IMG/VR virus record: IMGVR_UViG_3300005613_000085
Location: 1-52,128 of that record
Reading direction: 5' to 3' (one strand)
Length of the DNA: 52,128 bases
Source: a virus
The notes under the pieces are model-generated. The model did not search any database. It was not told where the DNA came from and was given only the letters and a program-made list of their open reading frames with translations. A program made the translations under genes and the position numbers. Positions 1 to 52,128 of the stretch are shown one piece after another. The stretch's first letter is position 1. Every line of letters begins with the position of its first letter.

Positions 1-76
1 GAGCGCAGACGCGCGGCTTTTGACGCGAAAGTTATGGTTTTAGTAGGTTAATCAAAGACTTAAATGGTAGGGTGGA

Positions 77-98
77 AAGCCCCCAATGAAGGGGGCTT
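77..98 (-). terminator. Hairpin downstream of the leftward operon
   Basis: A perfect 8-bp inverted repeat (AAGCCCCC, 6-nt loop, GGGGGCTT) lies about 55 bp past the stop codon of the last minus-strand gene. The GC-rich stem fits an intrinsic terminator for the leftward transcript. The T-run on the minus strand is short (CTTTCC), so termination may be partial. The rest of 1-151 shows no convincing gene. Confidence 0.55.
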
Positions 99-151
99 GA
101 AGGGTAGTGGTGCTAGATAGCTTTATTGATAGGTGAGACTGAGATATGCTT

Positions 152-559
152 TTAGAGGTCGATAGGCGAGTAGGTTTTTTCCCAGACGCCGTTAGTATCA
201 TCCCATTTATAGAGTTCACCATCAGGGTTAGTTTCTGTAGACCCAATTCTTCTGTAAAGTTTGTTGTTAATAACAAATAGATTATGAATACCGTGCTCAT
301 TTTCTAAGTTAGCTTCTAATTCCTCCTTTAATACTACATAGCCGTTTAGAGGTACGAAATCCTCCATACACCAATTCTTACAGTAATCCGCTACCTGTCC
401 GTCAGTTGTAAGTAACGACGTTGTATGTACGATTGTACCTACACCTTCCTTACTAAAAAGGACAACCAATTCACCGTCTTTACTTATTAAGAGCCTCGGG
501 TAAGAATATGCGTCTTTTTTTGTTTCTTTGTTTATTACTAAAGCTGAATGTACTTTCAT
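152..559 (-). CDS. Hypothetical protein (135 aa)
   Basis: I do not recognise this protein. It is a soluble-looking 135-residue product with alternating beta-type segments, no signal peptide and no membrane segment. It contains a Cys pair in a YCKNWC stretch near residue 60 and a C-terminal Trp-rich part (YKWDDTNGVWEK). Its start overlaps the stop of the HNH-like gene by four bases, so the two are translationally coupled. It is the promoter-distal gene of the leftward cluster, a position often held by early or accessory phage genes. Function cannot be assigned from sequence alone. Confidence 0.7.
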   Translation of the reverse strand: MKVHSALVINKETKKDAYSYPRLLISKDGELVVLFSKEGVGTIVHTTSLLTTDGQVADYCKNWCMEDFVPLNGYVVLKEELEANLENEHGIHNLFVINNKLYRRIGSTETNPDGELYKWDDTNGVWEKTYSPIDL

Positions 560-1401
560 TTAATTCCTCCTTCTCCCCAGAACACTGGGTCAATATGATT
601 CTCAATCCATTTCTTATCAACAACTTTCTCTTTTCTCTCACTCTCCACAACATAATCACCGCTCTCATACCAGAACTCCGGCTCCGGCGGTTTATACCTC
701 TCTACAAACGCATGGAACTTCATTGGTTTTAAATCCGCAATCAACTCCGGCCCTTTGAATATCGTATTGTAATTCAAATACACGTTCTCTTTCGGATGGC
801 CTTTCTTATATCGAATCCTCCACATGTGTTTGATTTGTGCATAAAGCTCGGTGATTGTTAAATGCTTCATACCGGATGTCTTAACAAACCGATTACCAAT
901 ATACATTGTCGCTGGCACAGAACAAAGATAAAGACCGTCGCCTATATATTCCAATGGTAAAACCTCACCGAACCGATAACCAATAGGAGCAGAAGTGTTG
1001 TAGCTTAATCCATTGACTGATGTCTCCGGTATGTCTTCTGCTTTGACTCGTGTTTGACCGATTAAGTTCCTCGTAGCTAATGTTTTGTATTTATGAATAT
1101 CTCCTCTCGGTATACGTAATAAGTTCCCGCGTCGGCAATTAAACACATTACCATCTAAATGTACAACACAGTCGTTAGGATCATCAACTTCTAACAAATA
1201 CCTCTTCAATGCCCGTGTGCTTTTAGTCTCAAGCCTCGTAGTCACTGTTCGGCGCTTGAGAATCCACTTATATTCCATAGCGAGCATGATATCTTCAATG
1301 TCAATAACCGCTCGCGGCTCCCCTCCGAGTTCTAAATCAATATCAGCGGTCTTATTGTCAATATAGTATGTGTTTTTGCCCTTTACCTCTATCCTGCTCA
1401 T
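556..1401 (-). CDS. HNH endonuclease-like protein
   Basis: The 281-residue product begins with the layout of phage HNH homing-type nucleases: an acidic beta segment (IDIEDIMLAMEYKW, about residues 33-46), a basic stretch, then the core VVHLDGNVFNCRRGNLL at about 79-95. This matches the family pattern H-x-D-G-N-x-x-x-N-x-R-x-x-N-L with H81, N85, N88 and N93. The preceding His of the classical DH pair is replaced by Val-His, so activity is uncertain. The C-terminal 180 residues match nothing I know and may be a DNA-recognition region. It sits in the leftward operon between a MazG-like gene and an unknown gene. It may be a free-standing homing enzyme or a repurposed DNA-binding protein. Confidence 0.6.
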   Translation of the reverse strand: MSRIEVKGKNTYYIDNKTADIDLELGGEPRAVIDIEDIMLAMEYKWILKRRTVTTRLETKSTRALKRYLLEVDDPNDCVVHLDGNVFNCRRGNLLRIPRGDIHKYKTLATRNLIGQTRVKAEDIPETSVNGLSYNTSAPIGYRFGEVLPLEYIGDGLYLCSVPATMYIGNRFVKTSGMKHLTITELYAQIKHMWRIRYKKGHPKENVYLNYNTIFKGPELIADLKPMKFHAFVERYKPPEPEFWYESGDYVVESERKEKVVDKKWIENHIDPVFWGEGGIK

Positions 1402-1421
1402 TTACGCTTTTATCCCTTCTT

Positions 1422-1673
1422 TTATTTTATTCCTAAACAACGATTTCGAGCTTGACGCAGATTGTTGAGTTTTTGTTTTAATTCTTCCCAATTCCGAATA
1501 AGATCAGCCATTTCATTTTCTACTAAATCAATGTTATCAATATCTGGAGTGTCCGGGTGGTAATTAAACCAACCAAAACGCTCAGCTTTACAGATAGCGT
1601 GTATTACTTCAGCACACTCTTCCATTACTCTTGTTTCTGGATTACCAATATTTACGTATTTTAGATCAATCAT
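1422..1673 (-). CDS. MazG-like nucleotide pyrophosphohydrolase
   Basis: This 83-residue protein has the two acidic helices of the all-alpha NTP-pyrophosphatase superfamily: EECAEV at residues 18-23 and ENEMADLI at 52-59, which supply the E-x-x-E and E-x-x-x-D metal ligands. The intervening ERFGWFNYHPDT is typical of short phage MazG-like proteins. Such enzymes hydrolyse (d)NTPs to monophosphates, cleaning the nucleotide pool or lowering alarmone levels during infection. It is at the small end of the family, so it probably works as an oligomer. The start overlaps the stop of the zincin-like gene by 4 bp, showing co-translation in the leftward operon. Confidence 0.72.
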   Translation of the reverse strand: MIDLKYVNIGNPETRVMEECAEVIHAICKAERFGWFNYHPDTPDIDNIDLVENEMADLIRNWEELKQKLNNLRQARNRCLGIK

Positions 1674-2233
1674 TTATCTTGTCCGTGATCGTTTCTAATT
1701 TCTTCTTCTTGTTGTATTAGAGTTGATGCGGTTGATGCGTTCATGCCTATGAACTTAATATGGTTATCCTCTAAATACTGCTTCCATTGGAAAGTCTGAT
1801 TTTTAAATCCTTTATGCATTACCACTAAATCTACTAAGGACTCAGAAAACACTGAACAATTACCGTTGCCAGGCAGTAGATACGGGGGAGGTTCCCAATT
1901 ATCATTAAGTTCTAAGAGTTCCCGATGTACCAATTCATGTGCCAGGCTGCCAACTAAAACCGCATGAGAAGCGTTGGCCCATACATCTTTATTATAGAAG
2001 ACACAATAAGCATCACGCTTAATCGACTCAGAACAACATGCAATAGACCCATGATGCCGAGCTATATCTGTGCTTTCTCCAATTACCCGTCTAGCAACGC
2101 CCGCAATATTATCTTTCGTTATAACATTAATCTTAATAACCGGTCTACGTAAATTCACAAACGGTCTAACCTCTTCAAGTGCATTTAACAGTCTCTTTTT
2201 AAGTGATAATTCCACTTTGTTACTTTTAATCAT
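1670..2233 (-). CDS. Zincin-like metallopeptidase domain protein
   Basis: A 187-residue protein with an HExxH zinc motif (HELVH, residues 99-103) in a helix preceded by GSLA. A SESLVDL segment at about 130-136 could supply the third, glutamate, ligand of gluzincins. There is no signal peptide, so any activity would be cytoplasmic. The N-terminal half (ARRVIGES and a Cys pair at 66-67) is unassigned. A GGGGGC ribosome-binding site precedes the ATG at 2231-2233. It is the first gene of the leftward operon, directly behind the promoter at 2302-2330. Phage HExxH proteins of this kind are mostly uncharacterised; a peptidase acting on a host protein is possible but unproven. Confidence 0.6.
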   Translation of the reverse strand: MIKSNKVELSLKKRLLNALEEVRPFVNLRRPVIKINVITKDNIAGVARRVIGESTDIARHHGSIACCSESIKRDAYCVFYNKDVWANASHAVLVGSLAHELVHRELLELNDNWEPPPYLLPGNGNCSVFSESLVDLVVMHKGFKNQTFQWKQYLEDNHIKFIGMNASTASTLIQQEEEIRNDHGQDK

Positions 2234-2283
2234 TATTTGCCCCCTAAAAATGGTTTTTACTATAAATTCATATAAATCTGCCC

Positions 2284-2295
2284 CGATCGATCGAT
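2284..2295. promoter_or_regulatory. 12-bp perfect palindrome at the predicted leftward start site
   Basis: CGATCGATCGAT is a perfect palindrome lying 7-18 bp downstream of the -10 box of the leftward promoter, over its expected transcription start. The position suits an operator. It also contains overlapping GATC (Dam-type) sites. No binding protein can be named. Confidence 0.35.
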
Positions 2296-2301
2296 TTCCC
2301 T

Positions 2302-2330
2302 AATTTAGCACTACTTTTATCAAAAGTCAA
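2302..2330 (-). promoter_or_regulatory. Sigma70-type promoter for the leftward operon
   Basis: Read on the minus strand, TTGACT (2325-2330) and TAAATT (2302-2307) are separated by 17 bp, with TGC just before the -10 box. The promoter faces the zincin-like gene, whose start is about 70 bp downstream. It is the best leftward promoter match in the 311-bp divergent region 2234-2544. Confidence 0.6.
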
Positions 2331-2428
2331 CACATATTTATAACATTATGCGAGGTTTTTACTCTTTTTTAACGCATTTAAGTACAATCATATTATTCTT
2401 CATCAGTAAAACATAATTCCACTACCAG

Positions 2429-2445
2429 AAGTACGCGTGGTACTT
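2429..2445. promoter_or_regulatory. Inverted repeat, possible operator
   Basis: AAGTAC - GCGTG - GTACTT is a 6-bp inverted repeat with a 5-bp spacer in the divergent region, about 100 bp upstream of the terminase small subunit. It has the form of a dimeric repressor site. Nothing else supports this. Confidence 0.25.
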
Positions 2446-2490
2446 ACATCAAATCCCGTACTATATAAGACAAATACAGAGAGCGTTATC

Positions 2491-2541
2491 ACGCAGATAA
2501 ATTCGTCGTGCCAAAAATCATCATTTTCTGGATATTGTATA
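2491..2541 (+). repeat. 51-bp conserved element, copy 1 (upstream of terS)
   Basis: This segment matches 10098-10148 at about 41 of 51 positions, most differences being transitions. It opens with ACGCAGAT, contains CGTCGTGCCA, and ends in an AT-rich TGGA-TATTGTATA part. CACG and CGTG at its 5' end could pair as a short hairpin. It stops four bases before the terS start codon. It may be a phage-specific promoter or a packaging or recombination site. Confidence 0.65.
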
Positions 2542-2544
2542 GTT

Positions 2545-3150
2545 ATGAACTTAATGACGAAAGCACAATATTCAGAACATCGTGGTGTCTCTCGGCCAGC
2601 GATATCGAAACTGGTCAAGAACGGTCGGATCATTGTTAACTCCGATGGTCTTGTAGATGTCGAGATGTCAGACTTGATCTTAGATAACTTCTCTCGGCCC
2701 TCACAAGGTACCAGAATTCCACAAGAAGAACCAACCACCTCTGCTACAAAGCCTCGGAAAGTAAAGCGAACAAAAGGGCAAAATAAGGCCTTTACGGACA
2801 TGATGAGTGCGATTACCGGCAGTCATGATTACAATACCGCGAGAGGAATGTTAACTTCTTACATGGCGGATTTAAAGAAACTCGAACTCCAGGAGAAGCA
2901 AGGCGAGATGATTCACATTGACATTGTAACGCGAGAGTCCTTCGAGTGTGCCCGTCGTACTCGCGATGCAATTCTCGCCATAGAAGACAGGATCAGTGAT
3001 ATTCTCGCCGCAGAATCGGATAGGACGAAAATTAAGGAGATTCTTAACACTGAGCATCGAAACGCCTTAGACGAACTCGCAAACATGCCGGTGATCAATG
3101 AACAGATTAAAAAGAGAAAGAAACAGAAAAATGAAGATAACAACGGTTGA
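2545..3150 (+). CDS. terS: Terminase small subunit, Nu1-like
   Basis: The 201-residue product starts with a helix-turn-helix of the Nu1 type (SEHRGVSRPAISKLVKNGRI, about residues 8-27), which in lambda relatives binds the packaging site. A basic linker follows (PRKVKRTKGQNK). The C-terminal part has the typical order of long helix, KLELQEKQGEMIHID, then ARRTRDAILAIEDRISDIL, the oligomerisation and gpA-contact region. I start at ATG 2545 because an upstream in-frame extension would run through the conserved 51-bp element. A second ATG at 2554 is possible. The partner, TerL, is unusually far away (8168), with two large virion genes between. Confidence 0.8.
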   Translation: MNLMTKAQYSEHRGVSRPAISKLVKNGRIIVNSDGLVDVEMSDLILDNFSRPSQGTRIPQEEPTTSATKPRKVKRTKGQNKAFTDMMSAITGSHDYNTARGMLTSYMADLKKLELQEKQGEMIHIDIVTRESFECARRTRDAILAIEDRISDILAAESDRTKIKEILNTEHRNALDELANMPVINEQIKKRKKQKNEDNNG

Positions 3151-3463
3151 AGAACTAACAACACTTGCACTTAAACGCTCGTTCTACCTCAAAGACGGTC
3201 GTAAACGCCGTTTGACTGCCATCTGCTATTCCTGTGCTTATCAACGAAGAATCAACGGTATATCTCTCTGTGGGAGGAGAAATCATTGGGAAGTGTTAAA
3301 ACCAGACTTCACTGACAATATAGAATGTATTGACGCCACGTGTCGATACCACACTGATAAACTATCACCGTATCCGTCACAGCTAAACAACAAATCAATT
3401 ACTTACTTAGATGCTATTATTAATGAACTCAAAGCCAGAGGAGGAAATCCTTCTCATGGGTAA
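3131..3463 (+). CDS. Cys-rich hypothetical protein
   Basis: A 110-residue basic protein with Cys in CYSC, SLC, IEC and ATC contexts (about residues 32-80), compatible with one zinc site. The layout (ICYSCAYQ ... LCGRR ... CIDATCRYH) looks like a small treble-clef or knuckle fold, but I recognise no family. It overlaps the end of terS by 20 bp and its own end overlaps the next gene, so it belongs to the terminase transcript. I use ATG 3131 rather than the upstream in-frame ATG 3098, which lies deep inside terS. A role in packaging or DNA binding would be a guess. Confidence 0.6.
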   Translation: MKITTVEELTTLALKRSFYLKDGRKRRLTAICYSCAYQRRINGISLCGRRNHWEVLKPDFTDNIECIDATCRYHTDKLSPYPSQLNNKSITYLDAIINELKARGGNPSHG

Positions 3464-5306
3464 AGGGATCATTAAAGAGATATTGAAGAATGACGAAGGC
3501 GAATACGTTGGTCAATATAGAGTCGAGCTGCAAAAAGATACATCGAGAGGTAAATTAATTGCAGATGCACTAAATGCACAAATCACCGCGATTAATGAAA
3601 AGATCCCGATATTAGAGTCAGATATCACTGAGATGGAATCACAGCAAGATAAACTTAAAGATGACATTGATCACCTTATCTGGCTTGCAGATGGCCACAA
3701 GCACGGTTTCAGTGATCAACGTATGCATGTCATCACTGACCCGGCAAACCCGACAACGCCACCGATAAATAATCCAAGTGATATGAAGCTCCCTGAGACA
3801 GTAAATAACATTATCTCCAAACCGAAGAAACCAGGTGAGATCGTCCCTGATCACAAAAACAACTGGAATATCATTACACAGAACAATAACAAGCCCGATG
3901 ACAGGATCATTGCCAATATAACAGGCGATCCGATCATAATAGACAATATTACCGACAATGAAACACACGAACTTATTATTCCGGACCCGGCAGCGGATCA
4001 TTTAATCATTGACCCTGTGACAGGCCAGATAACATACAATGCTAATGACATTGGCCAAATAACACCGGAAACACTTGATCAATCCGGTACGATTTATGTC
4101 GATGGCATTGATGTCGGTCAGATTGATGTTGATCCGGTATCTGGCGAAATCAACATTAATCCCGATGGGACAATCGTACTGGACCCTGATACGGGTAAAA
4201 TAATCATTGATCAGATAAACGGTGATATGAAATGGGAAATAACCAGTGAATCAATCTTTCAAACAGAAGATCTCGTTGCAGATCCAATCACAGGTGCGAT
4301 TACGCGCCAACAGACAGGGAAGATTATTATCACTGATCAAGAGATAATCGATGCGATAATACCAATCAACAGGTCCGCTGACAGTGATGTTGTCATCCTC
4401 ACTACGAAAGAGCAAGGTGATGAATATCCAACAGCAATTGTTGCTATTGATATTAATGACCCGGAAGAGCCAACGATAGGCAATAACCCTCTTGATTCTC
4501 TCCCCGGTGTCATATCTGCTTCATCAGTCCATATCCCAATAACAAACACAGATGTAGCTGTGGTGATGATGGTAGACGGGACTGCGATTATCGTTGACTG
4601 TACTGATCCGAATAACCTTTTATCAACACCATTACCCCTTCCCGGCAACATGTGCGCTGTTGGTCTCGATGCTGCCGGTAATCCAATCTTAATGGCATAT
4701 GATCCTGATACCGGCGAGGCGACATTATATGATCTTGATCCTGCGGACCTCGGAAACCCCAATCAGCGTGGTAGTGAGACAATTCCCGGTTCAGTTGCTT
4801 ATTTTGAGCAAATCCTCATATCGTATCACAATGGTGATGATCCTGGTGAATACGCGCATTTTATCGCATCAACCTACTACGGCAATGACCAATCCGATAC
4901 TGGAATGGTCACGATGGATATAACAGATAAAGATAATCCAACATATGTTAGTAGATTTAATGAATTCGCAAGTAATTACAGCTACTACTTTCATATATTC
5001 GAAAGTGAATACAGTGAAGATATTCTTTACATTGTCGAAGGATTCAACGAGCCAATCGCCGGTGTTAAAACGCTTCAGGATCAGAATCGCAAAATAGTAG
5101 ATTATACTCGCAAAAAAGTAAAACGTTGGAGGATTCTCATTGTCAGTATAGCTGATCCGGCAAATCCAACTACAGTTGGAGTAATAGAGTCATCTGACAC
5201 TGATGATCCTAACGCAATTAAACAGAAACCAACATCACCGCCGCCGAACTGTATGACAGAGAATGATGATGTTCTCGTCGTAGTTGGCCAGACAACGGAG
5301 CCGTAG
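3456..5306 (+). CDS. Large putative virion protein with coiled coil and propeller-like repeats
   Basis: This 616-residue protein starts after a GAGGAG site and has three parts. Residues about 30-70 form a coiled coil with heptad-like Ile/Leu spacing. Residues about 95-300 are Asp/Asn/Gly/Ile-rich beta repeats with recurring D-P-x-(T/S)-G-x-I units. Residues about 310-610 carry repeated blades ending in DxxDPxxPT phrases (INDPEEPT, ITDKDNPT, IADPANPTT), resembling LVIVD-type beta-propellers. The repeated D-P-x-x-G loops could bind calcium. Its place between the terminase subunits and its modular beta structure suggest a tail-fibre or virion-surface protein, by inference only. It has no Ser/Thr tract. 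Confidence 0.55.
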   Translation: MGKGIIKEILKNDEGEYVGQYRVELQKDTSRGKLIADALNAQITAINEKIPILESDITEMESQQDKLKDDIDHLIWLADGHKHGFSDQRMHVITDPANPTTPPINNPSDMKLPETVNNIISKPKKPGEIVPDHKNNWNIITQNNNKPDDRIIANITGDPIIIDNITDNETHELIIPDPAADHLIIDPVTGQITYNANDIGQITPETLDQSGTIYVDGIDVGQIDVDPVSGEININPDGTIVLDPDTGKIIIDQINGDMKWEITSESIFQTEDLVADPITGAITRQQTGKIIITDQEIIDAIIPINRSADSDVVILTTKEQGDEYPTAIVAIDINDPEEPTIGNNPLDSLPGVISASSVHIPITNTDVAVVMMVDGTAIIVDCTDPNNLLSTPLPLPGNMCAVGLDAAGNPILMAYDPDTGEATLYDLDPADLGNPNQRGSETIPGSVAYFEQILISYHNGDDPGEYAHFIASTYYGNDQSDTGMVTMDITDKDNPTYVSRFNEFASNYSYYFHIFESEYSEDILYIVEGFNEPIAGVKTLQDQNRKIVDYTRKKVKRWRILIVSIADPANPTTVGVIESSDTDDPNAIKQKPTSPPPNCMTENDDVLVVVGQTTEP

Positions 5307-5307
5307 A

Positions 5308-8001
5308 ATGGCAGTTATACCACCATTAATGCTATATGAGGATTATTGGCCTGAGATCAGAGATACTATGCCTGATGTTGCTCAGATCCTCGCTATGATA
5401 CAAAAGCTCGTTGTTATTGGTGAAAAACGCCGGGTAGAGTTAATAAAAAAGCGCAATCTCATTGACAGACTGAATATCCAACTCCAAGCGTTGAATGACA
5501 AACTCAATGATATCGAACGAGCAATAGAAGCAGATGCAGAGATCGTTGACATGTGGTGTATCGACTATACGTTGGAAATCCCTGTTGGAACAACAATCGG
5601 TACAATGGAAACTCCAGGTGAGGCAACGAGGCTGAATATCCAACGCGGGTATGAAGAAGATGATGATACGGGATTTGCAATGTCACTTTACAATGATGCT
5701 CGCGATGGCATGATCCAACCAATCTACCCGGTATCCTTCCTCTCTGGTGCTTCATGGTTCTTCAACGCTGCAATGAAAGCTGCTTGGCAGAAATGGATGC
5801 CGTTATTCCGATACGGGACAATCACAGAGATGATTGATCAAGAAGACGGGACTCGCAAGTGCAATATCTTACTAGACGCATCTACAGAGGCAAGTACGAT
5901 TCTCTCAGGCGCTCACGGTCTCCTTTCCACTGGAGATGTTCATTACATTGCAGGTCCAACGGGATTGAACATTAATCAAACAGATGAGCTTCATGATGTG
6001 CCTTTTCAATACATGGATTGTGATGATGTTGCATTTGCTGTTGATGATGAAGTTGTGATTGAATTCCGTGAATTACAATTACCAATCTGGACTAAAGGTG
6101 AAGTAGATACACAAGTGGTAGAATCCGGTGAATTTGTATCACAGAGTATAATGACCATGAAAGAAGGATGGGTGCAATCCGGTACCGGTCCTGCACGTGA
6201 TTGGTCACAGCCGGTTGTCATTGGGTTTCAACATGATCCACAACCCTGCGCGTGGATATTTAGAATCCGTGTGACAATGGATAATAATTCAGTTAATGGA
6301 AAATACGAAGATACTTTAGTAATAGATAGCGATTTCTTTGATGAATATAATGAAAACTTACCAGAAGACGAGCATATCACAGAGCCACGAGTATATATAT
6401 TTGAAGCTACCGGGTATTATGGCACTGGTACACCATCTACGTGCGAGTTTATCGAATCGTCCAGTAGTATGCCAGCTCATTGGAAAATTACAATACCATC
6501 AGAAGCTACGGTAATCAATACTTTTACAAAATTAGACGGTGAACGTCTTTTCGGTGAATTATGGGAAATACCCGAAGGGGCTCATGTACTAGTTGATGGT
6601 GTGCCTTACTGTAGCCTACAAGTATTGTTTGATTACTGTATTCTTTTTGATCTTGTTTATAATTATGTCGGTTATCCAGATAATCAAGGTAGACTGTTAA
6701 AAACAGCCGGTGAAGGCTACGCGCCTGATAGCGGGTGGAAATACTCACCGCCGATGCATTTAGGAGAAAAAACTGCGATATTTGATTATACCCACGATAA
6801 AACAGTACATGATGTTTTAATTCCTGGGGATTATCATTATAGTTTTAGGATTTACATAGATAACCGTGATGGTGGTACGCTGTGGAAGGATGTGACTGAA
6901 GGCGTGTTAGAGACCATGAAGTTATATGTGCATTTTCGTGATCAAGACGGAGAGATGCGTTGTAATGAACGGACTATAAGTAAATCTTCTTTAGATGATG
7001 AGGGATATTTAGACTTAACATTTGGAGGTAGAATATACGATACAGAGACACATAAATATCATTACTTACCTCGTCCACCTGAATTCGAGGGTCTCTGGTT
7101 TAAATTAACAAGTGGTACGTCAACTTGGTCTTGGAAACTTGATATGGGGTATTATCCTTTACAAGGTTCTTATGCTTGGTATGCATATGTAATACCTACG
7201 CAATACCCGTACGTATATGTAGAAGACGAACAACGCCAAGATGAGAATAAAACACTACCTTGTAAGGCTGATTTTCATGTAGCGTATTGGATGTTTCGTA
7301 AGACTGTAGGTGATAACCAAGATAAACCGAGCGGTGAAGATTGGTGTTGTAGTCCTGGAGGTAGCTTTGTTTGCCATTATCTGTTTGGAGACTCAGCACT
7401 AGAAGGCAGGGAAATATATACTAGTGTTTCTTTTAAAACCCAAACTTCTATATATGCCGGTTTTACTACTGGTTTGATAGTTAAATATCATAGCACTTCA
7501 TCTACAGTTGATCCACCGCCACTTGAAGAGCGAGATACTGATGTCACATATAATTTAGGTGGCGGGTCTTGCCCTGATGGTGATTACGGTGATCCATACT
7601 GTATCCCTGCTAGAATTAGTGGTGGCGGGTTAATGTTGATTACTTACGAGCCACACACTGGTTTATGTGCATCTACATATACTAGTGAAGATGACCCTTA
7701 CTCCAAAGATACAATTAGTGGCTGGCATGTTGATGATTTTCCTATTAGCGAGCAGCATAACTTACATAGGATTTTATTAGAAGGCCGTGGCAACCCGGTA
7801 GGAATAGGCGGTTCAAATGAATCGTCATGTACTGCTTATTATTATTTATGGTATGGGCAGGCAGAGGGAGGTGTTGTTAGCCGTTGGTGGACAAGTGCTA
7901 AAATAGTCGATTATCTTTATCCTCTCGTTGCTATCCATCGAGAAGCGATAACATACGAAATGAACCCGAACACAGGTAATCCTCCGCCGTACATACCTTA
8001 A
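5308..8001 (+). CDS. Large putative virion protein (897 aa), coiled-coil N-terminus
   Basis: The 897-residue product begins with hydrophobic helices, then a charged coiled coil (about residues 35-75). A conserved-looking module follows (DYTLEIPVGTTIGTMETPGE, then GASWFFNAAMKAAWQKWMP, then QYMDCDDVAFAVDDEVVIEF). I associate this module with structural proteins of environmental phages that share the same coiled-coil plus beta-barrel start. The remaining 600 residues are beta-rich with many Tyr, Trp and Gly and no identifiable enzyme motif. GGAG seven bases before ATG 5308 sets the start, two bases after the previous stop. It pairs with the upstream gene as a second large virion candidate between TerS and TerL. 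Confidence 0.55.
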   Translation: MAVIPPLMLYEDYWPEIRDTMPDVAQILAMIQKLVVIGEKRRVELIKKRNLIDRLNIQLQALNDKLNDIERAIEADAEIVDMWCIDYTLEIPVGTTIGTMETPGEATRLNIQRGYEEDDDTGFAMSLYNDARDGMIQPIYPVSFLSGASWFFNAAMKAAWQKWMPLFRYGTITEMIDQEDGTRKCNILLDASTEASTILSGAHGLLSTGDVHYIAGPTGLNINQTDELHDVPFQYMDCDDVAFAVDDEVVIEFRELQLPIWTKGEVDTQVVESGEFVSQSIMTMKEGWVQSGTGPARDWSQPVVIGFQHDPQPCAWIFRIRVTMDNNSVNGKYEDTLVIDSDFFDEYNENLPEDEHITEPRVYIFEATGYYGTGTPSTCEFIESSSSMPAHWKITIPSEATVINTFTKLDGERLFGELWEIPEGAHVLVDGVPYCSLQVLFDYCILFDLVYNYVGYPDNQGRLLKTAGEGYAPDSGWKYSPPMHLGEKTAIFDYTHDKTVHDVLIPGDYHYSFRIYIDNRDGGTLWKDVTEGVLETMKLYVHFRDQDGEMRCNERTISKSSLDDEGYLDLTFGGRIYDTETHKYHYLPRPPEFEGLWFKLTSGTSTWSWKLDMGYYPLQGSYAWYAYVIPTQYPYVYVEDEQRQDENKTLPCKADFHVAYWMFRKTVGDNQDKPSGEDWCCSPGGSFVCHYLFGDSALEGREIYTSVSFKTQTSIYAGFTTGLIVKYHSTSSTVDPPPLEERDTDVTYNLGGGSCPDGDYGDPYCIPARISGGGLMLITYEPHTGLCASTYTSEDDPYSKDTISGWHVDDFPISEQHNLHRILLEGRGNPVGIGGSNESSCTAYYYLWYGQAEGGVVSRWWTSAKIVDYLYPLVAIHREAITYEMNPNTGNPPPYIP

Positions 8002-8016
8002 TGTGGGTATATAATA

Positions 8017-8403
8017 ATGCGAATACAACAAACACCGTGTTTTAACTGTGGCAGTAACAATACAGTTATAAAGCACATAGTTAAAATAGGTCATAGACCA
8101 TCTTGACGCGATCCATTTCAATTAACCTGCCGTGATTGCGGGTTTAGAACAAGGATACCAAGACGTAATGTCATTTCAAAGCAGCTTCAAAGACGGGCTA
8201 AGACCGAGCCCACTATTAACAGTGTCGGAGTGGGCAGATCAGTACAGAATGCTCCCGGCGACATCAGCGGAGAAAGGCCGTTATCGTACCTCACGGACCC
8301 CATACTTAAAGGAACCGATGGATTGCCTCTCAATGCACAGCCCGGTCCGTGTCGTGGTGATAAAGAAACCAACCCAGGTCGGGGCAACGGAAGCGGGAAA
8401 TAA
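8017..8403 (+). pseudogene. Zinc-ribbon gene interrupted by in-frame TGA
   Basis: From ATG 8017 the frame encodes a CFNCGS zinc knuckle and then reaches TGA at 8104-8106. The same frame resumes at once with RDPFQLTCRDCGFRTRIPRR, supplying the second CxxC half, and stays open to TAA 8401-8403. The two half-sites are what a zinc ribbon needs, so the TGA falls inside one domain; HRPS-W-RDPF with TGG would be natural. TGA is a normal stop in many genes here (for example at 10602 and 11818), so global recoding is unlikely. It is either a recent nonsense mutation or readthrough in a TGA-C context. Sequence after 8168 overlaps terL in another frame. Confidence 0.55.
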
Positions 8404-10096
8404 CTTCCTTTTCTACGTCGCTGATATCGCCCCCGGTCCCTGTATGATGGTCTTTCCCACTACAGAACTAGCCAAGCGCCACTCCAAAACCAAGGTCGCC
8501 ACTTCTCTCCGTGAAATGCCTTGGCTCCACTCAAAGATCAAAGACGTTAATGCTCGTGGCGGAGACTCCATCTTCATAAAAGAATTCCCCGGCGGATTCT
8601 GGACCTTCATGGGATCAAACTCCCCTGCTATCTTCCGTTCTGCTTCAATCCAAATCCTCATCCTCGATGACGAAGATGGCTACGAAGCCGACGTAGGCGG
8701 TGAAGGCGATCCAGGCGATCTCGCAAAGAAACGAACCGACTCCTTCTCTGCCACCTGTAAATGGCTCTTAATGTCCACTCCAACTGTCAAAGGTCTCTCA
8801 CGTGTTGATAACGATTACGAAACCACTGATCAATGCGAATATTACGTCCCTTGTCCTCATTGCGATGAAATGCAGCCTCTCATCTGGGGCGGTACAGGCT
8901 TTGATCACGGTATTAAATTCTCTCACAAACACAAATCCGTTCAAGTCTCTGACGTCTGGTACGTCTGCCGAAAATGCCACAAACGCATTGACGAATACCA
9001 TAAACCATTCATGCTCGAGAACGGCGTCTGGGTACCAACACATCCAGAGATCAAACTCTATCGCGGATTCCAACTCAACTCCATGTACTCTCCCCTTGGG
9101 TGGGTGACATGGAAGAAGATCGCCATGGAGTTTCTTGAAGCAAAAAAGAAACCCGAAAAGCTCAAAGTCTGGGTTAATACTCGTCTTGGTCTTTCTTTCG
9201 AGGTCGAAGGTGAACAGCCTGATTGGAAGAAGATCAAATCCCGCGCCGGTGGATATAAAATCAACACCGTCCCTCGCGGTGGCCTCTACCTTGTCATGGG
9301 TGTCGATGTCCAAATCAATCGTCTCGCGGTAATCGTTCTCGCTTTTGGCCGCGAGGAAGAATGCTGGGTCATATTCTACGGCGAGATCTTCGGTAAACCA
9401 GCAGAACCTCAAGTCTGGGCGGAATTAGACACACTACGCAAAAAGCCCTTTCCCCATGCTTCTGGTGTTGACCTTCGCATCGGCTGTACAGCGGTAGATT
9501 CCGGAGACCAAACACAATTAGTCTACAACTACGTTAAAACTCGATCCCCTCGCGTCATTGCAGTCAAAGGATCATCTACCAGAGGTAAACAGATAATAGG
9601 AAGGCCTACGATGCAGGATGTGACATCTCCCAACGGCAGAGTCACTAAAGGTGCAGTAGAACTCTATGCCATTGGTACTGATACTGCGAAATACCTTATC
9701 TACTCGCGATTACAATTAAAAGACGAACTCAAAACCGGCCTCCCAACCAACACAGCGATGATCCACATGCCATCTTATCTCGATGACGACTTCTACGAAC
9801 AGCTCGTATCAGAGCGATTAACCACTCGATATGTAAAAGGCTATCCAGTAAAAGAATGGGTCTTACCCTCCGGAGCACGCAATGAAGTTCTCGACATAAC
9901 AGTCTACGCCTACGCCGCTGCCATCCACGCTGGTCTATATAGGTTCGATTGGCATAAATTAGAGAAAGAACTCGGAGGACTAATAAAAGCGAAAACGATA
10001 ACAAAACCCCCACCGACTCCGCGAGAGGTAAATGCACCAAAAGTGGACAAAACCAGATCAAAATCCAATTTCTTATCAAACACTACATATAGATAG
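8168..10096 (+). CDS. terL: Terminase large subunit, lambda gpA family
   Basis: The 642-residue product is the packaging motor and nuclease. The ATPase shows a Walker A variant KKPTQVGAT (about 66-74), an aromatic VFPTTELAKRHSKTK segment, and a Walker B ILILDDED (163-170) followed by GYE. A zinc-binding pair (CPHC ... CRKC) lies mid-protein. The nuclease half starts at MGVDVQINRLAVIVLAFG, whose first Asp would be a metal ligand, with VDSGDQT further on. Length is close to the family norm of about 640. I choose ATG 8168 because the family begins near SPLLTVSEWADQYRML; an in-frame extension back to 8132 lacks support. A copy of the 51-bp element begins one base past its stop codon. Confidence 0.93.
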   Translation: MSFQSSFKDGLRPSPLLTVSEWADQYRMLPATSAEKGRYRTSRTPYLKEPMDCLSMHSPVRVVVIKKPTQVGATEAGNNFLFYVADIAPGPCMMVFPTTELAKRHSKTKVATSLREMPWLHSKIKDVNARGGDSIFIKEFPGGFWTFMGSNSPAIFRSASIQILILDDEDGYEADVGGEGDPGDLAKKRTDSFSATCKWLLMSTPTVKGLSRVDNDYETTDQCEYYVPCPHCDEMQPLIWGGTGFDHGIKFSHKHKSVQVSDVWYVCRKCHKRIDEYHKPFMLENGVWVPTHPEIKLYRGFQLNSMYSPLGWVTWKKIAMEFLEAKKKPEKLKVWVNTRLGLSFEVEGEQPDWKKIKSRAGGYKINTVPRGGLYLVMGVDVQINRLAVIVLAFGREEECWVIFYGEIFGKPAEPQVWAELDTLRKKPFPHASGVDLRIGCTAVDSGDQTQLVYNYVKTRSPRVIAVKGSSTRGKQIIGRPTMQDVTSPNGRVTKGAVELYAIGTDTAKYLIYSRLQLKDELKTGLPTNTAMIHMPSYLDDDFYEQLVSERLTTRYVKGYPVKEWVLPSGARNEVLDITVYAYAAAIHAGLYRFDWHKLEKELGGLIKAKTITKPPPTPREVNAPKVDKTRSKSNFLSNTTYR

Positions 10097-10097
10097 C

Positions 10098-10148
10098 ACG
10101 CAGATATATTCGTCGTGCCAGAAATCGCTACTTCTTGGACATTATATA
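10098..10148 (+). repeat. 51-bp conserved element, copy 2 (between terL and endolysin)
   Basis: This is the second copy of the element at 2491-2541. It starts right after the terL stop and leads into an alternating TA stretch (10143-10155) and then the GGAGG of the endolysin gene. GCACG (10097-10101) can pair with CGTGC (10114-10118). Conservation in two gene-start regions makes a promoter or site-specific protein target likely. Confidence 0.65.
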
Positions 10149-10181
10149 TATATATAAACACATGTGGAGGTACAAACTTTT

Positions 10182-10604
10182 ATGCCTCATTACAGTGAAT
10201 CATCATTACGCAAATTACAAACATGTCATTCTTATCTTCAAGAGCTCTTTGGCGAAGTAATTAAAGTCTGGGACTGTACGATTGTAGAGGGTCAACGATC
10301 TTTATCACGTCAGGCTGATTTACTCGCTGAAGGTAAAACAACGATTGAATTCTCCCGCCATAACGTAACTCCATTATCCTGGGCAGTAGACGTTATGCCT
10401 TATCCAGTAGATTGGAATGACATACCTAGATTCTGTCATTTCGCTGGTATTGTTCTCGGTCTATCTGTCTCTATGGGTATTCCTATTCGTTGGGGTGGTA
10501 ATTGGAAACAATCAAAACGCAAATTAACTGATCACGGACTTATTGACATGCCTCATTTCGAGCTAACGGGTCCGGACTTTAAATTAAAGGGGACGTATAT
10601 ATGA
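10182..10604 (+). CDS. Endolysin, M15-type peptidoglycan peptidase
   Basis: The 140-residue enzyme fits the VanY/L-alanyl-D-glutamate peptidase family that cuts peptidoglycan stem peptides. Zinc ligands are visible in the usual order: H60 in EFSRHN, D70 in SWAVDVMP and H125 in MPHFEL. EGQRSLSRQADLLAEGKT is the family's conserved helix. FAGIVLGLSVSMGIPIRWGGNW precedes the last ligand region. There is no signal peptide, so release needs a holin, for which I see no clear gene next door. GGAGG at 10166-10170 points to ATG 10182; the GTG at 10164 overlaps that site. It probably acts in lysis, although head-proximal placement also allows a virion-associated role. Confidence 0.85.
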   Translation: MPHYSESSLRKLQTCHSYLQELFGEVIKVWDCTIVEGQRSLSRQADLLAEGKTTIEFSRHNVTPLSWAVDVMPYPVDWNDIPRFCHFAGIVLGLSVSMGIPIRWGGNWKQSKRKLTDHGLIDMPHFELTGPDFKLKGTYI

Positions 10605-11119
10605 GTATAAAGCTCAATCTCGGCTGTGGTAAACGTATTTTAAAAGGCTATACAAACATAGACCTTCATAATACAAAAGCGGATATATTACACGATCTTA
10701 CAACACCGCTGCTATATGACAATAACACTGTCGATGAAATACTCGCTGAACATATCGTTGAACACTTCCACCCGGAAGAGTGGTATCGCATTGTCGCTGA
10801 TTGGTCTCGGGTACTAAAGCCCGGTGGAATACTTCACATCTACACGCCGGATATTATTCGCTGTGCAAAAAACCTTATAGCTGAATCGGAAATAATACAC
10901 GGTGACGATAAGCGCATAAAATGGCGCTGGCTCCTTCCCATCTACGGTGGTTATCGTGGTCCTGGTGAAATACACAAAAACGGATTTAATTTAACAAAAC
11001 TAACTAATCATCTCAATGCAGTCAATATCCTTGTCACTGACCATGGCTATTTCCGTGATCGGAAACCATCACCGACAGGGTTTAACGTTTATGTAAAGGG
11101 GATCAAACAATGCAATTAA
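10601..11119 (+). CDS. SAM-dependent methyltransferase (class I)
   Basis: A 172-residue Rossmann methyltransferase with motif I LNLGCGKRILKGY at residues 5-17, an acidic post-I strand (NIDLHN), and motif III-like SRVLKPGGILHIYTPD near residue 78. This is the Methyltransf_11 pattern of predicted glycan and small-molecule methylases. It overlaps the endolysin stop (ATGA) and is followed by two glycosyltransferase-like genes that also overlap, so the three make a coupled unit. The context suggests methylation of a sugar or a glycosylated virion component; a DNA substrate is unlikely because no DPPY-type motif is present. Confidence 0.75.
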   Translation: MSIKLNLGCGKRILKGYTNIDLHNTKADILHDLTTPLLYDNNTVDEILAEHIVEHFHPEEWYRIVADWSRVLKPGGILHIYTPDIIRCAKNLIAESEIIHGDDKRIKWRWLLPIYGGYRGPGEIHKNGFNLTKLTNHLNAVNILVTDHGYFRDRKPSPTGFNVYVKGIKQCN

Positions 11120-11820
11120 CGATCGTATGTGCAGTTGATAATGAAGATTTACTGGAAGCTAATTTGTTAAAGTCGAAAGTTGTGAGGAAGAAGCAATGTC
11201 CGATACTATTGCTAAAAGACCCCAATCCCAATGACCCTGATAGAGTTTGGAACCCAGTAGCTGCTCTTAACGAAGGTAAAATGGCCGCAACAACTACACA
11301 TATTGCTTTCATTCAACAATCCATATTCCTTCCAGACATATGGTATGACACTACGATGCAGTCATTGGTCCGTATCACTCAGATCGATTCTAACTTCGGA
11401 GCCCTGGGAGTTGCAGGAGTGTATCACGATAGATTAGTCGGCCATATCAAAAACGGTAACAGAGCCTGGGGAACACCAGTCGGGCTTCCGAGAGTCGTTG
11501 ATACTTTAGATGAAATGCTAATCATAACGAGGAAAGACAATGTATGGTTTGATGAATCTACTCCTTCGGGTTACTACTACGGTGCTGATCTTTGCATCAC
11601 ATATCGTATGCGGGATCTGCGTAATTATGCTATTAACGCTTATTGCCGTAACAATAGCCCTGAAGTTAAAAGACTCCCGGATGATGTTAAAGCTGCGCAA
11701 GACTACCTCCGGACGAAATATAATCTGGTTAAGCCGGAATTCCGTGTTTTTCCCATTAGGACAACAAACGAGACAATTGATAAGACAGAGAAGAAAGAGA
11801 AGAAAGAGAAATCTAAATGA
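11110..11820 (+). CDS. Glycosyltransferase-like protein (StrF/GT2-like)
   Basis: The 236-residue product resembles the short family typified by StrF. Its hallmark is VDTLDEMLIITRKD followed by SGYYYGADLCITYR (about 135-170), equivalent to the family's D-x-M-F ... H-x-Y-G-x-D-L-C-x core. An N-terminal segment (LTIVCAVDNEDLLEANLLKS) fits the nucleotide-sugar side. The last 20 residues are Lys/Glu-rich and probably disordered. The donor and acceptor are unknown. It overlaps the methyltransferase by 10 bp and the next glycosyltransferase by 4 bp. Confidence 0.7.
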   Translation: MQLTIVCAVDNEDLLEANLLKSKVVRKKQCPILLLKDPNPNDPDRVWNPVAALNEGKMAATTTHIAFIQQSIFLPDIWYDTTMQSLVRITQIDSNFGALGVAGVYHDRLVGHIKNGNRAWGTPVGLPRVVDTLDEMLIITRKDNVWFDESTPSGYYYGADLCITYRMRDLRNYAINAYCRNNSPEVKRLPDDVKAAQDYLRTKYNLVKPEFRVFPIRTTNETIDKTEKKEKKEKSK

Positions 11821-12512
11821 ACGTTGCAATAATAATCCCCGTAGTTCAGGCAAGATTGGCCACAGACTTACTAAATCAGATTAAATCCGGCATATATGTG
11901 CCGGACCAAGTCATAATCATTGACAACACTTCTGATGGCTTTGTATGTCCGATTCACGCTGGTCAGCAAATAAGACCGAAGAATGTACCATTACCGGTCA
12001 ACCCGTCCTGGTACTTAGGGCTTTCACATTTACGATCCGACATAGATGTCGTTGGGATCTTAAATGACGATATTGTTATTACTAAGTGGTTCATTGATAA
12101 AGCCATGGAAGTCTTCGACACTACATTAAACTGTGGTATAGCAATACCGAGAGAGGCCAACGAAGATGAGGTTCGCAATTATCAAGCAACTCCAAGCGTT
12201 CGTGTCTGTGCTCATAAAACAAAAAAACGCTCAGGATGGGCGTTCTTTGTTAGGCGTTCGGCTTTAGAGTCAATACCTTCAATACCAAATGATCTCTCTA
12301 TGTTCTTCGGCGACGCCTGGATATTTCAGCTTCTCCACATCAAGGGTTGGTATCGATATCATATGATCGATAACCCGGTATTTCATTACGGCGGAATATC
12401 ACTTAAACAAGGCCCAGTCAGTAAATCACGCTCTCTTCGTAGATATGAGCGCCACATATACCGCAAAGCAATAGAGGAGATAAAATCATGTCCTACACAA
12501 GCACGGACTTAA
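11817..12512 (+). CDS. GT2-type glycosyltransferase
   Basis: The 231-residue protein begins MNVAIIIPVVQARLATDLLN, the standard GT-A opening, continues with QVIIIDNTS, and has the metal-binding acidic pair in VVGILNDDIVITKWF (about 77-91). GWAFFVRRSALE and MFFGDAWIF correspond to the acceptor side and catalytic Asp region. No membrane helix is present, so it is a soluble enzyme. The stop lies 25 bp inside the gpW-like gene, making head morphogenesis and sugar transfer part of one transcript. Together with its two upstream neighbours it may modify a virion protein early in assembly. Confidence 0.8.
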   Translation: MNVAIIIPVVQARLATDLLNQIKSGIYVPDQVIIIDNTSDGFVCPIHAGQQIRPKNVPLPVNPSWYLGLSHLRSDIDVVGILNDDIVITKWFIDKAMEVFDTTLNCGIAIPREANEDEVRNYQATPSVRVCAHKTKKRSGWAFFVRRSALESIPSIPNDLSMFFGDAWIFQLLHIKGWYRYHMIDNPVFHYGGISLKQGPVSKSRSLRRYERHIYRKAIEEIKSCPTQART

Positions 12513-12715
12513 CATCTGTAGAAGCTGCGATAGTTACACTGGCGACAGGAGAACGGCAAGTCCGTGTGACTATTAATAACAAAACTATTGAATACGGACA
12601 AGCAGATCTAAGTAAGCTCGAACACCTTAGGGGTGTTATGCAAGCTGAGATCGCCGCTGCTGCTGGCACTGGTACTCGCCATCGGTACGTGCAGACTTCA
12701 AAAGGATATGATTGA
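12488..12715 (+). CDS. Head completion protein, gpW-like
   Basis: A 75-residue protein of the size and composition of lambda gpW. It has an N-terminal helix (DLTSVEAAIVTLATG), a two-stranded beta hairpin (RQVRVTINNKTIEYGQ), a second helix (DLSKLEHLRGVMQAEIAAA) and a disordered tail. gpW joins the portal ring after packaging and prepares the neck for tail attachment. Position directly before the portal gene, with TGATG overlap, matches lambda order (W then B). Confidence 0.8.
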   Translation: MSYTSTDLTSVEAAIVTLATGERQVRVTINNKTIEYGQADLSKLEHLRGVMQAEIAAAAGTGTRHRYVQTSKGYD

Positions 12716-14301
12716 TGAGATGGAATCCAATTAAATCACTAGCCAGATGGGTATTGAAAAACGACAAGCCAAAACAACGTGCATATACACATGACGGAGC
12801 AACGACAGGAAGAAGACTAGGTACTTGGGGGTTATCAGGTAACGGTCCTAATACTATTGTATCTCAAGATGGAGCTAATCTCCGTGCCAGGGCCAGGAAA
12901 ATCGTACGTGAGAATCCCATTGCAAAAAACGCTGTGGAATCATATGTAGCAAGCGCCGTTGGTAAAGGCATTACTCCGCGATGGCAATCAGAGAGTGAAG
13001 AGATTAATAAAAATATCTTAAAGCTCTGGAAGCAATGCGTGCCTTATATGGATGCTGATGGTGTGTTGGATTTCTATGGTCAACAGTCTCAAGTCGTTAG
13101 AACTGTTCTGACTGCCGGAGAGATTCTCGCTCATATGTTGGTGGTGAAGAAAGACAAAAACAATCCTGTGCCATTCAAGGTTCGTTTAATGGAGCCTGAT
13201 ATGTTTAAACAGTGCACAGTTGAATACATATCTCGTAACCGTACAATACGTATGGGTATTGAGTTTGACAATAACAACGTTCGGAAAGCTTATCATGTCT
13301 ATAAAGAACATCCAGGAGATACAATAGTAACTTCTGCATTTTCATTCGCCTCTGACATAATTAGAATCCCCGTAGAAGATATGATGCATATATTCGTTCC
13401 TCTTCGCCCCGGTCAGATCCGGGGCATAACTCGTTTCTCAACTCTCATCACAAGACTCCGACAATTAGATGAGTATGAAGATGCCGAATTAACAAGGAAG
13501 AAAGTCGCTGCGATGTTCAGTGCGTTTGTGATTTCAGATTCAGGCGATGCGGATCTCTCTGCTATGCCTGGAGAGAATGAAGATGTAGTTGACAGTGACG
13601 GTAGCACAGTGACGTTAGCTTCACTTGAACCTGGGCTTGTTACGTATCTCAGGTCTGGAGCTAATGACATTAAGTTCGCTCAACCCGCCGATGTCGGTGC
13701 TAATTATCAAGTCTGGTTGCAACAACAATTACGTGAAATCGCCATGGGTATGGAAGTTACATACGAGCAACTAACTGGTGATCTTACTAATGTCAATTTC
13801 TCTTCTATTCGCGCAGGGCTTATTGAATTCCGTCGTCGGTGTGAGGCGTTTCAAAACAACATAATAGTACATCAATTTTGCCGTCCGTTAGCAGCAAAGT
13901 GGCTTGACATTGCAGTATTATCCAGAGCAATAAACATCCCTGATTACAATAAAAATCGCGCATCTTATATCAATGCATTCTGGAATGCAGACGCCTGGGC
14001 TTATGTGAATCCTAAAGAAGATGTTGAAACAAACGTCCTTGAGGTTCGCAGTGGGTTTAAATCTCGTGAGATGGTTGTTGAATCCACATCTAATCGTGAC
14101 ATTCAAGAACTTGATAAAGAGATTAAAGAAGAGAATGATCGGACGAAAGATTTGGAGTTAAAGTTCGATACCGATGTTAATAAACCGGATGATCCGATAG
14201 TACAGCCTGGTATGGGTGGTGGGGTACCGATGAAGCCAGATCCTAAAGAGAAGGCAAAGGAAAAACCAAAACCCAAACCAAAGCCGAAAGGTAAACCGTA
14301 A
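12715..14301 (+). CDS. Portal protein, lambda gpB family
   Basis: The 528-residue product forms the dodecameric portal for DNA passage. Family landmarks visible here are the N-terminal RARARKIVRENPIAKNAVES stretch, AGEILAHMLVV, the MHIFVPLRPGQIRGITRFS region, and EVTYEQLTGDLTNVNFSSIRAG, followed by the FQNNIIVHQFCRPL clip/stem region. The C-terminal 35 residues are Lys/Pro repeats (KPKPKPKPKG), a probable disordered tail. I begin at ATG 12715 after AAAGGAT; a TTG at 12712 is in frame but less likely. A sulfotransferase-like gene begins at its stop codon. Confidence 0.92.
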   Translation: MRWNPIKSLARWVLKNDKPKQRAYTHDGATTGRRLGTWGLSGNGPNTIVSQDGANLRARARKIVRENPIAKNAVESYVASAVGKGITPRWQSESEEINKNILKLWKQCVPYMDADGVLDFYGQQSQVVRTVLTAGEILAHMLVVKKDKNNPVPFKVRLMEPDMFKQCTVEYISRNRTIRMGIEFDNNNVRKAYHVYKEHPGDTIVTSAFSFASDIIRIPVEDMMHIFVPLRPGQIRGITRFSTLITRLRQLDEYEDAELTRKKVAAMFSAFVISDSGDADLSAMPGENEDVVDSDGSTVTLASLEPGLVTYLRSGANDIKFAQPADVGANYQVWLQQQLREIAMGMEVTYEQLTGDLTNVNFSSIRAGLIEFRRRCEAFQNNIIVHQFCRPLAAKWLDIAVLSRAINIPDYNKNRASYINAFWNADAWAYVNPKEDVETNVLEVRSGFKSREMVVESTSNRDIQELDKEIKEENDRTKDLELKFDTDVNKPDDPIVQPGMGGGVPMKPDPKEKAKEKPKPKPKPKGKP

Positions 14302-14894
14302 TGCGCAATCACGTTATAATCTCAGGCACAGGCCGCTGTGGTACAAGGTCAATAATAGAACTCTTGACTCGCCTTGGATTAGACACAGGTTTCACTGTTA
14401 AAGACATCGAAGTATCAAGTACGTATAAAGGCAAGCGTATGGAGTTTCAATCTCTTGAATTCAGCACTTATAGACTATCTCCAAACGCGCCGTATATTAT
14501 AAAATCTCCTCACTTCTGCGTGACTATCTCCAGATGTTTGAAACGATACAAAATAAACGTTGATCATCTATTCGTTCCTATCAGAGATATAAAACAAGCC
14601 GCACGGAGTGCAAGGCGAGTGTTTAAAGATAGAGGTCGTTTAATTGGTACGAATTCATTTAAGCCTGGAGTTCAAGAGGCTGTTCTAATGCGCAGGTTAT
14701 ACGGTTTATTACTTAACGCATCTGCGGAAATGATTCCCGTAACGTTTATGCAATTTCCCCTACTCACAAGAGATAGTGAGTATTTATATAAGAAATTAAA
14801 ACCGATATTGAAAGGTATTACTTATGAAACCTTCGCTGATGTATTCGCTGTTTCTATGGACCAAAGTAAGGTACATAAGTATCCAAAGAAATAG
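14301..14894 (+). CDS. Sulfotransferase-like P-loop protein
   Basis: This 197-residue protein opens with a phosphate-binding loop, VIISGTGRCGTRSIIELL (about 5-22), matching the 5'-phosphosulfate loop of PAPS sulfotransferases (G-x-G-R-S/C-G-T). HLFVPIRDIKQAARSARR (about 89-106) is a good 3'-phosphate-binding segment with the conserved Arg and Ser. A family member would transfer sulfate from PAPS to a sugar or tyrosine. The protein is short and could instead be a nucleotide kinase-like relative. Its location, squeezed between portal (TAATG overlap) and protease, is odd. The sugar-modifying genes elsewhere in the window make a carbohydrate acceptor attractive, as inference. Confidence 0.6.
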   Translation: MRNHVIISGTGRCGTRSIIELLTRLGLDTGFTVKDIEVSSTYKGKRMEFQSLEFSTYRLSPNAPYIIKSPHFCVTISRCLKRYKINVDHLFVPIRDIKQAARSARRVFKDRGRLIGTNSFKPGVQEAVLMRRLYGLLLNASAEMIPVTFMQFPLLTRDSEYLYKKLKPILKGITYETFADVFAVSMDQSKVHKYPKK

Positions 14895-14911
14895 TAAAGG
14901 AGCTGATTAAT

Positions 14912-16183
14912 ATGTCACTACATAAACTACCTCATATAGCAGCGAGGATATTCAACACACCTTTATTGGTCACTCATGATCGTATAAGGGAAATCATCGT
15001 TGCGTTAAATGAACGAATAGAGATCAGTGCTGAGACTATAGACGGGTATACGACTAATGTCAATGACTACATACCTGAGCAAATCGACAACATCGCTGTT
15101 ATACCTGTTCACGGTACTTTAGTTCATCAAGGTGGATTTGCCGACGCCCTATCCGGTATTCAATCCTACTCAGAAATCAGATCAATGTATCAAGCAGCAT
15201 TACAAAGCTCACAATATGAATCAATCCTATGGTCGTTTAGATCTCCTGGAGGAGAAGTCTCCGGTCTATTTGATTTCATAGATGAAATATACGAATCACG
15301 CGGCATCAAACCTATGGCTGCGATTGTCAATGAAATGGCCATGTCTGCTGCATTTGGCCTCGCCTCTGCCGTTGGTAATATCTATATCCCTCGAACAGGC
15401 ATGGTTGGATCTGTCGGTGTTATTGCAATGCACAAGGACCAATCAAAAGCCGATGAAAAAGCAGGCCTCAAATACACAGCGGTCTATGCCGGTGCTAAAA
15501 AGAATGAAGGAAATCCTCACGAGCCATTTAGCAAAGAGGATCGTGAAGCACTTCAAGAACGAGTTAATGACACATACGAGCTTTTTACTGCAACTGTCGC
15601 TCGTAATCTTGGAGTATCTCAGCAAGCTATCAAAGACACCGAAGCTGGTGATTATATCGGCGAGAAAGCAGTCGCAGTTGGATTTGCTTCTCAGATAGCT
15701 AGTTATACGGAAGTAATCAACCATTTACAATACCAAGGAGGTAATAACATGCCTATTACTAATCAGAATGCGCAGAGTCAAGCCGATGCTCAACGCATAG
15801 CGGAATTGGAAACAAAGATCGGTCAGTTGAGTGCGGGGATTGACGAGAAAGACGCGGCAATCGAAGCGCTCAATGCTAAGGGAAAGGAAGTTCCGGATCA
15901 GCTTCAAGCTGAAGTTGAGAAAGAACGTGAGAGAATTGCAGAGATTATAACGCTCTGTGAGACTCATAACGTTTCGGAACTCGCGGAAGGTTTTATTAAA
16001 GAAGGTAAAGGAATCGATGTTGTCGGTACTGCGATTCTCAGTGCTCTTGCAGAGAAGTCTAAAGTCCAGAATACAATGGATACCAAGGTCAAAGAGCCCG
16101 GTGATGGCCCGAATCCTTTAATTGAACTCTGTAAGAAACGAGCTGAGGCTGCTAAATTGTCTTGGCAAAAACGTGGTATATAA
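14912..16183 (+). CDS. Head maturation protease (S49 family) with C-terminal scaffold
   Basis: The 423-residue protein resembles lambda gpC. The protease part (about 1-275) has the ClpP/SppA fold signatures IAVIPVHGTLVHQ, FRSPGGEVSGLFD, the nucleophile in NEMAMSAAFGLA (Ser145) and GMVGSVGVIAMHKDQSKADEKAG with candidate Lys. The last 144 residues are a charged coiled coil (AELETKIGQLSAGIDEKDAA, then EVEKERERIAEII), the scaffold region. A separate internal start produces that scaffold alone. The enzyme cuts scaffold and itself during capsid maturation. An AAAGGAG site precedes ATG 14912. Confidence 0.9.
   Translation: MSLHKLPHIAARIFNTPLLVTHDRIREIIVALNERIEISAETIDGYTTNVNDYIPEQIDNIAVIPVHGTLVHQGGFADALSGIQSYSEIRSMYQAALQSSQYESILWSFRSPGGEVSGLFDFIDEIYESRGIKPMAAIVNEMAMSAAFGLASAVGNIYIPRTGMVGSVGVIAMHKDQSKADEKAGLKYTAVYAGAKKNEGNPHEPFSKEDREALQERVNDTYELFTATVARNLGVSQQAIKDTEAGDYIGEKAVAVGFASQIASYTEVINHLQYQGGNNMPITNQNAQSQADAQRIAELETKIGQLSAGIDEKDAAIEALNAKGKEVPDQLQAEVEKERERIAEIITLCETHNVSELAEGFIKEGKGIDVVGTAILSALAEKSKVQNTMDTKVKEPGDGPNPLIELCKKRAEAAKLSWQKRGI
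15749..16183 (+). CDS. Nested internal scaffold protein, Nu3-like
   Basis: An in-frame ATG at 15749 lies six bases after a near-perfect Shine-Dalgarno sequence, AAGGAGGT (15735-15742), inside the protease gene. Translation there yields a 144-residue protein starting MPITNQNAQSQ and consisting of the coiled-coil scaffold region only. This is the organisation of lambda C and Nu3, where free scaffold is needed in large excess over protease-scaffold fusion. The Shine-Dalgarno sequence itself is seen; expression is inferred. Confidence 0.75.
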   Translation: MPITNQNAQSQADAQRIAELETKIGQLSAGIDEKDAAIEALNAKGKEVPDQLQAEVEKERERIAEIITLCETHNVSELAEGFIKEGKGIDVVGTAILSALAEKSKVQNTMDTKVKEPGDGPNPLIELCKKRAEAAKLSWQKRGI

Positions 16184-16197
16184 GGGAGGTGAATTAA

Positions 16198-17127
16198 ATG
16201 CCTAGCATTTTACGTGAAGGTTATGGTCTCGGTGATGTTCTTCGGTATGAAGAGTTAGATAAAATGTCCCGAGATGAAGTTACTGTACTTGCCGGTCAAG
16301 AACTTCTTGTTGGTGAGGTATTAGGTAGAGTCTCCGCTGGTACATGCCCTACGACAGGTACTGCTGATGTAGGAAATACAGGTAATGGTACCTGTACCGC
16401 TGTTACTGCTGGTGTGGATGTTAAAGTTGGTGTTTATCAAGCCCGGTGCGTAAAGAAAGTCACCAATTTAGGTGATTTTGAAATTAGAGATCCTGACGGT
16501 GTTTTAATTGGCATAGCAACCACTGGTACCGCTTTTGCTCATGATCAAATTAATCTCACAGTCAATGATGGTTCGACTGACTTTGAGTTGGAAGATTTAT
16601 TTACTGTTACTGTCCCCGCTGGTGGTCTTCAAGTCAGAGAGATTAACTTCTCCGGTGTTGACGGAACTGCACATGCAATGGGATTATCTTGGGCTGCTTA
16701 TGATGCCTCTGCTCCTGGAACCAGAACACTTGCATATAACTCCGGTGGTACTTACGAAGTTATGCCTGGTGACACGATTACTGGTGATACTTCCGCTGCT
16801 ACTGCTGTTGTTGTAGCTTGTGGCTTATCAACTGGAACCTGGGCGGGCGGTGATGCTGCTGGTACGTTTACATTACAAGAACAGTCAGGGACATTTACAA
16901 CTGGTGAAACTTTTAGCGTCGGTGGTAATTCCAATGTCGCTACAAATAACGCTGGTGGAAATTCCACCGCAGTCGCCGCTTCTGATCTTGCCGGTGTTGC
17001 TGTTGTCCGTCATGCAAGAGTTGTTAGCACTCGCCTTGTATGGCCTACTGGTGCTACTGCTGCACAAAAAGCCGCAGCGATTGTAGAACTCGCTGCTTTA
17101 GGAATTATAGTTAGAGACTACGCATAA
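16198..17127 (+). CDS. Head decoration protein (gpD-like) with inserted beta domain
   Basis: The 309-residue product is expected to bind and stabilise the capsid surface. The N-terminus (residues 1-50, ending LLVGEVLGRVSAG) and C-terminus (VVRHARVVSTRLVWPTGATA) are those of gpD-type decoration proteins. The middle holds a beta domain typical of larger relatives (DFEIRDPDGVLIGIATTGTAF) and then an 80-residue Gly/Thr-rich module with TGDTSAATAVVV and GTWAGGDAAGTF. That module also occurs in the genes at 18172 and 20208. A strong AGGGAGGTGA site suits high expression, and the capsid gene follows directly. Confidence 0.85.
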   Translation: MPSILREGYGLGDVLRYEELDKMSRDEVTVLAGQELLVGEVLGRVSAGTCPTTGTADVGNTGNGTCTAVTAGVDVKVGVYQARCVKKVTNLGDFEIRDPDGVLIGIATTGTAFAHDQINLTVNDGSTDFELEDLFTVTVPAGGLQVREINFSGVDGTAHAMGLSWAAYDASAPGTRTLAYNSGGTYEVMPGDTITGDTSAATAVVVACGLSTGTWAGGDAAGTFTLQEQSGTFTTGETFSVGGNSNVATNNAGGNSTAVAASDLAGVAVVRHARVVSTRLVWPTGATAAQKAAAIVELAALGIIVRDYA

Positions 17128-17142
17128 GGAGGTGAAATTCTA

Positions 17143-18153
17143 ATGTTATTCAATCCCTTTAATCAAGATGCTTTCACCTTAGTAAATCTGGCGGAAGCAA
17201 TGACTATCTTACCCAATAACTACGGTAGGATCAATCAATCAGGGATCTTCAAGGAGAAGGGAAGTAACAGCCGGACTATCTTAGTTGAAATGAAGGACGG
17301 TGTATTAAACCTGTTACCAACTAAACCTGTTGGAGCCCCTGGTAGTGAACTTAACCGTGGTTTGAGAAATGTCCGATCTTTGGTCATTCCTCATATCCCT
17401 GCTCATGATGTTATTCTCCCTCAAGAACTTGAAGGTATTAGAGCTTTCGGTACAGAAGACCGACTGGTCGCTCTAAGTGAGATCATGGCAGAACATCTTC
17501 AGTCTGCTAAAGACAAGTTCGCGATTACCAAAGAGTATCAGAGAATTACTGCATTGAACGGGTCTGTGTTAGATTCTGACGGTGCTACTGTGCTCTTTAA
17601 CTGGTATGAAGAGTTCTTGATGAAGCAGAAGACCGTGACATTTACTGTCTCTGGTACTGAAGATCCTCGGAAACCTGTATTAGAACTTAAACGTTATATG
17701 GAAACTCATCTTAAAGGTGAGACCATGAACGGTTATCACTGTTACGTTGACAAAGATTTCTTCGACGGTATTACTCAATATGGTGAAATGAAGACTGCCT
17801 GGGATAGGTGGAGAGAGGGTGAATTCTACCGATCAGATATGAGAAACAGATTTGAATTCTGCGGCATCGTATTTGAAGAGTATGAAGGAACTGCCGATGA
17901 CAGAGACGGTGTGGCAAGGAAGTTTATTCCTTCTAAGTATGGTTACTGTTACCCAACAGGTACCAGTCAGATGTTTAGAAGTTATTATGCTCCTGCTAAC
18001 CGATTCAGCACAATCAATAAGCCAGGCCAAGAGAATTATGTATGGCAACGGATGAGAGACGATGAGTCTGGTATCGACCTTTGGTTCGAGACTAATCCAA
18101 TGCACATGGTAATGAGACCTGAATTGATAGTTAAGGTATATTGCCAGACTTAA
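17143..18153 (+). CDS. Major capsid protein, lambda gpE family
   Basis: The 336-residue product is the HK97-fold shell protein. Recognisable gpE-family segments are the N-terminal DAFTLVNLAEAMTILPN, IPAHDVILPQELEGIRAFG, the long FAITKEYQRITALNGSVLDSDG helix-loop, the FFDGITQYGEMKTAW stretch, and the C-terminal LWFETNPMHMVMRPELIVKV. Family length is about 340, so it appears complete. It has no long propeptide, consistent with lambda-type capsids. An AAGGAGGTGA site precedes the ATG at 17143, matching the strong sites of its neighbours. Confidence 0.93.
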   Translation: MLFNPFNQDAFTLVNLAEAMTILPNNYGRINQSGIFKEKGSNSRTILVEMKDGVLNLLPTKPVGAPGSELNRGLRNVRSLVIPHIPAHDVILPQELEGIRAFGTEDRLVALSEIMAEHLQSAKDKFAITKEYQRITALNGSVLDSDGATVLFNWYEEFLMKQKTVTFTVSGTEDPRKPVLELKRYMETHLKGETMNGYHCYVDKDFFDGITQYGEMKTAWDRWREGEFYRSDMRNRFEFCGIVFEEYEGTADDRDGVARKFIPSKYGYCYPTGTSQMFRSYYAPANRFSTINKPGQENYVWQRMRDDESGIDLWFETNPMHMVMRPELIVKVYCQT

Positions 18154-18171
18154 TCTGAAGAGGATTAACTT

Positions 18172-18729
18172 ATGAATCTAATCAATCATGCTGCAATTAG
18201 CAATAAGACACAAGCTGATGGTGTTCAGGCTGTAAGTTTGACTATCCATGAAGCCTCGTTATTGCACCAATTACAGCTATCGATTGGTAGGTACTTAGTA
18301 TTTACATCAGGCGGTACAAGTGAGCTTGTCGCTGGTATTACTCTTACTGGAGCCATATCGGGAGCCACAGCCAGATTAGGCGTCGTGACCGTTGGCACCG
18401 GTTCGTGGGAAGCTGGCACTGCCGCTGGTACATTGATTCTTTACGATCAAGTAGGAACGTTTGTAGCTGAGAACCTCGACTGGGGAACTCAGCTCAACGT
18501 CCTTACTATCGCAGGAGATTCATCGTTACCGTCTGCCGGAACACTCACTGTTGGAGTCAAAACCCCGGAAGCAGAGGATTATGTCGATCTCACACATACA
18601 ATCGACATGGTCAACGGACCTTACCTTTATCAGTTTTCAGGTTTTGCTTCCAACATACGTGTTACTCCGACGGCTTTTACCGCTGTAAATACATATACTG
18701 TTGATATTGTCAGTGGAGTTATATCATGA
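18172..18729 (+). CDS. Putative virion beta-domain protein
   Basis: A 185-residue beta-rich protein with no family name that I can give. Residues about 45-125 contain the Gly/Thr-rich module seen in the decoration protein: LVAGITLTGAISGATARLGV, then GTGSWEAGTAAGTLILYDQ, then VGTFVAENLDWG. The C-terminal 55 residues (YQFSGFASNIRVTPTAF and following) look like a beta-sandwich end. Placed directly behind the capsid gene, it is probably a second capsid-surface or connector protein. Its stop overlaps the next small gene (ATGA). Confidence 0.65.
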   Translation: MNLINHAAISNKTQADGVQAVSLTIHEASLLHQLQLSIGRYLVFTSGGTSELVAGITLTGAISGATARLGVVTVGTGSWEAGTAAGTLILYDQVGTFVAENLDWGTQLNVLTIAGDSSLPSAGTLTVGVKTPEAEDYVDLTHTIDMVNGPYLYQFSGFASNIRVTPTAFTAVNTYTVDIVSGVIS

Positions 18730-18905
18730 TTCAGGGCCAAGGCGTAAAAGGAAGTGAGACACACCTGCCACTGAGGGAGGTAATTCTGGAGAAAATATTC
18801 TTGACTCCAATTTACTTACTTGAACCTGAGAAACGCATGATCTTGGATCAAACAGATAACTCAATACGTGATCAATGGGGAGCACCAATATTCGATGGCA
18901 ATTAA
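18726..18905 (+). CDS. Small connector-region protein (59 aa)
   Basis: ATG 18726 overlaps the previous stop codon and the frame encodes 59 residues (MIQGQGVKGSETHLPLREVI ... ending IFDGN). It lies in the connector region between capsid and gpZ-like genes, where lambda-like phages keep small head-tail proteins such as FI. Its end overlaps the next gene by 11 bp. No family recognised. Tight coupling on both sides argues that it is real. Confidence 0.6.
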   Translation: MIQGQGVKGSETHLPLREVILEKIFLTPIYLLEPEKRMILDQTDNSIRDQWGAPIFDGN

Positions 18906-19215
18906 CTCAGCGTTTGTTAACGCAGCTAGAGATATTATAGAACGAATAGGAGTGGCCGCTAGCTATCAAAAGCTTGCTGGCGGTGCTCCTATTTCTTTAT
19001 ATATAGACCCGGATGTCAAAGTGGAATTCTTACCTGAAGACATGCAAGCGACAGTAGCAGTGGAAATGAAGATAGCAGAATTGTTAAATGAAGACATCGC
19101 GCCGGATAGACCGGAACGAGGAGATACAATAACAATCACAGCGACATCAGAGGTTCTCACTGTTCAAGGAGAATTAGGTGATGATGGCGCGTCAATGTGG
19201 GTATCGGTGGTATAA
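18895..19215 (+). CDS. Head-tail adaptor-like protein
   Basis: The 106-residue protein starts with an amphipathic helix (NSAFVNAARDIIERIG). A beta barrel follows, ending ERGDTITITATSEVLTVQGELGDDGASMWVSVV. Gly-Asp before the beta strands and a terminal beta strand are the usual form of gpFII-type head-tail joining proteins. Position after the capsid gene and before gpZ supports this. I use ATG 18895; GTG 18868 upstream in frame reads through the GGGGAG ribosome site. Confidence 0.6.
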   Translation: MAINSAFVNAARDIIERIGVAASYQKLAGGAPISLYIDPDVKVEFLPEDMQATVAVEMKIAELLNEDIAPDRPERGDTITITATSEVLTVQGELGDDGASMWVSVV

Positions 19216-19941
19216 ATGCCAGTTGTTAAATCATTAAGTATAGAGATTAACTCAGAGCAATTAAACGCTGTGCGGGGTTTAGTGGAGAAGTTTGGTAAAA
19301 AAGCACGCAAGCCTTTAGCCTGGGCGATTAATAAAACCATGACAGGCAGTGCAACGGCCAGGGGCACTGGTGGTTTGATTAAAGACTCTGTTGATGAAAT
19401 GGCAAAATATATCAACTTACAAAAAGGAATATTAAAGAAAGGCCCACATTCACCTGGGCATAAAGCGTCAGAGAAGAATCGTGTATGGAGTGTGGAGAAA
19501 TCAACTCCTGATGATTTAGGTGGAAAACTGTCCTGTACGAGTAAGAATCTCCAACTAATCCACTATTCTAATCAACGTGGCAGTGCGAGAGCTCATGCTA
19601 AATCAATATTTGTTCAGGTATTAAAAGAGCGCAAGAAAAAGAAGATGAAAGGTGTGTTTATTCCTAAGCTTAAGTCCGGTCACATCGGATTATTTACTCG
19701 TGTAAAAGAATCAAACGCAATTACTCCGAGAGGAAAACAAGCATACAAAAAAGGGCGATCAGGCAGGGCGAGAATAAGAGAACTCTACGGGGCCAGAATT
19801 AGTGATTTTTACTCGAATACTCCGATGCTTGACGAGATTATTATGAAGAAAGCAGGAGAGAGATTAGATAAGAATTTAGCTCACGAAATAGATTATTTTA
19901 TAACTAAAATGAACAGCCAAGCGGAGGGAAAAAAGAAATGA
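19216..19941 (+). CDS. Minor tail protein Z-like (tail completion)
   Basis: The 241-residue basic protein matches the gpZ/HK97 gp10 class that completes the tail end for head joining. Visible points are KPLAWAINKTMTGSATARG near the N-terminus, a central loop rich in Gly/Lys, and a C-terminal helix DEIIMKKAGERLDKNLAHEIDYFI. It lies between the adaptor and the tail terminator-like gene, the lambda position of Z. A Lys-rich run (KERKKKKMKG) in the middle is notable and may contact DNA or be flexible. Confidence 0.8.
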   Translation: MPVVKSLSIEINSEQLNAVRGLVEKFGKKARKPLAWAINKTMTGSATARGTGGLIKDSVDEMAKYINLQKGILKKGPHSPGHKASEKNRVWSVEKSTPDDLGGKLSCTSKNLQLIHYSNQRGSARAHAKSIFVQVLKERKKKKMKGVFIPKLKSGHIGLFTRVKESNAITPRGKQAYKKGRSGRARIRELYGARISDFYSNTPMLDEIIMKKAGERLDKNLAHEIDYFITKMNSQAEGKKK

Positions 19942-20204
19942 TATCACCAACAGTATTGCAGATTGGGTGGTTAGTATTTAGAATCATCAGAAAGCTATAC
20001 CCGATTGGTAGAGAAGTGTTTGATAAGTATCAAGATACACCGACCGGGAAGAAAGTAAAGCCTGTGAAAGAGATTAAAGAGAAAGCTAATGCAGAAGGAT
20101 TTAACATTGGTAATACAGAGGCAGAGTTAATCAGAAGTGCGATCCACTACGTAGTGGATAAGAAATCCAGACGCAAGGGATTAAAGAGACGTAAGAGAGG
20201 GTAA
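19938..20204 (+). CDS. Hypothetical basic protein (88 aa)
   Basis: An 88-residue, strongly basic protein. A hydrophobic N-terminal helix (VLQIGWLVFRIIRKLY) is followed by a Lys-rich middle and an Arg/Lys tail (RRKGLKRRKRG). The N-terminal segment is too short and charged to be a certain membrane anchor. ATG overlaps the gpZ-like stop. It occupies the slot before the giant tail protein. No family recognised. Confidence 0.55.
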   Translation: MISPTVLQIGWLVFRIIRKLYPIGREVFDKYQDTPTGKKVKPVKEIKEKANAEGFNIGNTEAELIRSAIHYVVDKKSRRKGLKRRKRG

Positions 20205-20207
20205 CAA

Positions 20208-23200
20208 GTGCCAACAACCACCACTTATTTATATTTTACAATGGACGACGATGACATTACTGGTGTTGTTGTTGATGATTTATCTCCTAGCGAAAACGAT
20301 GGTCAGTTAGGAGATGGATCGACAGCGTCTACTTACCCGGACTCTGTTCCGGGGATATTGGGTGAAGCACGGAGGTTCTATCAAGGTGATTGGATAGAAG
20401 TAGCAGATGCAAATACATTGGATTTCAGTGATGATCCTTTTAGTATTTCGTTGTGGTTGAAGGTTGCCGGTGACGCAGATACTTATCAGATTGGTGATCT
20501 TGTTACTAAATATGATGCAGCGAATAATACTGGATTTAATTTAACAGTAGTAGGTAATGAAAGTAATACTCGTAATATTTTCTTTGGTATTAATGATGCT
20601 CACCAAGATAGCGCTTGGGTAGAAAAAGCCCCTAAACACGACGATGAGACTTATATTCGCGCTCTTGCTGTTTTTAACGGTAAACTCTACGGAGGTACCA
20701 ACCCTAATAGTAACCTTTTAGAGTGGAACGGAACAAACGCCTGGGTAGAAAAAGCCCCTAAACATGACAGTGAGTCTAATATTCGCGCTCTTGCTGTTTT
20801 TAACGGTAAACTCTACGGAGGTACCTACCCTAATAGTAATTTAGTAGAGTGGAACGGAACAAACGCCTGGGTAGAAAGAGCCCCTAAACATGACGATGAG
20901 CAGTATATCCTCTCTCTTGCTGTTTTTAACGGTAAACTCTACGGAAGTACCATCAACGTTAATGGTAACCTTTTAGAGTGGAACGGAACAAACGCCTGGG
21001 TAGAAAAAGCCCCTAAACACGACGATGAGTCTGCTGTCAACGCTCTTGCTGTTTTTAACGGTAAACTCTACGGAGGTACCAGTGCCACTGGTGGTAATTT
21101 AGTAGAGTGGAAATCTGGGATAGGCGTGCAATATAACTATGCGCTCACTGCTGGTACCCACCATATCGTTGCTGTAAGAGATACAACAACATTAAAGCTT
21201 TATATAGATAAAGTTCTTGTCGGTACTTCTGATGCATTCACGCAAGCAGATTATGATGTTGATAACGCTGAAAAAGTAATGATTGGTGCGTATGGCCATA
21301 AAGTTATAGATGAATTACATATTTATAACCGAGCGTTGAATATGACCGAGATAGGTGTGTTGGAGGGGAGCTATAGTACGACATCGACTTCTACGACAAC
21401 GACATCCTCGATATCAACGATATCAACGATATCATCGACATCAACCTCTATATCATCAACATCCTCTTCATGTTCTACTTTATCAACAGACATAACAACA
21501 ACATCAACAGAAACAACATCATCATCATCTACCTGTTCTACTCTATCAACAGCATCAACAACACATACAACGGCATCGACTTCTTCAACTTCATCATCGT
21601 CTTGTAGTACACTGTCAACGGCCTCAACTCTCTCAACGACAACATCGACTTCTACTTCCACTTGTTCGACGTGTTCAACGTTATCGACCGCTTCGACTCT
21701 TTCAACAACAACATCAACTTCCACTTCCTCATCATCTACTTGTTCTACATTATCAACAGCTTCGACAGCTTCAACAACAAGCACAACTTCTTCTTCTACT
21801 TCTTCATCATGCTCGACTCTCAGTACGGCATCAACACTGTCAACGACATCGACTTCTACTTCAACTTCATCTTCATCATGCTCGACTCTTAGCACAGCAT
21901 CGACAGCTTCGACTTCATCTTCATCGTGCTCGACATTATCAACAGCTTCGACACTATCAACAACAACATCATCATTATCTACAACTTGCTCGACTTGCTC
22001 GACATTATCAACAGCTTCGACTTTATCAACAACAGCGTCATCATCTTCAACTACCTGTTCTACATGTTCGACTTTGTCAACGTTATCAACTCAATCTACA
22101 ACGTCCTCTTCGTCTTCTTCCACGTGTTCTACTTGCTCGACTCTTAGCACGGCACCTACATTAAGTACGACGACATCTTCTTCTTCAACTACTTGCAGTA
22201 CGTGTTCGACTCTCAGTACAGAATCGACACTATCAACGACATCGACTTCATCTTCAACTTCCTCCTCATCGTGTTCAACACTGTCAACGGTATCGACACT
22301 ATCAACGGCATCGACTTCTTCGTCTACAACGTGTTCAACTTGTTCGACGTTATCAACGGCATCGACATCCTCTTCATCTTCATCCACATGCTCAACTTGC
22401 TCGACTCTCAGTACAATATCAACTACATCTTCATCATCTTCATCCACATGCTCAACTTGCTCGACTCTCAGTACAATATCAACTACATCATCAACGTATT
22501 CAACAGCATCTACTTCATCTTCATCATGTTCTACATTATCAACAGCTTCGACGCTATCGACAACGTCTTCATCTACGTGTTCGACATCATCTACGTGTAG
22601 TACGTTATCGACGGCTTCGACACTGTCAACTACATCATCAACGTCTTCGACTACATGCTCAACCTGTTCGACTCTCAGTACATATTCAACATCTTCTTCT
22701 TCATCATCTACTTGTTCAACTTGCTCGACTCTTAGCACGCAATCAACTACAGCGTCAACGCAGTCTACAACATCCTCCTCCTCATCATCTACCTGCTCAA
22801 CTTGCTCAACTCTTAGTACGGCATCGACTTTATCAACAACATCGACTTCTACATCTTCTTCCTCATCCTCATCATCTACCTGTTCAACACTCTCCACTCA
22901 CAGTACGATATCGACAACGACATCCTCCTCCTCTTCTACTTCTTCTACCTGCTCAACGTTATCAACGGCGTCAACAACATCCTCTTCATTATCTACATCA
23001 TCGTCATGCTCGACTTGTTCAACACTATCTACTGATGTTACGACATCATCTTCCACATCATCTTCTTCATCCTCTACTTGTTCTACGCTATCAACACTAT
23101 CAACATCGTCTTCTTGCTCATCGACATCTTCATCTTGTTCAACACTCTCCACATACAGCACGGCATCAACAACGTCATCATCAACTTCAACAACAACTTC

Positions 23201-26200
23201 AACTTATCCTGTATGTGAATTAGATGATGATTTTGATAACCTCACGCATTGGATGATAGTAGAGAATTACGGTGGCACGGTTTCAACAGTCGGCGGTCAG
23301 ATGAGACTGACAATAGATAATGGTGCCAATAGAAATATAAGAGTTGCATTCGGCCATCAAATTCTCGCTGGCGATTTCGATGTTCAGATTGATGTAGCGG
23401 ATTGGATATTAACAGATAATAAAGAACTCCATGCGATATTTTGTATTGCTGATAAAACTCATGATAATTATTACCACGTAGGTATTGAGATTGAAGCCGC
23501 AGGTAGTGCGGAGGATTTCGTTGCAGAGTACCAAGAGAACGGCGGCGGAGAAGTAGAAATAGATAGAGACGATGACGTAGCTGATATAACAGGTTGTAAG
23601 CTAAGAGTTAAACGAGTCGGTACAGTTCTTCAAGGTTTCTATGACGCAGGTTCCGGTTGGGTAGCGATGACTTCCCGTGATATGGGAGCCTGGGCTGCGG
23701 AGCTTGTTTATGTTAATTGTGCTATACATGAACATGAAAATGTTGGCGGTTCTGTTGATTGGGATAATCTTCATTGGAACTTAGGCATATGCCCTGATCC
23801 TAATGGTTGGACAACGACAAGCACAACGACAAGTACAACAACATCGTGTTCGACCTGTTCGACTCTTAGTACAGCATCGACATTATCAACATCTTCAACA
23901 ACATCATCTTCAACTTGTTCAACCTGTTCGACCTTTAGCACAGAATCGACACTGTCGACAACATCGACTTCCTCTTCATCAACATGCTCTACATTGTCAA
24001 CTCAATCAACTTCCTCATCTACGTGCTCAACACTGTCAACAGTCTCGACTTCTTCTTCAACCTGTTCGACATGTTCTACTTCATCTACATGTTCGACATG
24101 CTCGACACTAAGTACAGCATCGACAGCTTCGACAGCTTCGACAGCTTCAACGTCATCCTCATCTTGTTCAACTCTTAGTACGACATCGACGGAATTAACA
24201 ACGTCGTCATCGACTTCCTGTTCGACGGCGTCTACACAGTCAACGGCATCGACACTATCAACTACATCATCCAGTAGTAGTACGTGTTCGACCTTATCAA
24301 CACTCTCAACATCTTCTACTTCCTCCTCCTCTTCATCATCCACTTGTTCAACTTGTTCTACGCTCTCAACAGCATCGACACAGTCTACAACATCATCTTC
24401 ATCCTCATCCACATGTTCTACTTGCTCTACACTTTCAACACTTTCAACATTATCAACGTCTTCCTCATCTACATGCTCCACTCTTAGTACGGAATCAACA
24501 ACCTCTTCATCTTCATCCACATGTTCGACGCTCTCAACGGCATCAACATTATCGACAACGTCTACTTCATCCTCATCTACATGTTCTACTTGCTCGACAT
24601 TATCAACAGCTTCAACACAATCTACAACATCATCCTCATCCTCATCCACATGTTCCACTCTCAGTACAGAATCAACAACCTCTTCCTCTTCATCTACATG
24701 TTCCACTCTCAGTACAGAATCAACAACCTCTTCCTCTTCATCTACATGTTCCACTCAATCAACGGCGTCAGGAAGCACAACATCAACATGTTCAACATGC
24801 TCAACTCTTAGTACACAATCTACTCAATCTACTCAATCTACAACGTCATCTTCATCCTCATCCACATGCTCTACTTGCTCTACATTATCGACACTATCAA
24901 CATCATCAACTTCATCAACTTCATCCTCATCGTGTTCAACTCTCAGTACAGAATCAACGACATCATCATCTACACTGTCAACGACATCATCAAGTAGCAG
25001 TACGCGTTCGACCTTATCAACACTCTCAACATCATCTTCTTCATCATCATCTACACGCTCGACTCTCTCAACCGCATCGACGACATCGTCATCTTCAACT
25101 TCATCTTCATCTACATGCTCAACTCTCAGCACAGAATCAACAACCTCCTCTTCTTCATCCACATGCTCTACATTATCAACAGTAACAGGAGTATCAACCT
25201 CATCCTCATCAACTTGTTCTACACTTTCAACATTGTCAACATCCTCTTCATCTACATGCTCAACTCAATCAACAGCATCAACAACGTCATGTTCTACTTG
25301 TTCTTCATCATCAACTTACACGACAATGACCACTTGGTCCTGCTCTTCTACATCATCCTCCACATGTTCAACGCTATCAATAGTTACAACCTCATCCACA
25401 ACACACACAACTGGGTCTACTTGGTCCTGTTCGACTACATCAACTTGCTCGACGTGTTCAACGCTATCAACACAATCAACTCAATCAACTTCTTCATCTT
25501 CATCTTCATCAACTTGTTCTACTTGCTCTACACTTTCAACACTATCAACATCCTCATCTACGTGCTCTACTCAATCTACGCTGTCAACGCTCTCAACATC
25601 TTCTACATCTTCTACCTGTTCTACTTCAATGTCATCGACATCCACATCGACCTCATCTACTCATACAACAACAACCACCTCTCCTCCTGCATATGACATT
25701 ACGATCCGCGAACTCGTTATCGCGGCAATAAAAACAAAAGTAGATGAAATCTCCCTGGCCAACGGCTACCGTAACGACATTGCCAACGTCGGTATCGGCT
25801 ACCGCTTCTGGGGTAAAAACGATCTCAATGCAATATCAATCTTACCCGGTACTGAAGACATCAATCACCAACTCGGTGTAAGATCAAATCCAATGCAAGT
25901 TACAATCCTCGGTTTCAGTGCATTCAATCCGTCATCAGAGAATCCCTCACCCGTAGCGGAACCTCTCTTGGCTGATATAAAGCACAATATCCTTGGATTG
26001 ACATTCCGAATCCCCTTCGTCCTCGGTCAGAACGAGCCAAGTCAAGGTGACTTACTCAGGGGTCAGACATCAGGGGCGACAGTAAGAATAATGAGAATCA
26101 ACCATACCACTGGTTCCTGGGCCCTTGGTAACGCCGGTGGTACATTCAGAGTCCGCGATATGCGTGGGTTCCTACTACATAATGAGAACCTTCTTAACTC

Positions 26201-26393
26201 TTCCGGTGTAGTAGTAGCAAAGGGCCAAACAATAGTCGTAGAAGACCGCTTCGGCGGCTATGTAACAACTGTAGATTATGTCACAGGTGGGATAGAGGGT
26301 TATCCTGAAGTAGGTGAAACGGCGATTGCTGTAACTGCAACGTTCTCTTTTACTTATATGACAATGAATGATAACCCGTATCTTCAACCTTAA
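20208..26393 (+). CDS. Giant mucin-like protein with C-terminal tail-terminator-like domain (2061 aa)
   Basis: Domains in order: LamG/concanavalin-like lectin (1-134 and 302-387) split by four kelch-like repeats (136-301); a Ser/Thr/Cys tract (389-999); a concanavalin-like domain (1000-1199, DDDFDNLTHW ... AGDFDVQIDVADW ... GGSVDWDNLHW); a second tract (1201-1825); and a C-terminal domain (1826-2061). The last opens ITIRELVIAAIKTKVDEISL and ends TATFSFTYMTMNDNPYLQP, the pattern of gpU-type tail terminators, and carries the module shared with the decoration protein. Gene position between Z and the tail tube is that of U. I infer a neck-anchored fibre with lectin tips. The GTG start at 20208 follows GAGAGGG. 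If the C-terminal reading is wrong, it is simply a giant tail fibre. Confidence 0.75.
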   Translation: MPTTTTYLYFTMDDDDITGVVVDDLSPSENDGQLGDGSTASTYPDSVPGILGEARRFYQGDWIEVADANTLDFSDDPFSISLWLKVAGDADTYQIGDLVTKYDAANNTGFNLTVVGNESNTRNIFFGINDAHQDSAWVEKAPKHDDETYIRALAVFNGKLYGGTNPNSNLLEWNGTNAWVEKAPKHDSESNIRALAVFNGKLYGGTYPNSNLVEWNGTNAWVERAPKHDDEQYILSLAVFNGKLYGSTINVNGNLLEWNGTNAWVEKAPKHDDESAVNALAVFNGKLYGGTSATGGNLVEWKSGIGVQYNYALTAGTHHIVAVRDTTTLKLYIDKVLVGTSDAFTQADYDVDNAEKVMIGAYGHKVIDELHIYNRALNMTEIGVLEGSYSTTSTSTTTTSSISTISTISSTSTSISSTSSSCSTLSTDITTTSTETTSSSSTCSTLSTASTTHTTASTSSTSSSSCSTLSTASTLSTTTSTSTSTCSTCSTLSTASTLSTTTSTSTSSSSTCSTLSTASTASTTSTTSSSTSSSCSTLSTASTLSTTSTSTSTSSSSCSTLSTASTASTSSSSCSTLSTASTLSTTTSSLSTTCSTCSTLSTASTLSTTASSSSTTCSTCSTLSTLSTQSTTSSSSSSTCSTCSTLSTAPTLSTTTSSSSTTCSTCSTLSTESTLSTTSTSSSTSSSSCSTLSTVSTLSTASTSSSTTCSTCSTLSTASTSSSSSSTCSTCSTLSTISTTSSSSSSTCSTCSTLSTISTTSSTYSTASTSSSSCSTLSTASTLSTTSSSTCSTSSTCSTLSTASTLSTTSSTSSTTCSTCSTLSTYSTSSSSSSTCSTCSTLSTQSTTASTQSTTSSSSSSTCSTCSTLSTASTLSTTSTSTSSSSSSSSTCSTLSTHSTISTTTSSSSSTSSTCSTLSTASTTSSSLSTSSSCSTCSTLSTDVTTSSSTSSSSSSTCSTLSTLSTSSSCSSTSSSCSTLSTYSTASTTSSSTSTTTSTYPVCELDDDFDNLTHWMIVENYGGTVSTVGGQMRLTIDNGANRNIRVAFGHQILAGDFDVQIDVADWILTDNKELHAIFCIADKTHDNYYHVGIEIEAAGSAEDFVAEYQENGGGEVEIDRDDDVADITGCKLRVKRVGTVLQGFYDAGSGWVAMTSRDMGAWAAELVYVNCAIHEHENVGGSVDWDNLHWNLGICPDPNGWTTTSTTTSTTTSCSTCSTLSTASTLSTSSTTSSSTCSTCSTFSTESTLSTTSTSSSSTCSTLSTQSTSSSTCSTLSTVSTSSSTCSTCSTSSTCSTCSTLSTASTASTASTASTSSSSCSTLSTTSTELTTSSSTSCSTASTQSTASTLSTTSSSSSTCSTLSTLSTSSTSSSSSSSTCSTCSTLSTASTQSTTSSSSSSTCSTCSTLSTLSTLSTSSSSTCSTLSTESTTSSSSSTCSTLSTASTLSTTSTSSSSTCSTCSTLSTASTQSTTSSSSSSTCSTLSTESTTSSSSSTCSTLSTESTTSSSSSTCSTQSTASGSTTSTCSTCSTLSTQSTQSTQSTTSSSSSSTCSTCSTLSTLSTSSTSSTSSSSCSTLSTESTTSSSTLSTTSSSSSTRSTLSTLSTSSSSSSSTRSTLSTASTTSSSSTSSSSTCSTLSTESTTSSSSSTCSTLSTVTGVSTSSSSTCSTLSTLSTSSSSTCSTQSTASTTSCSTCSSSSTYTTMTTWSCSSTSSSTCSTLSIVTTSSTTHTTGSTWSCSTTSTCSTCSTLSTQSTQSTSSSSSSSTCSTCSTLSTLSTSSSTCSTQSTLSTLSTSSTSSTCSTSMSSTSTSTSSTHTTTTTSPPAYDITIRELVIAAIKTKVDEISLANGYRNDIANVGIGYRFWGKNDLNAISILPGTEDINHQLGVRSNPMQVTILGFSAFNPSSENPSPVAEPLLADIKHNILGLTFRIPFVLGQNEPSQGDLLRGQTSGATVRIMRINHTTGSWALGNAGGTFRVRDMRGFLLHNENLLNSSGVVVAKGQTIVVEDRFGGYVTTVDYVTGGIEGYPEVGETAIAVTATFSFTYMTMNDNPYLQP
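20613..21111 (+). repeat. Four tandem kelch-like DNA repeats, 126-129 bp
   Basis: Copies begin at 20613, 20739, 20865 and 20994. Each encodes about 42 residues of the form WVEKAPKHDDE ... ALAVFNGKLYGGT ... LLEWNGTNA. Long blocks such as the VFNGKLYG codons are identical in all copies at the DNA level, indicating recent duplication. Four blades are too few for a full propeller, so they may pair with the surrounding lectin or oligomerise. Confidence 0.85.
21371..23205 (+). repeat. Ser/Thr/Cys tract 1, about 610 codons
   Basis: Almost every codon is TCN, ACN, TGY or AGY, with scattered Leu, Ala, Gln and Glu in a three-residue S-T-x rhythm (CSTCSTLSTASTLSTT). Third positions vary freely, so the amino acid pattern is maintained rather than a simple DNA repeat. 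A local exact duplication of about 50 bp at 22381 and 22441 shows ongoing expansion. Confidence 0.9.
23806..25685 (+). repeat. Ser/Thr/Cys tract 2, about 625 codons
   Basis: Same composition and S-T-x rhythm as tract 1, separated from it by a lectin-like domain. A 48-bp unit beginning at 24653 is repeated exactly at 24701. Towards the end the pattern loosens (TTMTTWSCSS, HTTGSTWSCS), with Trp and His. Confidence 0.9.
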
Positions 26394-26408
26394 ATAGGAG
26401 GTATTAAG

Positions 26409-27437
26409 ATGTTAGCTAATACTGCTGAAAATGGAGCATTATATTACGAAGCTTCACAAGCAGTTACAGCAATGACAGCGTTGACGGATTCCGGAGACCA
26501 TCAACTCTTTACGTCTGCTGTAACTCTGTGGTCCGAGCGATCTGGTTATTCACCAGTTGTTCGCCCGGACGGAATGATCTCCGGTGGTATCGTTATACCT
26601 GAAGCATCGGGTCCGGATAATGATGAAGTCGATGTCAGCGCAGGTACATGTTATCTAGTCGGTGTTTCTACTTCTGTAGTTGCTGTGTCTGGTGTAACAT
26701 CATTAGTCTGTGCGAGAACCGCTGATGCTGCCAATAAATGTATCATCACATCAATTATCGTTACTGCTGCTGGTGCTTATGACGTTCTACAAGGAACTAA
26801 AGGTGCTGCATTATCAACGACTCGTGGCGCTGCTGGTGGTCCACCGCTGCTCACTGTTGGTGTTATTGAAGTCGCACAAGTTAAATACACCTCTGAAGCT
26901 GTTGGTGCTGTTCTTGAATCTGAGATCTTTCAAGTACCCGGCGTAAGTCAAGAGCGATATGATTACCCGTTATGGGAAGTTCATAACGGTAGAGACCAGG
27001 CCGGTGATATTCCCGGTGGCTGTGTCAAGCTCTTGTCTGCTATTACTGCTGATCACGTCGGGCCAGTTGCTAAGGCCGTATATGCTTCTTACGCTGAACC
27101 AGCTTTTGCTGAAAACCGACCTGTATCTGACTTTGTGCCACCTACCAATGCCCATAGCGTTTCGTCTAAACAAGTCTATAGCGGAACTATTGGATCTCGT
27201 TCGTCCTCATTAAACCAAGGATCATTTACAGCGTTTTTATCCAACGGTGTTAATGACGCTTTAATGCGACTCAAAGATGAAATCCTCTGGTTTAAATTCT
27301 ATCCGGATCGCTATAAAACACCGTATGTTCTTACTCAAGGTAAACTCGGGGTTGTTCCTTCTTACCCCGCTGATGATTCAATCACCGCTGCATGTACAAT
27401 TTCGGCTGCTGAAGCCGCTGTTAATGTAGATGCATAA
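26409..27437 (+). CDS. Major tail tube protein candidate
   Basis: The 342-residue protein sits where lambda gpV (tail tube) is found, directly before the G/GT chaperone pair. It is rich in Ala, Val, Thr and Ser with beta segments (ISGGIVIPEASGPDNDEVDV, KCIITSIIVTAAGAYDVLQG) and ends DSITAACTISAAEAAVNVDA. I do not recognise the sequence family, so the assignment rests on gene order and composition. It begins after TAGGAGG, a strong site expected for an abundant protein. Confidence 0.6.
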   Translation: MLANTAENGALYYEASQAVTAMTALTDSGDHQLFTSAVTLWSERSGYSPVVRPDGMISGGIVIPEASGPDNDEVDVSAGTCYLVGVSTSVVAVSGVTSLVCARTADAANKCIITSIIVTAAGAYDVLQGTKGAALSTTRGAAGGPPLLTVGVIEVAQVKYTSEAVGAVLESEIFQVPGVSQERYDYPLWEVHNGRDQAGDIPGGCVKLLSAITADHVGPVAKAVYASYAEPAFAENRPVSDFVPPTNAHSVSSKQVYSGTIGSRSSSLNQGSFTAFLSNGVNDALMRLKDEILWFKFYPDRYKTPYVLTQGKLGVVPSYPADDSITAACTISAAEAAVNVDA

Positions 27438-27454
27438 TAAGGAGTGAATAAGTC

Positions 27455-27928
27455 ATGCCTTTTGATTTAAAGAAATTTCAAGGCGCGACTTTTACCCCTA
27501 GAGAGGAGCTTGTGGAGGTTAAAGATCTCCACGAGTTCTTCCCCAAAGGGGAAAAGCCGTTTATTAAAGTTCGTGGGTTAGAGGGTCCGGAGCTTGCACA
27601 GGTTCACGAAGCGCTCAGTAAAAACAAAAACATATCTAAATTAGTAGACGGACTGTTGTCTTCTCAATCAACTGAGCTGTTAGCGTCCGTTCAAGAGGCA
27701 ATCGGTGTTACAGATAAAACACCTAACGAGATTGCTAAGAGATTAGAAATGATGGTTATCGGATCGGTAGAACCGAAATTCACCATGGACATGGCTGTGA
27801 AGTTCTGCCGTGTCTGGCCTATTGAGTTTTATTCTGTCACTAATGTTATTAGTAGATTAACCGGGCAGGGCATGTTGCCGGGAAAATCCAAGCCCTCTGG
27901 GACGACCCCGAAGTCAAAGCGTGCTTAG
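27455..27928 (+). CDS. Tail assembly chaperone, gpG-like
   Basis: The 157-residue protein, starting after AAGGAG, corresponds to gpG. It is largely helical (LAQVHEALSKNKNISKLVDG, TPNEIAKRLEMMVIG) and ends in the disordered GKSKPSGTTPKSKRA. In lambda-like phages it binds the tape measure and prevents its aggregation until tube assembly. Near its end lies the slippery heptamer at 27880-27886, from which a minority of ribosomes would make the longer GT form. Confidence 0.82.
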   Translation: MPFDLKKFQGATFTPREELVEVKDLHEFFPKGEKPFIKVRGLEGPELAQVHEALSKNKNISKLVDGLLSSQSTELLASVQEAIGVTDKTPNEIAKRLEMMVIGSVEPKFTMDMAVKFCRVWPIEFYSVTNVISRLTGQGMLPGKSKPSGTTPKSKRA

Positions 27929-28089
27929 GGCTGGCTTGGAAATGGAACATGCCGATGTTTAAAGTTCGCCCGGACTTGTTTCCAGAGGGGTATTTGACGA
28001 CGACAGAAATTATCTTATGGGGTAGATATATTGATCAGAAAGGTAAGAAGGGTAAGAAGAATATGAATGTGAATATGAATATAGGATGA
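27455..28089 (+). CDS. Frameshifted tail assembly chaperone, gpGT-like
   Basis: Slipping back one base at G-GGA-AAA (27880-27886) joins the first 144 codons of the G frame to 67 codons of the -1 frame, stopping at TGA 28087-28089. The added part reads IQALWDDPEVKACLGLAWKW and onward to TTTEIILWGRYIDQKG, a real-looking helical domain unlike random sequence. It would be the T domain that links G to tail tube subunits. The frame has no start of its own and fills the 160-bp gap before the tape measure gene. Product about 211 residues. Confidence 0.8.
27880..27886 (+). other. Programmed -1 ribosomal frameshift site GGGAAAA
   Basis: The heptamer reads G GGA AAA in the chaperone frame, fitting the X-XXY-YYZ rule and differing only in the last base from lambda's GGGAAAG at the equivalent gene junction. 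The -1 frame is open from here to 28089. Confidence 0.82.
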
Positions 28090-28093
28090 CATT

Positions 28094-31000
28094 ATGGCTA
28101 ATATAGCACGTACAGTAGAGATTTTATTTAGTGCCAAAGATCAGATGTCTATGAAACTCACTGGTATCAACCAAGCGTTAGAACTGTTGGAGAAAACAGT
28201 AAATGCTCTTCTTGATCCCTTAGCACAATTAGGCGATGCTATTATAGAAGTAGATAAAGTAATCGCCGGTTACGCACGGACTTTAGGTTCTGATGTTTTA
28301 GATGCATCAATGGATCTTGAGTCTGTTTTAATAGATTTAAAACGTCTACTAGGTGAGCAGACTGAGCAGTTTGATGACTTGGTTGAAGCAAGTCGTGAGT
28401 TGTCTCGTGAATTTGGTGTGGCACTTGAAGATGTTATTCAATCTGTTATTGAATTTAAACGTGCTAATTTTGATGCTAAAGAATCATTAGATCTTACCCG
28501 AGAAGCATTAACTCTTGTACGTGTCGGTTTTGTTGACATGCATACAGCGACAGAGTCATTGGTCAAGATCCTTAAGGGCTTTGGCGCTGAAGCTGATAAG
28601 GCTAATGAGATTGTCGATATATTATCAATCACATCAAATACTTATGCAACTAACGTAGAGAAGCTTGCCATTGGTATGGGAGAACTTGCTCCTATTGCAT
28701 CTAAAGTTGGCTTCTCTATGGCAGAGACCGCAGGGCTGGCAACGAAGGTTATCGAGGTATTTCAGTCAGGTGAAGAAGCTGCAACAGCATTAAAGACAGG
28801 CTTTACACGACTAGCTACTGGTTCTGCTCAAGTCCAAAAAGCCTACGATAAATTAAAGATCTCTGGTAAAGACGCCAATGGTATGTTGAAGGACGGCAAG
28901 ACTATGCTTGGTGAAATTGCCGCTGCCATGGGTAAATTTACTGAAGCTGAACAAGTCCAAATCTCTGCTTGGTTAGTTGGTAATCGTCAAGCACAAAAAA
29001 TGGTTGACATCTTTACTGATTACGACAAGGTAATCAAGATAGGCATAAAAGCATTAAGTGATAGGCAATATGCAGAGAAGCAACTCGTCGAAGTAATGAA
29101 AGCAACTAAGTTTCAATTAGAGAAGATGGAGACTGGTTGGATAGAATTAAAAGCAGCGATGGGTGATGAGTTTCTCCCTGTACTAAGTCTAATACTACAA
29201 GGTTTGCATGAAATAGAAACAGCACTGACCGATACAGTCAATGAAGGCGTACTAAAAGATATAGCGGACAGGCTATTGAAATACGGCGACGAGATTAAGA
29301 AGTATCTACAAGGTATAGCTACTGCTATCCCCGAAGCGTTAAAGGGAGTAGATGTTGGGCCTTTATTAGATTCCTGGGATAATGTAGCGAGTACGTTAAG
29401 TAAAGTATTCGATACAGCTAAAATTGAGAATGCTGAGGATCTAGCAGAGAAGGTACAAGTCCTTGTTAATGCTATGACATTATTAGTTAATATTACTAAT
29501 GGCATGATAAAACCCTGGACAGATCTTACAAATAAACTATTAGAAACGATACCTATATTAGCTGAAGTTGAAGGCGAAGTAGCTACATCCTTCGGTAATA
29601 TACTAGGCCATGTCCAGATGATAAAGAAGATGGGATTCATCTGGTACGGCGTTTACAGGGCTATGGGTAATGATGTTGAGACCTTTCAAGATAGAGCTGT
29701 TCTTGTTGCAGATAAGATAGCTAAAAAACAAGCAGAAGAAAAGATACACCTTCTTAAAAAACAAGAAGCATGGGACTCAGTACTATCTTATATTGAGGGT
29801 AGATTATACAACCTTACACTTGGGTTAGATGATAGTAGTAAAAGAACATACGAGTGGACTTTAAGACATAGAGAATCATTAAAAAAACTAGAAGAAGCTG
29901 AAAAGAAATTCACTGAAACATTTGTAGGTAATAAGGGAGAGTACACAAAAGCTTTAGAGGAGCAACGTAAAGCTAACGAAGAGACAGAAAAAAGCTTCGG
30001 TACTCTTATTAAAGAGGGTGAAGAATATAGCCTTACAATAGAAGAACTAGCTTCTGAAATCAACGATTTACCACAATTAGCAGAGATTGATATTAAAACT
30101 AAGACCCCTATTCCAGAATTAAACGAAGAACTTATAGAGTACGGTATAACGATTAAAGAACTTCCAGATGGGAAAGTGATTGTTGTTACCACTGAATTGG
30201 AACCTGAAGCTGATTGGAATAAAGTAGATGCTATATGGAATGCCAGAAGAGCTGCTATGAATACATCTATAGATTTAACGTTTGAGATCGATACACATAC
30301 TTTGGATCGAGTAGTTACTTCTGCTAATAAAGCTATAAATGAAGGCATACCTACAGAGAAGAGCGTTAAGATACTTTTAGATGGCATAGATGTTTTTTAT
30401 GATGCATTAGATAAGATTCAATATGAATTAGAAGAAGTTGAACCTACTAAGGAAGTAGAAGCGAGGCTGACTGAAGTAAAGGCTTTTAGAGAGAAGTTGA
30501 ATAGTATGGTTAAGCTTTTAGATGAAGCTCCTTCTGCTCATAATGTGAAGTTTGTTTTAGATGGGATTACCAAGGCGTTAAAGGACATAGAAACACTTCA
30601 AGAGAAATTAGATGCTACGCCTAAAAATGTAAAAATAGATGTAGAAGTAGATGGTGTTGAAGAGGCTATAGCATCGTTTGACGGACTTCATGTAAAAATA
30701 GGTGAGACTCCAGAAGAGGTTGAAGTGAAAGTTAAAGTAGATGAGAAGTCTTTTGAAGCTGTGACAAAACGCATCGATGCCTTAGCCAAGCACGCTAACG
30801 AAAAGCTCAAATTAGAAGCAACGATCAATGTTGCAGAGATCGAAGCCGCCGCTAGTGCAATGGTTGCCTCGATAGAAGCGGAAGCTAATAAAGCCATCGC
30901 TGTAATAAACAGTCTAGCTAGTTCAATAGCAGCTGTCAGTAACAATGTCGGTGGCATGTTTAGCTCCCTCGTCGGGCTATACGATAGAATTATTGATCTC

Positions 31001-32068
31001 GGAGAAGAGCAAATACAGATAATGGAGGAGACTGCACAGTCGTTTGAAGATCTCAAAAGCGAAATAGAAGAAACAATTAGTGCGTTAGATGATTACCTCG
31101 AAAAGATGGAAGAGATAACAGATGCCATAGATGATCAAGAAGATAGTGTGGATGAGTTAGAACGAGAGTTAGCACAGTACGAAAAGGCTTTAAAGCGCAT
31201 TGAAGATGGTATTAGTACCGAACAGATAGAGAAAGATTTAGAGAGAATTCGTAACGAGATTAAAGAGGTCGAGAGAGAACTTGACTACCTCTACAGTCAA
31301 CCTTATTCCCCTGAAAATGAAGCTAAGATTAAGAAGTTAGAGAGAGAATTAGAGTATTTAAAAAGAGAAGAAGATATACTTAATAAGACCATGGAAGACA
31401 GCGCAGCGGCCAGAGAAGAGTTCGAGCGCAAGATCCTGGACTTAAAAAAAGAGATTTGGGAAGCACAAAAAGAAATCAATGATCTAGCTGGTGACTTACC
31501 CGATGTCATAGGCGATGCATCTAAAGAGTGGGATGAATGGATGGGTAAGATTGGTGATGCTAAAGAGCGCCTTCGAGAACTTTACGACATGGGGTTGATC
31601 AGTAAAGCAGAATTTGATCTGGCAATGAAATATCTCAATGAGTTAGAACAGAAAGTTACAGGGTTTTTAGATGAACTTGAAGCTATGGGCATCGAAGATG
31701 TAGAGGAGATACAAAGAGAAACAGGGGAGAAGCAGCTTAGGGCGATAGAAGCACTTAAAGCTGAAATAAGAGCACAGACAGCAACATTAGAAGCATATCT
31801 TGATGAACAAATGGCCCTGCAATCTCAGTTAATTCATAAACAAATGGAACTGGTTGATGCTCAAATAGAACAAATAGAAGCCCGGACAGCTATGATGAAG
31901 AAGGGCGACAGTATGATAAAGATTCAAGGCGACGGGCTGGAACCGGAACTCGAAGCTTTTATGTGGAAAATACTTGAAAACTTACAAGTCAGGGCCAATC
32001 AAGAATTCAGCGAATTCCTCATTGGTCTCCGCGGTCTTAACCTAACATCGACGACAGGATCATTATAA
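28094..32068 (+). CDS. Tail tape measure protein
   Basis: The 1324-residue protein sets tail length; at the usual 0.15 nm per residue the tail would be about 200 nm. The conserved PhageMin tail domain occupies about 80-290 (LSREFGVALEDVIQSVIEFK, ETAGLATKVIEVFQSGEEAA, QVQISAWLVGNRQAQKMV). Residues about 640-930 contain repeated DG-containing beta/alpha units (VKILLDGIDVFYDALDKIQ, VKFVLDGITKALKDIETL). A very long acidic coiled coil follows to about 1280. No peptidase or lysozyme domain was recognised. It begins four bases after the GT stop codon. Confidence 0.92.
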   Translation: MANIARTVEILFSAKDQMSMKLTGINQALELLEKTVNALLDPLAQLGDAIIEVDKVIAGYARTLGSDVLDASMDLESVLIDLKRLLGEQTEQFDDLVEASRELSREFGVALEDVIQSVIEFKRANFDAKESLDLTREALTLVRVGFVDMHTATESLVKILKGFGAEADKANEIVDILSITSNTYATNVEKLAIGMGELAPIASKVGFSMAETAGLATKVIEVFQSGEEAATALKTGFTRLATGSAQVQKAYDKLKISGKDANGMLKDGKTMLGEIAAAMGKFTEAEQVQISAWLVGNRQAQKMVDIFTDYDKVIKIGIKALSDRQYAEKQLVEVMKATKFQLEKMETGWIELKAAMGDEFLPVLSLILQGLHEIETALTDTVNEGVLKDIADRLLKYGDEIKKYLQGIATAIPEALKGVDVGPLLDSWDNVASTLSKVFDTAKIENAEDLAEKVQVLVNAMTLLVNITNGMIKPWTDLTNKLLETIPILAEVEGEVATSFGNILGHVQMIKKMGFIWYGVYRAMGNDVETFQDRAVLVADKIAKKQAEEKIHLLKKQEAWDSVLSYIEGRLYNLTLGLDDSSKRTYEWTLRHRESLKKLEEAEKKFTETFVGNKGEYTKALEEQRKANEETEKSFGTLIKEGEEYSLTIEELASEINDLPQLAEIDIKTKTPIPELNEELIEYGITIKELPDGKVIVVTTELEPEADWNKVDAIWNARRAAMNTSIDLTFEIDTHTLDRVVTSANKAINEGIPTEKSVKILLDGIDVFYDALDKIQYELEEVEPTKEVEARLTEVKAFREKLNSMVKLLDEAPSAHNVKFVLDGITKALKDIETLQEKLDATPKNVKIDVEVDGVEEAIASFDGLHVKIGETPEEVEVKVKVDEKSFEAVTKRIDALAKHANEKLKLEATINVAEIEAAASAMVASIEAEANKAIAVINSLASSIAAVSNNVGGMFSSLVGLYDRIIDLGEEQIQIMEETAQSFEDLKSEIEETISALDDYLEKMEEITDAIDDQEDSVDELERELAQYEKALKRIEDGISTEQIEKDLERIRNEIKEVERELDYLYSQPYSPENEAKIKKLERELEYLKREEDILNKTMEDSAAAREEFERKILDLKKEIWEAQKEINDLAGDLPDVIGDASKEWDEWMGKIGDAKERLRELYDMGLISKAEFDLAMKYLNELEQKVTGFLDELEAMGIEDVEEIQRETGEKQLRAIEALKAEIRAQTATLEAYLDEQMALQSQLIHKQMELVDAQIEQIEARTAMMKKGDSMIKIQGDGLEPELEAFMWKILENLQVRANQEFSEFLIGLRGLNLTSTTGSL

Positions 32069-35000
32069 TGCAAATGAAATTAATAATAACAACATTGAAT
32101 ATGGATCTCAACAGTCCACTGATGTTGAACGTCGATGTCAGTGACTCTGAGTTAGAGGTATTGACAAGGAGAGTTAATAGAAGTGCGACACTTGATACTG
32201 GGAGTGTGATTGATGATCATGGGTTCTCTCAGGGTGATAGGGATTTGGTGTTTAGGATCAGTGATGCCAGTGAGAGTGATATTACGAAGTTGAAATACTT
32301 TTTGCAGAGGTATTCGGAGTTAAGGATAGCATTTAACGAGGGGATCTTCCTTGTTAATTTCAATAAGATGGATAATGACTTTGGTGATGTGGTATTGACT
32401 TTTTTTGTGAGTGAAGTAATTGTACTGTGCCAAAGATATCCAGTTGTTTATACAACAACGACAAGCGCAACGACTATATCAACGACAACTACAACGACAA
32501 CAGTAGATTTTGACTGTGAGTACGATGATTTAACATTCGATGATGCTAATAAATGGAATCTAAGTAATGGAGCTGTACTTGCCGGTAATAAACTAACATT
32601 CAGCCCTAGAGGTAACGCTGTTTATGTATATACACCTTCAGACGAAGCTAATTACTGTATTGAAGTTCGTGTATCTGATTTTATATGTGATGATCCTTAC
32701 TCAGGTACGGGTCCAACTTTTGCTTTTCAAGTAGATGGTAAGTTCCGAAGATGGACAACTGAAGAAACATATGTTAGATGGACTGGTAATGAGAGTAAAA
32801 CATGGTGGAGAAAGCCTGGTGGCGGTGGTTGGTTCCCTGTAACTCATCATAGAACTATAAAACGAAAGTATACACGCACAATTTACCACTACTCTGGTTA
32901 TAAGGGTTATGCTCGAATACGGTGTTATCCTATATTTGATTGGAGTGCAAAGGAACATCGATACGCAGTGGATATGGAATGGTATCAAATTGGTTTAGTA
33001 CCCTATAGTGAGCGAACGAGCTATACCGCTCCTAAAATAGTAACCACAGTACCTTCGCTATTTAGAATTCAAAGGTCTGGTAATTTAATAGGTGGGTACT
33101 TCTATAGTGATAACAGTTGGACATTAATAGGATCGCGGGATTTTGAAACTAGACACCTTAAAGAAATACGGTTAATAGGAGATACAACTTTTCGAGGCGG
33201 CGGTTCTGTAAGTGTTGATCGTCTTAGATTTGTTACATGTCTTGGTACGGGCAGGTTAGCCTGGTGTAATGCCGGTGACGATATCATGTCTTCTATGGAT
33301 CATTGGAAAGTTATTAGTCAGTCCGGGGGTGGCACAGCTACAGCCGGAGAAACTGACGGTCTTTTATTAACTCTTCCTAGCGGTATCCAACCTCCGGGAT
33401 CTCCATCAGAAGTCACTATACTACATCAGTACGTGACAGATGCTGTTCTAGGTACAGAGAATGCAACAGAGTTTATTGTAGATATAGCCGCAATTACATC
33501 TGATAGTGCCGATTTTAACAATAGTGACACTTACACCTACCGTAGTTGTATGTTAAGGATTAAATGGTCAGACCCTCTTATACCCACGAATTATACAATT
33601 GTAGATATAGATAGATCAGGTACTAACGAAGACCCGTCATATTGGAGATGTAGGGTACGTACATACCATTTAGGGGTGCTTGAACTTGATAGTTACGCGG
33701 AGTATGGCTGCCCCTTAGAGGGTGCCGATGCTGGTATGGGGGAGATTAGAATTAGACGAGAAACATACGATATATATGACTGCGTTTCCGTATGGTGGAC
33801 TCCTACGATCTCTGAGGATGAAGATAGTGCACCTAATGATGCTGGTGTTTTAAGTGAAGAGAATAGCACTTGGTTAAATGTAGCTAACCCTGTAGATACA
33901 CCAGATGCGTATACGACATTAGTTCACGGTGTAGGTGAGTATAAAGATTTTGAATTACAAGGTATTGCCGGTCAAGATAGTGGAACTATAGTATTAGATG
34001 GGCTGACAACTGATGCTGGTTGTCCAGGATGTGATACACCAGCGTTAACACAATGGACAACAACAACGACATCATCAACGACATCGAGCTGTAGTACCAC
34101 AGAGTCAACAGCATCGACATCCTCATCCTGCTCAACGATATCAACTTCATCTTCAACCTGCTCGACAATGTCAACTTCATCTTCAACCTGCTCGACAATA
34201 TCGATTTCATCATCTTCATCATCTTCATCATCTTCTTGCTCAACTCAATCATCACTCTCATCAACATCAACCTACCCAACATGCCCTTACGATGACGGTT
34301 TTACAACATTCGACCTTTGGCAAGTAACAGACAAAGAAGATGGCAGTGAGACAGCGACGATCATTGGGAACAAACTACGATTAACACTAGCACATGACCC
34401 GGAAACACATCCTAGTTCAGCTATAACAATAGCATACAAATACCTACTTCCTACTGGTGATTTTAAAATAACATTGAAGTTCTCTGATTTTGTCACCGCT
34501 GGTTATTATAAACCTACATTTTACTTCAGAGCGCAGTCGGAAGATGAAGACGATAATATGATCGAAGGGGAAGTAACCGGTAAAGACAGGACTTTTGATG
34601 TTAGCTGTCGTTACTGTGGATCATCTACTTCTGATGGATGGACATTAGGTGCTGACGACGATCAAATATGTCTTGCTCGTGTCGGTAATGTCTTATCTGT
34701 ACATACTGGTAAAGATGGCATATGGACTGATTCATGGTCTAAAGATGTCATAGAGTGCGCACAGCACATAGATAGATTATACATTAAGCTGTTTGATTAT
34801 TATTCAGATGGTGGATCAGTTGATATAGATGAATTAGAATTCTGGTATGGCTGCCCTACGGGGTCCGCGACGGTATGGACATCTACAACAACATCGACAA
34901 CGTGTTCGACTGCAAGTACGTCAACGTTGTCATCTACTTGTTCAACGCTGTCAACGTTGTCAACAACCAGCTCGACGATATCAAGTACGTCATCATCTTG

Positions 35001-36792
35001 TTCGACATGTTCTACTTGTTCGACTTGTTCAACACTATCAACAGCATCTACACTATCAACGGCATCTACGTTATCAACGACCAGTTCAACAACGTCATCA
35101 TCTTCATCTACGTGTTCGACGTGTTCGAGCTGTTCAACTTGTTCGACTTGCTCAACTTGTAGTACGCTATCAACGCTATCTACAATTAGTACAACATCTT
35201 CATCATCCTCTTCGACTTGCAGTACGCTATCGACGCTGTCAACGACAAGTTCATCGTCATCATCAAGTACCTGCTCAACGTGTTCGACTTGTTCAACGAT
35301 GTCTACAGAATCGACTACATCATGCTCGACGTGTTCGACTTGTAGTACATTATCGACACTGTCAACGACTTCTTCTTCATCTTCGACTTGTTCGACTTGT
35401 TCAACACTGTCTACGGAATCAACAACCTCTTCTTCTTCTTCAACCTGTTCTACATTGTCAACGCATAGTATAACAACGACATCGAGTTCAACACAATCAA
35501 CGATGTCAACATCAACATCATCTTGCTCGACTTGTTCAACGGCATCGACTGTATCAACGCAGTCTACAACATCATCTTCTTGCTCTTCAACATGTTCGAC
35601 ATTGTCAACGTTATCGTCATGTTCGACTTGCTCGACATGTTCTACTTGTTCGACTTGCTCAACCTGTTCAACGTGTTCAACACTGTCTACATCATCATCA
35701 TCTTGCTCTACTTGCTCGACATTATCTACACTTAGTACGACATCAAGTTCTACATGTTCTACATGTTCAACATGTTCAACACTGTCAACGATATCAACTA
35801 CGTCGAGTTCGACTTGTTCAACATCATCAACTACATCATCCTCGACGTGTTCGACTTGTTCAACATCATCAACTACATCGTGCTCTACATGTTCGAGCTG
35901 TTCAACGTGTTCAACACTATCAACTAATTCGACAACGTCATCTTCGTCTTCGTCTACTTGTTCGACTCTCTCAACGCAGTCAACATCCTCATCCTCTTCC
36001 TCGACATGCTCGACTCTCAGTACGCATTCAACGTCCTCTTCTTCCACGTCAACTTGCTCTTCACTCTCAACAACATCTACTTACCCTACTTGTGAATACG
36101 ATGAAGACTTCGACTCTGGTGTTGGTGACTGGAAAGTAGTTTATACCTATATAGGTACAGAGACTATGACAGCCGTAGGTAATAAACTAAGATTGACTGT
36201 AGTAGATTCTAATGGGAGTGGAATACAAACTAACTATCTATATAAAGTACCTGCTGGTGATTTTGATGTACAGGTAACAATATCTAACTTCGTGTTTAAC
36301 GGCGATGATAGACTTCGGGCTGCTTTAGGGGTCGTAGCTACTAATCAGCATTTTGATAACTCAACGGGTTTTGTGATTAAATCGTACCCAACAGATCCTA
36401 CAGATAATGTAGATGTTTTATGTAGTCGTTATTTAGACGGTGGTACCAGTTCAGGTAATTGGGATAGTGATATAGGGGCCTTCACTACACTGTCACTTAG
36501 AATTACGCGAGTAGGTACAACTATGAAGGGTTATTACCAAAAAGACTCGGGTTCTTGGGTCTTAAGTTGGTCAACTGAACATGAAGATATGACATTAGCT
36601 GATAGGGTTATCTTAGCATTACGGGAATACAACGGTGGCAATGACGGTGGTTCGGTTGATTTCGATAATCTGAAGTTTAATAAAGCAGAGTGTCCGACTG
36701 GAGATACCTGGTCAACTACAACGACATCAACAACATCAAGCTCCACTTGTTCAACCTATTCAATAACTACAACAACAGAGGCACCACCATAA
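32068..36792 (+). CDS. Distal tail protein with four lectin-like domains and Ser/Thr/Cys tracts (1574 aa)
   Basis: Residues 1-127 form a compact tail-type domain that probably docks on the tail tip. A Thr linker (128-148) follows, then a concanavalin-like domain (149-395), a second beta domain (396-662), a tract (663-734), a lectin-like domain (735-935), a tract (937-1337), a lectin-like domain (1338-1547) and a short Thr/Ser tail ending EAPP. The lectin-like units share a frame: CxYDxxF, a G-N-K-L-R-L-T strand, the GDF(D/K)(V/I) strand, GGSVD-(F/I)-D-(N/E)-L near the end, and Cys at both borders. This recalls DUF1349-like folds. ATG overlaps the tape measure stop. Likely role: host or glycan binding at the tail tip. 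Confidence 0.72.
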   Translation: MQMKLIITTLNMDLNSPLMLNVDVSDSELEVLTRRVNRSATLDTGSVIDDHGFSQGDRDLVFRISDASESDITKLKYFLQRYSELRIAFNEGIFLVNFNKMDNDFGDVVLTFFVSEVIVLCQRYPVVYTTTTSATTISTTTTTTTVDFDCEYDDLTFDDANKWNLSNGAVLAGNKLTFSPRGNAVYVYTPSDEANYCIEVRVSDFICDDPYSGTGPTFAFQVDGKFRRWTTEETYVRWTGNESKTWWRKPGGGGWFPVTHHRTIKRKYTRTIYHYSGYKGYARIRCYPIFDWSAKEHRYAVDMEWYQIGLVPYSERTSYTAPKIVTTVPSLFRIQRSGNLIGGYFYSDNSWTLIGSRDFETRHLKEIRLIGDTTFRGGGSVSVDRLRFVTCLGTGRLAWCNAGDDIMSSMDHWKVISQSGGGTATAGETDGLLLTLPSGIQPPGSPSEVTILHQYVTDAVLGTENATEFIVDIAAITSDSADFNNSDTYTYRSCMLRIKWSDPLIPTNYTIVDIDRSGTNEDPSYWRCRVRTYHLGVLELDSYAEYGCPLEGADAGMGEIRIRRETYDIYDCVSVWWTPTISEDEDSAPNDAGVLSEENSTWLNVANPVDTPDAYTTLVHGVGEYKDFELQGIAGQDSGTIVLDGLTTDAGCPGCDTPALTQWTTTTTSSTTSSCSTTESTASTSSSCSTISTSSSTCSTMSTSSSTCSTISISSSSSSSSSSCSTQSSLSSTSTYPTCPYDDGFTTFDLWQVTDKEDGSETATIIGNKLRLTLAHDPETHPSSAITIAYKYLLPTGDFKITLKFSDFVTAGYYKPTFYFRAQSEDEDDNMIEGEVTGKDRTFDVSCRYCGSSTSDGWTLGADDDQICLARVGNVLSVHTGKDGIWTDSWSKDVIECAQHIDRLYIKLFDYYSDGGSVDIDELEFWYGCPTGSATVWTSTTTSTTCSTASTSTLSSTCSTLSTLSTTSSTISSTSSSCSTCSTCSTCSTLSTASTLSTASTLSTTSSTTSSSSSTCSTCSSCSTCSTCSTCSTLSTLSTISTTSSSSSSTCSTLSTLSTTSSSSSSSTCSTCSTCSTMSTESTTSCSTCSTCSTLSTLSTTSSSSSTCSTCSTLSTESTTSSSSSTCSTLSTHSITTTSSSTQSTMSTSTSSCSTCSTASTVSTQSTTSSSCSSTCSTLSTLSSCSTCSTCSTCSTCSTCSTCSTLSTSSSSCSTCSTLSTLSTTSSSTCSTCSTCSTLSTISTTSSSTCSTSSTTSSSTCSTCSTSSTTSCSTCSSCSTCSTLSTNSTTSSSSSSTCSTLSTQSTSSSSSSTCSTLSTHSTSSSSTSTCSSLSTTSTYPTCEYDEDFDSGVGDWKVVYTYIGTETMTAVGNKLRLTVVDSNGSGIQTNYLYKVPAGDFDVQVTISNFVFNGDDRLRAALGVVATNQHFDNSTGFVIKSYPTDPTDNVDVLCSRYLDGGTSSGNWDSDIGAFTTLSLRITRVGTTMKGYYQKDSGSWVLSWSTEHEDMTLADRVILALREYNGGNDGGSVDFDNLKFNKAECPTGDTWSTTTTSTTSSSTCSTYSITTTTEAPP
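34056..34271 (+). repeat. Ser/Thr/Cys tract 3, about 72 codons
   Basis: Short S/T/C tract between the second and third globular domains of the 1574-residue protein, including a run of Ser codons (SSSSSSSSCS type). A 30-bp unit encoding STSSSTCSTM/I is duplicated near 34140-34200. Confidence 0.85.
34878..36080 (+). repeat. Ser/Thr/Cys tract 4, about 400 codons
   Basis: Same S-T-x rhythm as the tracts in the 2061-residue protein but richer in Cys, with seven successive C-S-T units around 35610-35680. Ser is mostly TCN, with AGT recurring after Leu or Cys. Confidence 0.9.
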
Positions 36793-37409
36793 TGCCAATA
36801 CTCAAAGTAAAATTCACAGCTCAAATCCTCTCTACTTCCCAAGGCACTCTCACTCTCCCCATCTCTTCCTTCTCCGCTCGCATCTCCCTCACCGCTGAAG
36901 GCCGATCAACACGAGTCTATCAGCCCGGCGTATCTTCCGCTGTATGGTCTCAATACATGCGACCGGTCGTCTCCACTTCTCTTTCTCTCGTTGTCCCAGG
37001 CTACAATCACCTCTCAGATATATCACTGCGGATCTCTGACGGGTATATTAAAATAACTAAATGGATTAACAACAAACCAACAATACTAGGCAACGTGCCT
37101 ATAAAAACCCCACGCACAGACACAGGGTCCAAATCCAATTCAATCACACTCTCCGGCGAACTTGTCTCCTATCCGTTCACAATCACATCACTACCTACAA
37201 ACGAAGTCGAAATCACAAACTACAATTACATAAGACAATCAGTATCCACAGGCGTTCGCTGTGGATTAAATAACAACATCAACATCGGTGAATTCATGCT
37301 CATCGATACCGTACCTTACCGAGTGACTCAGATATCTATTTGGGACTCTGAAGCATACGGAACCATGGAGTTAACATCACAGCCAATATCCTTTGGCTAT
37401 GTAAATTAA
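36792..37409 (+). CDS. Putative minor tail protein (205 aa)
   Basis: A 205-residue beta-rich protein beginning PILKVKFTAQILSTSQGTLT and containing YNYIRQSVSTGVRCGLNNNI and FMLIDTVPYRVTQISIWDSE. The latter looks like the small beta-barrel seen in tail-tip proteins. The start codon overlaps the stop of the 1574-residue gene (TAATG), so the two are made together. It has no Ser/Thr tract and its codon third positions are C-rich at the start, unlike its neighbours. No family is recognised. A tail-tip or baseplate role is inferred from position. Confidence 0.6.
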   Translation: MPILKVKFTAQILSTSQGTLTLPISSFSARISLTAEGRSTRVYQPGVSSAVWSQYMRPVVSTSLSLVVPGYNHLSDISLRISDGYIKITKWINNKPTILGNVPIKTPRTDTGSKSNSITLSGELVSYPFTITSLPTNEVEITNYNYIRQSVSTGVRCGLNNNINIGEFMLIDTVPYRVTQISIWDSEAYGTMELTSQPISFGYVN

Positions 37410-37421
37410 GGAGGGGATACA

Positions 37422-38507
37422 ATGCCAAAATTTAATGACTACCCAGATGGTAATCCCCATTGGATTGATTATGTTTTATTCTATGATCAGACTGACGGGA
37501 AGGTTAAAAAGTGTCATATAGAACAGATACTTGAGTTAGCCGGGCTGACCAGTACATCAACAACGACGACATCGAGTTCGAGTTCGAGTTCATGTTCATC
37601 ATGTTCGAGCTGCTCAACCTGTTCGACGTGTTCTACGTGTTCTACGTGTTCTACGTGTTCGTCTTCTTCATCTTCTTCTTGCTCTTCGTGCTCAAGTTGC
37701 TCTACTTGTTCCTCCTGTTCGACGTGTTCTAGCTGTTCATCATGCTCAACTTGTTCTTCGTGCTCAACTTGTTCGACCTGTTCGACTTGTAGTACGATGT
37801 CCACCCATTCTACAACGTGCTCTACTTGCTCGACTTGCAGTACGATGTCTACGGCATCGACTTCTTGTTCTACTTGCTCAACTTGCAGCACGGCGTCTAC
37901 AGCATCAACCTCTTGCTCAACTTGCAGCACGGCGTCTACAGCGTCAACCTCTTGCTCAACTTGCAGTACAATATCTACGGCATCAACTTCTTGTTCTACT
38001 TGCTCGACGTGCTCGACGTGCTCAACAATATCCACAGAGTCAACTACCTGCTCGACTTGCTCGACATATTCGACTCTTAGTACAACATCAACAACGTCAT
38101 CCTCATCTTCATCTACCTGCTCTACCTGCTCAACTCTATCAACGGCATCAACTACCTGCTCTACCTGCTCAACTCTATCAACGGCATCAACTACCTCATC
38201 CACATGCTCAACTTGTTCAACATGTTCAACTTGCTCTACTTCATCGACTTGCTCAACCATATCAACAGCCTCTACATCTTCTTCTACATGTTCAACATTA
38301 TCAACACAATCAACTTCATCTTCTTCATGCTCCACATCCTCAACATGCTCTACTCTTAGCACACAGTCAACCACTTCATCTTCTACCTCATCATCCTGTT
38401 CTACTTCTTCAACTATATCAACTCTATCAACTACCTCTTCCTGCTCATCTACATGCTCTACAATGTCAACGGAATCGATAACAACTACATCAGAGGATCA
38501 CGGTTAA
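37422..38507 (+). CDS. Cys-rich Ser/Thr fibre-like protein (361 aa)
   Basis: Residues 1-42 form a small folded head (NPHWIDYVLFYDQTDGKVKK, then a helix) like the N-terminal virion-binding part of some tail fibres. Residues 43-355 are an unbroken Ser/Thr/Cys tract, with long runs of C-S-T or C-S-S, so Cys falls at every third position over tens of residues. No globular tip domain follows; it ends SEDHG. An AAGGAGGGG site precedes ATG 37422 and a strong terminator follows. It could be a short side fibre, a spacer bound by other proteins, or a metal- or disulfide-cross-linked rod. Confidence 0.7.
   Translation: MPKFNDYPDGNPHWIDYVLFYDQTDGKVKKCHIEQILELAGLTSTSTTTTSSSSSSSCSSCSSCSTCSTCSTCSTCSTCSSSSSSSCSSCSSCSTCSSCSTCSSCSSCSTCSSCSTCSTCSTCSTMSTHSTTCSTCSTCSTMSTASTSCSTCSTCSTASTASTSCSTCSTASTASTSCSTCSTISTASTSCSTCSTCSTCSTISTESTTCSTCSTYSTLSTTSTTSSSSSSTCSTCSTLSTASTTCSTCSTLSTASTTSSTCSTCSTCSTCSTSSTCSTISTASTSSSTCSTLSTQSTSSSSCSTSSTCSTLSTQSTTSSSTSSSCSTSSTISTLSTTSSCSSTCSTMSTESITTTSEDHG
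37548..38490 (+). repeat. Ser/Thr/Cys tract 5, about 314 codons, Cys-dense
   Basis: C-S-T/C-S-S units dominate the first half. Local duplications of 33 bp occur near 38128-38190 and of similar size near 37885-37960 (GCAGCACGGCGTCTACAGC twice), showing recent unit gain. Confidence 0.88.
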
Positions 38508-38527
38508 CCAATGCTTAGATCCGTATC

Positions 38528-38570
38528 AATAGCGATTAGACAGCTAATCTACTCTGATCGCTATTTTTAT
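38528..38570 (+). terminator. Intrinsic terminator ending the tail operon
   Basis: AATAGCGAT (38528-38536) pairs with ATCGCTATT (38557-38565), 9 bp, followed by TTTATTCTT. It lies 20 bp after the last tail gene and just before the hydrolase promoter, so it isolates the two transcripts. Confidence 0.8.
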
Positions 38571-38572
38571 TC

Positions 38573-38602
38573 TTGACAACCTTAAATCGTATTTGATATA
38601 CT
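38573..38602 (+). promoter_or_regulatory. Sigma70-type promoter of the exported hydrolase gene
   Basis: Consensus TTGACA (38573-38578), an 18-bp spacer and TATACT (38597-38602). The gene starts about 45 bp downstream after AGGAG. It would let host polymerase express the hydrolase independently of the phage late programme. Confidence 0.78.
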
Positions 38603-38647
38603 CTTTCGTGTTTAGCGTATTCCATATCAAATGCCAGGAGATCGTTT

Positions 38648-39622
38648 ATGTTTAGGACCATTGAGATTGCAGTAATAACGTTATTAAGTACCATTGCTTT
38701 ATTAGTATCTACAGTTCACATTTGCCCTGCTGGTCAGCCGGAAACTGGTCCCGGCAGTGCCACCTATGCCCATGATAGTGTTCGTCACAGCGAACATGGA
38801 CGAGGAGCTAAAGCTTATCATTTATACGAGCCTGATGAACCTCGCCTGGAATCTGCCCCAATGATCGTGTTCCTTCACGGACTGTTCGGAACAATGCCTA
38901 TGGTTTATGGTGGATGGATTAAACACATAGTAAAAAAAGGTAACATCGTTGTGTTTCCAATCTATCAGTCTCTATTTAGTGGTATTAATGATGTAGTGTT
39001 CTCCAAGAACGCCGCAGTGTCAATTAGAGATGCTATTGAGACGTTAGAGACTAGGCCTGAATTAGATAAAGTAGCATTTGTTGGGCACTCCGCAGGGGGG
39101 TTTCTCGCTGTGAACATTGCAGCCAGTGCTGCTGAATTTGGAGTACCAGCACCCAGAGCAATTATGTGTGTTGCCCCGGGTAAATCACCCATGTTTAGGC
39201 TCAGGCATTTAGATCAAATTGACCCGAGTACACTACTATTGTCTCTTGCTGGGGACAAGGATATAATCGTGGGGAGGAAAGACCCGAAGGCTATATTCAA
39301 CAAAACACCTCAAATTGCTAACCGTAATTACATCCTTGTTAATTCGAGTAGAGGGTTGTCGGCTAATCACTTTGCAGCACTGACAATAGGCTGTGATAAC
39401 ATCGACTACTATGCGTATTGGAAACTATTCGATGGGTTATATAGTGCCGCGTTCTATAATATCTACTGGGAATACTGCTTAGGTGACACTCCGGAACAAA
39501 GGTACATGGGGGTTAGTAGGAGAGGCAGGCCTTATGAAGAATTAACTGTTACATTACCGGACATGTTACTCAGCTATCCGACAACCGACGACGAGTGTAG
39601 TAAATGTCATGATAAATCTTAG
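38648..39622 (+). CDS. Exported alpha/beta hydrolase (moron candidate)
   Basis: The 324-residue protein starts with a signal peptide (basic MFRT, hydrophobic core about 6-22, Cys at 26). The hydrolase core shows the oxyanion region FLHGLFG (75-81), the nucleophile elbow GHSAGG (Ser148), an acid in AGDKD (about 203-205) and His241 in SANHFAAL, all in catalytic order. The size suits lipases or chlorophyllase/PHB-depolymerase-like esterases. The last residues contain CSKCH (317-321), the CxxCH heme c attachment motif, in a short tail after the fold; this could be coincidence. Own promoter and flanking terminator point to a gene expressed during lysogeny or early infection and acting outside the cytoplasm. 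Substrate unknown. Confidence 0.72.
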   Translation: MFRTIEIAVITLLSTIALLVSTVHICPAGQPETGPGSATYAHDSVRHSEHGRGAKAYHLYEPDEPRLESAPMIVFLHGLFGTMPMVYGGWIKHIVKKGNIVVFPIYQSLFSGINDVVFSKNAAVSIRDAIETLETRPELDKVAFVGHSAGGFLAVNIAASAAEFGVPAPRAIMCVAPGKSPMFRLRHLDQIDPSTLLLSLAGDKDIIVGRKDPKAIFNKTPQIANRNYILVNSSRGLSANHFAALTIGCDNIDYYAYWKLFDGLYSAAFYNIYWEYCLGDTPEQRYMGVSRRGRPYEELTVTLPDMLLSYPTTDDECSKCHDKS

Positions 39623-39646
39623 ATTAAATTAAGAAGGTATATTGAT

Positions 39647-39883
39647 ATGGGTACGCTAGACAATGCAGTAAAAACAGCAAAGTCATTAGGTAATATGACT
39701 CCGGCTTCAGAGTTACCTCTGTTTGATACTGGAGGGTATTTAATGAATAAGGTTAAATGGAAGAATAAAGAGGAGAGGAGGAATAGGAAGAATGAATATA
39801 GTTTATCAAAGGTTATAAGAGCTCGTAATAAAGCAGGGCAAGGTAACAAATACTATAAACCTGTTAAACAAAAGGAGCTATAA
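39647..39883 (+). CDS. Hypothetical protein (78 aa)
   Basis: A 78-residue protein with a very basic second half (KWKNKEERRNRKN ... KVIRARNKAGQGNKYYKPVKQ). The start follows AAGAAGG at 39630-39636. It lies 24 bp after the hydrolase stop and 2 bp before the glycosyltransferase start, so it is probably on the same transcript. No family or membrane segment seen; nucleic-acid or surface binding through the basic tail is conceivable. Confidence 0.5.
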   Translation: MGTLDNAVKTAKSLGNMTPASELPLFDTGGYLMNKVKWKNKEERRNRKNEYSLSKVIRARNKAGQGNKYYKPVKQKEL

Positions 39884-39885
39884 AT

Positions 39886-41169
39886 ATGAAAATTGCATTA
39901 ATGACTAACTTCAGTAAGTTCCAACCTTATTACTCATTAACATACGTCGTCAAAGATACGGCAGAAATGCTTGCCAGATACAATCACGAAGTCCATCTAT
40001 TTGTCTCCAATAAATGGAGAGATGCTGAAGATCAATTCGCGCCGGGGGTTATAGTAGAGAAGAAAGTACCTCACGGTAATCTCAGAGATTACGGACCCAA
40101 TGAAGAGGAACTTATACCTGAACATAAGTTACTCCGCAACAATACTGCACAGATGTTTAGAAAAGAACTTGCTGAAGGGTATGAGTTGGCAATCACAGAG
40201 GATTTTGTATTCCAGAACTGGAACAAGCCTTATGGATTAGCTATTCAAGATGCGACAAAGGATCTTCCAAACGTCCGCTGGCTGCATAGAATCCATTCTG
40301 TACCAACAGTACAAACTACTTGGTGGAATATCAGGAATTACGGGGGTAAACATAAATTAGTCTATCCGAATAAAACCGATGCATTGAGAGTTGCTGAGAT
40401 GTATAAAGGATGGTTGGAAGATGTAAGAGTCATCCCGCATATCAAAGACCTCCGGACTTGGTTTGAATTCGGCCAAGACACAAGGGATATTATTGACTGG
40501 TGCCCGCAGATTATGCAAGCTGATATCGTTCAAATCTATCCTTGCAGTGTTGATCGATTACATGCGAAGAGGTTAGATGTTGTCATTAATATCATAGCCA
40601 ATATCAAACGCCAGATGCGCTCAGTGTGTCTCGTTGTCGTACCTCAATGGTGTACGCACGATAAACAAAGAGCGATAATGGAAGAGTATAAAGTTCTGGC
40701 AGTAAAACAGGGATTAGATATCGGTACTGATATTGTATTTACGCCTGAATACCCAGGGGCTCCGAAAAGATTCGCTGTTGGTGTGGATCGTAGAGTTATA
40801 AGGGAATTGCAATTATGCTCTAATTTATTTATATTCCCTACTGATCATGAAACATTCGGATTAGTCTTGCCTGAAGCCTGTATCACTGGTTGTCCTATTA
40901 CTGTATTGAATCGATCACTAGCAATGATGCCTGAAATCTCAGGGTACAATGGCTTATTCTTTGACTTTGGATCTTATACTCAGAGAGTTGATCGTCCTTC
41001 AGAATCCACTGATCGGTTTTATAAAGATCTTGCTATGATTATATTAGGGGAATATAACCATAATAAACCAGTGCAAATGAAGACTTGGATGAGACAGAAA
41101 TATAACATGAACAGAATATATCATCATTACTACGCCCCTATCATAGCGGAGAGTAAACAATGGGCCTAA
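39886..41169 (+). CDS. GT4-type glycosyltransferase (GT-B fold)
   Basis: The 427-residue protein has the GT-B layout. The N-terminal domain opens MKIALMTNFSKFQPYYSLTY and DTAEMLARYNHEVHLFV. The C-terminal domain has LQLCSNLFIFPTDHETFGLV-LPEA, containing the E-x7-E motif of retaining GT4 enzymes at about 322-330, then GCPITVLNRSLAMMPEI. It would transfer a sugar from an NDP donor. A histidine and Trp-rich central part (LHRIHSVPTVQTTWWNIRNY) is characteristic of phage-encoded members. It leads the second sugar-modification cluster. Confidence 0.85.
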   Translation: MKIALMTNFSKFQPYYSLTYVVKDTAEMLARYNHEVHLFVSNKWRDAEDQFAPGVIVEKKVPHGNLRDYGPNEEELIPEHKLLRNNTAQMFRKELAEGYELAITEDFVFQNWNKPYGLAIQDATKDLPNVRWLHRIHSVPTVQTTWWNIRNYGGKHKLVYPNKTDALRVAEMYKGWLEDVRVIPHIKDLRTWFEFGQDTRDIIDWCPQIMQADIVQIYPCSVDRLHAKRLDVVINIIANIKRQMRSVCLVVVPQWCTHDKQRAIMEEYKVLAVKQGLDIGTDIVFTPEYPGAPKRFAVGVDRRVIRELQLCSNLFIFPTDHETFGLVLPEACITGCPITVLNRSLAMMPEISGYNGLFFDFGSYTQRVDRPSESTDRFYKDLAMIILGEYNHNKPVQMKTWMRQKYNMNRIYHHYYAPIIAESKQWA

Positions 41170-41231
41170 GAAACCTATGCGATATTTTTAGAAAATTAGA
41201 TTATGTATACATTAATGAAGGAGTTAATTTT

Positions 41232-41585
41232 ATGGATGCAGACATAAATGAAGTATCTATTAACGGTAGTGTTTATGTATTAAAAGCCGACAAGCAAGAA
41301 GTAATTAAAAATTATGTAATTATCCGTACATACGCAGCAGGTTGTCATGCCGGTGAGCTTGTTAGTAAGAATGATACTGTAGTAACTCTGCGTAATGCTC
41401 GCAGGTTGTATTACTGGTCCGGAGCTGCTACACTATCTCAACTAGCAATGGAGGGTGTAAGTAAGCCAGAGAAGTGTAAGTTCCCTTGTGAGGTAGGAGA
41501 AATTACACTACAATGGATAGAAATAATCCCATGTACTCAAAAAGCTATAGATAGTATAAAGGGGGTCACTATATGGTCAGCATAG
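41232..41585 (+). CDS. DUF6948-like phage protein
   Basis: The 117-residue product contains YVIIRTYAAGCHAGELVSK, then TLRNARRLYYWSGAATLSQL and AMEGVSKPEKCKFPCEV, and ends in an IEIIPCT...SIKGV segment. This order is that of a small phage family I know as DUF6948, of unknown function and common near DNA-metabolism genes. I begin at ATG 41232, eight bases after AAGGAG; the longer in-frame start at 41160 overlaps the glycosyltransferase. The end overlaps the repeat-protein start. Confidence 0.68.
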   Translation: MDADINEVSINGSVYVLKADKQEVIKNYVIIRTYAAGCHAGELVSKNDTVVTLRNARRLYYWSGAATLSQLAMEGVSKPEKCKFPCEVGEITLQWIEIIPCTQKAIDSIKGVTIWSA

Positions 41586-41815
41586 AAATTAACGGAGACA
41601 GAAACGGAGATGGATACGGAGACAAATACGGAGACGGATACGGATACGGACACGGACACGGACACAGATACGGAGACGGAGACGGATACGGACACGGACA
41701 CGGAACCGGATACGGAAACGGAGACGGAACCGGAAACGGAGACAGACCCGGAGACGGAAACGGAAACGGAGACGGAAACGGAAACGGAGACAGATGCGGA
41801 CACGGACACGGGTAA
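41573..41815 (+). CDS. Gly-X dipeptide repeat protein (80 aa)
   Basis: Seven leading residues (MVSIEIN) are followed by 36 dipeptides, nearly all Gly followed by Asp, Tyr, His or Asn, then a final Gly and stop. The DNA is a hexamer series GGA-NAC. The start has AAAGGGGG at 41558-41565. Two other frames are open (Thr-Glu/Thr-Asp and, antisense, Ser-Val), but this is the one with a start signal. His/Asp spacing could bind metals, and Gly-Tyr/Gly-Asn content suggests a disordered or phase-separating polypeptide. Expression is not certain. Confidence 0.45.
   Translation: MVSIEINGDRNGDGYGDKYGDGYGYGHGHGHRYGDGDGYGHGHGTGYGNGDGTGNGDRPGDGNGNGDGNGNGDRCGHGHG
41594..41812 (+). repeat. Hexanucleotide repeat tract (GGANAC)36
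   Basis: Thirty-six consecutive six-base units. GGA varies only to AGA/AAA; the second codon is NAC with any first base, rarely ACC, CCC or TGC. Variation is concentrated at one base position of the unit, which is unusual for simple slippage products. Confidence 0.9.
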
Positions 41816-41847
41816 TTATAATATTTTATAAAACTAAGGAGTAATAC

Positions 41848-42057
41848 ATGAACAACAAACGTGAATGTGGTAAAGAGTTAATATGTCATACATGTGTATA
41901 TGGTAGTGGAGGTCATAGTATCAGTGGGCATTGTAAAGCTAAGTCCCCTATCATATCTTCCGGCATGACAAACATTGTTGTTTGCAGTCAATATTACGAT
42001 ATATTAACCGCGGAATGTAAACCTGAGAGGCCAATAAAAGGAGGCACAGATGATTAA
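41848..42057 (+). CDS. Small Cys-rich hypothetical protein (69 aa)
   Basis: A 69-residue protein with six Cys (CGKELICHTC, HCKAK, VCSQ, ECK) plus two His, arranged so that one or two zinc sites or disulfides are possible. No signal peptide, so zinc is more likely. AAGGAG lies eight bases before ATG. The end overlaps the next gene by 8 bp. Unknown family. Confidence 0.6.
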   Translation: MNNKRECGKELICHTCVYGSGGHSISGHCKAKSPIISSGMTNIVVCSQYYDILTAECKPERPIKGGTDD

Positions 42058-42298
42058 AAGTAAAGTAGTAAATAAAAGCTCGGTACCAGTAGTTAATCTT
42101 ATAGATAAATACCCATGTGTAGGTATCTCGGATAATGGTACAGTCGTCTTATTTACATCCCCGCCGTCATACGGGGTGGTTTTACATGTCGATGATAACA
42201 ACCCTCATAATACTATAGGGGAGATTTCAGCTTCATGGGCGTTGGATGTATTTACACTACTTCCAAAGGACAAGCACGTGGAGATCAGTAATGCCTAA
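42050..42298 (+). CDS. Hypothetical protein (82 aa)
   Basis: An 82-residue protein, beta-rich (VGISDNGTVVLFTSPPSYGV, VVLHVDDNN), with no motif that I recognise. AGGAGG lies before its start (within the end of the previous gene) and its stop overlaps the start of the glycosyltransferase by 8 bp (ATGCCTAA). Tight packing supports translation. Confidence 0.6.
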   Translation: MIKSKVVNKSSVPVVNLIDKYPCVGISDNGTVVLFTSPPSYGVVLHVDDNNPHNTIGEISASWALDVFTLLPKDKHVEISNA

Positions 42299-43433
42299 AC
42301 AAAAACTCATCTACTTATATACATCAGACCGACCAGCAAATGACGCTAAACGTGAAATCGTCATGACCCCTACTAAGAATAAATTCGCCACTGAAGCCCC
42401 TACTGACGGTATGATCAAAATGTGGTGCGAACTCGCTGGCCGGGACATTGTGAATCAAGTTGACATCTTCATTGACTCCCACATTAACTGTGGTTACAAA
42501 GCTTTAACACCGAAAGCCAATCTCTATGTAGTACCGAACATGGATATCGTCAGGGATTATATTTCCCCTGGCGATATCGTTATCGCTCGTGGCGGGTTCA
42601 AACCTTGGTATAAAACACTGACTGAGATCTACAATGAAAGGCAGAATTGGATACTGTTCTACCGTGCTAATACCAATCGCAATCCTTGGCCGTTCTGGGA
42701 TATTATATTGGATGACCTGTTGCGAAAGTCATCGGTAATGCACTTGAATCGCTTCTGGTTTAAGTTTTCTAAGCCTGTTAATGAAGAGATATTTAAATAC
42801 GATCCGAAGATTGGCAAGAGCTATGGCAAGCATTATAATGTCTGTATCGGTGCGAGTCACGTTCACAAGAAGAAAGGCCAGTTCGTAGGCGTGAGAGCAT
42901 TAAAAGCGTATACTAAATACTATAATCATAAACTCTCAGCGGTGCTGCCTGGTGGATTTATCTCTTGCATGTATAATAGAGAAATACTTGATGCTCATAG
43001 CCGGGGTATAGTCGATGTGACTCGCCATATGACAAGGCAATTATTGTGTGAGTTATTTAATCGTACTGAAGTGTTTATTCATGCCGGTCCTGGGGGTCAA
43101 AACGACCGTGGGGTGTTAGAAGCTATGTGTTGTGGACTGCCTGTGATATTAACATCACCGAAGAGGTTTAGTGACTTTGTATCTTACGGTCCCAATGCCG
43201 TAGCTAAACAAGATCCGTTGGATATTGCACATTGGATTAGATCGATACGTAAGGATTCACCTACTCGCAGTGGTGTTAAGCAGTGGTACCAAGAACATAA
43301 CGGGTTAAATGAAGTTTGTATACCAAAGATGATTAAGTTATTTAACTGGATGAATCAATTCTCCGGTCCAGTCAGGCCTAAGATGAAGAACCCGAGGGAG
43401 ATTGTTCCCTGGGTTAAGGAGAGTGGTATATGA
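42291..43433 (+). CDS. GT4-like glycosyltransferase
   Basis: The 380-residue protein has a GT-B C-terminal domain: KHYNVCIGASHVHKKKGQFV (start of domain), LCELFNRTEVFIHAGPGGQN and DRGVLEAMCCGLPVILTSP (about 262-285), the last matching the E-x-M-x-x-G-x-P-V-I donor site of GT4 enzymes. The first Glu of E-x7-E is replaced by a GGQNDRG sequence, a common variation. The N-terminal half (VDIFIDSHINCGY, GDIVIARGGFKPWYKTL) is the acceptor domain. I use ATG 42291 with GTGGAG upstream; the 42246 start would lie well inside the previous gene. Confidence 0.75.
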   Translation: MPKQKLIYLYTSDRPANDAKREIVMTPTKNKFATEAPTDGMIKMWCELAGRDIVNQVDIFIDSHINCGYKALTPKANLYVVPNMDIVRDYISPGDIVIARGGFKPWYKTLTEIYNERQNWILFYRANTNRNPWPFWDIILDDLLRKSSVMHLNRFWFKFSKPVNEEIFKYDPKIGKSYGKHYNVCIGASHVHKKKGQFVGVRALKAYTKYYNHKLSAVLPGGFISCMYNREILDAHSRGIVDVTRHMTRQLLCELFNRTEVFIHAGPGGQNDRGVLEAMCCGLPVILTSPKRFSDFVSYGPNAVAKQDPLDIAHWIRSIRKDSPTRSGVKQWYQEHNGLNEVCIPKMIKLFNWMNQFSGPVRPKMKNPREIVPWVKESGI

Positions 43434-43642
43434 GATTAATTAAAACATATGATATATTTGTACCCGCTGAGGATGTTCATGAAGCAGTCTCCGATAAGCA
43501 TACCGATCTCGTAAAACATGCTAATGTATATAATCTACTCCGCGAGGCATTTAAACTTGGTAGAGAAGCTGAACAAAAGGATAGAGCAGAAGAAGCCGCA
43601 GCTAAAGAAGGAGGCATAGTTCACAGTGTACAATCTAAATGA
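43430..43642 (+). CDS. Hypothetical helical protein (70 aa)
   Basis: A 70-residue, highly charged, mostly helical protein (VYNLLREAFKLGREAEQKDR, AEEAAAKEGG). The start overlaps the glycosyltransferase stop (ATGA) and the end overlaps the methyltransferase start by 17 bp. No family recognised. Confidence 0.55.
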   Translation: MRLIKTYDIFVPAEDVHEAVSDKHTDLVKHANVYNLLREAFKLGREAEQKDRAEEAAAKEGGIVHSVQSK

Positions 43643-44288
43643 AGCATACAATCAGAAATTCTTCGCACGCCGCAGATCCCTTGAATGGCGCGTGCCGATA
43701 TTCGTCGATGCCATCGAACAAGTCTATCACCCTCGAACTCTAATCGACTTCGGTTGCGGTGACGGTGATTTAGTCCGAGGGTTTAACTCTGTCGGTGTCA
43801 ACGCATTTGGAGTCGAAGGCACAGTTAATTGCTTACCTTATATAAGACTTGCAGTGGCAAAGATACCAGATCCGGACAATCCACCTTTATTAGGTATTCA
43901 GAATCGTATTATGATTCATGATTTGAGAAAGCCAATCGTAAAACTATTTGAGTATGATGATTTTAACCTCAACTCCGGTGTAGATGTTGCACTGTGTCTG
44001 GAAGTTGCTGAACATCTCGAAGAAGAATTCGCACATAATTTAATTCGTAATATCATTCTGTCTTCAGATAAGATTGTCTTTACTGCTGCACCTCCAGGAC
44101 AAGAAGGTAATCACCATGTTAATCTCAAATCCCGTGATTGGTGGATTGGATTATTCGGCGAGTATAAATACGTGTTTGATTATGAATCAACAAGCATGGT
44201 TAAGTATTTATTAGAGAGATCTGGTAAAGCTAAAGTCAAGGGGATTAAAGCTTGGTACCAGAACTTAATGTGTTTTAAAGGGGTATAA
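43626..44288 (+). CDS. SAM-dependent methyltransferase
   Basis: The 220-residue protein has motif I TLIDFGCGDGDLVRGF (about 38-53), an acidic second strand (FGVEGT), and VDVALCLEVAEHLEEEFAHN (about 118-137), the motif II/helix typical of Methyltransf_11/23-type enzymes. FTAAPPGQEGNHHVNLKSRD is the post-motif loop seen in phage and glycan-cluster methylases. The start codon is GTG (43626) with GGAGG 12 bases upstream, a slightly long spacing. It is probably part of the sugar-modification cluster, methylating a glycan. Confidence 0.78.
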   Translation: MYNLNEAYNQKFFARRRSLEWRVPIFVDAIEQVYHPRTLIDFGCGDGDLVRGFNSVGVNAFGVEGTVNCLPYIRLAVAKIPDPDNPPLLGIQNRIMIHDLRKPIVKLFEYDDFNLNSGVDVALCLEVAEHLEEEFAHNLIRNIILSSDKIVFTAAPPGQEGNHHVNLKSRDWWIGLFGEYKYVFDYESTSMVKYLLERSGKAKVKGIKAWYQNLMCFKGV

Positions 44289-44289
44289 A

Positions 44290-45114
44290 ATGAAACTTGA
44301 TATTACAATGACAGCAACGAAACGCCCGGCTATACTGGAACGTACTTTACGTAGTTTCAGGCAGAACTTATTCCGCCCTAATTTATGCATCGACTACCAA
44401 TTGATAGTCAACGTAGATCCAATAGGCGAAATGGTACCTATCAGTTATATCCATGATCTATGTGCTGATTTCTTTCCTCATCCGATTATCATCACGCAAC
44501 CTACAGCACATTTCGGTGTAGCTTTTCACCGTGTATGGTTTTTGGCAGATTACAGACAGGGATTTGATTGGAGACCAGAATTTATATTCCACCTTGAAGA
44601 TGACTGGGAATGTACAAGGACTGTGGATTTGTATGCGATGATCGACAGTATGCGTAGTGGGTATAAAATAGGGATGTTAAGACTATCAACAGTAGGTACT
44701 GAAGGTAATTGTCTGAGACAATGGGGGCATACTTTTAATTGGAATGGTGAGTTTTATGAAATACCAGATGAAGATCAAGCCAAACTCAGGGTTTCAGGAC
44801 ATCCATCGTTGATTAATCCAGAGTTCATTCATCAAGTCTTACCTTATATGAACCCGGATAAAAATCCAGAGAAACAGCTATGTGAAGGTTCACCATTCAT
44901 TGGACTGATTATTAAACAATATCGTTTCGGAGTATTCAACACGCCTGGATTACCAGCAAATATCCGCGACATCGGGCGTGAATGGATGATTAAGAATGGA
45001 TTTAATAAACAAGGCAATAAGGCCTACTTTACACAATGGGAGAATAAGAATGGAAGAGAAGAAAGAAGTGAAAGAAGTTCAGAAGCAAGAACAGCTTGTG
45101 AATCAGTCTACTAA
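44290..45114 (+). CDS. GT-A glycosyltransferase-like protein
   Basis: The 274-residue protein opens MKLDITMTATKRPAILERTL and has FIFHLEDDWECTRTVDLYAM (about 97-116), the acidic E-D-D motif equivalent to the DxD metal site of GT-A enzymes. LRQWGHTFNWNG and LCEGSPFIGLIIKQYRFGVF are further landmarks. The last 25 residues (REERSERSSEARTACESVY) overlap the next gene in a different frame and are charged. It starts 2 bp after the methyltransferase stop with AAAGGGG. The acceptor is unknown. Confidence 0.7.
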   Translation: MKLDITMTATKRPAILERTLRSFRQNLFRPNLCIDYQLIVNVDPIGEMVPISYIHDLCADFFPHPIIITQPTAHFGVAFHRVWFLADYRQGFDWRPEFIFHLEDDWECTRTVDLYAMIDSMRSGYKIGMLRLSTVGTEGNCLRQWGHTFNWNGEFYEIPDEDQAKLRVSGHPSLINPEFIHQVLPYMNPDKNPEKQLCEGSPFIGLIIKQYRFGVFNTPGLPANIRDIGREWMIKNGFNKQGNKAYFTQWENKNGREERSERSSEARTACESVY

Positions 45115-45427
45115 TTCGCAGATACCAGTACAGAAAGAGAATATAAAAGAACCTCAGCCTGTACAACCTACAAATCCGAAGCGCCGGGTAAGAAAGATCG
45201 ATGATATTATTAACTTCGATGGAGAACTATACAGAGTCTATAAGATAAAAGACGATGGAAAGAAAGTCGGTCTGTGTCGGTTAAGTCGAGAAGAACAACA
45301 TAAAGTTCGCTTAAAAATCCAAGCACAGCAAGAAGCCGCGATTCGTAGAACAAAAGAACTTGGAGTTGATCAGAAGAGAGTAATTGATGTACCACCAGTA
45401 GAGCAATCAAAGGGGGCTATTAAGTGA
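45050..45427 (+). CDS. Hypothetical charged protein (125 aa)
   Basis: The first 50 residues are low-complexity Glu/Lys/Gln/Pro sequence (EEKKEVKEVQKQEQ ... KEPQPVQPTNPKR). A small folded part follows (IDDIINFDGELYRVYKIKDD then a basic helix REEQHKVRLKIQAQQEAAIRR). I use ATG 45050 with GGGAG at 45038-45042; the upstream ATG 44996 lacks a site. It overlaps the previous gene by 65 bp and the next start by 4 bp. It may be a regulatory or adaptor protein, with no real evidence either way. Confidence 0.55.
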   Translation: MEEKKEVKEVQKQEQLVNQSTNSQIPVQKENIKEPQPVQPTNPKRRVRKIDDIINFDGELYRVYKIKDDGKKVGLCRLSREEQHKVRLKIQAQQEAAIRRTKELGVDQKRVIDVPPVEQSKGAIK

Positions 45428-46461
45428 AACTTTCAGTCATAATACCTTTCGTCAATGAGTACCCGCAGATTATTTTCACGCTGCAATCCGTATTCAACGA
45501 AATCAAAGACATCGACGCAGAGGTTATTGCAATTGACAACTTCTGCCCGGAAATATTAGAGCAAGAATATGAAACACCATCAAATGTTTGTTCGTTCTGC
45601 TTTGAAAAGCTCGATGTGTACCGTACACGGGACTGCGGAGGATTTCAAGTTAAAGGGTATTCCGAGAAGATCACGAACCTTAAATACGAAGTATATGACA
45701 AGAAACTCTCCCACTGGAACGCAAAAAACCACGGGGTCCGGAGGTCTGAAGGTTCCGTGTTGTTGTTCTTAGACGCACATGTGGTTCCCAGTCCGGGTAG
45801 TATTAAACTTATGTATGATAGGTTCGTACTTGAAAACCCCAACGGCACATATCATCTTCCCCTAACTTACATGCTAGACCTCAAAAAGCAGCTCAAATAT
45901 CGACTCGATGTTGACCCCTCACGTTCGTATTTCGGGTATAGTTTTGCAGGATATGAACCAGTACAGGCTAGGCCAGAAGCTGTAGCATGTATGTCAACGT
46001 GTGGCATGATGATGACAAGAGAACTATTCGATCAAATGGGTGGTTGGCCGGAAGAACTCGGTATCTACGGCGGTGGTGAAAACTATATGAACTTCGTCCT
46101 TGCTACCATGGGTAACTCCAAATGGGTATGTCCTGTGGGGCCGTTGTATCACCTCGCTGCACCGAGAGGGTATTATTATAACTACGATGACTTTATCCGT
46201 AACCGTGCTATTGCTATGTATATGACGACAGGTTCTATAGAAGAGGCTTGGAATTATCTAAAACACTGTCAAGGTAATAATGAAATACTGCGTAGTATTT
46301 ATGCGAGTATATTTGAGACAGGATCGAGTCAATATAGTATCCGGAAACACCAAGAGCAGTTGAAGAATCATCAGGTTATTGATATTCATACTTGGTTGGA
46401 TCAAATGAAGTCCAAGGGGTTGTATGATGGATCGATATCTAAGAAGGAGTATGTTTCATGA
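45424..46461 (+). CDS. GT2 glycosyltransferase, first of a tandem pair
   Basis: The 345-residue protein has the GT-A core: KLSVIIPFVNEYPQIIFTLQ at the start, AEVIAIDNFC, KKLSHWNAKNHGVRRSEGSV and LLFLDAHV (about 113-120, a D-x-H metal motif), followed by the catalytic part CMSTCGMMMTRELFDQMGGW and ELGIYGGGENYMNF. It starts with GTG (45424) four bases inside the previous stop, with AAAGGGGG upstream. The following gene is a clear paralogue. Likely an inverting transferase adding a sugar to a protein or lipid carrier. Confidence 0.85.
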   Translation: MKLSVIIPFVNEYPQIIFTLQSVFNEIKDIDAEVIAIDNFCPEILEQEYETPSNVCSFCFEKLDVYRTRDCGGFQVKGYSEKITNLKYEVYDKKLSHWNAKNHGVRRSEGSVLLFLDAHVVPSPGSIKLMYDRFVLENPNGTYHLPLTYMLDLKKQLKYRLDVDPSRSYFGYSFAGYEPVQARPEAVACMSTCGMMMTRELFDQMGGWPEELGIYGGGENYMNFVLATMGNSKWVCPVGPLYHLAAPRGYYYNYDDFIRNRAIAMYMTTGSIEEAWNYLKHCQGNNEILRSIYASIFETGSSQYSIRKHQEQLKNHQVIDIHTWLDQMKSKGLYDGSISKKEYVS

Positions 46462-47474
46462 AAAAGCTGTCAGTAATAATGCCTTTTGTCAATGAAGCCT
46501 GGGCAGCATTCACTCTCCAATCTCTTATCTTAGAGCTTGAACAATCCGACTTTGAATGGGAGATCATCTGTATCAACAACTGGTGCGAGCGGGTAGCGAA
46601 TCAAGTTATTAACTCAGAACCACCAAGGACTAGAGTAGAATTAAATCAATTCATATACAAAACAGATGACCGTTGGGGCCAGAAAATGCAAGGTCTCTGT
46701 GCGGTAAGGAGTAATACAATTTATGTGGAATTCACCGACAAGCTCTCCCACTGGAATGCCAAGAATGCCGGAGTGGAAAGATCAACCGGAGATATCTTAT
46801 TCTTTATCGACGCACATTGCCTTATTACCCAAGGAAGACTCAGGCAAATGTATGAATGTTATGTGGAGAATGCCGATGAGATTCACGGGTCACTGCACCT
46901 CCCCATTGCATATCTTGGTGCCAACGCGGGTCAAAGTCTCATATATAAACCGGTAATGACACCAGAGAAAGGTGAATATCACTACTCTTTTACTCGGTAC
47001 AGAACATCAAACCATCCATACACTGTTCCCTGTATGTCTACATGCGGAATGATGCTATCAAAAGAGATATTTAATAACCTCGGCGGCTGGCCTAAAGAAC
47101 TCGGGATCTATTCAGGGGGTGAGCATTTTATGAACTTCACCCTCGCTGTCCTCGGCTATAACAAAGTGATATTCCCTGGACTACCACTGTACCATGAAGG
47201 CAAAGAGAGGAGAGGTTATTCATCTGATGCCAGTGATATGATTCGCAATAGATTCATTGCAACATATATGTACGGTGGCGATGACTTGTTAGAGCTATAT
47301 GCTAAGTATTCAAAAGGCCGACCTAATGTAAAGGAGATGTATGTTGAAGAGATTAAAAACAAATGTCATACACAGAGAAGTATGATAGCCCTAAGCCAGA
47401 AATGCTATATTGATTATTGGTGGAAAGGCTGGGCAGGGAGATTGTTATCAATTAACATGGAGCCATACAAATAA
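46458..47474 (+). CDS. GT2 glycosyltransferase, second of a tandem pair
   Basis: A 338-residue paralogue of the preceding enzyme. It shares KLSVIMPFVNE, DKLSHWNAKNAGVERSTGD, FFIDAH, PCMSTCGMMLSKEIFNNLGG and KELGIYSGGEHFMNFTLAVL. The two differ most in residues 40-90 and in the C-terminal 60, the expected donor or acceptor regions, so they may add different sugars. ATG overlaps the previous stop (ATGA). The methyltransferase gene begins at its own stop codon. Confidence 0.85.
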   Translation: MKKLSVIMPFVNEAWAAFTLQSLILELEQSDFEWEIICINNWCERVANQVINSEPPRTRVELNQFIYKTDDRWGQKMQGLCAVRSNTIYVEFTDKLSHWNAKNAGVERSTGDILFFIDAHCLITQGRLRQMYECYVENADEIHGSLHLPIAYLGANAGQSLIYKPVMTPEKGEYHYSFTRYRTSNHPYTVPCMSTCGMMLSKEIFNNLGGWPKELGIYSGGEHFMNFTLAVLGYNKVIFPGLPLYHEGKERRGYSSDASDMIRNRFIATYMYGGDDLLELYAKYSKGRPNVKEMYVEEIKNKCHTQRSMIALSQKCYIDYWWKGWAGRLLSINMEPYK

Positions 47475-47971
47475 TGCATGATGAATCGATGAAAGCAATG
47501 GGGGACTTCCTTGGCACTTTAGAGTTTTACGAACATTATAATATACTTGAAGTGGGGTCATTAAGAGTAGGTGGGGATCGATCTTACGCAGATCTCATGC
47601 CCGCGCACTGGAATTATACTGGATTAGATTTAGTAGCTGGCCCTAATGTAGATATCGTAGCAGAACATCCTTATGCTTACCCATTCTTACCTAATAAATT
47701 CGATATCATTATCTCCGGCCAGGCAATCGAACACGTTGAAGATCCATTTAGATGGGCTGCGGAACTCTATAGAATATTAAAACCAGGCGGTCAAATCTGT
47801 ATCATCGGCCCTTCGACAGGACCGGAGCATCATCGACCTGATTACTGGCGGATATTACCAGATGGTATGATTGCATTGTTACATGCCGGGGGGTTTATTG
47901 AAATAGTAATTACACCATATAATGACCGTAGATGGCATACATTGAGAGCTGTAGCGAGTAAATTAAAATGA
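47474..47971 (+). CDS. SAM-dependent methyltransferase (Methyltransf_11-like)
   Basis: The 165-residue enzyme has motif I NILEVGSLRVGGDRSYADLM (Gly-poor variant, about 23-42), the acidic strand YTGLDLVAG, DIIISGQAIEHVEDPFRWAA (motif II region) and ELYRILKPGGQICIIGPSTG. PEHHRPDYWRILPDGM near the end is shared with methylases found next to glycosyltransferases. It closes the glycosyltransferase run, so a sugar or glycopeptide substrate is likely. Confidence 0.78.
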   Translation: MHDESMKAMGDFLGTLEFYEHYNILEVGSLRVGGDRSYADLMPAHWNYTGLDLVAGPNVDIVAEHPYAYPFLPNKFDIIISGQAIEHVEDPFRWAAELYRILKPGGQICIIGPSTGPEHHRPDYWRILPDGMIALLHAGGFIEIVITPYNDRRWHTLRAVASKLK

Positions 47972-48255
47972 GAAGTATGAGTGGTTCTTTTACAGCTGAA
48001 CTTAGTCCAGAAAGCCTACAGGCATGGGAGGAACTTATGAAAGAGATAAACAGAGATACATTTGATGAATCACCAGCCAAAACCAAATTGAGTTTATTGT
48101 TTGACTCTATCTGCAACATCGAGGATAAAGTAGACGTGTTGACAAGGAAATTAGATGTGAAGTTGAAAATAGATAAAGTATATGTATGTATCGGTGGATT
48201 TCTCGGTGCGGCGTTTGCTTTATTGTTAAGGGAGATGCCTAAATGGATCTTGTAA
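47968..48255 (+). CDS. Small membrane protein (95 aa)
   Basis: The first 70 residues are soluble and helical (LSPESLQAWEELMKEINRDT, CNIEDKVDVLTRKLDVKLKI, the latter coiled-coil-like). Residues about 71-87 (VYVCIGGFLGAAFALLL) form one transmembrane helix close to the C-terminus. The layout recalls XhlA-type hemolysin/holin accessory proteins, but sequence similarity is not clear. It overlaps the methyltransferase stop (ATGA). It is a candidate for the missing lysis membrane component, although the endolysin is 37 kb away. Confidence 0.55.
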   Translation: MRSMSGSFTAELSPESLQAWEELMKEINRDTFDESPAKTKLSLLFDSICNIEDKVDVLTRKLDVKLKIDKVYVCIGGFLGAAFALLLREMPKWIL

Positions 48256-48452
48256 GATATATGAATAGCGATGGTAATTTACAATTACTCGATCTTGATG
48301 ATATTAGTATGGGATGTATCCAAGCTAATGTATTGTACCTTAGAATGAAAAATTCACATGAACAGTTTGAATTTTTAGAATCCGATGCAGCTCGTATACG
48401 TCAAGCTCTAGTTCTTAAATCAAGGATACTACCTGATGTCAAAAAAACCTGA
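48243..48452 (+). CDS. Hypothetical protein (69 aa)
   Basis: A 69-residue protein (MDLVRYMNSDGNLQLLDLDD ... ARIRQALVLKSRI) with a mixed alpha/beta pattern and no motif recognised. It overlaps the membrane protein gene by 13 bp and the next gene by 17 bp, in an unbroken run of coupled small genes. Confidence 0.5.
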   Translation: MDLVRYMNSDGNLQLLDLDDISMGCIQANVLYLRMKNSHEQFEFLESDAARIRQALVLKSRILPDVKKT

Positions 48453-48657
48453 ACCGACATACAACTACCTTGATATCCTAGCGGCAAAACACAAGGTATC
48501 GCACCCCGTACCTCAATCACCTTGGAAACACTCTCGTTCCACTCACCCTCTACGCGACATCCAGATCAAGCACGTAAAAATGCTAACTATCATAAACCGT
48601 GTGATAAGATCGAACAACACAGGAGAGAAGGAGCTTAAAATATGCAACATGATTTAA
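48436..48657 (+). CDS. Hypothetical protein (73 aa)
   Basis: A 73-residue basic protein with many His/Lys/Arg (LAAKHKVSHPVPQSPWKHSR, IQIKHVKMLTIINRVIRSNN). It has no recognised domain and overlaps both neighbours by 15-17 bp. Overlap on both sides lowers certainty, but no other frame covers 48453-48641. Confidence 0.45.
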   Translation: MSKKPEPTYNYLDILAAKHKVSHPVPQSPWKHSRSTHPLRDIQIKHVKMLTIINRVIRSNNTGEKELKICNMI

Positions 48658-49196
48658 TGAACCCGGAGATCGTTCCACCAACCGATGACAAAGGCCACAG
48701 TGCTAAAATTACAGTGAGAATACAGCCTGATTGGGTCAAGCAGATAGATATATCAGTGAAGCACAACGGGCTACTATATAATAACCGAGGTGATTTTATT
48801 CGCGATGCGATATTAAAGCATTTCGAATGGATCAATAGTTGGACAAGGGATCAGGATGATGAGATCACCGGGTCCATATGGGGCCAGATTAGATTAGCAA
48901 TGGATTTGTTCGAGCAAGATCGATATCAACAAGGATTCGCTGGCCTTATGACTTCATTACGAGAACGAGTCAACGTTTTTCTACAACGAGGAGCTAAGGT
49001 AGAAGCAGTCAGACATGTGTTGCAGACTATAAATACATTGAAGAATATGACTGACGGGTATTGGAGGAACATGCATTTAACGGCGGTGTTGGAAGAGTAT
49101 AAAGAGTTACTAAATGCATCAGATAAAGTAAGTCTTGTTAAACAAATAACACAAGAGGTTGAAGATAGTATTAATGAAATGGAGGAAGATACATGA
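48642..49196 (+). CDS. Ribbon-helix-helix-type DNA-binding protein candidate
   Basis: Residues about 19-57 show a ribbon-helix-helix layout: a beta strand (AKITVRIQPDWVKQI), a helix, and a second helix after a turn (NNRGDFIRDAILKHFEWI). The remaining 125 residues are long helices, probably for oligomerisation (LMTSLRERVNVFLQRGAKVE, HLTAVLEEYKELLNASD). Such proteins often act as phage regulators or plasmid-like partition proteins. AGGAG precedes the start. Its stop overlaps the zinc-ribbon gene (ATGA). Confidence 0.62.
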   Translation: MQHDLMNPEIVPPTDDKGHSAKITVRIQPDWVKQIDISVKHNGLLYNNRGDFIRDAILKHFEWINSWTRDQDDEITGSIWGQIRLAMDLFEQDRYQQGFAGLMTSLRERVNVFLQRGAKVEAVRHVLQTINTLKNMTDGYWRNMHLTAVLEEYKELLNASDKVSLVKQITQEVEDSINEMEEDT

Positions 49197-49390
49197 TGCT
49201 ACGTTGCCCGTTATGCGGGAGTAGACAGTATGAGAAAGAAGGTAAGTATTTTAGGTGTACGAAATGCACTGTGATGTTTACAGACGTGAAGAAATTTTAC
49301 TCGGGGGGCAGACACGGAGCACCGGTGTATGGTGGTCGGCACGAGAATAAAGATGAAGCAGGATTACCGGATTATTATAAAAAGGATTAA
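49193..49390 (+). CDS. Small zinc-ribbon protein (65 aa)
   Basis: A 65-residue protein with the zinc ribbon CPLCGS ... CTKC (about residues 5-29) followed by a Gly/His/Arg-rich tail (YSGGRHGAPVYGGRHENK). A TFIIS-like or transposon-type ribbon of this size normally binds nucleic acid or a polymerase. GGAGG lies upstream and the following helicase begins 22 bp after the stop. It may act with the helicase. Confidence 0.62.
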   Translation: MMLRCPLCGSRQYEKEGKYFRCTKCTVMFTDVKKFYSGGRHGAPVYGGRHENKDEAGLPDYYKKD

Positions 49391-49412
49391 CACTCAACAA
49401 GGGGCAATCAGA

Positions 49413-50945
49413 ATGCCAATAACATTACCATCACCGCCGGAGATAGGACTGCCATCATCGTTCCCATCCTGGCGTCCATACCAAGAACAAGCAATCATGG
49501 ATTGCATCTCTTCGCCGAAACGTTTCGTTGCGCAAGTCCAGCCCACTGGCAGTGGTAAATCAATATGTTACGTCGCCGCCGCCGAATTACTCTCGTGTCG
49601 GACGCTAATCTTAACTTCGACTAAGATACTGCAAGATCAATTAGAGAAAGACTTTGATGTTGTAGTTGCGAAGGGTAGATCGAATTATCCATGTAAATTA
49701 TATCATAATGTACTTAAATGTGACATGGGACCGTGCAGAATCGGCCATTATTGCCCCCATCGTAAGACTGATTGTGAATTCTATACTATGATAAACCGAG
49801 CTAAAAAAGCGAAGATCGTTGTGACTAACTATGCATTCTGGTGCCATAATAAACACGATACTATAGGTGATTTTAAGTTCCTTGTATGTGATGAAGGCCA
49901 TGACACGCCGCAGCAATTATTATCTACTCTTAGTGTGACATTTAATACACACGAACAAAACAATATCGGCCTTACAGGAAGCACTGAAGATATAAAAACC
50001 GCCAGGACTTATGGGAGATTAATTACTGACTCAATAGCAGATCAAGCGTCAGAGGCAAGGAAACTTGGCACTACAAGAGAACTTGCAGAGAGTCAAGAAT
50101 TCAAAGCCCTAACAAAACTCAAACATAAATTAGATAAACTAAACACTCAAGTCAACTGGGTAGTAGAAGAACATTCCAAAGGCATTGATTTTGACCCTCT
50201 ATGGCCTAGTGAATTCGCAGAGTCACATTTATTTCGAGACATACCAAAAATATTATTGACATCTGCTACACTAACTGCTAAGATACTATCGTTATTGGGG
50301 GCAAGTAAATCTAACTGTGATATATTCGAGTACCCGAGTTATTTTCCCGTACAATCAAGACCTGTGATTCACATCCCTACTGTTGCTATGAGGCATGGAA
50401 TGAATGAAGCGTTAATTACCATGTGGTTGAGTCGTATTGATCAAATAATAAGACAACGTACAGATAAAAAGGCAGTCATACATGCAGTTAGTTATAAACG
50501 CTGTCAAGATATCTTGCGTTATAGCGAGTTTAAGAACATAATGATAACACATAGACCGGGGCAAGTAAGTACAGCGATTAAACAATTAAAGAAATCCTCA
50601 TCACCTAAGATCGTAGTATCACCATCATGTATCACTGGCATTGATTTACCATATACAGATTGTGAATACCAGATCGTAGGCAAGATACCTTTTCCTGATT
50701 TAAGAAGGAAGGTTGATAAAGTAAGAAAGGAGAGTGATAAAGAATATGGTATGTGTTTTGCTGCTCAGAGTTTACAGCAGGCAGTAGGAAGGGGAACGAG
50801 AGCGGCAGATGATAGATGTGAGACATTGATTATTGACGATCAGATGAAGTGGTTTCCCTATAGGTATAAAAAGTTTTTTGCTAAGTGGTTCTTGGGTGCA
50901 GTGAGAACTAACCCTGTGATACCGAGGCCGTTGGAGAAATTATAA
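49413..50945 (+). CDS. XPD/DinG-like iron-sulfur DNA helicase (compact)
   Basis: The 510-residue SF2 helicase has motif Q/I SWRPYQEQAI and VQPTGSGKS (42-50), motif Ia LILTSTKILQDQLEKDF, DEGH as motif II (160-163), LLTSATLT as motif III, and QAVGRGTRAADD as motif VI. Between I and II lie five Cys (94, 103, 108, 114, 121), the position of the 4Fe-4S cluster in XPD, FancJ and DinG. It unwinds DNA 5' to 3' in that family and may serve replication or repair of phage DNA. It is about 200 residues shorter than DinG. I use ATG 49413 after AAGGGG. Confidence 0.85.
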   Translation: MPITLPSPPEIGLPSSFPSWRPYQEQAIMDCISSPKRFVAQVQPTGSGKSICYVAAAELLSCRTLILTSTKILQDQLEKDFDVVVAKGRSNYPCKLYHNVLKCDMGPCRIGHYCPHRKTDCEFYTMINRAKKAKIVVTNYAFWCHNKHDTIGDFKFLVCDEGHDTPQQLLSTLSVTFNTHEQNNIGLTGSTEDIKTARTYGRLITDSIADQASEARKLGTTRELAESQEFKALTKLKHKLDKLNTQVNWVVEEHSKGIDFDPLWPSEFAESHLFRDIPKILLTSATLTAKILSLLGASKSNCDIFEYPSYFPVQSRPVIHIPTVAMRHGMNEALITMWLSRIDQIIRQRTDKKAVIHAVSYKRCQDILRYSEFKNIMITHRPGQVSTAIKQLKKSSSPKIVVSPSCITGIDLPYTDCEYQIVGKIPFPDLRRKVDKVRKESDKEYGMCFAAQSLQQAVGRGTRAADDRCETLIIDDQMKWFPYRYKKFFAKWFLGAVRTNPVIPRPLEKL

Positions 50946-51229
50946 TGAATGAAAAAGAAATAGAAGTAGGGTCTATATCACATAATATGATTATTATAGA
51001 AAAATCCATAGAGAGGATAAAGAATGAATTACGCATACGAGGTGTGGATACAAGCTTCTTAGATTCCAGAACTAACATTTTTACAAGGGCTATCGATAGA
51101 GTAGTAAAAATAAATAAAGTAATACCAGAAGTAAGATTGTGTCCTCTAAAGAAAACACAACAAAAATTATGCACAGGAAACTGTAAACACTGTCAGAACA
51201 AGGAAGGTAGTGATACTAATGGATCTTAA
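50945..51229 (+). CDS. Hypothetical protein (94 aa) with C-terminal Cys cluster
   Basis: Helical N-terminal part (NMIIIEKSIERIKNELRIRG, FTRAIDRVVKINKVI) and a C-terminal Cys cluster (RLCPLKKTQQKLCTGNCKHC), suited to one zinc or iron-sulfur site. ATG overlaps the helicase stop (TAATG). No family recognised. The Cys cluster and helicase neighbour suggest a DNA-related role, as inference. Confidence 0.55.
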   Translation: MNEKEIEVGSISHNMIIIEKSIERIKNELRIRGVDTSFLDSRTNIFTRAIDRVVKINKVIPEVRLCPLKKTQQKLCTGNCKHCQNKEGSDTNGS

Positions 51230-51308
51230 ATTCAGTAAAGAAGTAGTCGTAATGTGTATTGCAGCTTGGTTAATCGGGTTTATGATTGGGCTACCAATCA
51301 TAATATAA
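51219..51308 (+). CDS. 29-residue single-pass membrane peptide
   Basis: ATG 51219 follows GGAAGG about 10 bases upstream and encodes MDLKFSKEV then a hydrophobic helix (VVMCIAAWLIGFMIGLPIII) to TAA 51306-51308. It overlaps the end of the previous gene by 11 bp and fills an otherwise empty stretch. Very small phage membrane peptides are common, but there is no family evidence. Confidence 0.4.
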   Translation: MDLKFSKEVVVMCIAAWLIGFMIGLPIII

Positions 51309-51320
51309 CAATGAAAGGAG

Positions 51321-51539
51321 GTGATATCAATCAAACCAGCGCCAGGAGCATCAGTAAAAGTCAAACTTATATTCTTGGCAGAGATAGAGAACGAGTACCA
51401 TTTTAGGGCCGTCTGGCACAGTATATACTACAGGATTAAAAAATCCGACGTGCGAGACCTACGTTATATTAATGATCGCGATCTGGTAGAGGTAGAAATA
51501 CCTTACCATGTCGCAGAGCAAAAAGGAGTACCAATTTAA
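51321..51539 (+). CDS. Hypothetical protein (about 72 aa), start uncertain
   Basis: The frame encodes a compact basic beta protein (KVKLIFLAEIENEYHFRAVW, YRIKKSDVRDLRYINDRDLV). The only canonical start is GTG 51321, but it lies inside a perfect Shine-Dalgarno sequence AAAGGAGGTGAT (51314-51325). Ribosomes placed there would start near 51330, where the in-frame codon is ATC. Either the GTG is used, or a non-canonical ATC start operates. The stop overlaps the next ATG (TAATG). Confidence 0.55.
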   Translation: MISIKPAPGASVKVKLIFLAEIENEYHFRAVWHSIYYRIKKSDVRDLRYINDRDLVEVEIPYHVAEQKGVPI

Positions 51540-52128
51540 TGGGACTTTCACTTAGACCGGAAGATGCAGTCGTCAGTGGTGGATTTTTAGACGATGAAGA
51601 CGTAACAATTAAAACCGTCCGTGCAACTATGTTTGATTATGCAGGGACGCGAGTAAATGATCCTTCACCGGCAATCTGTGTAGAATACGACAGGGGCGAT
51701 GGCGAGACCAACGAACAGTATTATACAGTAGGCAAAAGCAAAGACACAGCACCGAGTAACGACGGTAAAACGTTTAACAACCTGAGAAGTGACCCCAGAT
51801 CAGGGCTGCCTGAAAACTCCAATGGTATGATTTGGTTACAAGCAATTATTAATGCTGGTTTTCCTGCCGATAAAATCCATGATGATTTATCAGTGTTTGA
51901 TGGCACTGACGCGCATGTGAATCAAATCCCGGCGTTAGAGAGAAAGGGACTTACAGGTACCAAGGACAAAACGATATTGATTGTGACCAAGATTAATGCA
52001 TTGGCCAGTGAGAGAAGTAAGAGTAAGAGCAAAAGTACAGTGAAATCTACGACATCGAAAGGTAAAACCAAAGCTACTACCCCTACTGACACCAACACTG
52101 ACACCGGTGCCGATGAAGTATCAGCTCG
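51539..52128 (+). CDS. Conserved-looking phage protein, 3' end outside window
   Basis: An open frame of 196 codons runs from ATG 51539 to the window end. The N-terminal 130 residues look like a folded domain (SPAICVEYDRGDGETNEQYY, TVGKSKDTAPSNDGKTF, NSNGMIWLQAIINAGFPADK, LSVFDGTDAHVNQIPALERK). I associate this pattern with a widespread phage protein found beside recombination and replication genes. The following Lys/Ser/Thr-rich stretch (SERSKSKSKSTVKSTTSKGK) is a linker, so a second domain may follow beyond the window. Function unknown; a DNA-binding role would be inference. Confidence 0.65.
   Translation, partial: MGLSLRPEDAVVSGGFLDDEDVTIKTVRATMFDYAGTRVNDPSPAICVEYDRGDGETNEQYYTVGKSKDTAPSNDGKTFNNLRSDPRSGLPENSNGMIWLQAIINAGFPADKIHDDLSVFDGTDAHVNQIPALERKGLTGTKDKTILIVTKINALASERSKSKSKSTVKSTTSKGKTKATTPTDTNTDTGADEVSA

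Follow-up and report, generated by a model that had tools for sequence, protein, structure and literature searches.

Serine-rich repeat glycoproteins (SRRPs) of Gram-positive bacteria combine a very long Ser/Thr-rich tract with a ligand-binding domain borne on this stalk, and dedicated glycosyltransferases, GtfA/GtfB among them, modify the tract within the cell (PMC7948813, PMC6973325). In phages, the mycobacteriophage virions of Freeman et al. 2023 (cited in PMC12619734) are glycosylated by phage-encoded glycosyltransferases and carry the glycans at the C-termini of capsid and tail-tube subunits. No phage mucin-like system was found in the literature searched, of which coverage was partial. 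To our knowledge, phage virion glycosylation is known from few cases and few residues.

We analyzed a window of 52,128 nucleotides that makes up positions 1 to 52,128 of the IMG/VR virus record IMGVR_UViG_3300005613_000085. It encodes long Ser/Thr/Cys tracts and a glycosyltransferase cassette that together point to a sugar-coated brush of a kind not previously described in phages. Phage and bacterial multidomain proteins have Thr/Ser-rich spacers between their beta domains, but the tracts described here are many times longer than ordinary Ser/Thr linkers, occupy three virion sites and are tied to a glycosyltransferase cassette. With the SRRPs, the locus shares a long Ser/Thr-rich tract, dedicated glycosyltransferases and a stalked binding domain, the glycosylation itself being putative in the phage. 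In contrast to the SRRPs, virion proteins of the neck, tail and fibre carry the tracts here, no dedicated export system was seen, and a GalNAc-transferase-like GT2 is present; accessory Sec (SecA2/Asp) genes were absent among the genes of the window, which may be incomplete, in Pfam and PHROGs scans and by reading. The mycobacteriophages also have phage-encoded glycosyltransferases, acting there on virion proteins as is proposed here, whereas the proposed acceptors in our phage are tracts of hundreds of residues at the neck, tail tip and fibre. The tract carriers and their parts are as follows.

20208..26393, + strand: neck protein of 2061 aa, made up of a LamG domain into which kelch-like repeats are inserted, then tract 1, a ConA-like domain, tract 2 and a tail terminator at the C-terminus
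20208..21368, + strand: Laminin_G_3 (ConA-like) domain at the neck protein N-terminus (PF13385, E=5.1e-13)
~20612-21112, + strand: four 42-aa beta-propeller-like repeats (126-bp repeats) interrupting the Laminin_G_3 domain
21369..23216, + strand: Ser/Thr/Cys tract 1, 616 codons
23199..23795, + strand: ConA-like lectin-fold domain, copy 1
23811..25682, + strand: Ser/Thr/Cys tract 2, 624 codons
25692..26390, + strand: tail terminator domain, 34% identical to a free-standing G001 gene that matches phrog_4204/phrog_5078 tail terminator
32068..36792, + strand: tail protein of 1574 aa encoded immediately downstream of the tape measure, with a conserved tail N-terminus, multiple ConA-like domains and three tracts
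32452..32502, + strand: short Thr-rich linker in the tail protein
34036..34284, + strand: Ser/Thr/Cys tract 3, 83 codons
34267..34857, + strand: ConA-like lectin-fold domain, copy 2
34852..36093, + strand: Ser/Thr/Cys tract 4, 414 codons
36076..36696, + strand: ConA-like lectin-fold domain, copy 3 (modelled, pLDDT 81)
36691..36777, + strand: short Thr/Ser tail at the C-terminal end of the tail protein
37422..38507, + strand: fibre protein of 361 aa, in which a 42-aa adaptor at the N-terminus precedes tract 5
37548-38492, + strand: Ser/Thr/Cys tract 5 of the fibre protein, 315 codons

The preliminary description had placed five tracts of about 610, 625, 72, 400 and 314 codons and two short linkers in three different virion proteins, which agrees with the lengths of 616, 624, 83, 414 and 315 codons and the two linkers found in the neck, tail and fibre genes. 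These carriers lie in an intact siphophage structural operon, with TerL (phrog_15), portal (phrog_21), protease (phrog_53), MCP (phrog_29), neck (phrog_27), tail tube (phrog_30644) and tape measure (phrog_1533) in this order; no tail sheath was recognised in this module of the window. The lectin-like domains that the tracts had been said to link were borne out as a fold, by the Laminin_G_3 match of the neck protein (E=5e-13) and by an AF2 model of the inter-tract domain (pLDDT 81, pTM 0.84), which Foldseek matched to legume lectins, Emp46p, and GH16 and GH43 domains (E ~1e-6 to 1e-7). The inter-tract domains are thus predicted to adopt the ConA-like/legume-lectin jelly-roll fold. The 1574-aa tail protein used as a single-protein search query returned no match.

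The pooled tracts comprise 2081 residues (930 Ser, 677 Thr, 195 Cys, 112 Leu and 51 Ala), of which Ser, Thr and Cys make up 87% and Ser and Thr alone 77%, so that they are long and Ser/Thr-dominated as in mucins; the spacer residues are Leu, Cys, Ala and Gln. The remaining plus-strand genes contain 6.0% Ser, 6.2% Thr and 1.3% Cys, which excludes chance as the source of the tract composition. Pro is common in mucin tandem repeats, whereas the phage tracts are almost without it (7 of 2081 residues) and do not have the Pro-rich PTS repeats of mucin-like domains; a further difference from metazoan mucins is that no Golgi is involved here. Antisense open reading frames over the tracts (e.g., 22091-22897 and 34800-36047) are by-products of stop-free repeats and were rejected as genes.

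In the relatives G001 and G003, the same three virion positions carry Ser/Thr tracts with Cys almost absent, and Cys accounts for 0-2% of the tracts in these two and in other tract phages. Ser/Thr is therefore the conserved feature of the tracts and Cys is peculiar to the window phage: the Ser/Thr part of the Ser/Thr/Cys design first proposed stands, while the Cys part does not belong to the shared design. A scan of IMG/VR with a Cys-rich STC pattern yielded no second Cys-rich tract phage among the matches listed, which were chance matches and collagen-like antisense. Other motif scans of IMG/VR returned G002 and G008 among the matches listed (SSSSTxSTxST) and G003-G007 (STASTLSTT). G008 (15 kb) was counted as uninformative, as was G005, which has a tract and no glycosyltransferase, because its tract gene is cut off where the contig ends. 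Phages with ~35-60% core identity carry tracts at matching places in their proteins, and relatives that lack the cassette have none.

The cassette spans 39886-47474 and is composed of GT-B, GT-B, methyltransferase, GT-A-like and GT2 genes. It and the other modifying genes of the window are listed below.

39886..41169, + strand: cassette GT-B1 (GT4-like glycosyltransferase)
42246..43433, + strand: cassette GT-B2 (GT4-like glycosyltransferase)
43626..44288, + strand: cassette methyltransferase
44290..45114, + strand: cassette GT-A-like protein (no Pfam match; family by homology and reading only)
45424..46461, + strand: cassette GT2, GalNAc-transferase-like, copy 1
46458..47474, + strand: cassette GT2, GalNAc-transferase-like, copy 2 (modelled, pLDDT 83)
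47474..47971, + strand: methyltransferase adjoining the cassette (no homologue found in other tract phages)
11817..12512, + strand: further GT2-like gene with homologues in G002, G006 and G007
10601..11119, + strand: methyltransferase (Methyltransf_11)

Pfam and PHROGs searches confirmed most of the seven glycosyltransferase-like and three methyltransferase genes of the preliminary description. The sulfotransferase-like gene that it had also named was left unsupported, and this reading of 14301-14894 was dropped, as PF17784 matched only at E=0.19. Cassette homologues with 29-54% identity and a fixed gene order are found in G001-G004, G006 and G007 (at a contig edge in G007). G002, G004, G006 and G007 have no terminase, portal or capsid match to the window by blastp; their TerL families include phrog_38 (G002) and phrog_9 (G004 and G007), compared with phrog_15 in the window, and the portal of G002 belongs to phrog_113 rather than phrog_21. 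The cassette thus travels with the tracts across phages of different packaging families.

A search of the GT-B1 profile against the PDB (E up to 10) matched generic GT4 enzymes only and not the GtfA/GtfB structures. The GT2 profile matched polypeptide GalNAc-transferases (E 1e-4 to 8e-3). The AF2 model of the GT2 at 46458-47474, the only copy modelled, had GalNAc-transferases as all of its best 45 Foldseek matches in the PDB, with E down to 1.8e-13, moderate TMq (0.53-0.67) and ~15% identity; the first other enzyme, TarS, ranked 46. Seven of seven GT2 sequences keep D118, H120 and H246 (positions in the 46458 protein) unchanged, D118/H120 aligning with the DSH motif of PGANT9 and H246 with the His of its SHVGH. 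In GalNAc-transferases, the DxH motif and the later His bind Mn. At the WGGEN position, where GalNAc-transferases have IWGGEN, the phage enzymes have GIYGGGEN or GIYSGGEH. The GT2s are 338-345 aa long, are matched by Pfam GT2 models alone and lack the C-terminal ricin-type lectin domain, which is why they are not filed as GT27. Dense Ser/Thr tracts are shared with metazoan mucins, and the fold, the DxH motif, the later metal-site His and a putative GGE motif with GalNAc-transferases (CAZy GT27; PMC4202792), from which the phage enzyme differs in the absent ricin lectin domain, the ~15% identity and its sequence family (PF00535). The GT2 resembles polypeptide GalNAc-transferases, which initiate mucin glycosylation in animals; a corresponding activity, transfer of GalNAc from UDP-GalNAc to peptide Ser/Thr, is putative.

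A survey had been suggested at the outset to see whether such tracts are equally frequent in phages lacking glycosyltransferases, and the association held in both directions. All seven tract contigs with adequate context have both GT2 and GT4-type genes, compared with 4 of 38 comparison contigs. A scan of IMG/VR seeded with GT-B1 alone gave 55 loci, of which 41 (28 of 40 clusters at 70% identity) have Ser/Thr tracts encoded on the strand of GT-B1, often by the gene immediately upstream, compared with none of 15 terminase relatives that are at least 20 kb long and lack GT-B1 (Fisher p=1e-7, uncorrected for relatedness); these counts are not phylogenetically independent and every contig may be a fragment. 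GT-B1 contigs without tracts exist (G082, 43 kb; G076, 34 kb; G071, 30 kb). Searching 50,697 phage records with GT-B1 and GT2 (tblastn, E 1e-5) gave no match, and at this threshold neither is encoded in cultured-phage records. Ser/Thr stalks with a travelling glycosyltransferase set recur in dozens of other uncultured phages, the window phage being uncultured as well. The cassette is absent from 25 diverse bacterial genomes, and 395 genomes from the phylum of Desulfonatronum contain one prophage with GT-B1 and GT2, which has just a short Thr/Glu tract. The STASTLSTT scan of bacterial genomes showed no tract among the matches listed.

The glycosyltransferases could instead modify the host envelope (serotype conversion or superinfection exclusion), the tracts being unglycosylated spacers that co-occur with them since phages whose hosts are glycan-coated commonly have both. 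Weak PHROGs matches relate the GT2 N-terminus to GtrB-like O-antigen conversion (E=0.004) and the GT-Bs to a moron glycosyltransferase family, and one cassette pair sits in the prophage mentioned above. However, no transmembrane-like segment occurs in the cassette proteins, no flippase or acyltransferase was recognised beside them, the cassette adjoins a tract gene on the same strand in a pairing that recurs across different packaging backgrounds, and the solved folds nearest to the GT2 are enzymes acting on peptides; we consider this explanation unlikely. Somewhat less likely still, the tracts would be unmodified low-complexity linkers grown by replication slippage of TCN-ACN repeats, with a composition due to drift. 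Many tandem units of 48-81 bp are 75-98% identical, and AGY serine codons are depleted, as expected from multiplied TCN-ACN units. Yet all six Ser and all four Thr codons are used, which indicates that the constraint acts on the protein and that the tracts are not a simple DNA satellite; in addition, the frames remain open over 616 and 624 codons, and the distribution of the tracts among divergent relatives follows protein position and cassette presence.

Cys at every third residue of the S-T-C runs raises the possibility that the tracts are mainly disulfide-cross-linked cables forming a covalent mesh after release, with Ser/Thr as mere spacers. The 195 Cys residues, which reach 17% of the fibre tract, are in line with this, but the near absence of Cys from tracts elsewhere means that cross-linking cannot be the shared function, and we regard this as very unlikely. 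We give the least credence to hypermodification of phage DNA bases. DNA-modifying phage glycosyltransferases are known (PMC12619734 and works cited there), but the list of window genes showed no recognisable pyrimidine hydroxymethylase, the cassette is linked to tract genes of the virion structure, and the GT2 has a GalNAc-transferase-like fold.

The best explanation, in our judgment probably correct, is that the phage encodes enzymes which O-glycosylate its mucin-like virion stalks in the cytosol, with a glycan chemistry that we infer. The glycosylated brush originally suggested is supported by the tract-glycosyltransferase linkage and the GalNAc-transferase-like GT2. The tracts would be mucin-like acceptor stalks, to whose Ser/Thr residues the soluble enzymes of the cassette would add sugars in the host cytoplasm, before or during virion assembly. 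The two GT2s most likely modify the peptide itself, the GT-B and GT-A enzymes would extend the glycan, and the cassette methyltransferase may cap it. Stiffened by glycosylation, the tracts would project as a brush where head and tail join, at the tail tip and at the fibre, and hold the ConA-like lectin domains away from the particle, which may favor adsorption in glycan-rich surroundings and possibly provide shielding. The sequence and models show the tracts, their carriers, the domain folds, the cassette, its linkage to tracts across packaging backgrounds and the GT2 fold match; we infer the sugar donated, the residues modified, the order in which the enzymes act, the extended shape of the tracts and the advantage to the phage. 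We speculate that Cys at many X positions of the S-T-X repeat forms disulfide cross-links or carries S-linked sugars.

More tentatively, and with somewhat more doubt than confidence, we propose that this may be a mobile, self-contained mucin-type O-glycosylation system of tailed phages, in which stalks with hundreds of Ser/Thr residues and their own initiating peptide glycosyltransferase, nearest in structure to animal GalNAc-transferases, move between phage lineages as a module onto any available neck or tail protein; the Cys-substituted version in the window would be a cross-linkable brush. If widespread and modular, such a system would explain the unexplained glycosyltransferases of many environmental phages. 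If the glycosylation proposed here is true, phages would have their own mucin-like brush and bacteria a compact soluble route to dense O-glycosylation, and the GT2 would suggest that an enzyme class regarded as typical of animals has a relative in prokaryotic viruses.

The 52,128-bp window, an IMG/VR virus record, holds a siphophage-type structural operon with TerL (phrog_15), portal (phrog_21), protease (phrog_53), MCP (phrog_29), neck (phrog_27), a tail tube named from its position (phrog_30644), and the tape measure. Ser/Thr/Cys-rich tracts sit in three of its virion genes, and a glycosyltransferase (GT) cassette occupies 39886-47474:

20208-26393, neck gene (2061 aa) with, in order, LamG, a 616-codon tract, a ConA-like domain, a 624-codon tract and a putative tail-terminator domain
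32068-36792, tail gene directly 3' of the tape measure, with 83- and 414-codon tracts between ConA-like domains
37422-38507, fibre-tract gene, a short N-terminal adaptor followed by a 315-codon tract
39886, GT-B1
42246, GT-B2
43626, methyltransferase
44290, GT-A-like
45424 and 46458, two genes for GT2

Together, the window tracts total 2081 residues (45% Ser, 33% Thr, 9% Cys, and 5% Leu); the remaining plus-strand genes have 6.0% Ser, 6.2% Thr, and 1.3% Cys. In the S-T-X unit, X is usually Leu, Cys, Ala or Gln. Every synonymous Ser and Thr codon is present, which argues for constraint on the protein, although the repeats also bear clear signs of recent tandem duplication. The domains between the tracts had been called lectin-like from sequence, a description that stands at the level of fold: 13 copies from three phages can be aligned, and the AF2 model (pLDDT 81) matches legume lectins, Emp46p, and the ConA-like domains of GH16 and GH43, supporting a lectin-like fold. 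The neck-protein LamG (PF13385, E=5e-13) carries four inserted kelch/propeller-like 42-aa units, encoded by four 126-bp repeats that are 86-95% alike (20612-21112).

The C-terminal domain of the neck protein is probably a tail terminator, because it shares 34% identity with a free-standing gene of the related contig G001 that matches tail-terminator PHROGs; by itself, the window domain reaches only E=0.18 against them. G001 (L129, 61,963 bp, from the tail-tube search) and G003 (from the motif scan) have Ser/Thr tracts in the three corresponding places, where Cys does not exceed 2%, so Ser/Thr is the common design and Cys at X is peculiar to the window phage. Both relatives encode the tail terminator on its own, and their head-tail attachment protein (Phage_attach, E=3.9e-8 in G001 and 2.5e-5 in G003) carries the neck tract as a C-terminal fusion. 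The window attachment gene (18868-19215) is tract-free and the module is on the terminator instead; thus, it has joined different neighbouring neck proteins. Tracts are lacking in two other contigs related through the tail tube, L130 and L131. Left of the window terminase are two large tail-hub-like genes (3411-8001); G001 and G003 have their homologues of 5284-8001 within the tail module, indicating that the window genome is rearranged or circularly permuted.

Cassette homologues (29-54% identity) occur in the tract-bearing contigs G001-G004 and G006, and at the contig edge in G007. The window terminase, portal, and capsid have no blastp match in G002, G004, G006 or G007, and such packaging genes as can be named fall into different families (TerL phrog_38 and portal phrog_113 in G002, TerL phrog_9 in G004 and G007), although the broad MCP family phrog_29 is common to G004, G007, and the window. 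Cassette and tracts therefore move together between phage backgrounds. The G002 terminase gene (L239:1-1611) is apparently split by an intein-like (Hint) insertion.

Each of the seven tract contigs that offer enough context (G005, truncated at the tract, and G008, only 15 kb, do not) matches both PF00535 and PF13692, compared with 4 of 38 comparison contigs (G011-G048), which are chance pattern hits and not random phages. In the reverse direction, a scan seeded with GT-B1 only yielded 55 loci. Tracts of at least 40 aa lie inside the fetched flanks of 28, and 13 more have a tract elsewhere on the contig (strand-specific pattern or earlier finding), giving 41 of 55; a looser rule adds two. In many loci (e.g., L426, L427, L433, L435, L441, L443, L456, L463, and L473), the next gene upstream is the one with the tract. 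Cassette partners keep the same order, with GT2 present in 35 loci, GT-B2 in 26, GT-A in 25, and the methyltransferase in 24; many of the loci are not long enough to include every gene. As a control, 18 terminase-relative contigs were tested, and the 15 of at least 20 kb, leaving aside the one near-copy of G001, were kept; none of the 15 has GT-B1 or tracts (Fisher p=1.1e-7 for tracts, with related phages counted and no kinship correction). At 70% identity, 28 of 40 GT-B1 clusters have tracts. All records are possible fragments, and the tract and GT counts take in related phages. No record of a 50,697-record phage collection has GT-B1 or GT2 at E 1e-5. Four related large contigs (G063, G064, G065, and G068; 277, 224, 142, and 113 kb) have the GT-B1/GT2 pair and 48-100 or more strand-specific Ser/Thr-run pattern matches, apparently the same design at much larger scale. 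One prophage, in a genome from the phylum of Desulfonatronum (G313:C2:353932-370000), encodes GT-B1 and a GalNAc-T-like GT2, and the tail gene that follows its tape measure contains a short Thr/Glu-rich tract; this prophage is a single hint of the host group.

The seven-sequence GT2 profile matches polypeptide GalNAc-transferases in the PDB (GALNT10, E=1.1e-4; PGANT9, TgGalNAc-T3, GALNT4, and GALNT12), and the 45 best PDB matches of the AF2 model (46458-47474; pLDDT 82.6, pTM 0.85) are all GalNAc-Ts (E down to 1.8e-13, TMq up to 0.67). D118, H120, and H246 are invariant in the seven sequences; their counterparts in the PGANT9 alignment are the DxH and later His, which are the Mn ligands in GalNAc-Ts. 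The ricin lectin domain is absent, and GT2 is therefore not classed as GT27. None of the cassette proteins has a convincing transmembrane segment, which fits cytosolic action on virion proteins. A PHROGs search links GT2 only weakly to O-antigen conversion, which stands as a less likely rival reading.

The fibre-tract gene and the cassette are separated by the gene for an alpha/beta hydrolase (chlorophyllase/lipase-like, 38648-39622) whose N-terminus has a hydrophobic segment. A tandem array of ~37 copies of a 6-bp unit (ACGGAG-type, 41573-41831) is open in two frames, as Asp/Thr/Glu (DTETDT) or Gly/Asp/His/Asn repeats. The sulfotransferase of the preliminary description (14301-14894) was not borne out: this small P-loop-like protein (GTGRCGT) matches only PF17784 at E=0.19.

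At the ~0.25 nm per residue of glycosylated mucins, a tract of 600 residues would span about 150 nm. Tail terminators are usually hexameric, and a hexamer here would place six tract arms around the neck. Most likely, the cassette enzymes glycosylate the tracts in the cytosol, and the brushes so formed would then display the lectin-like domains.
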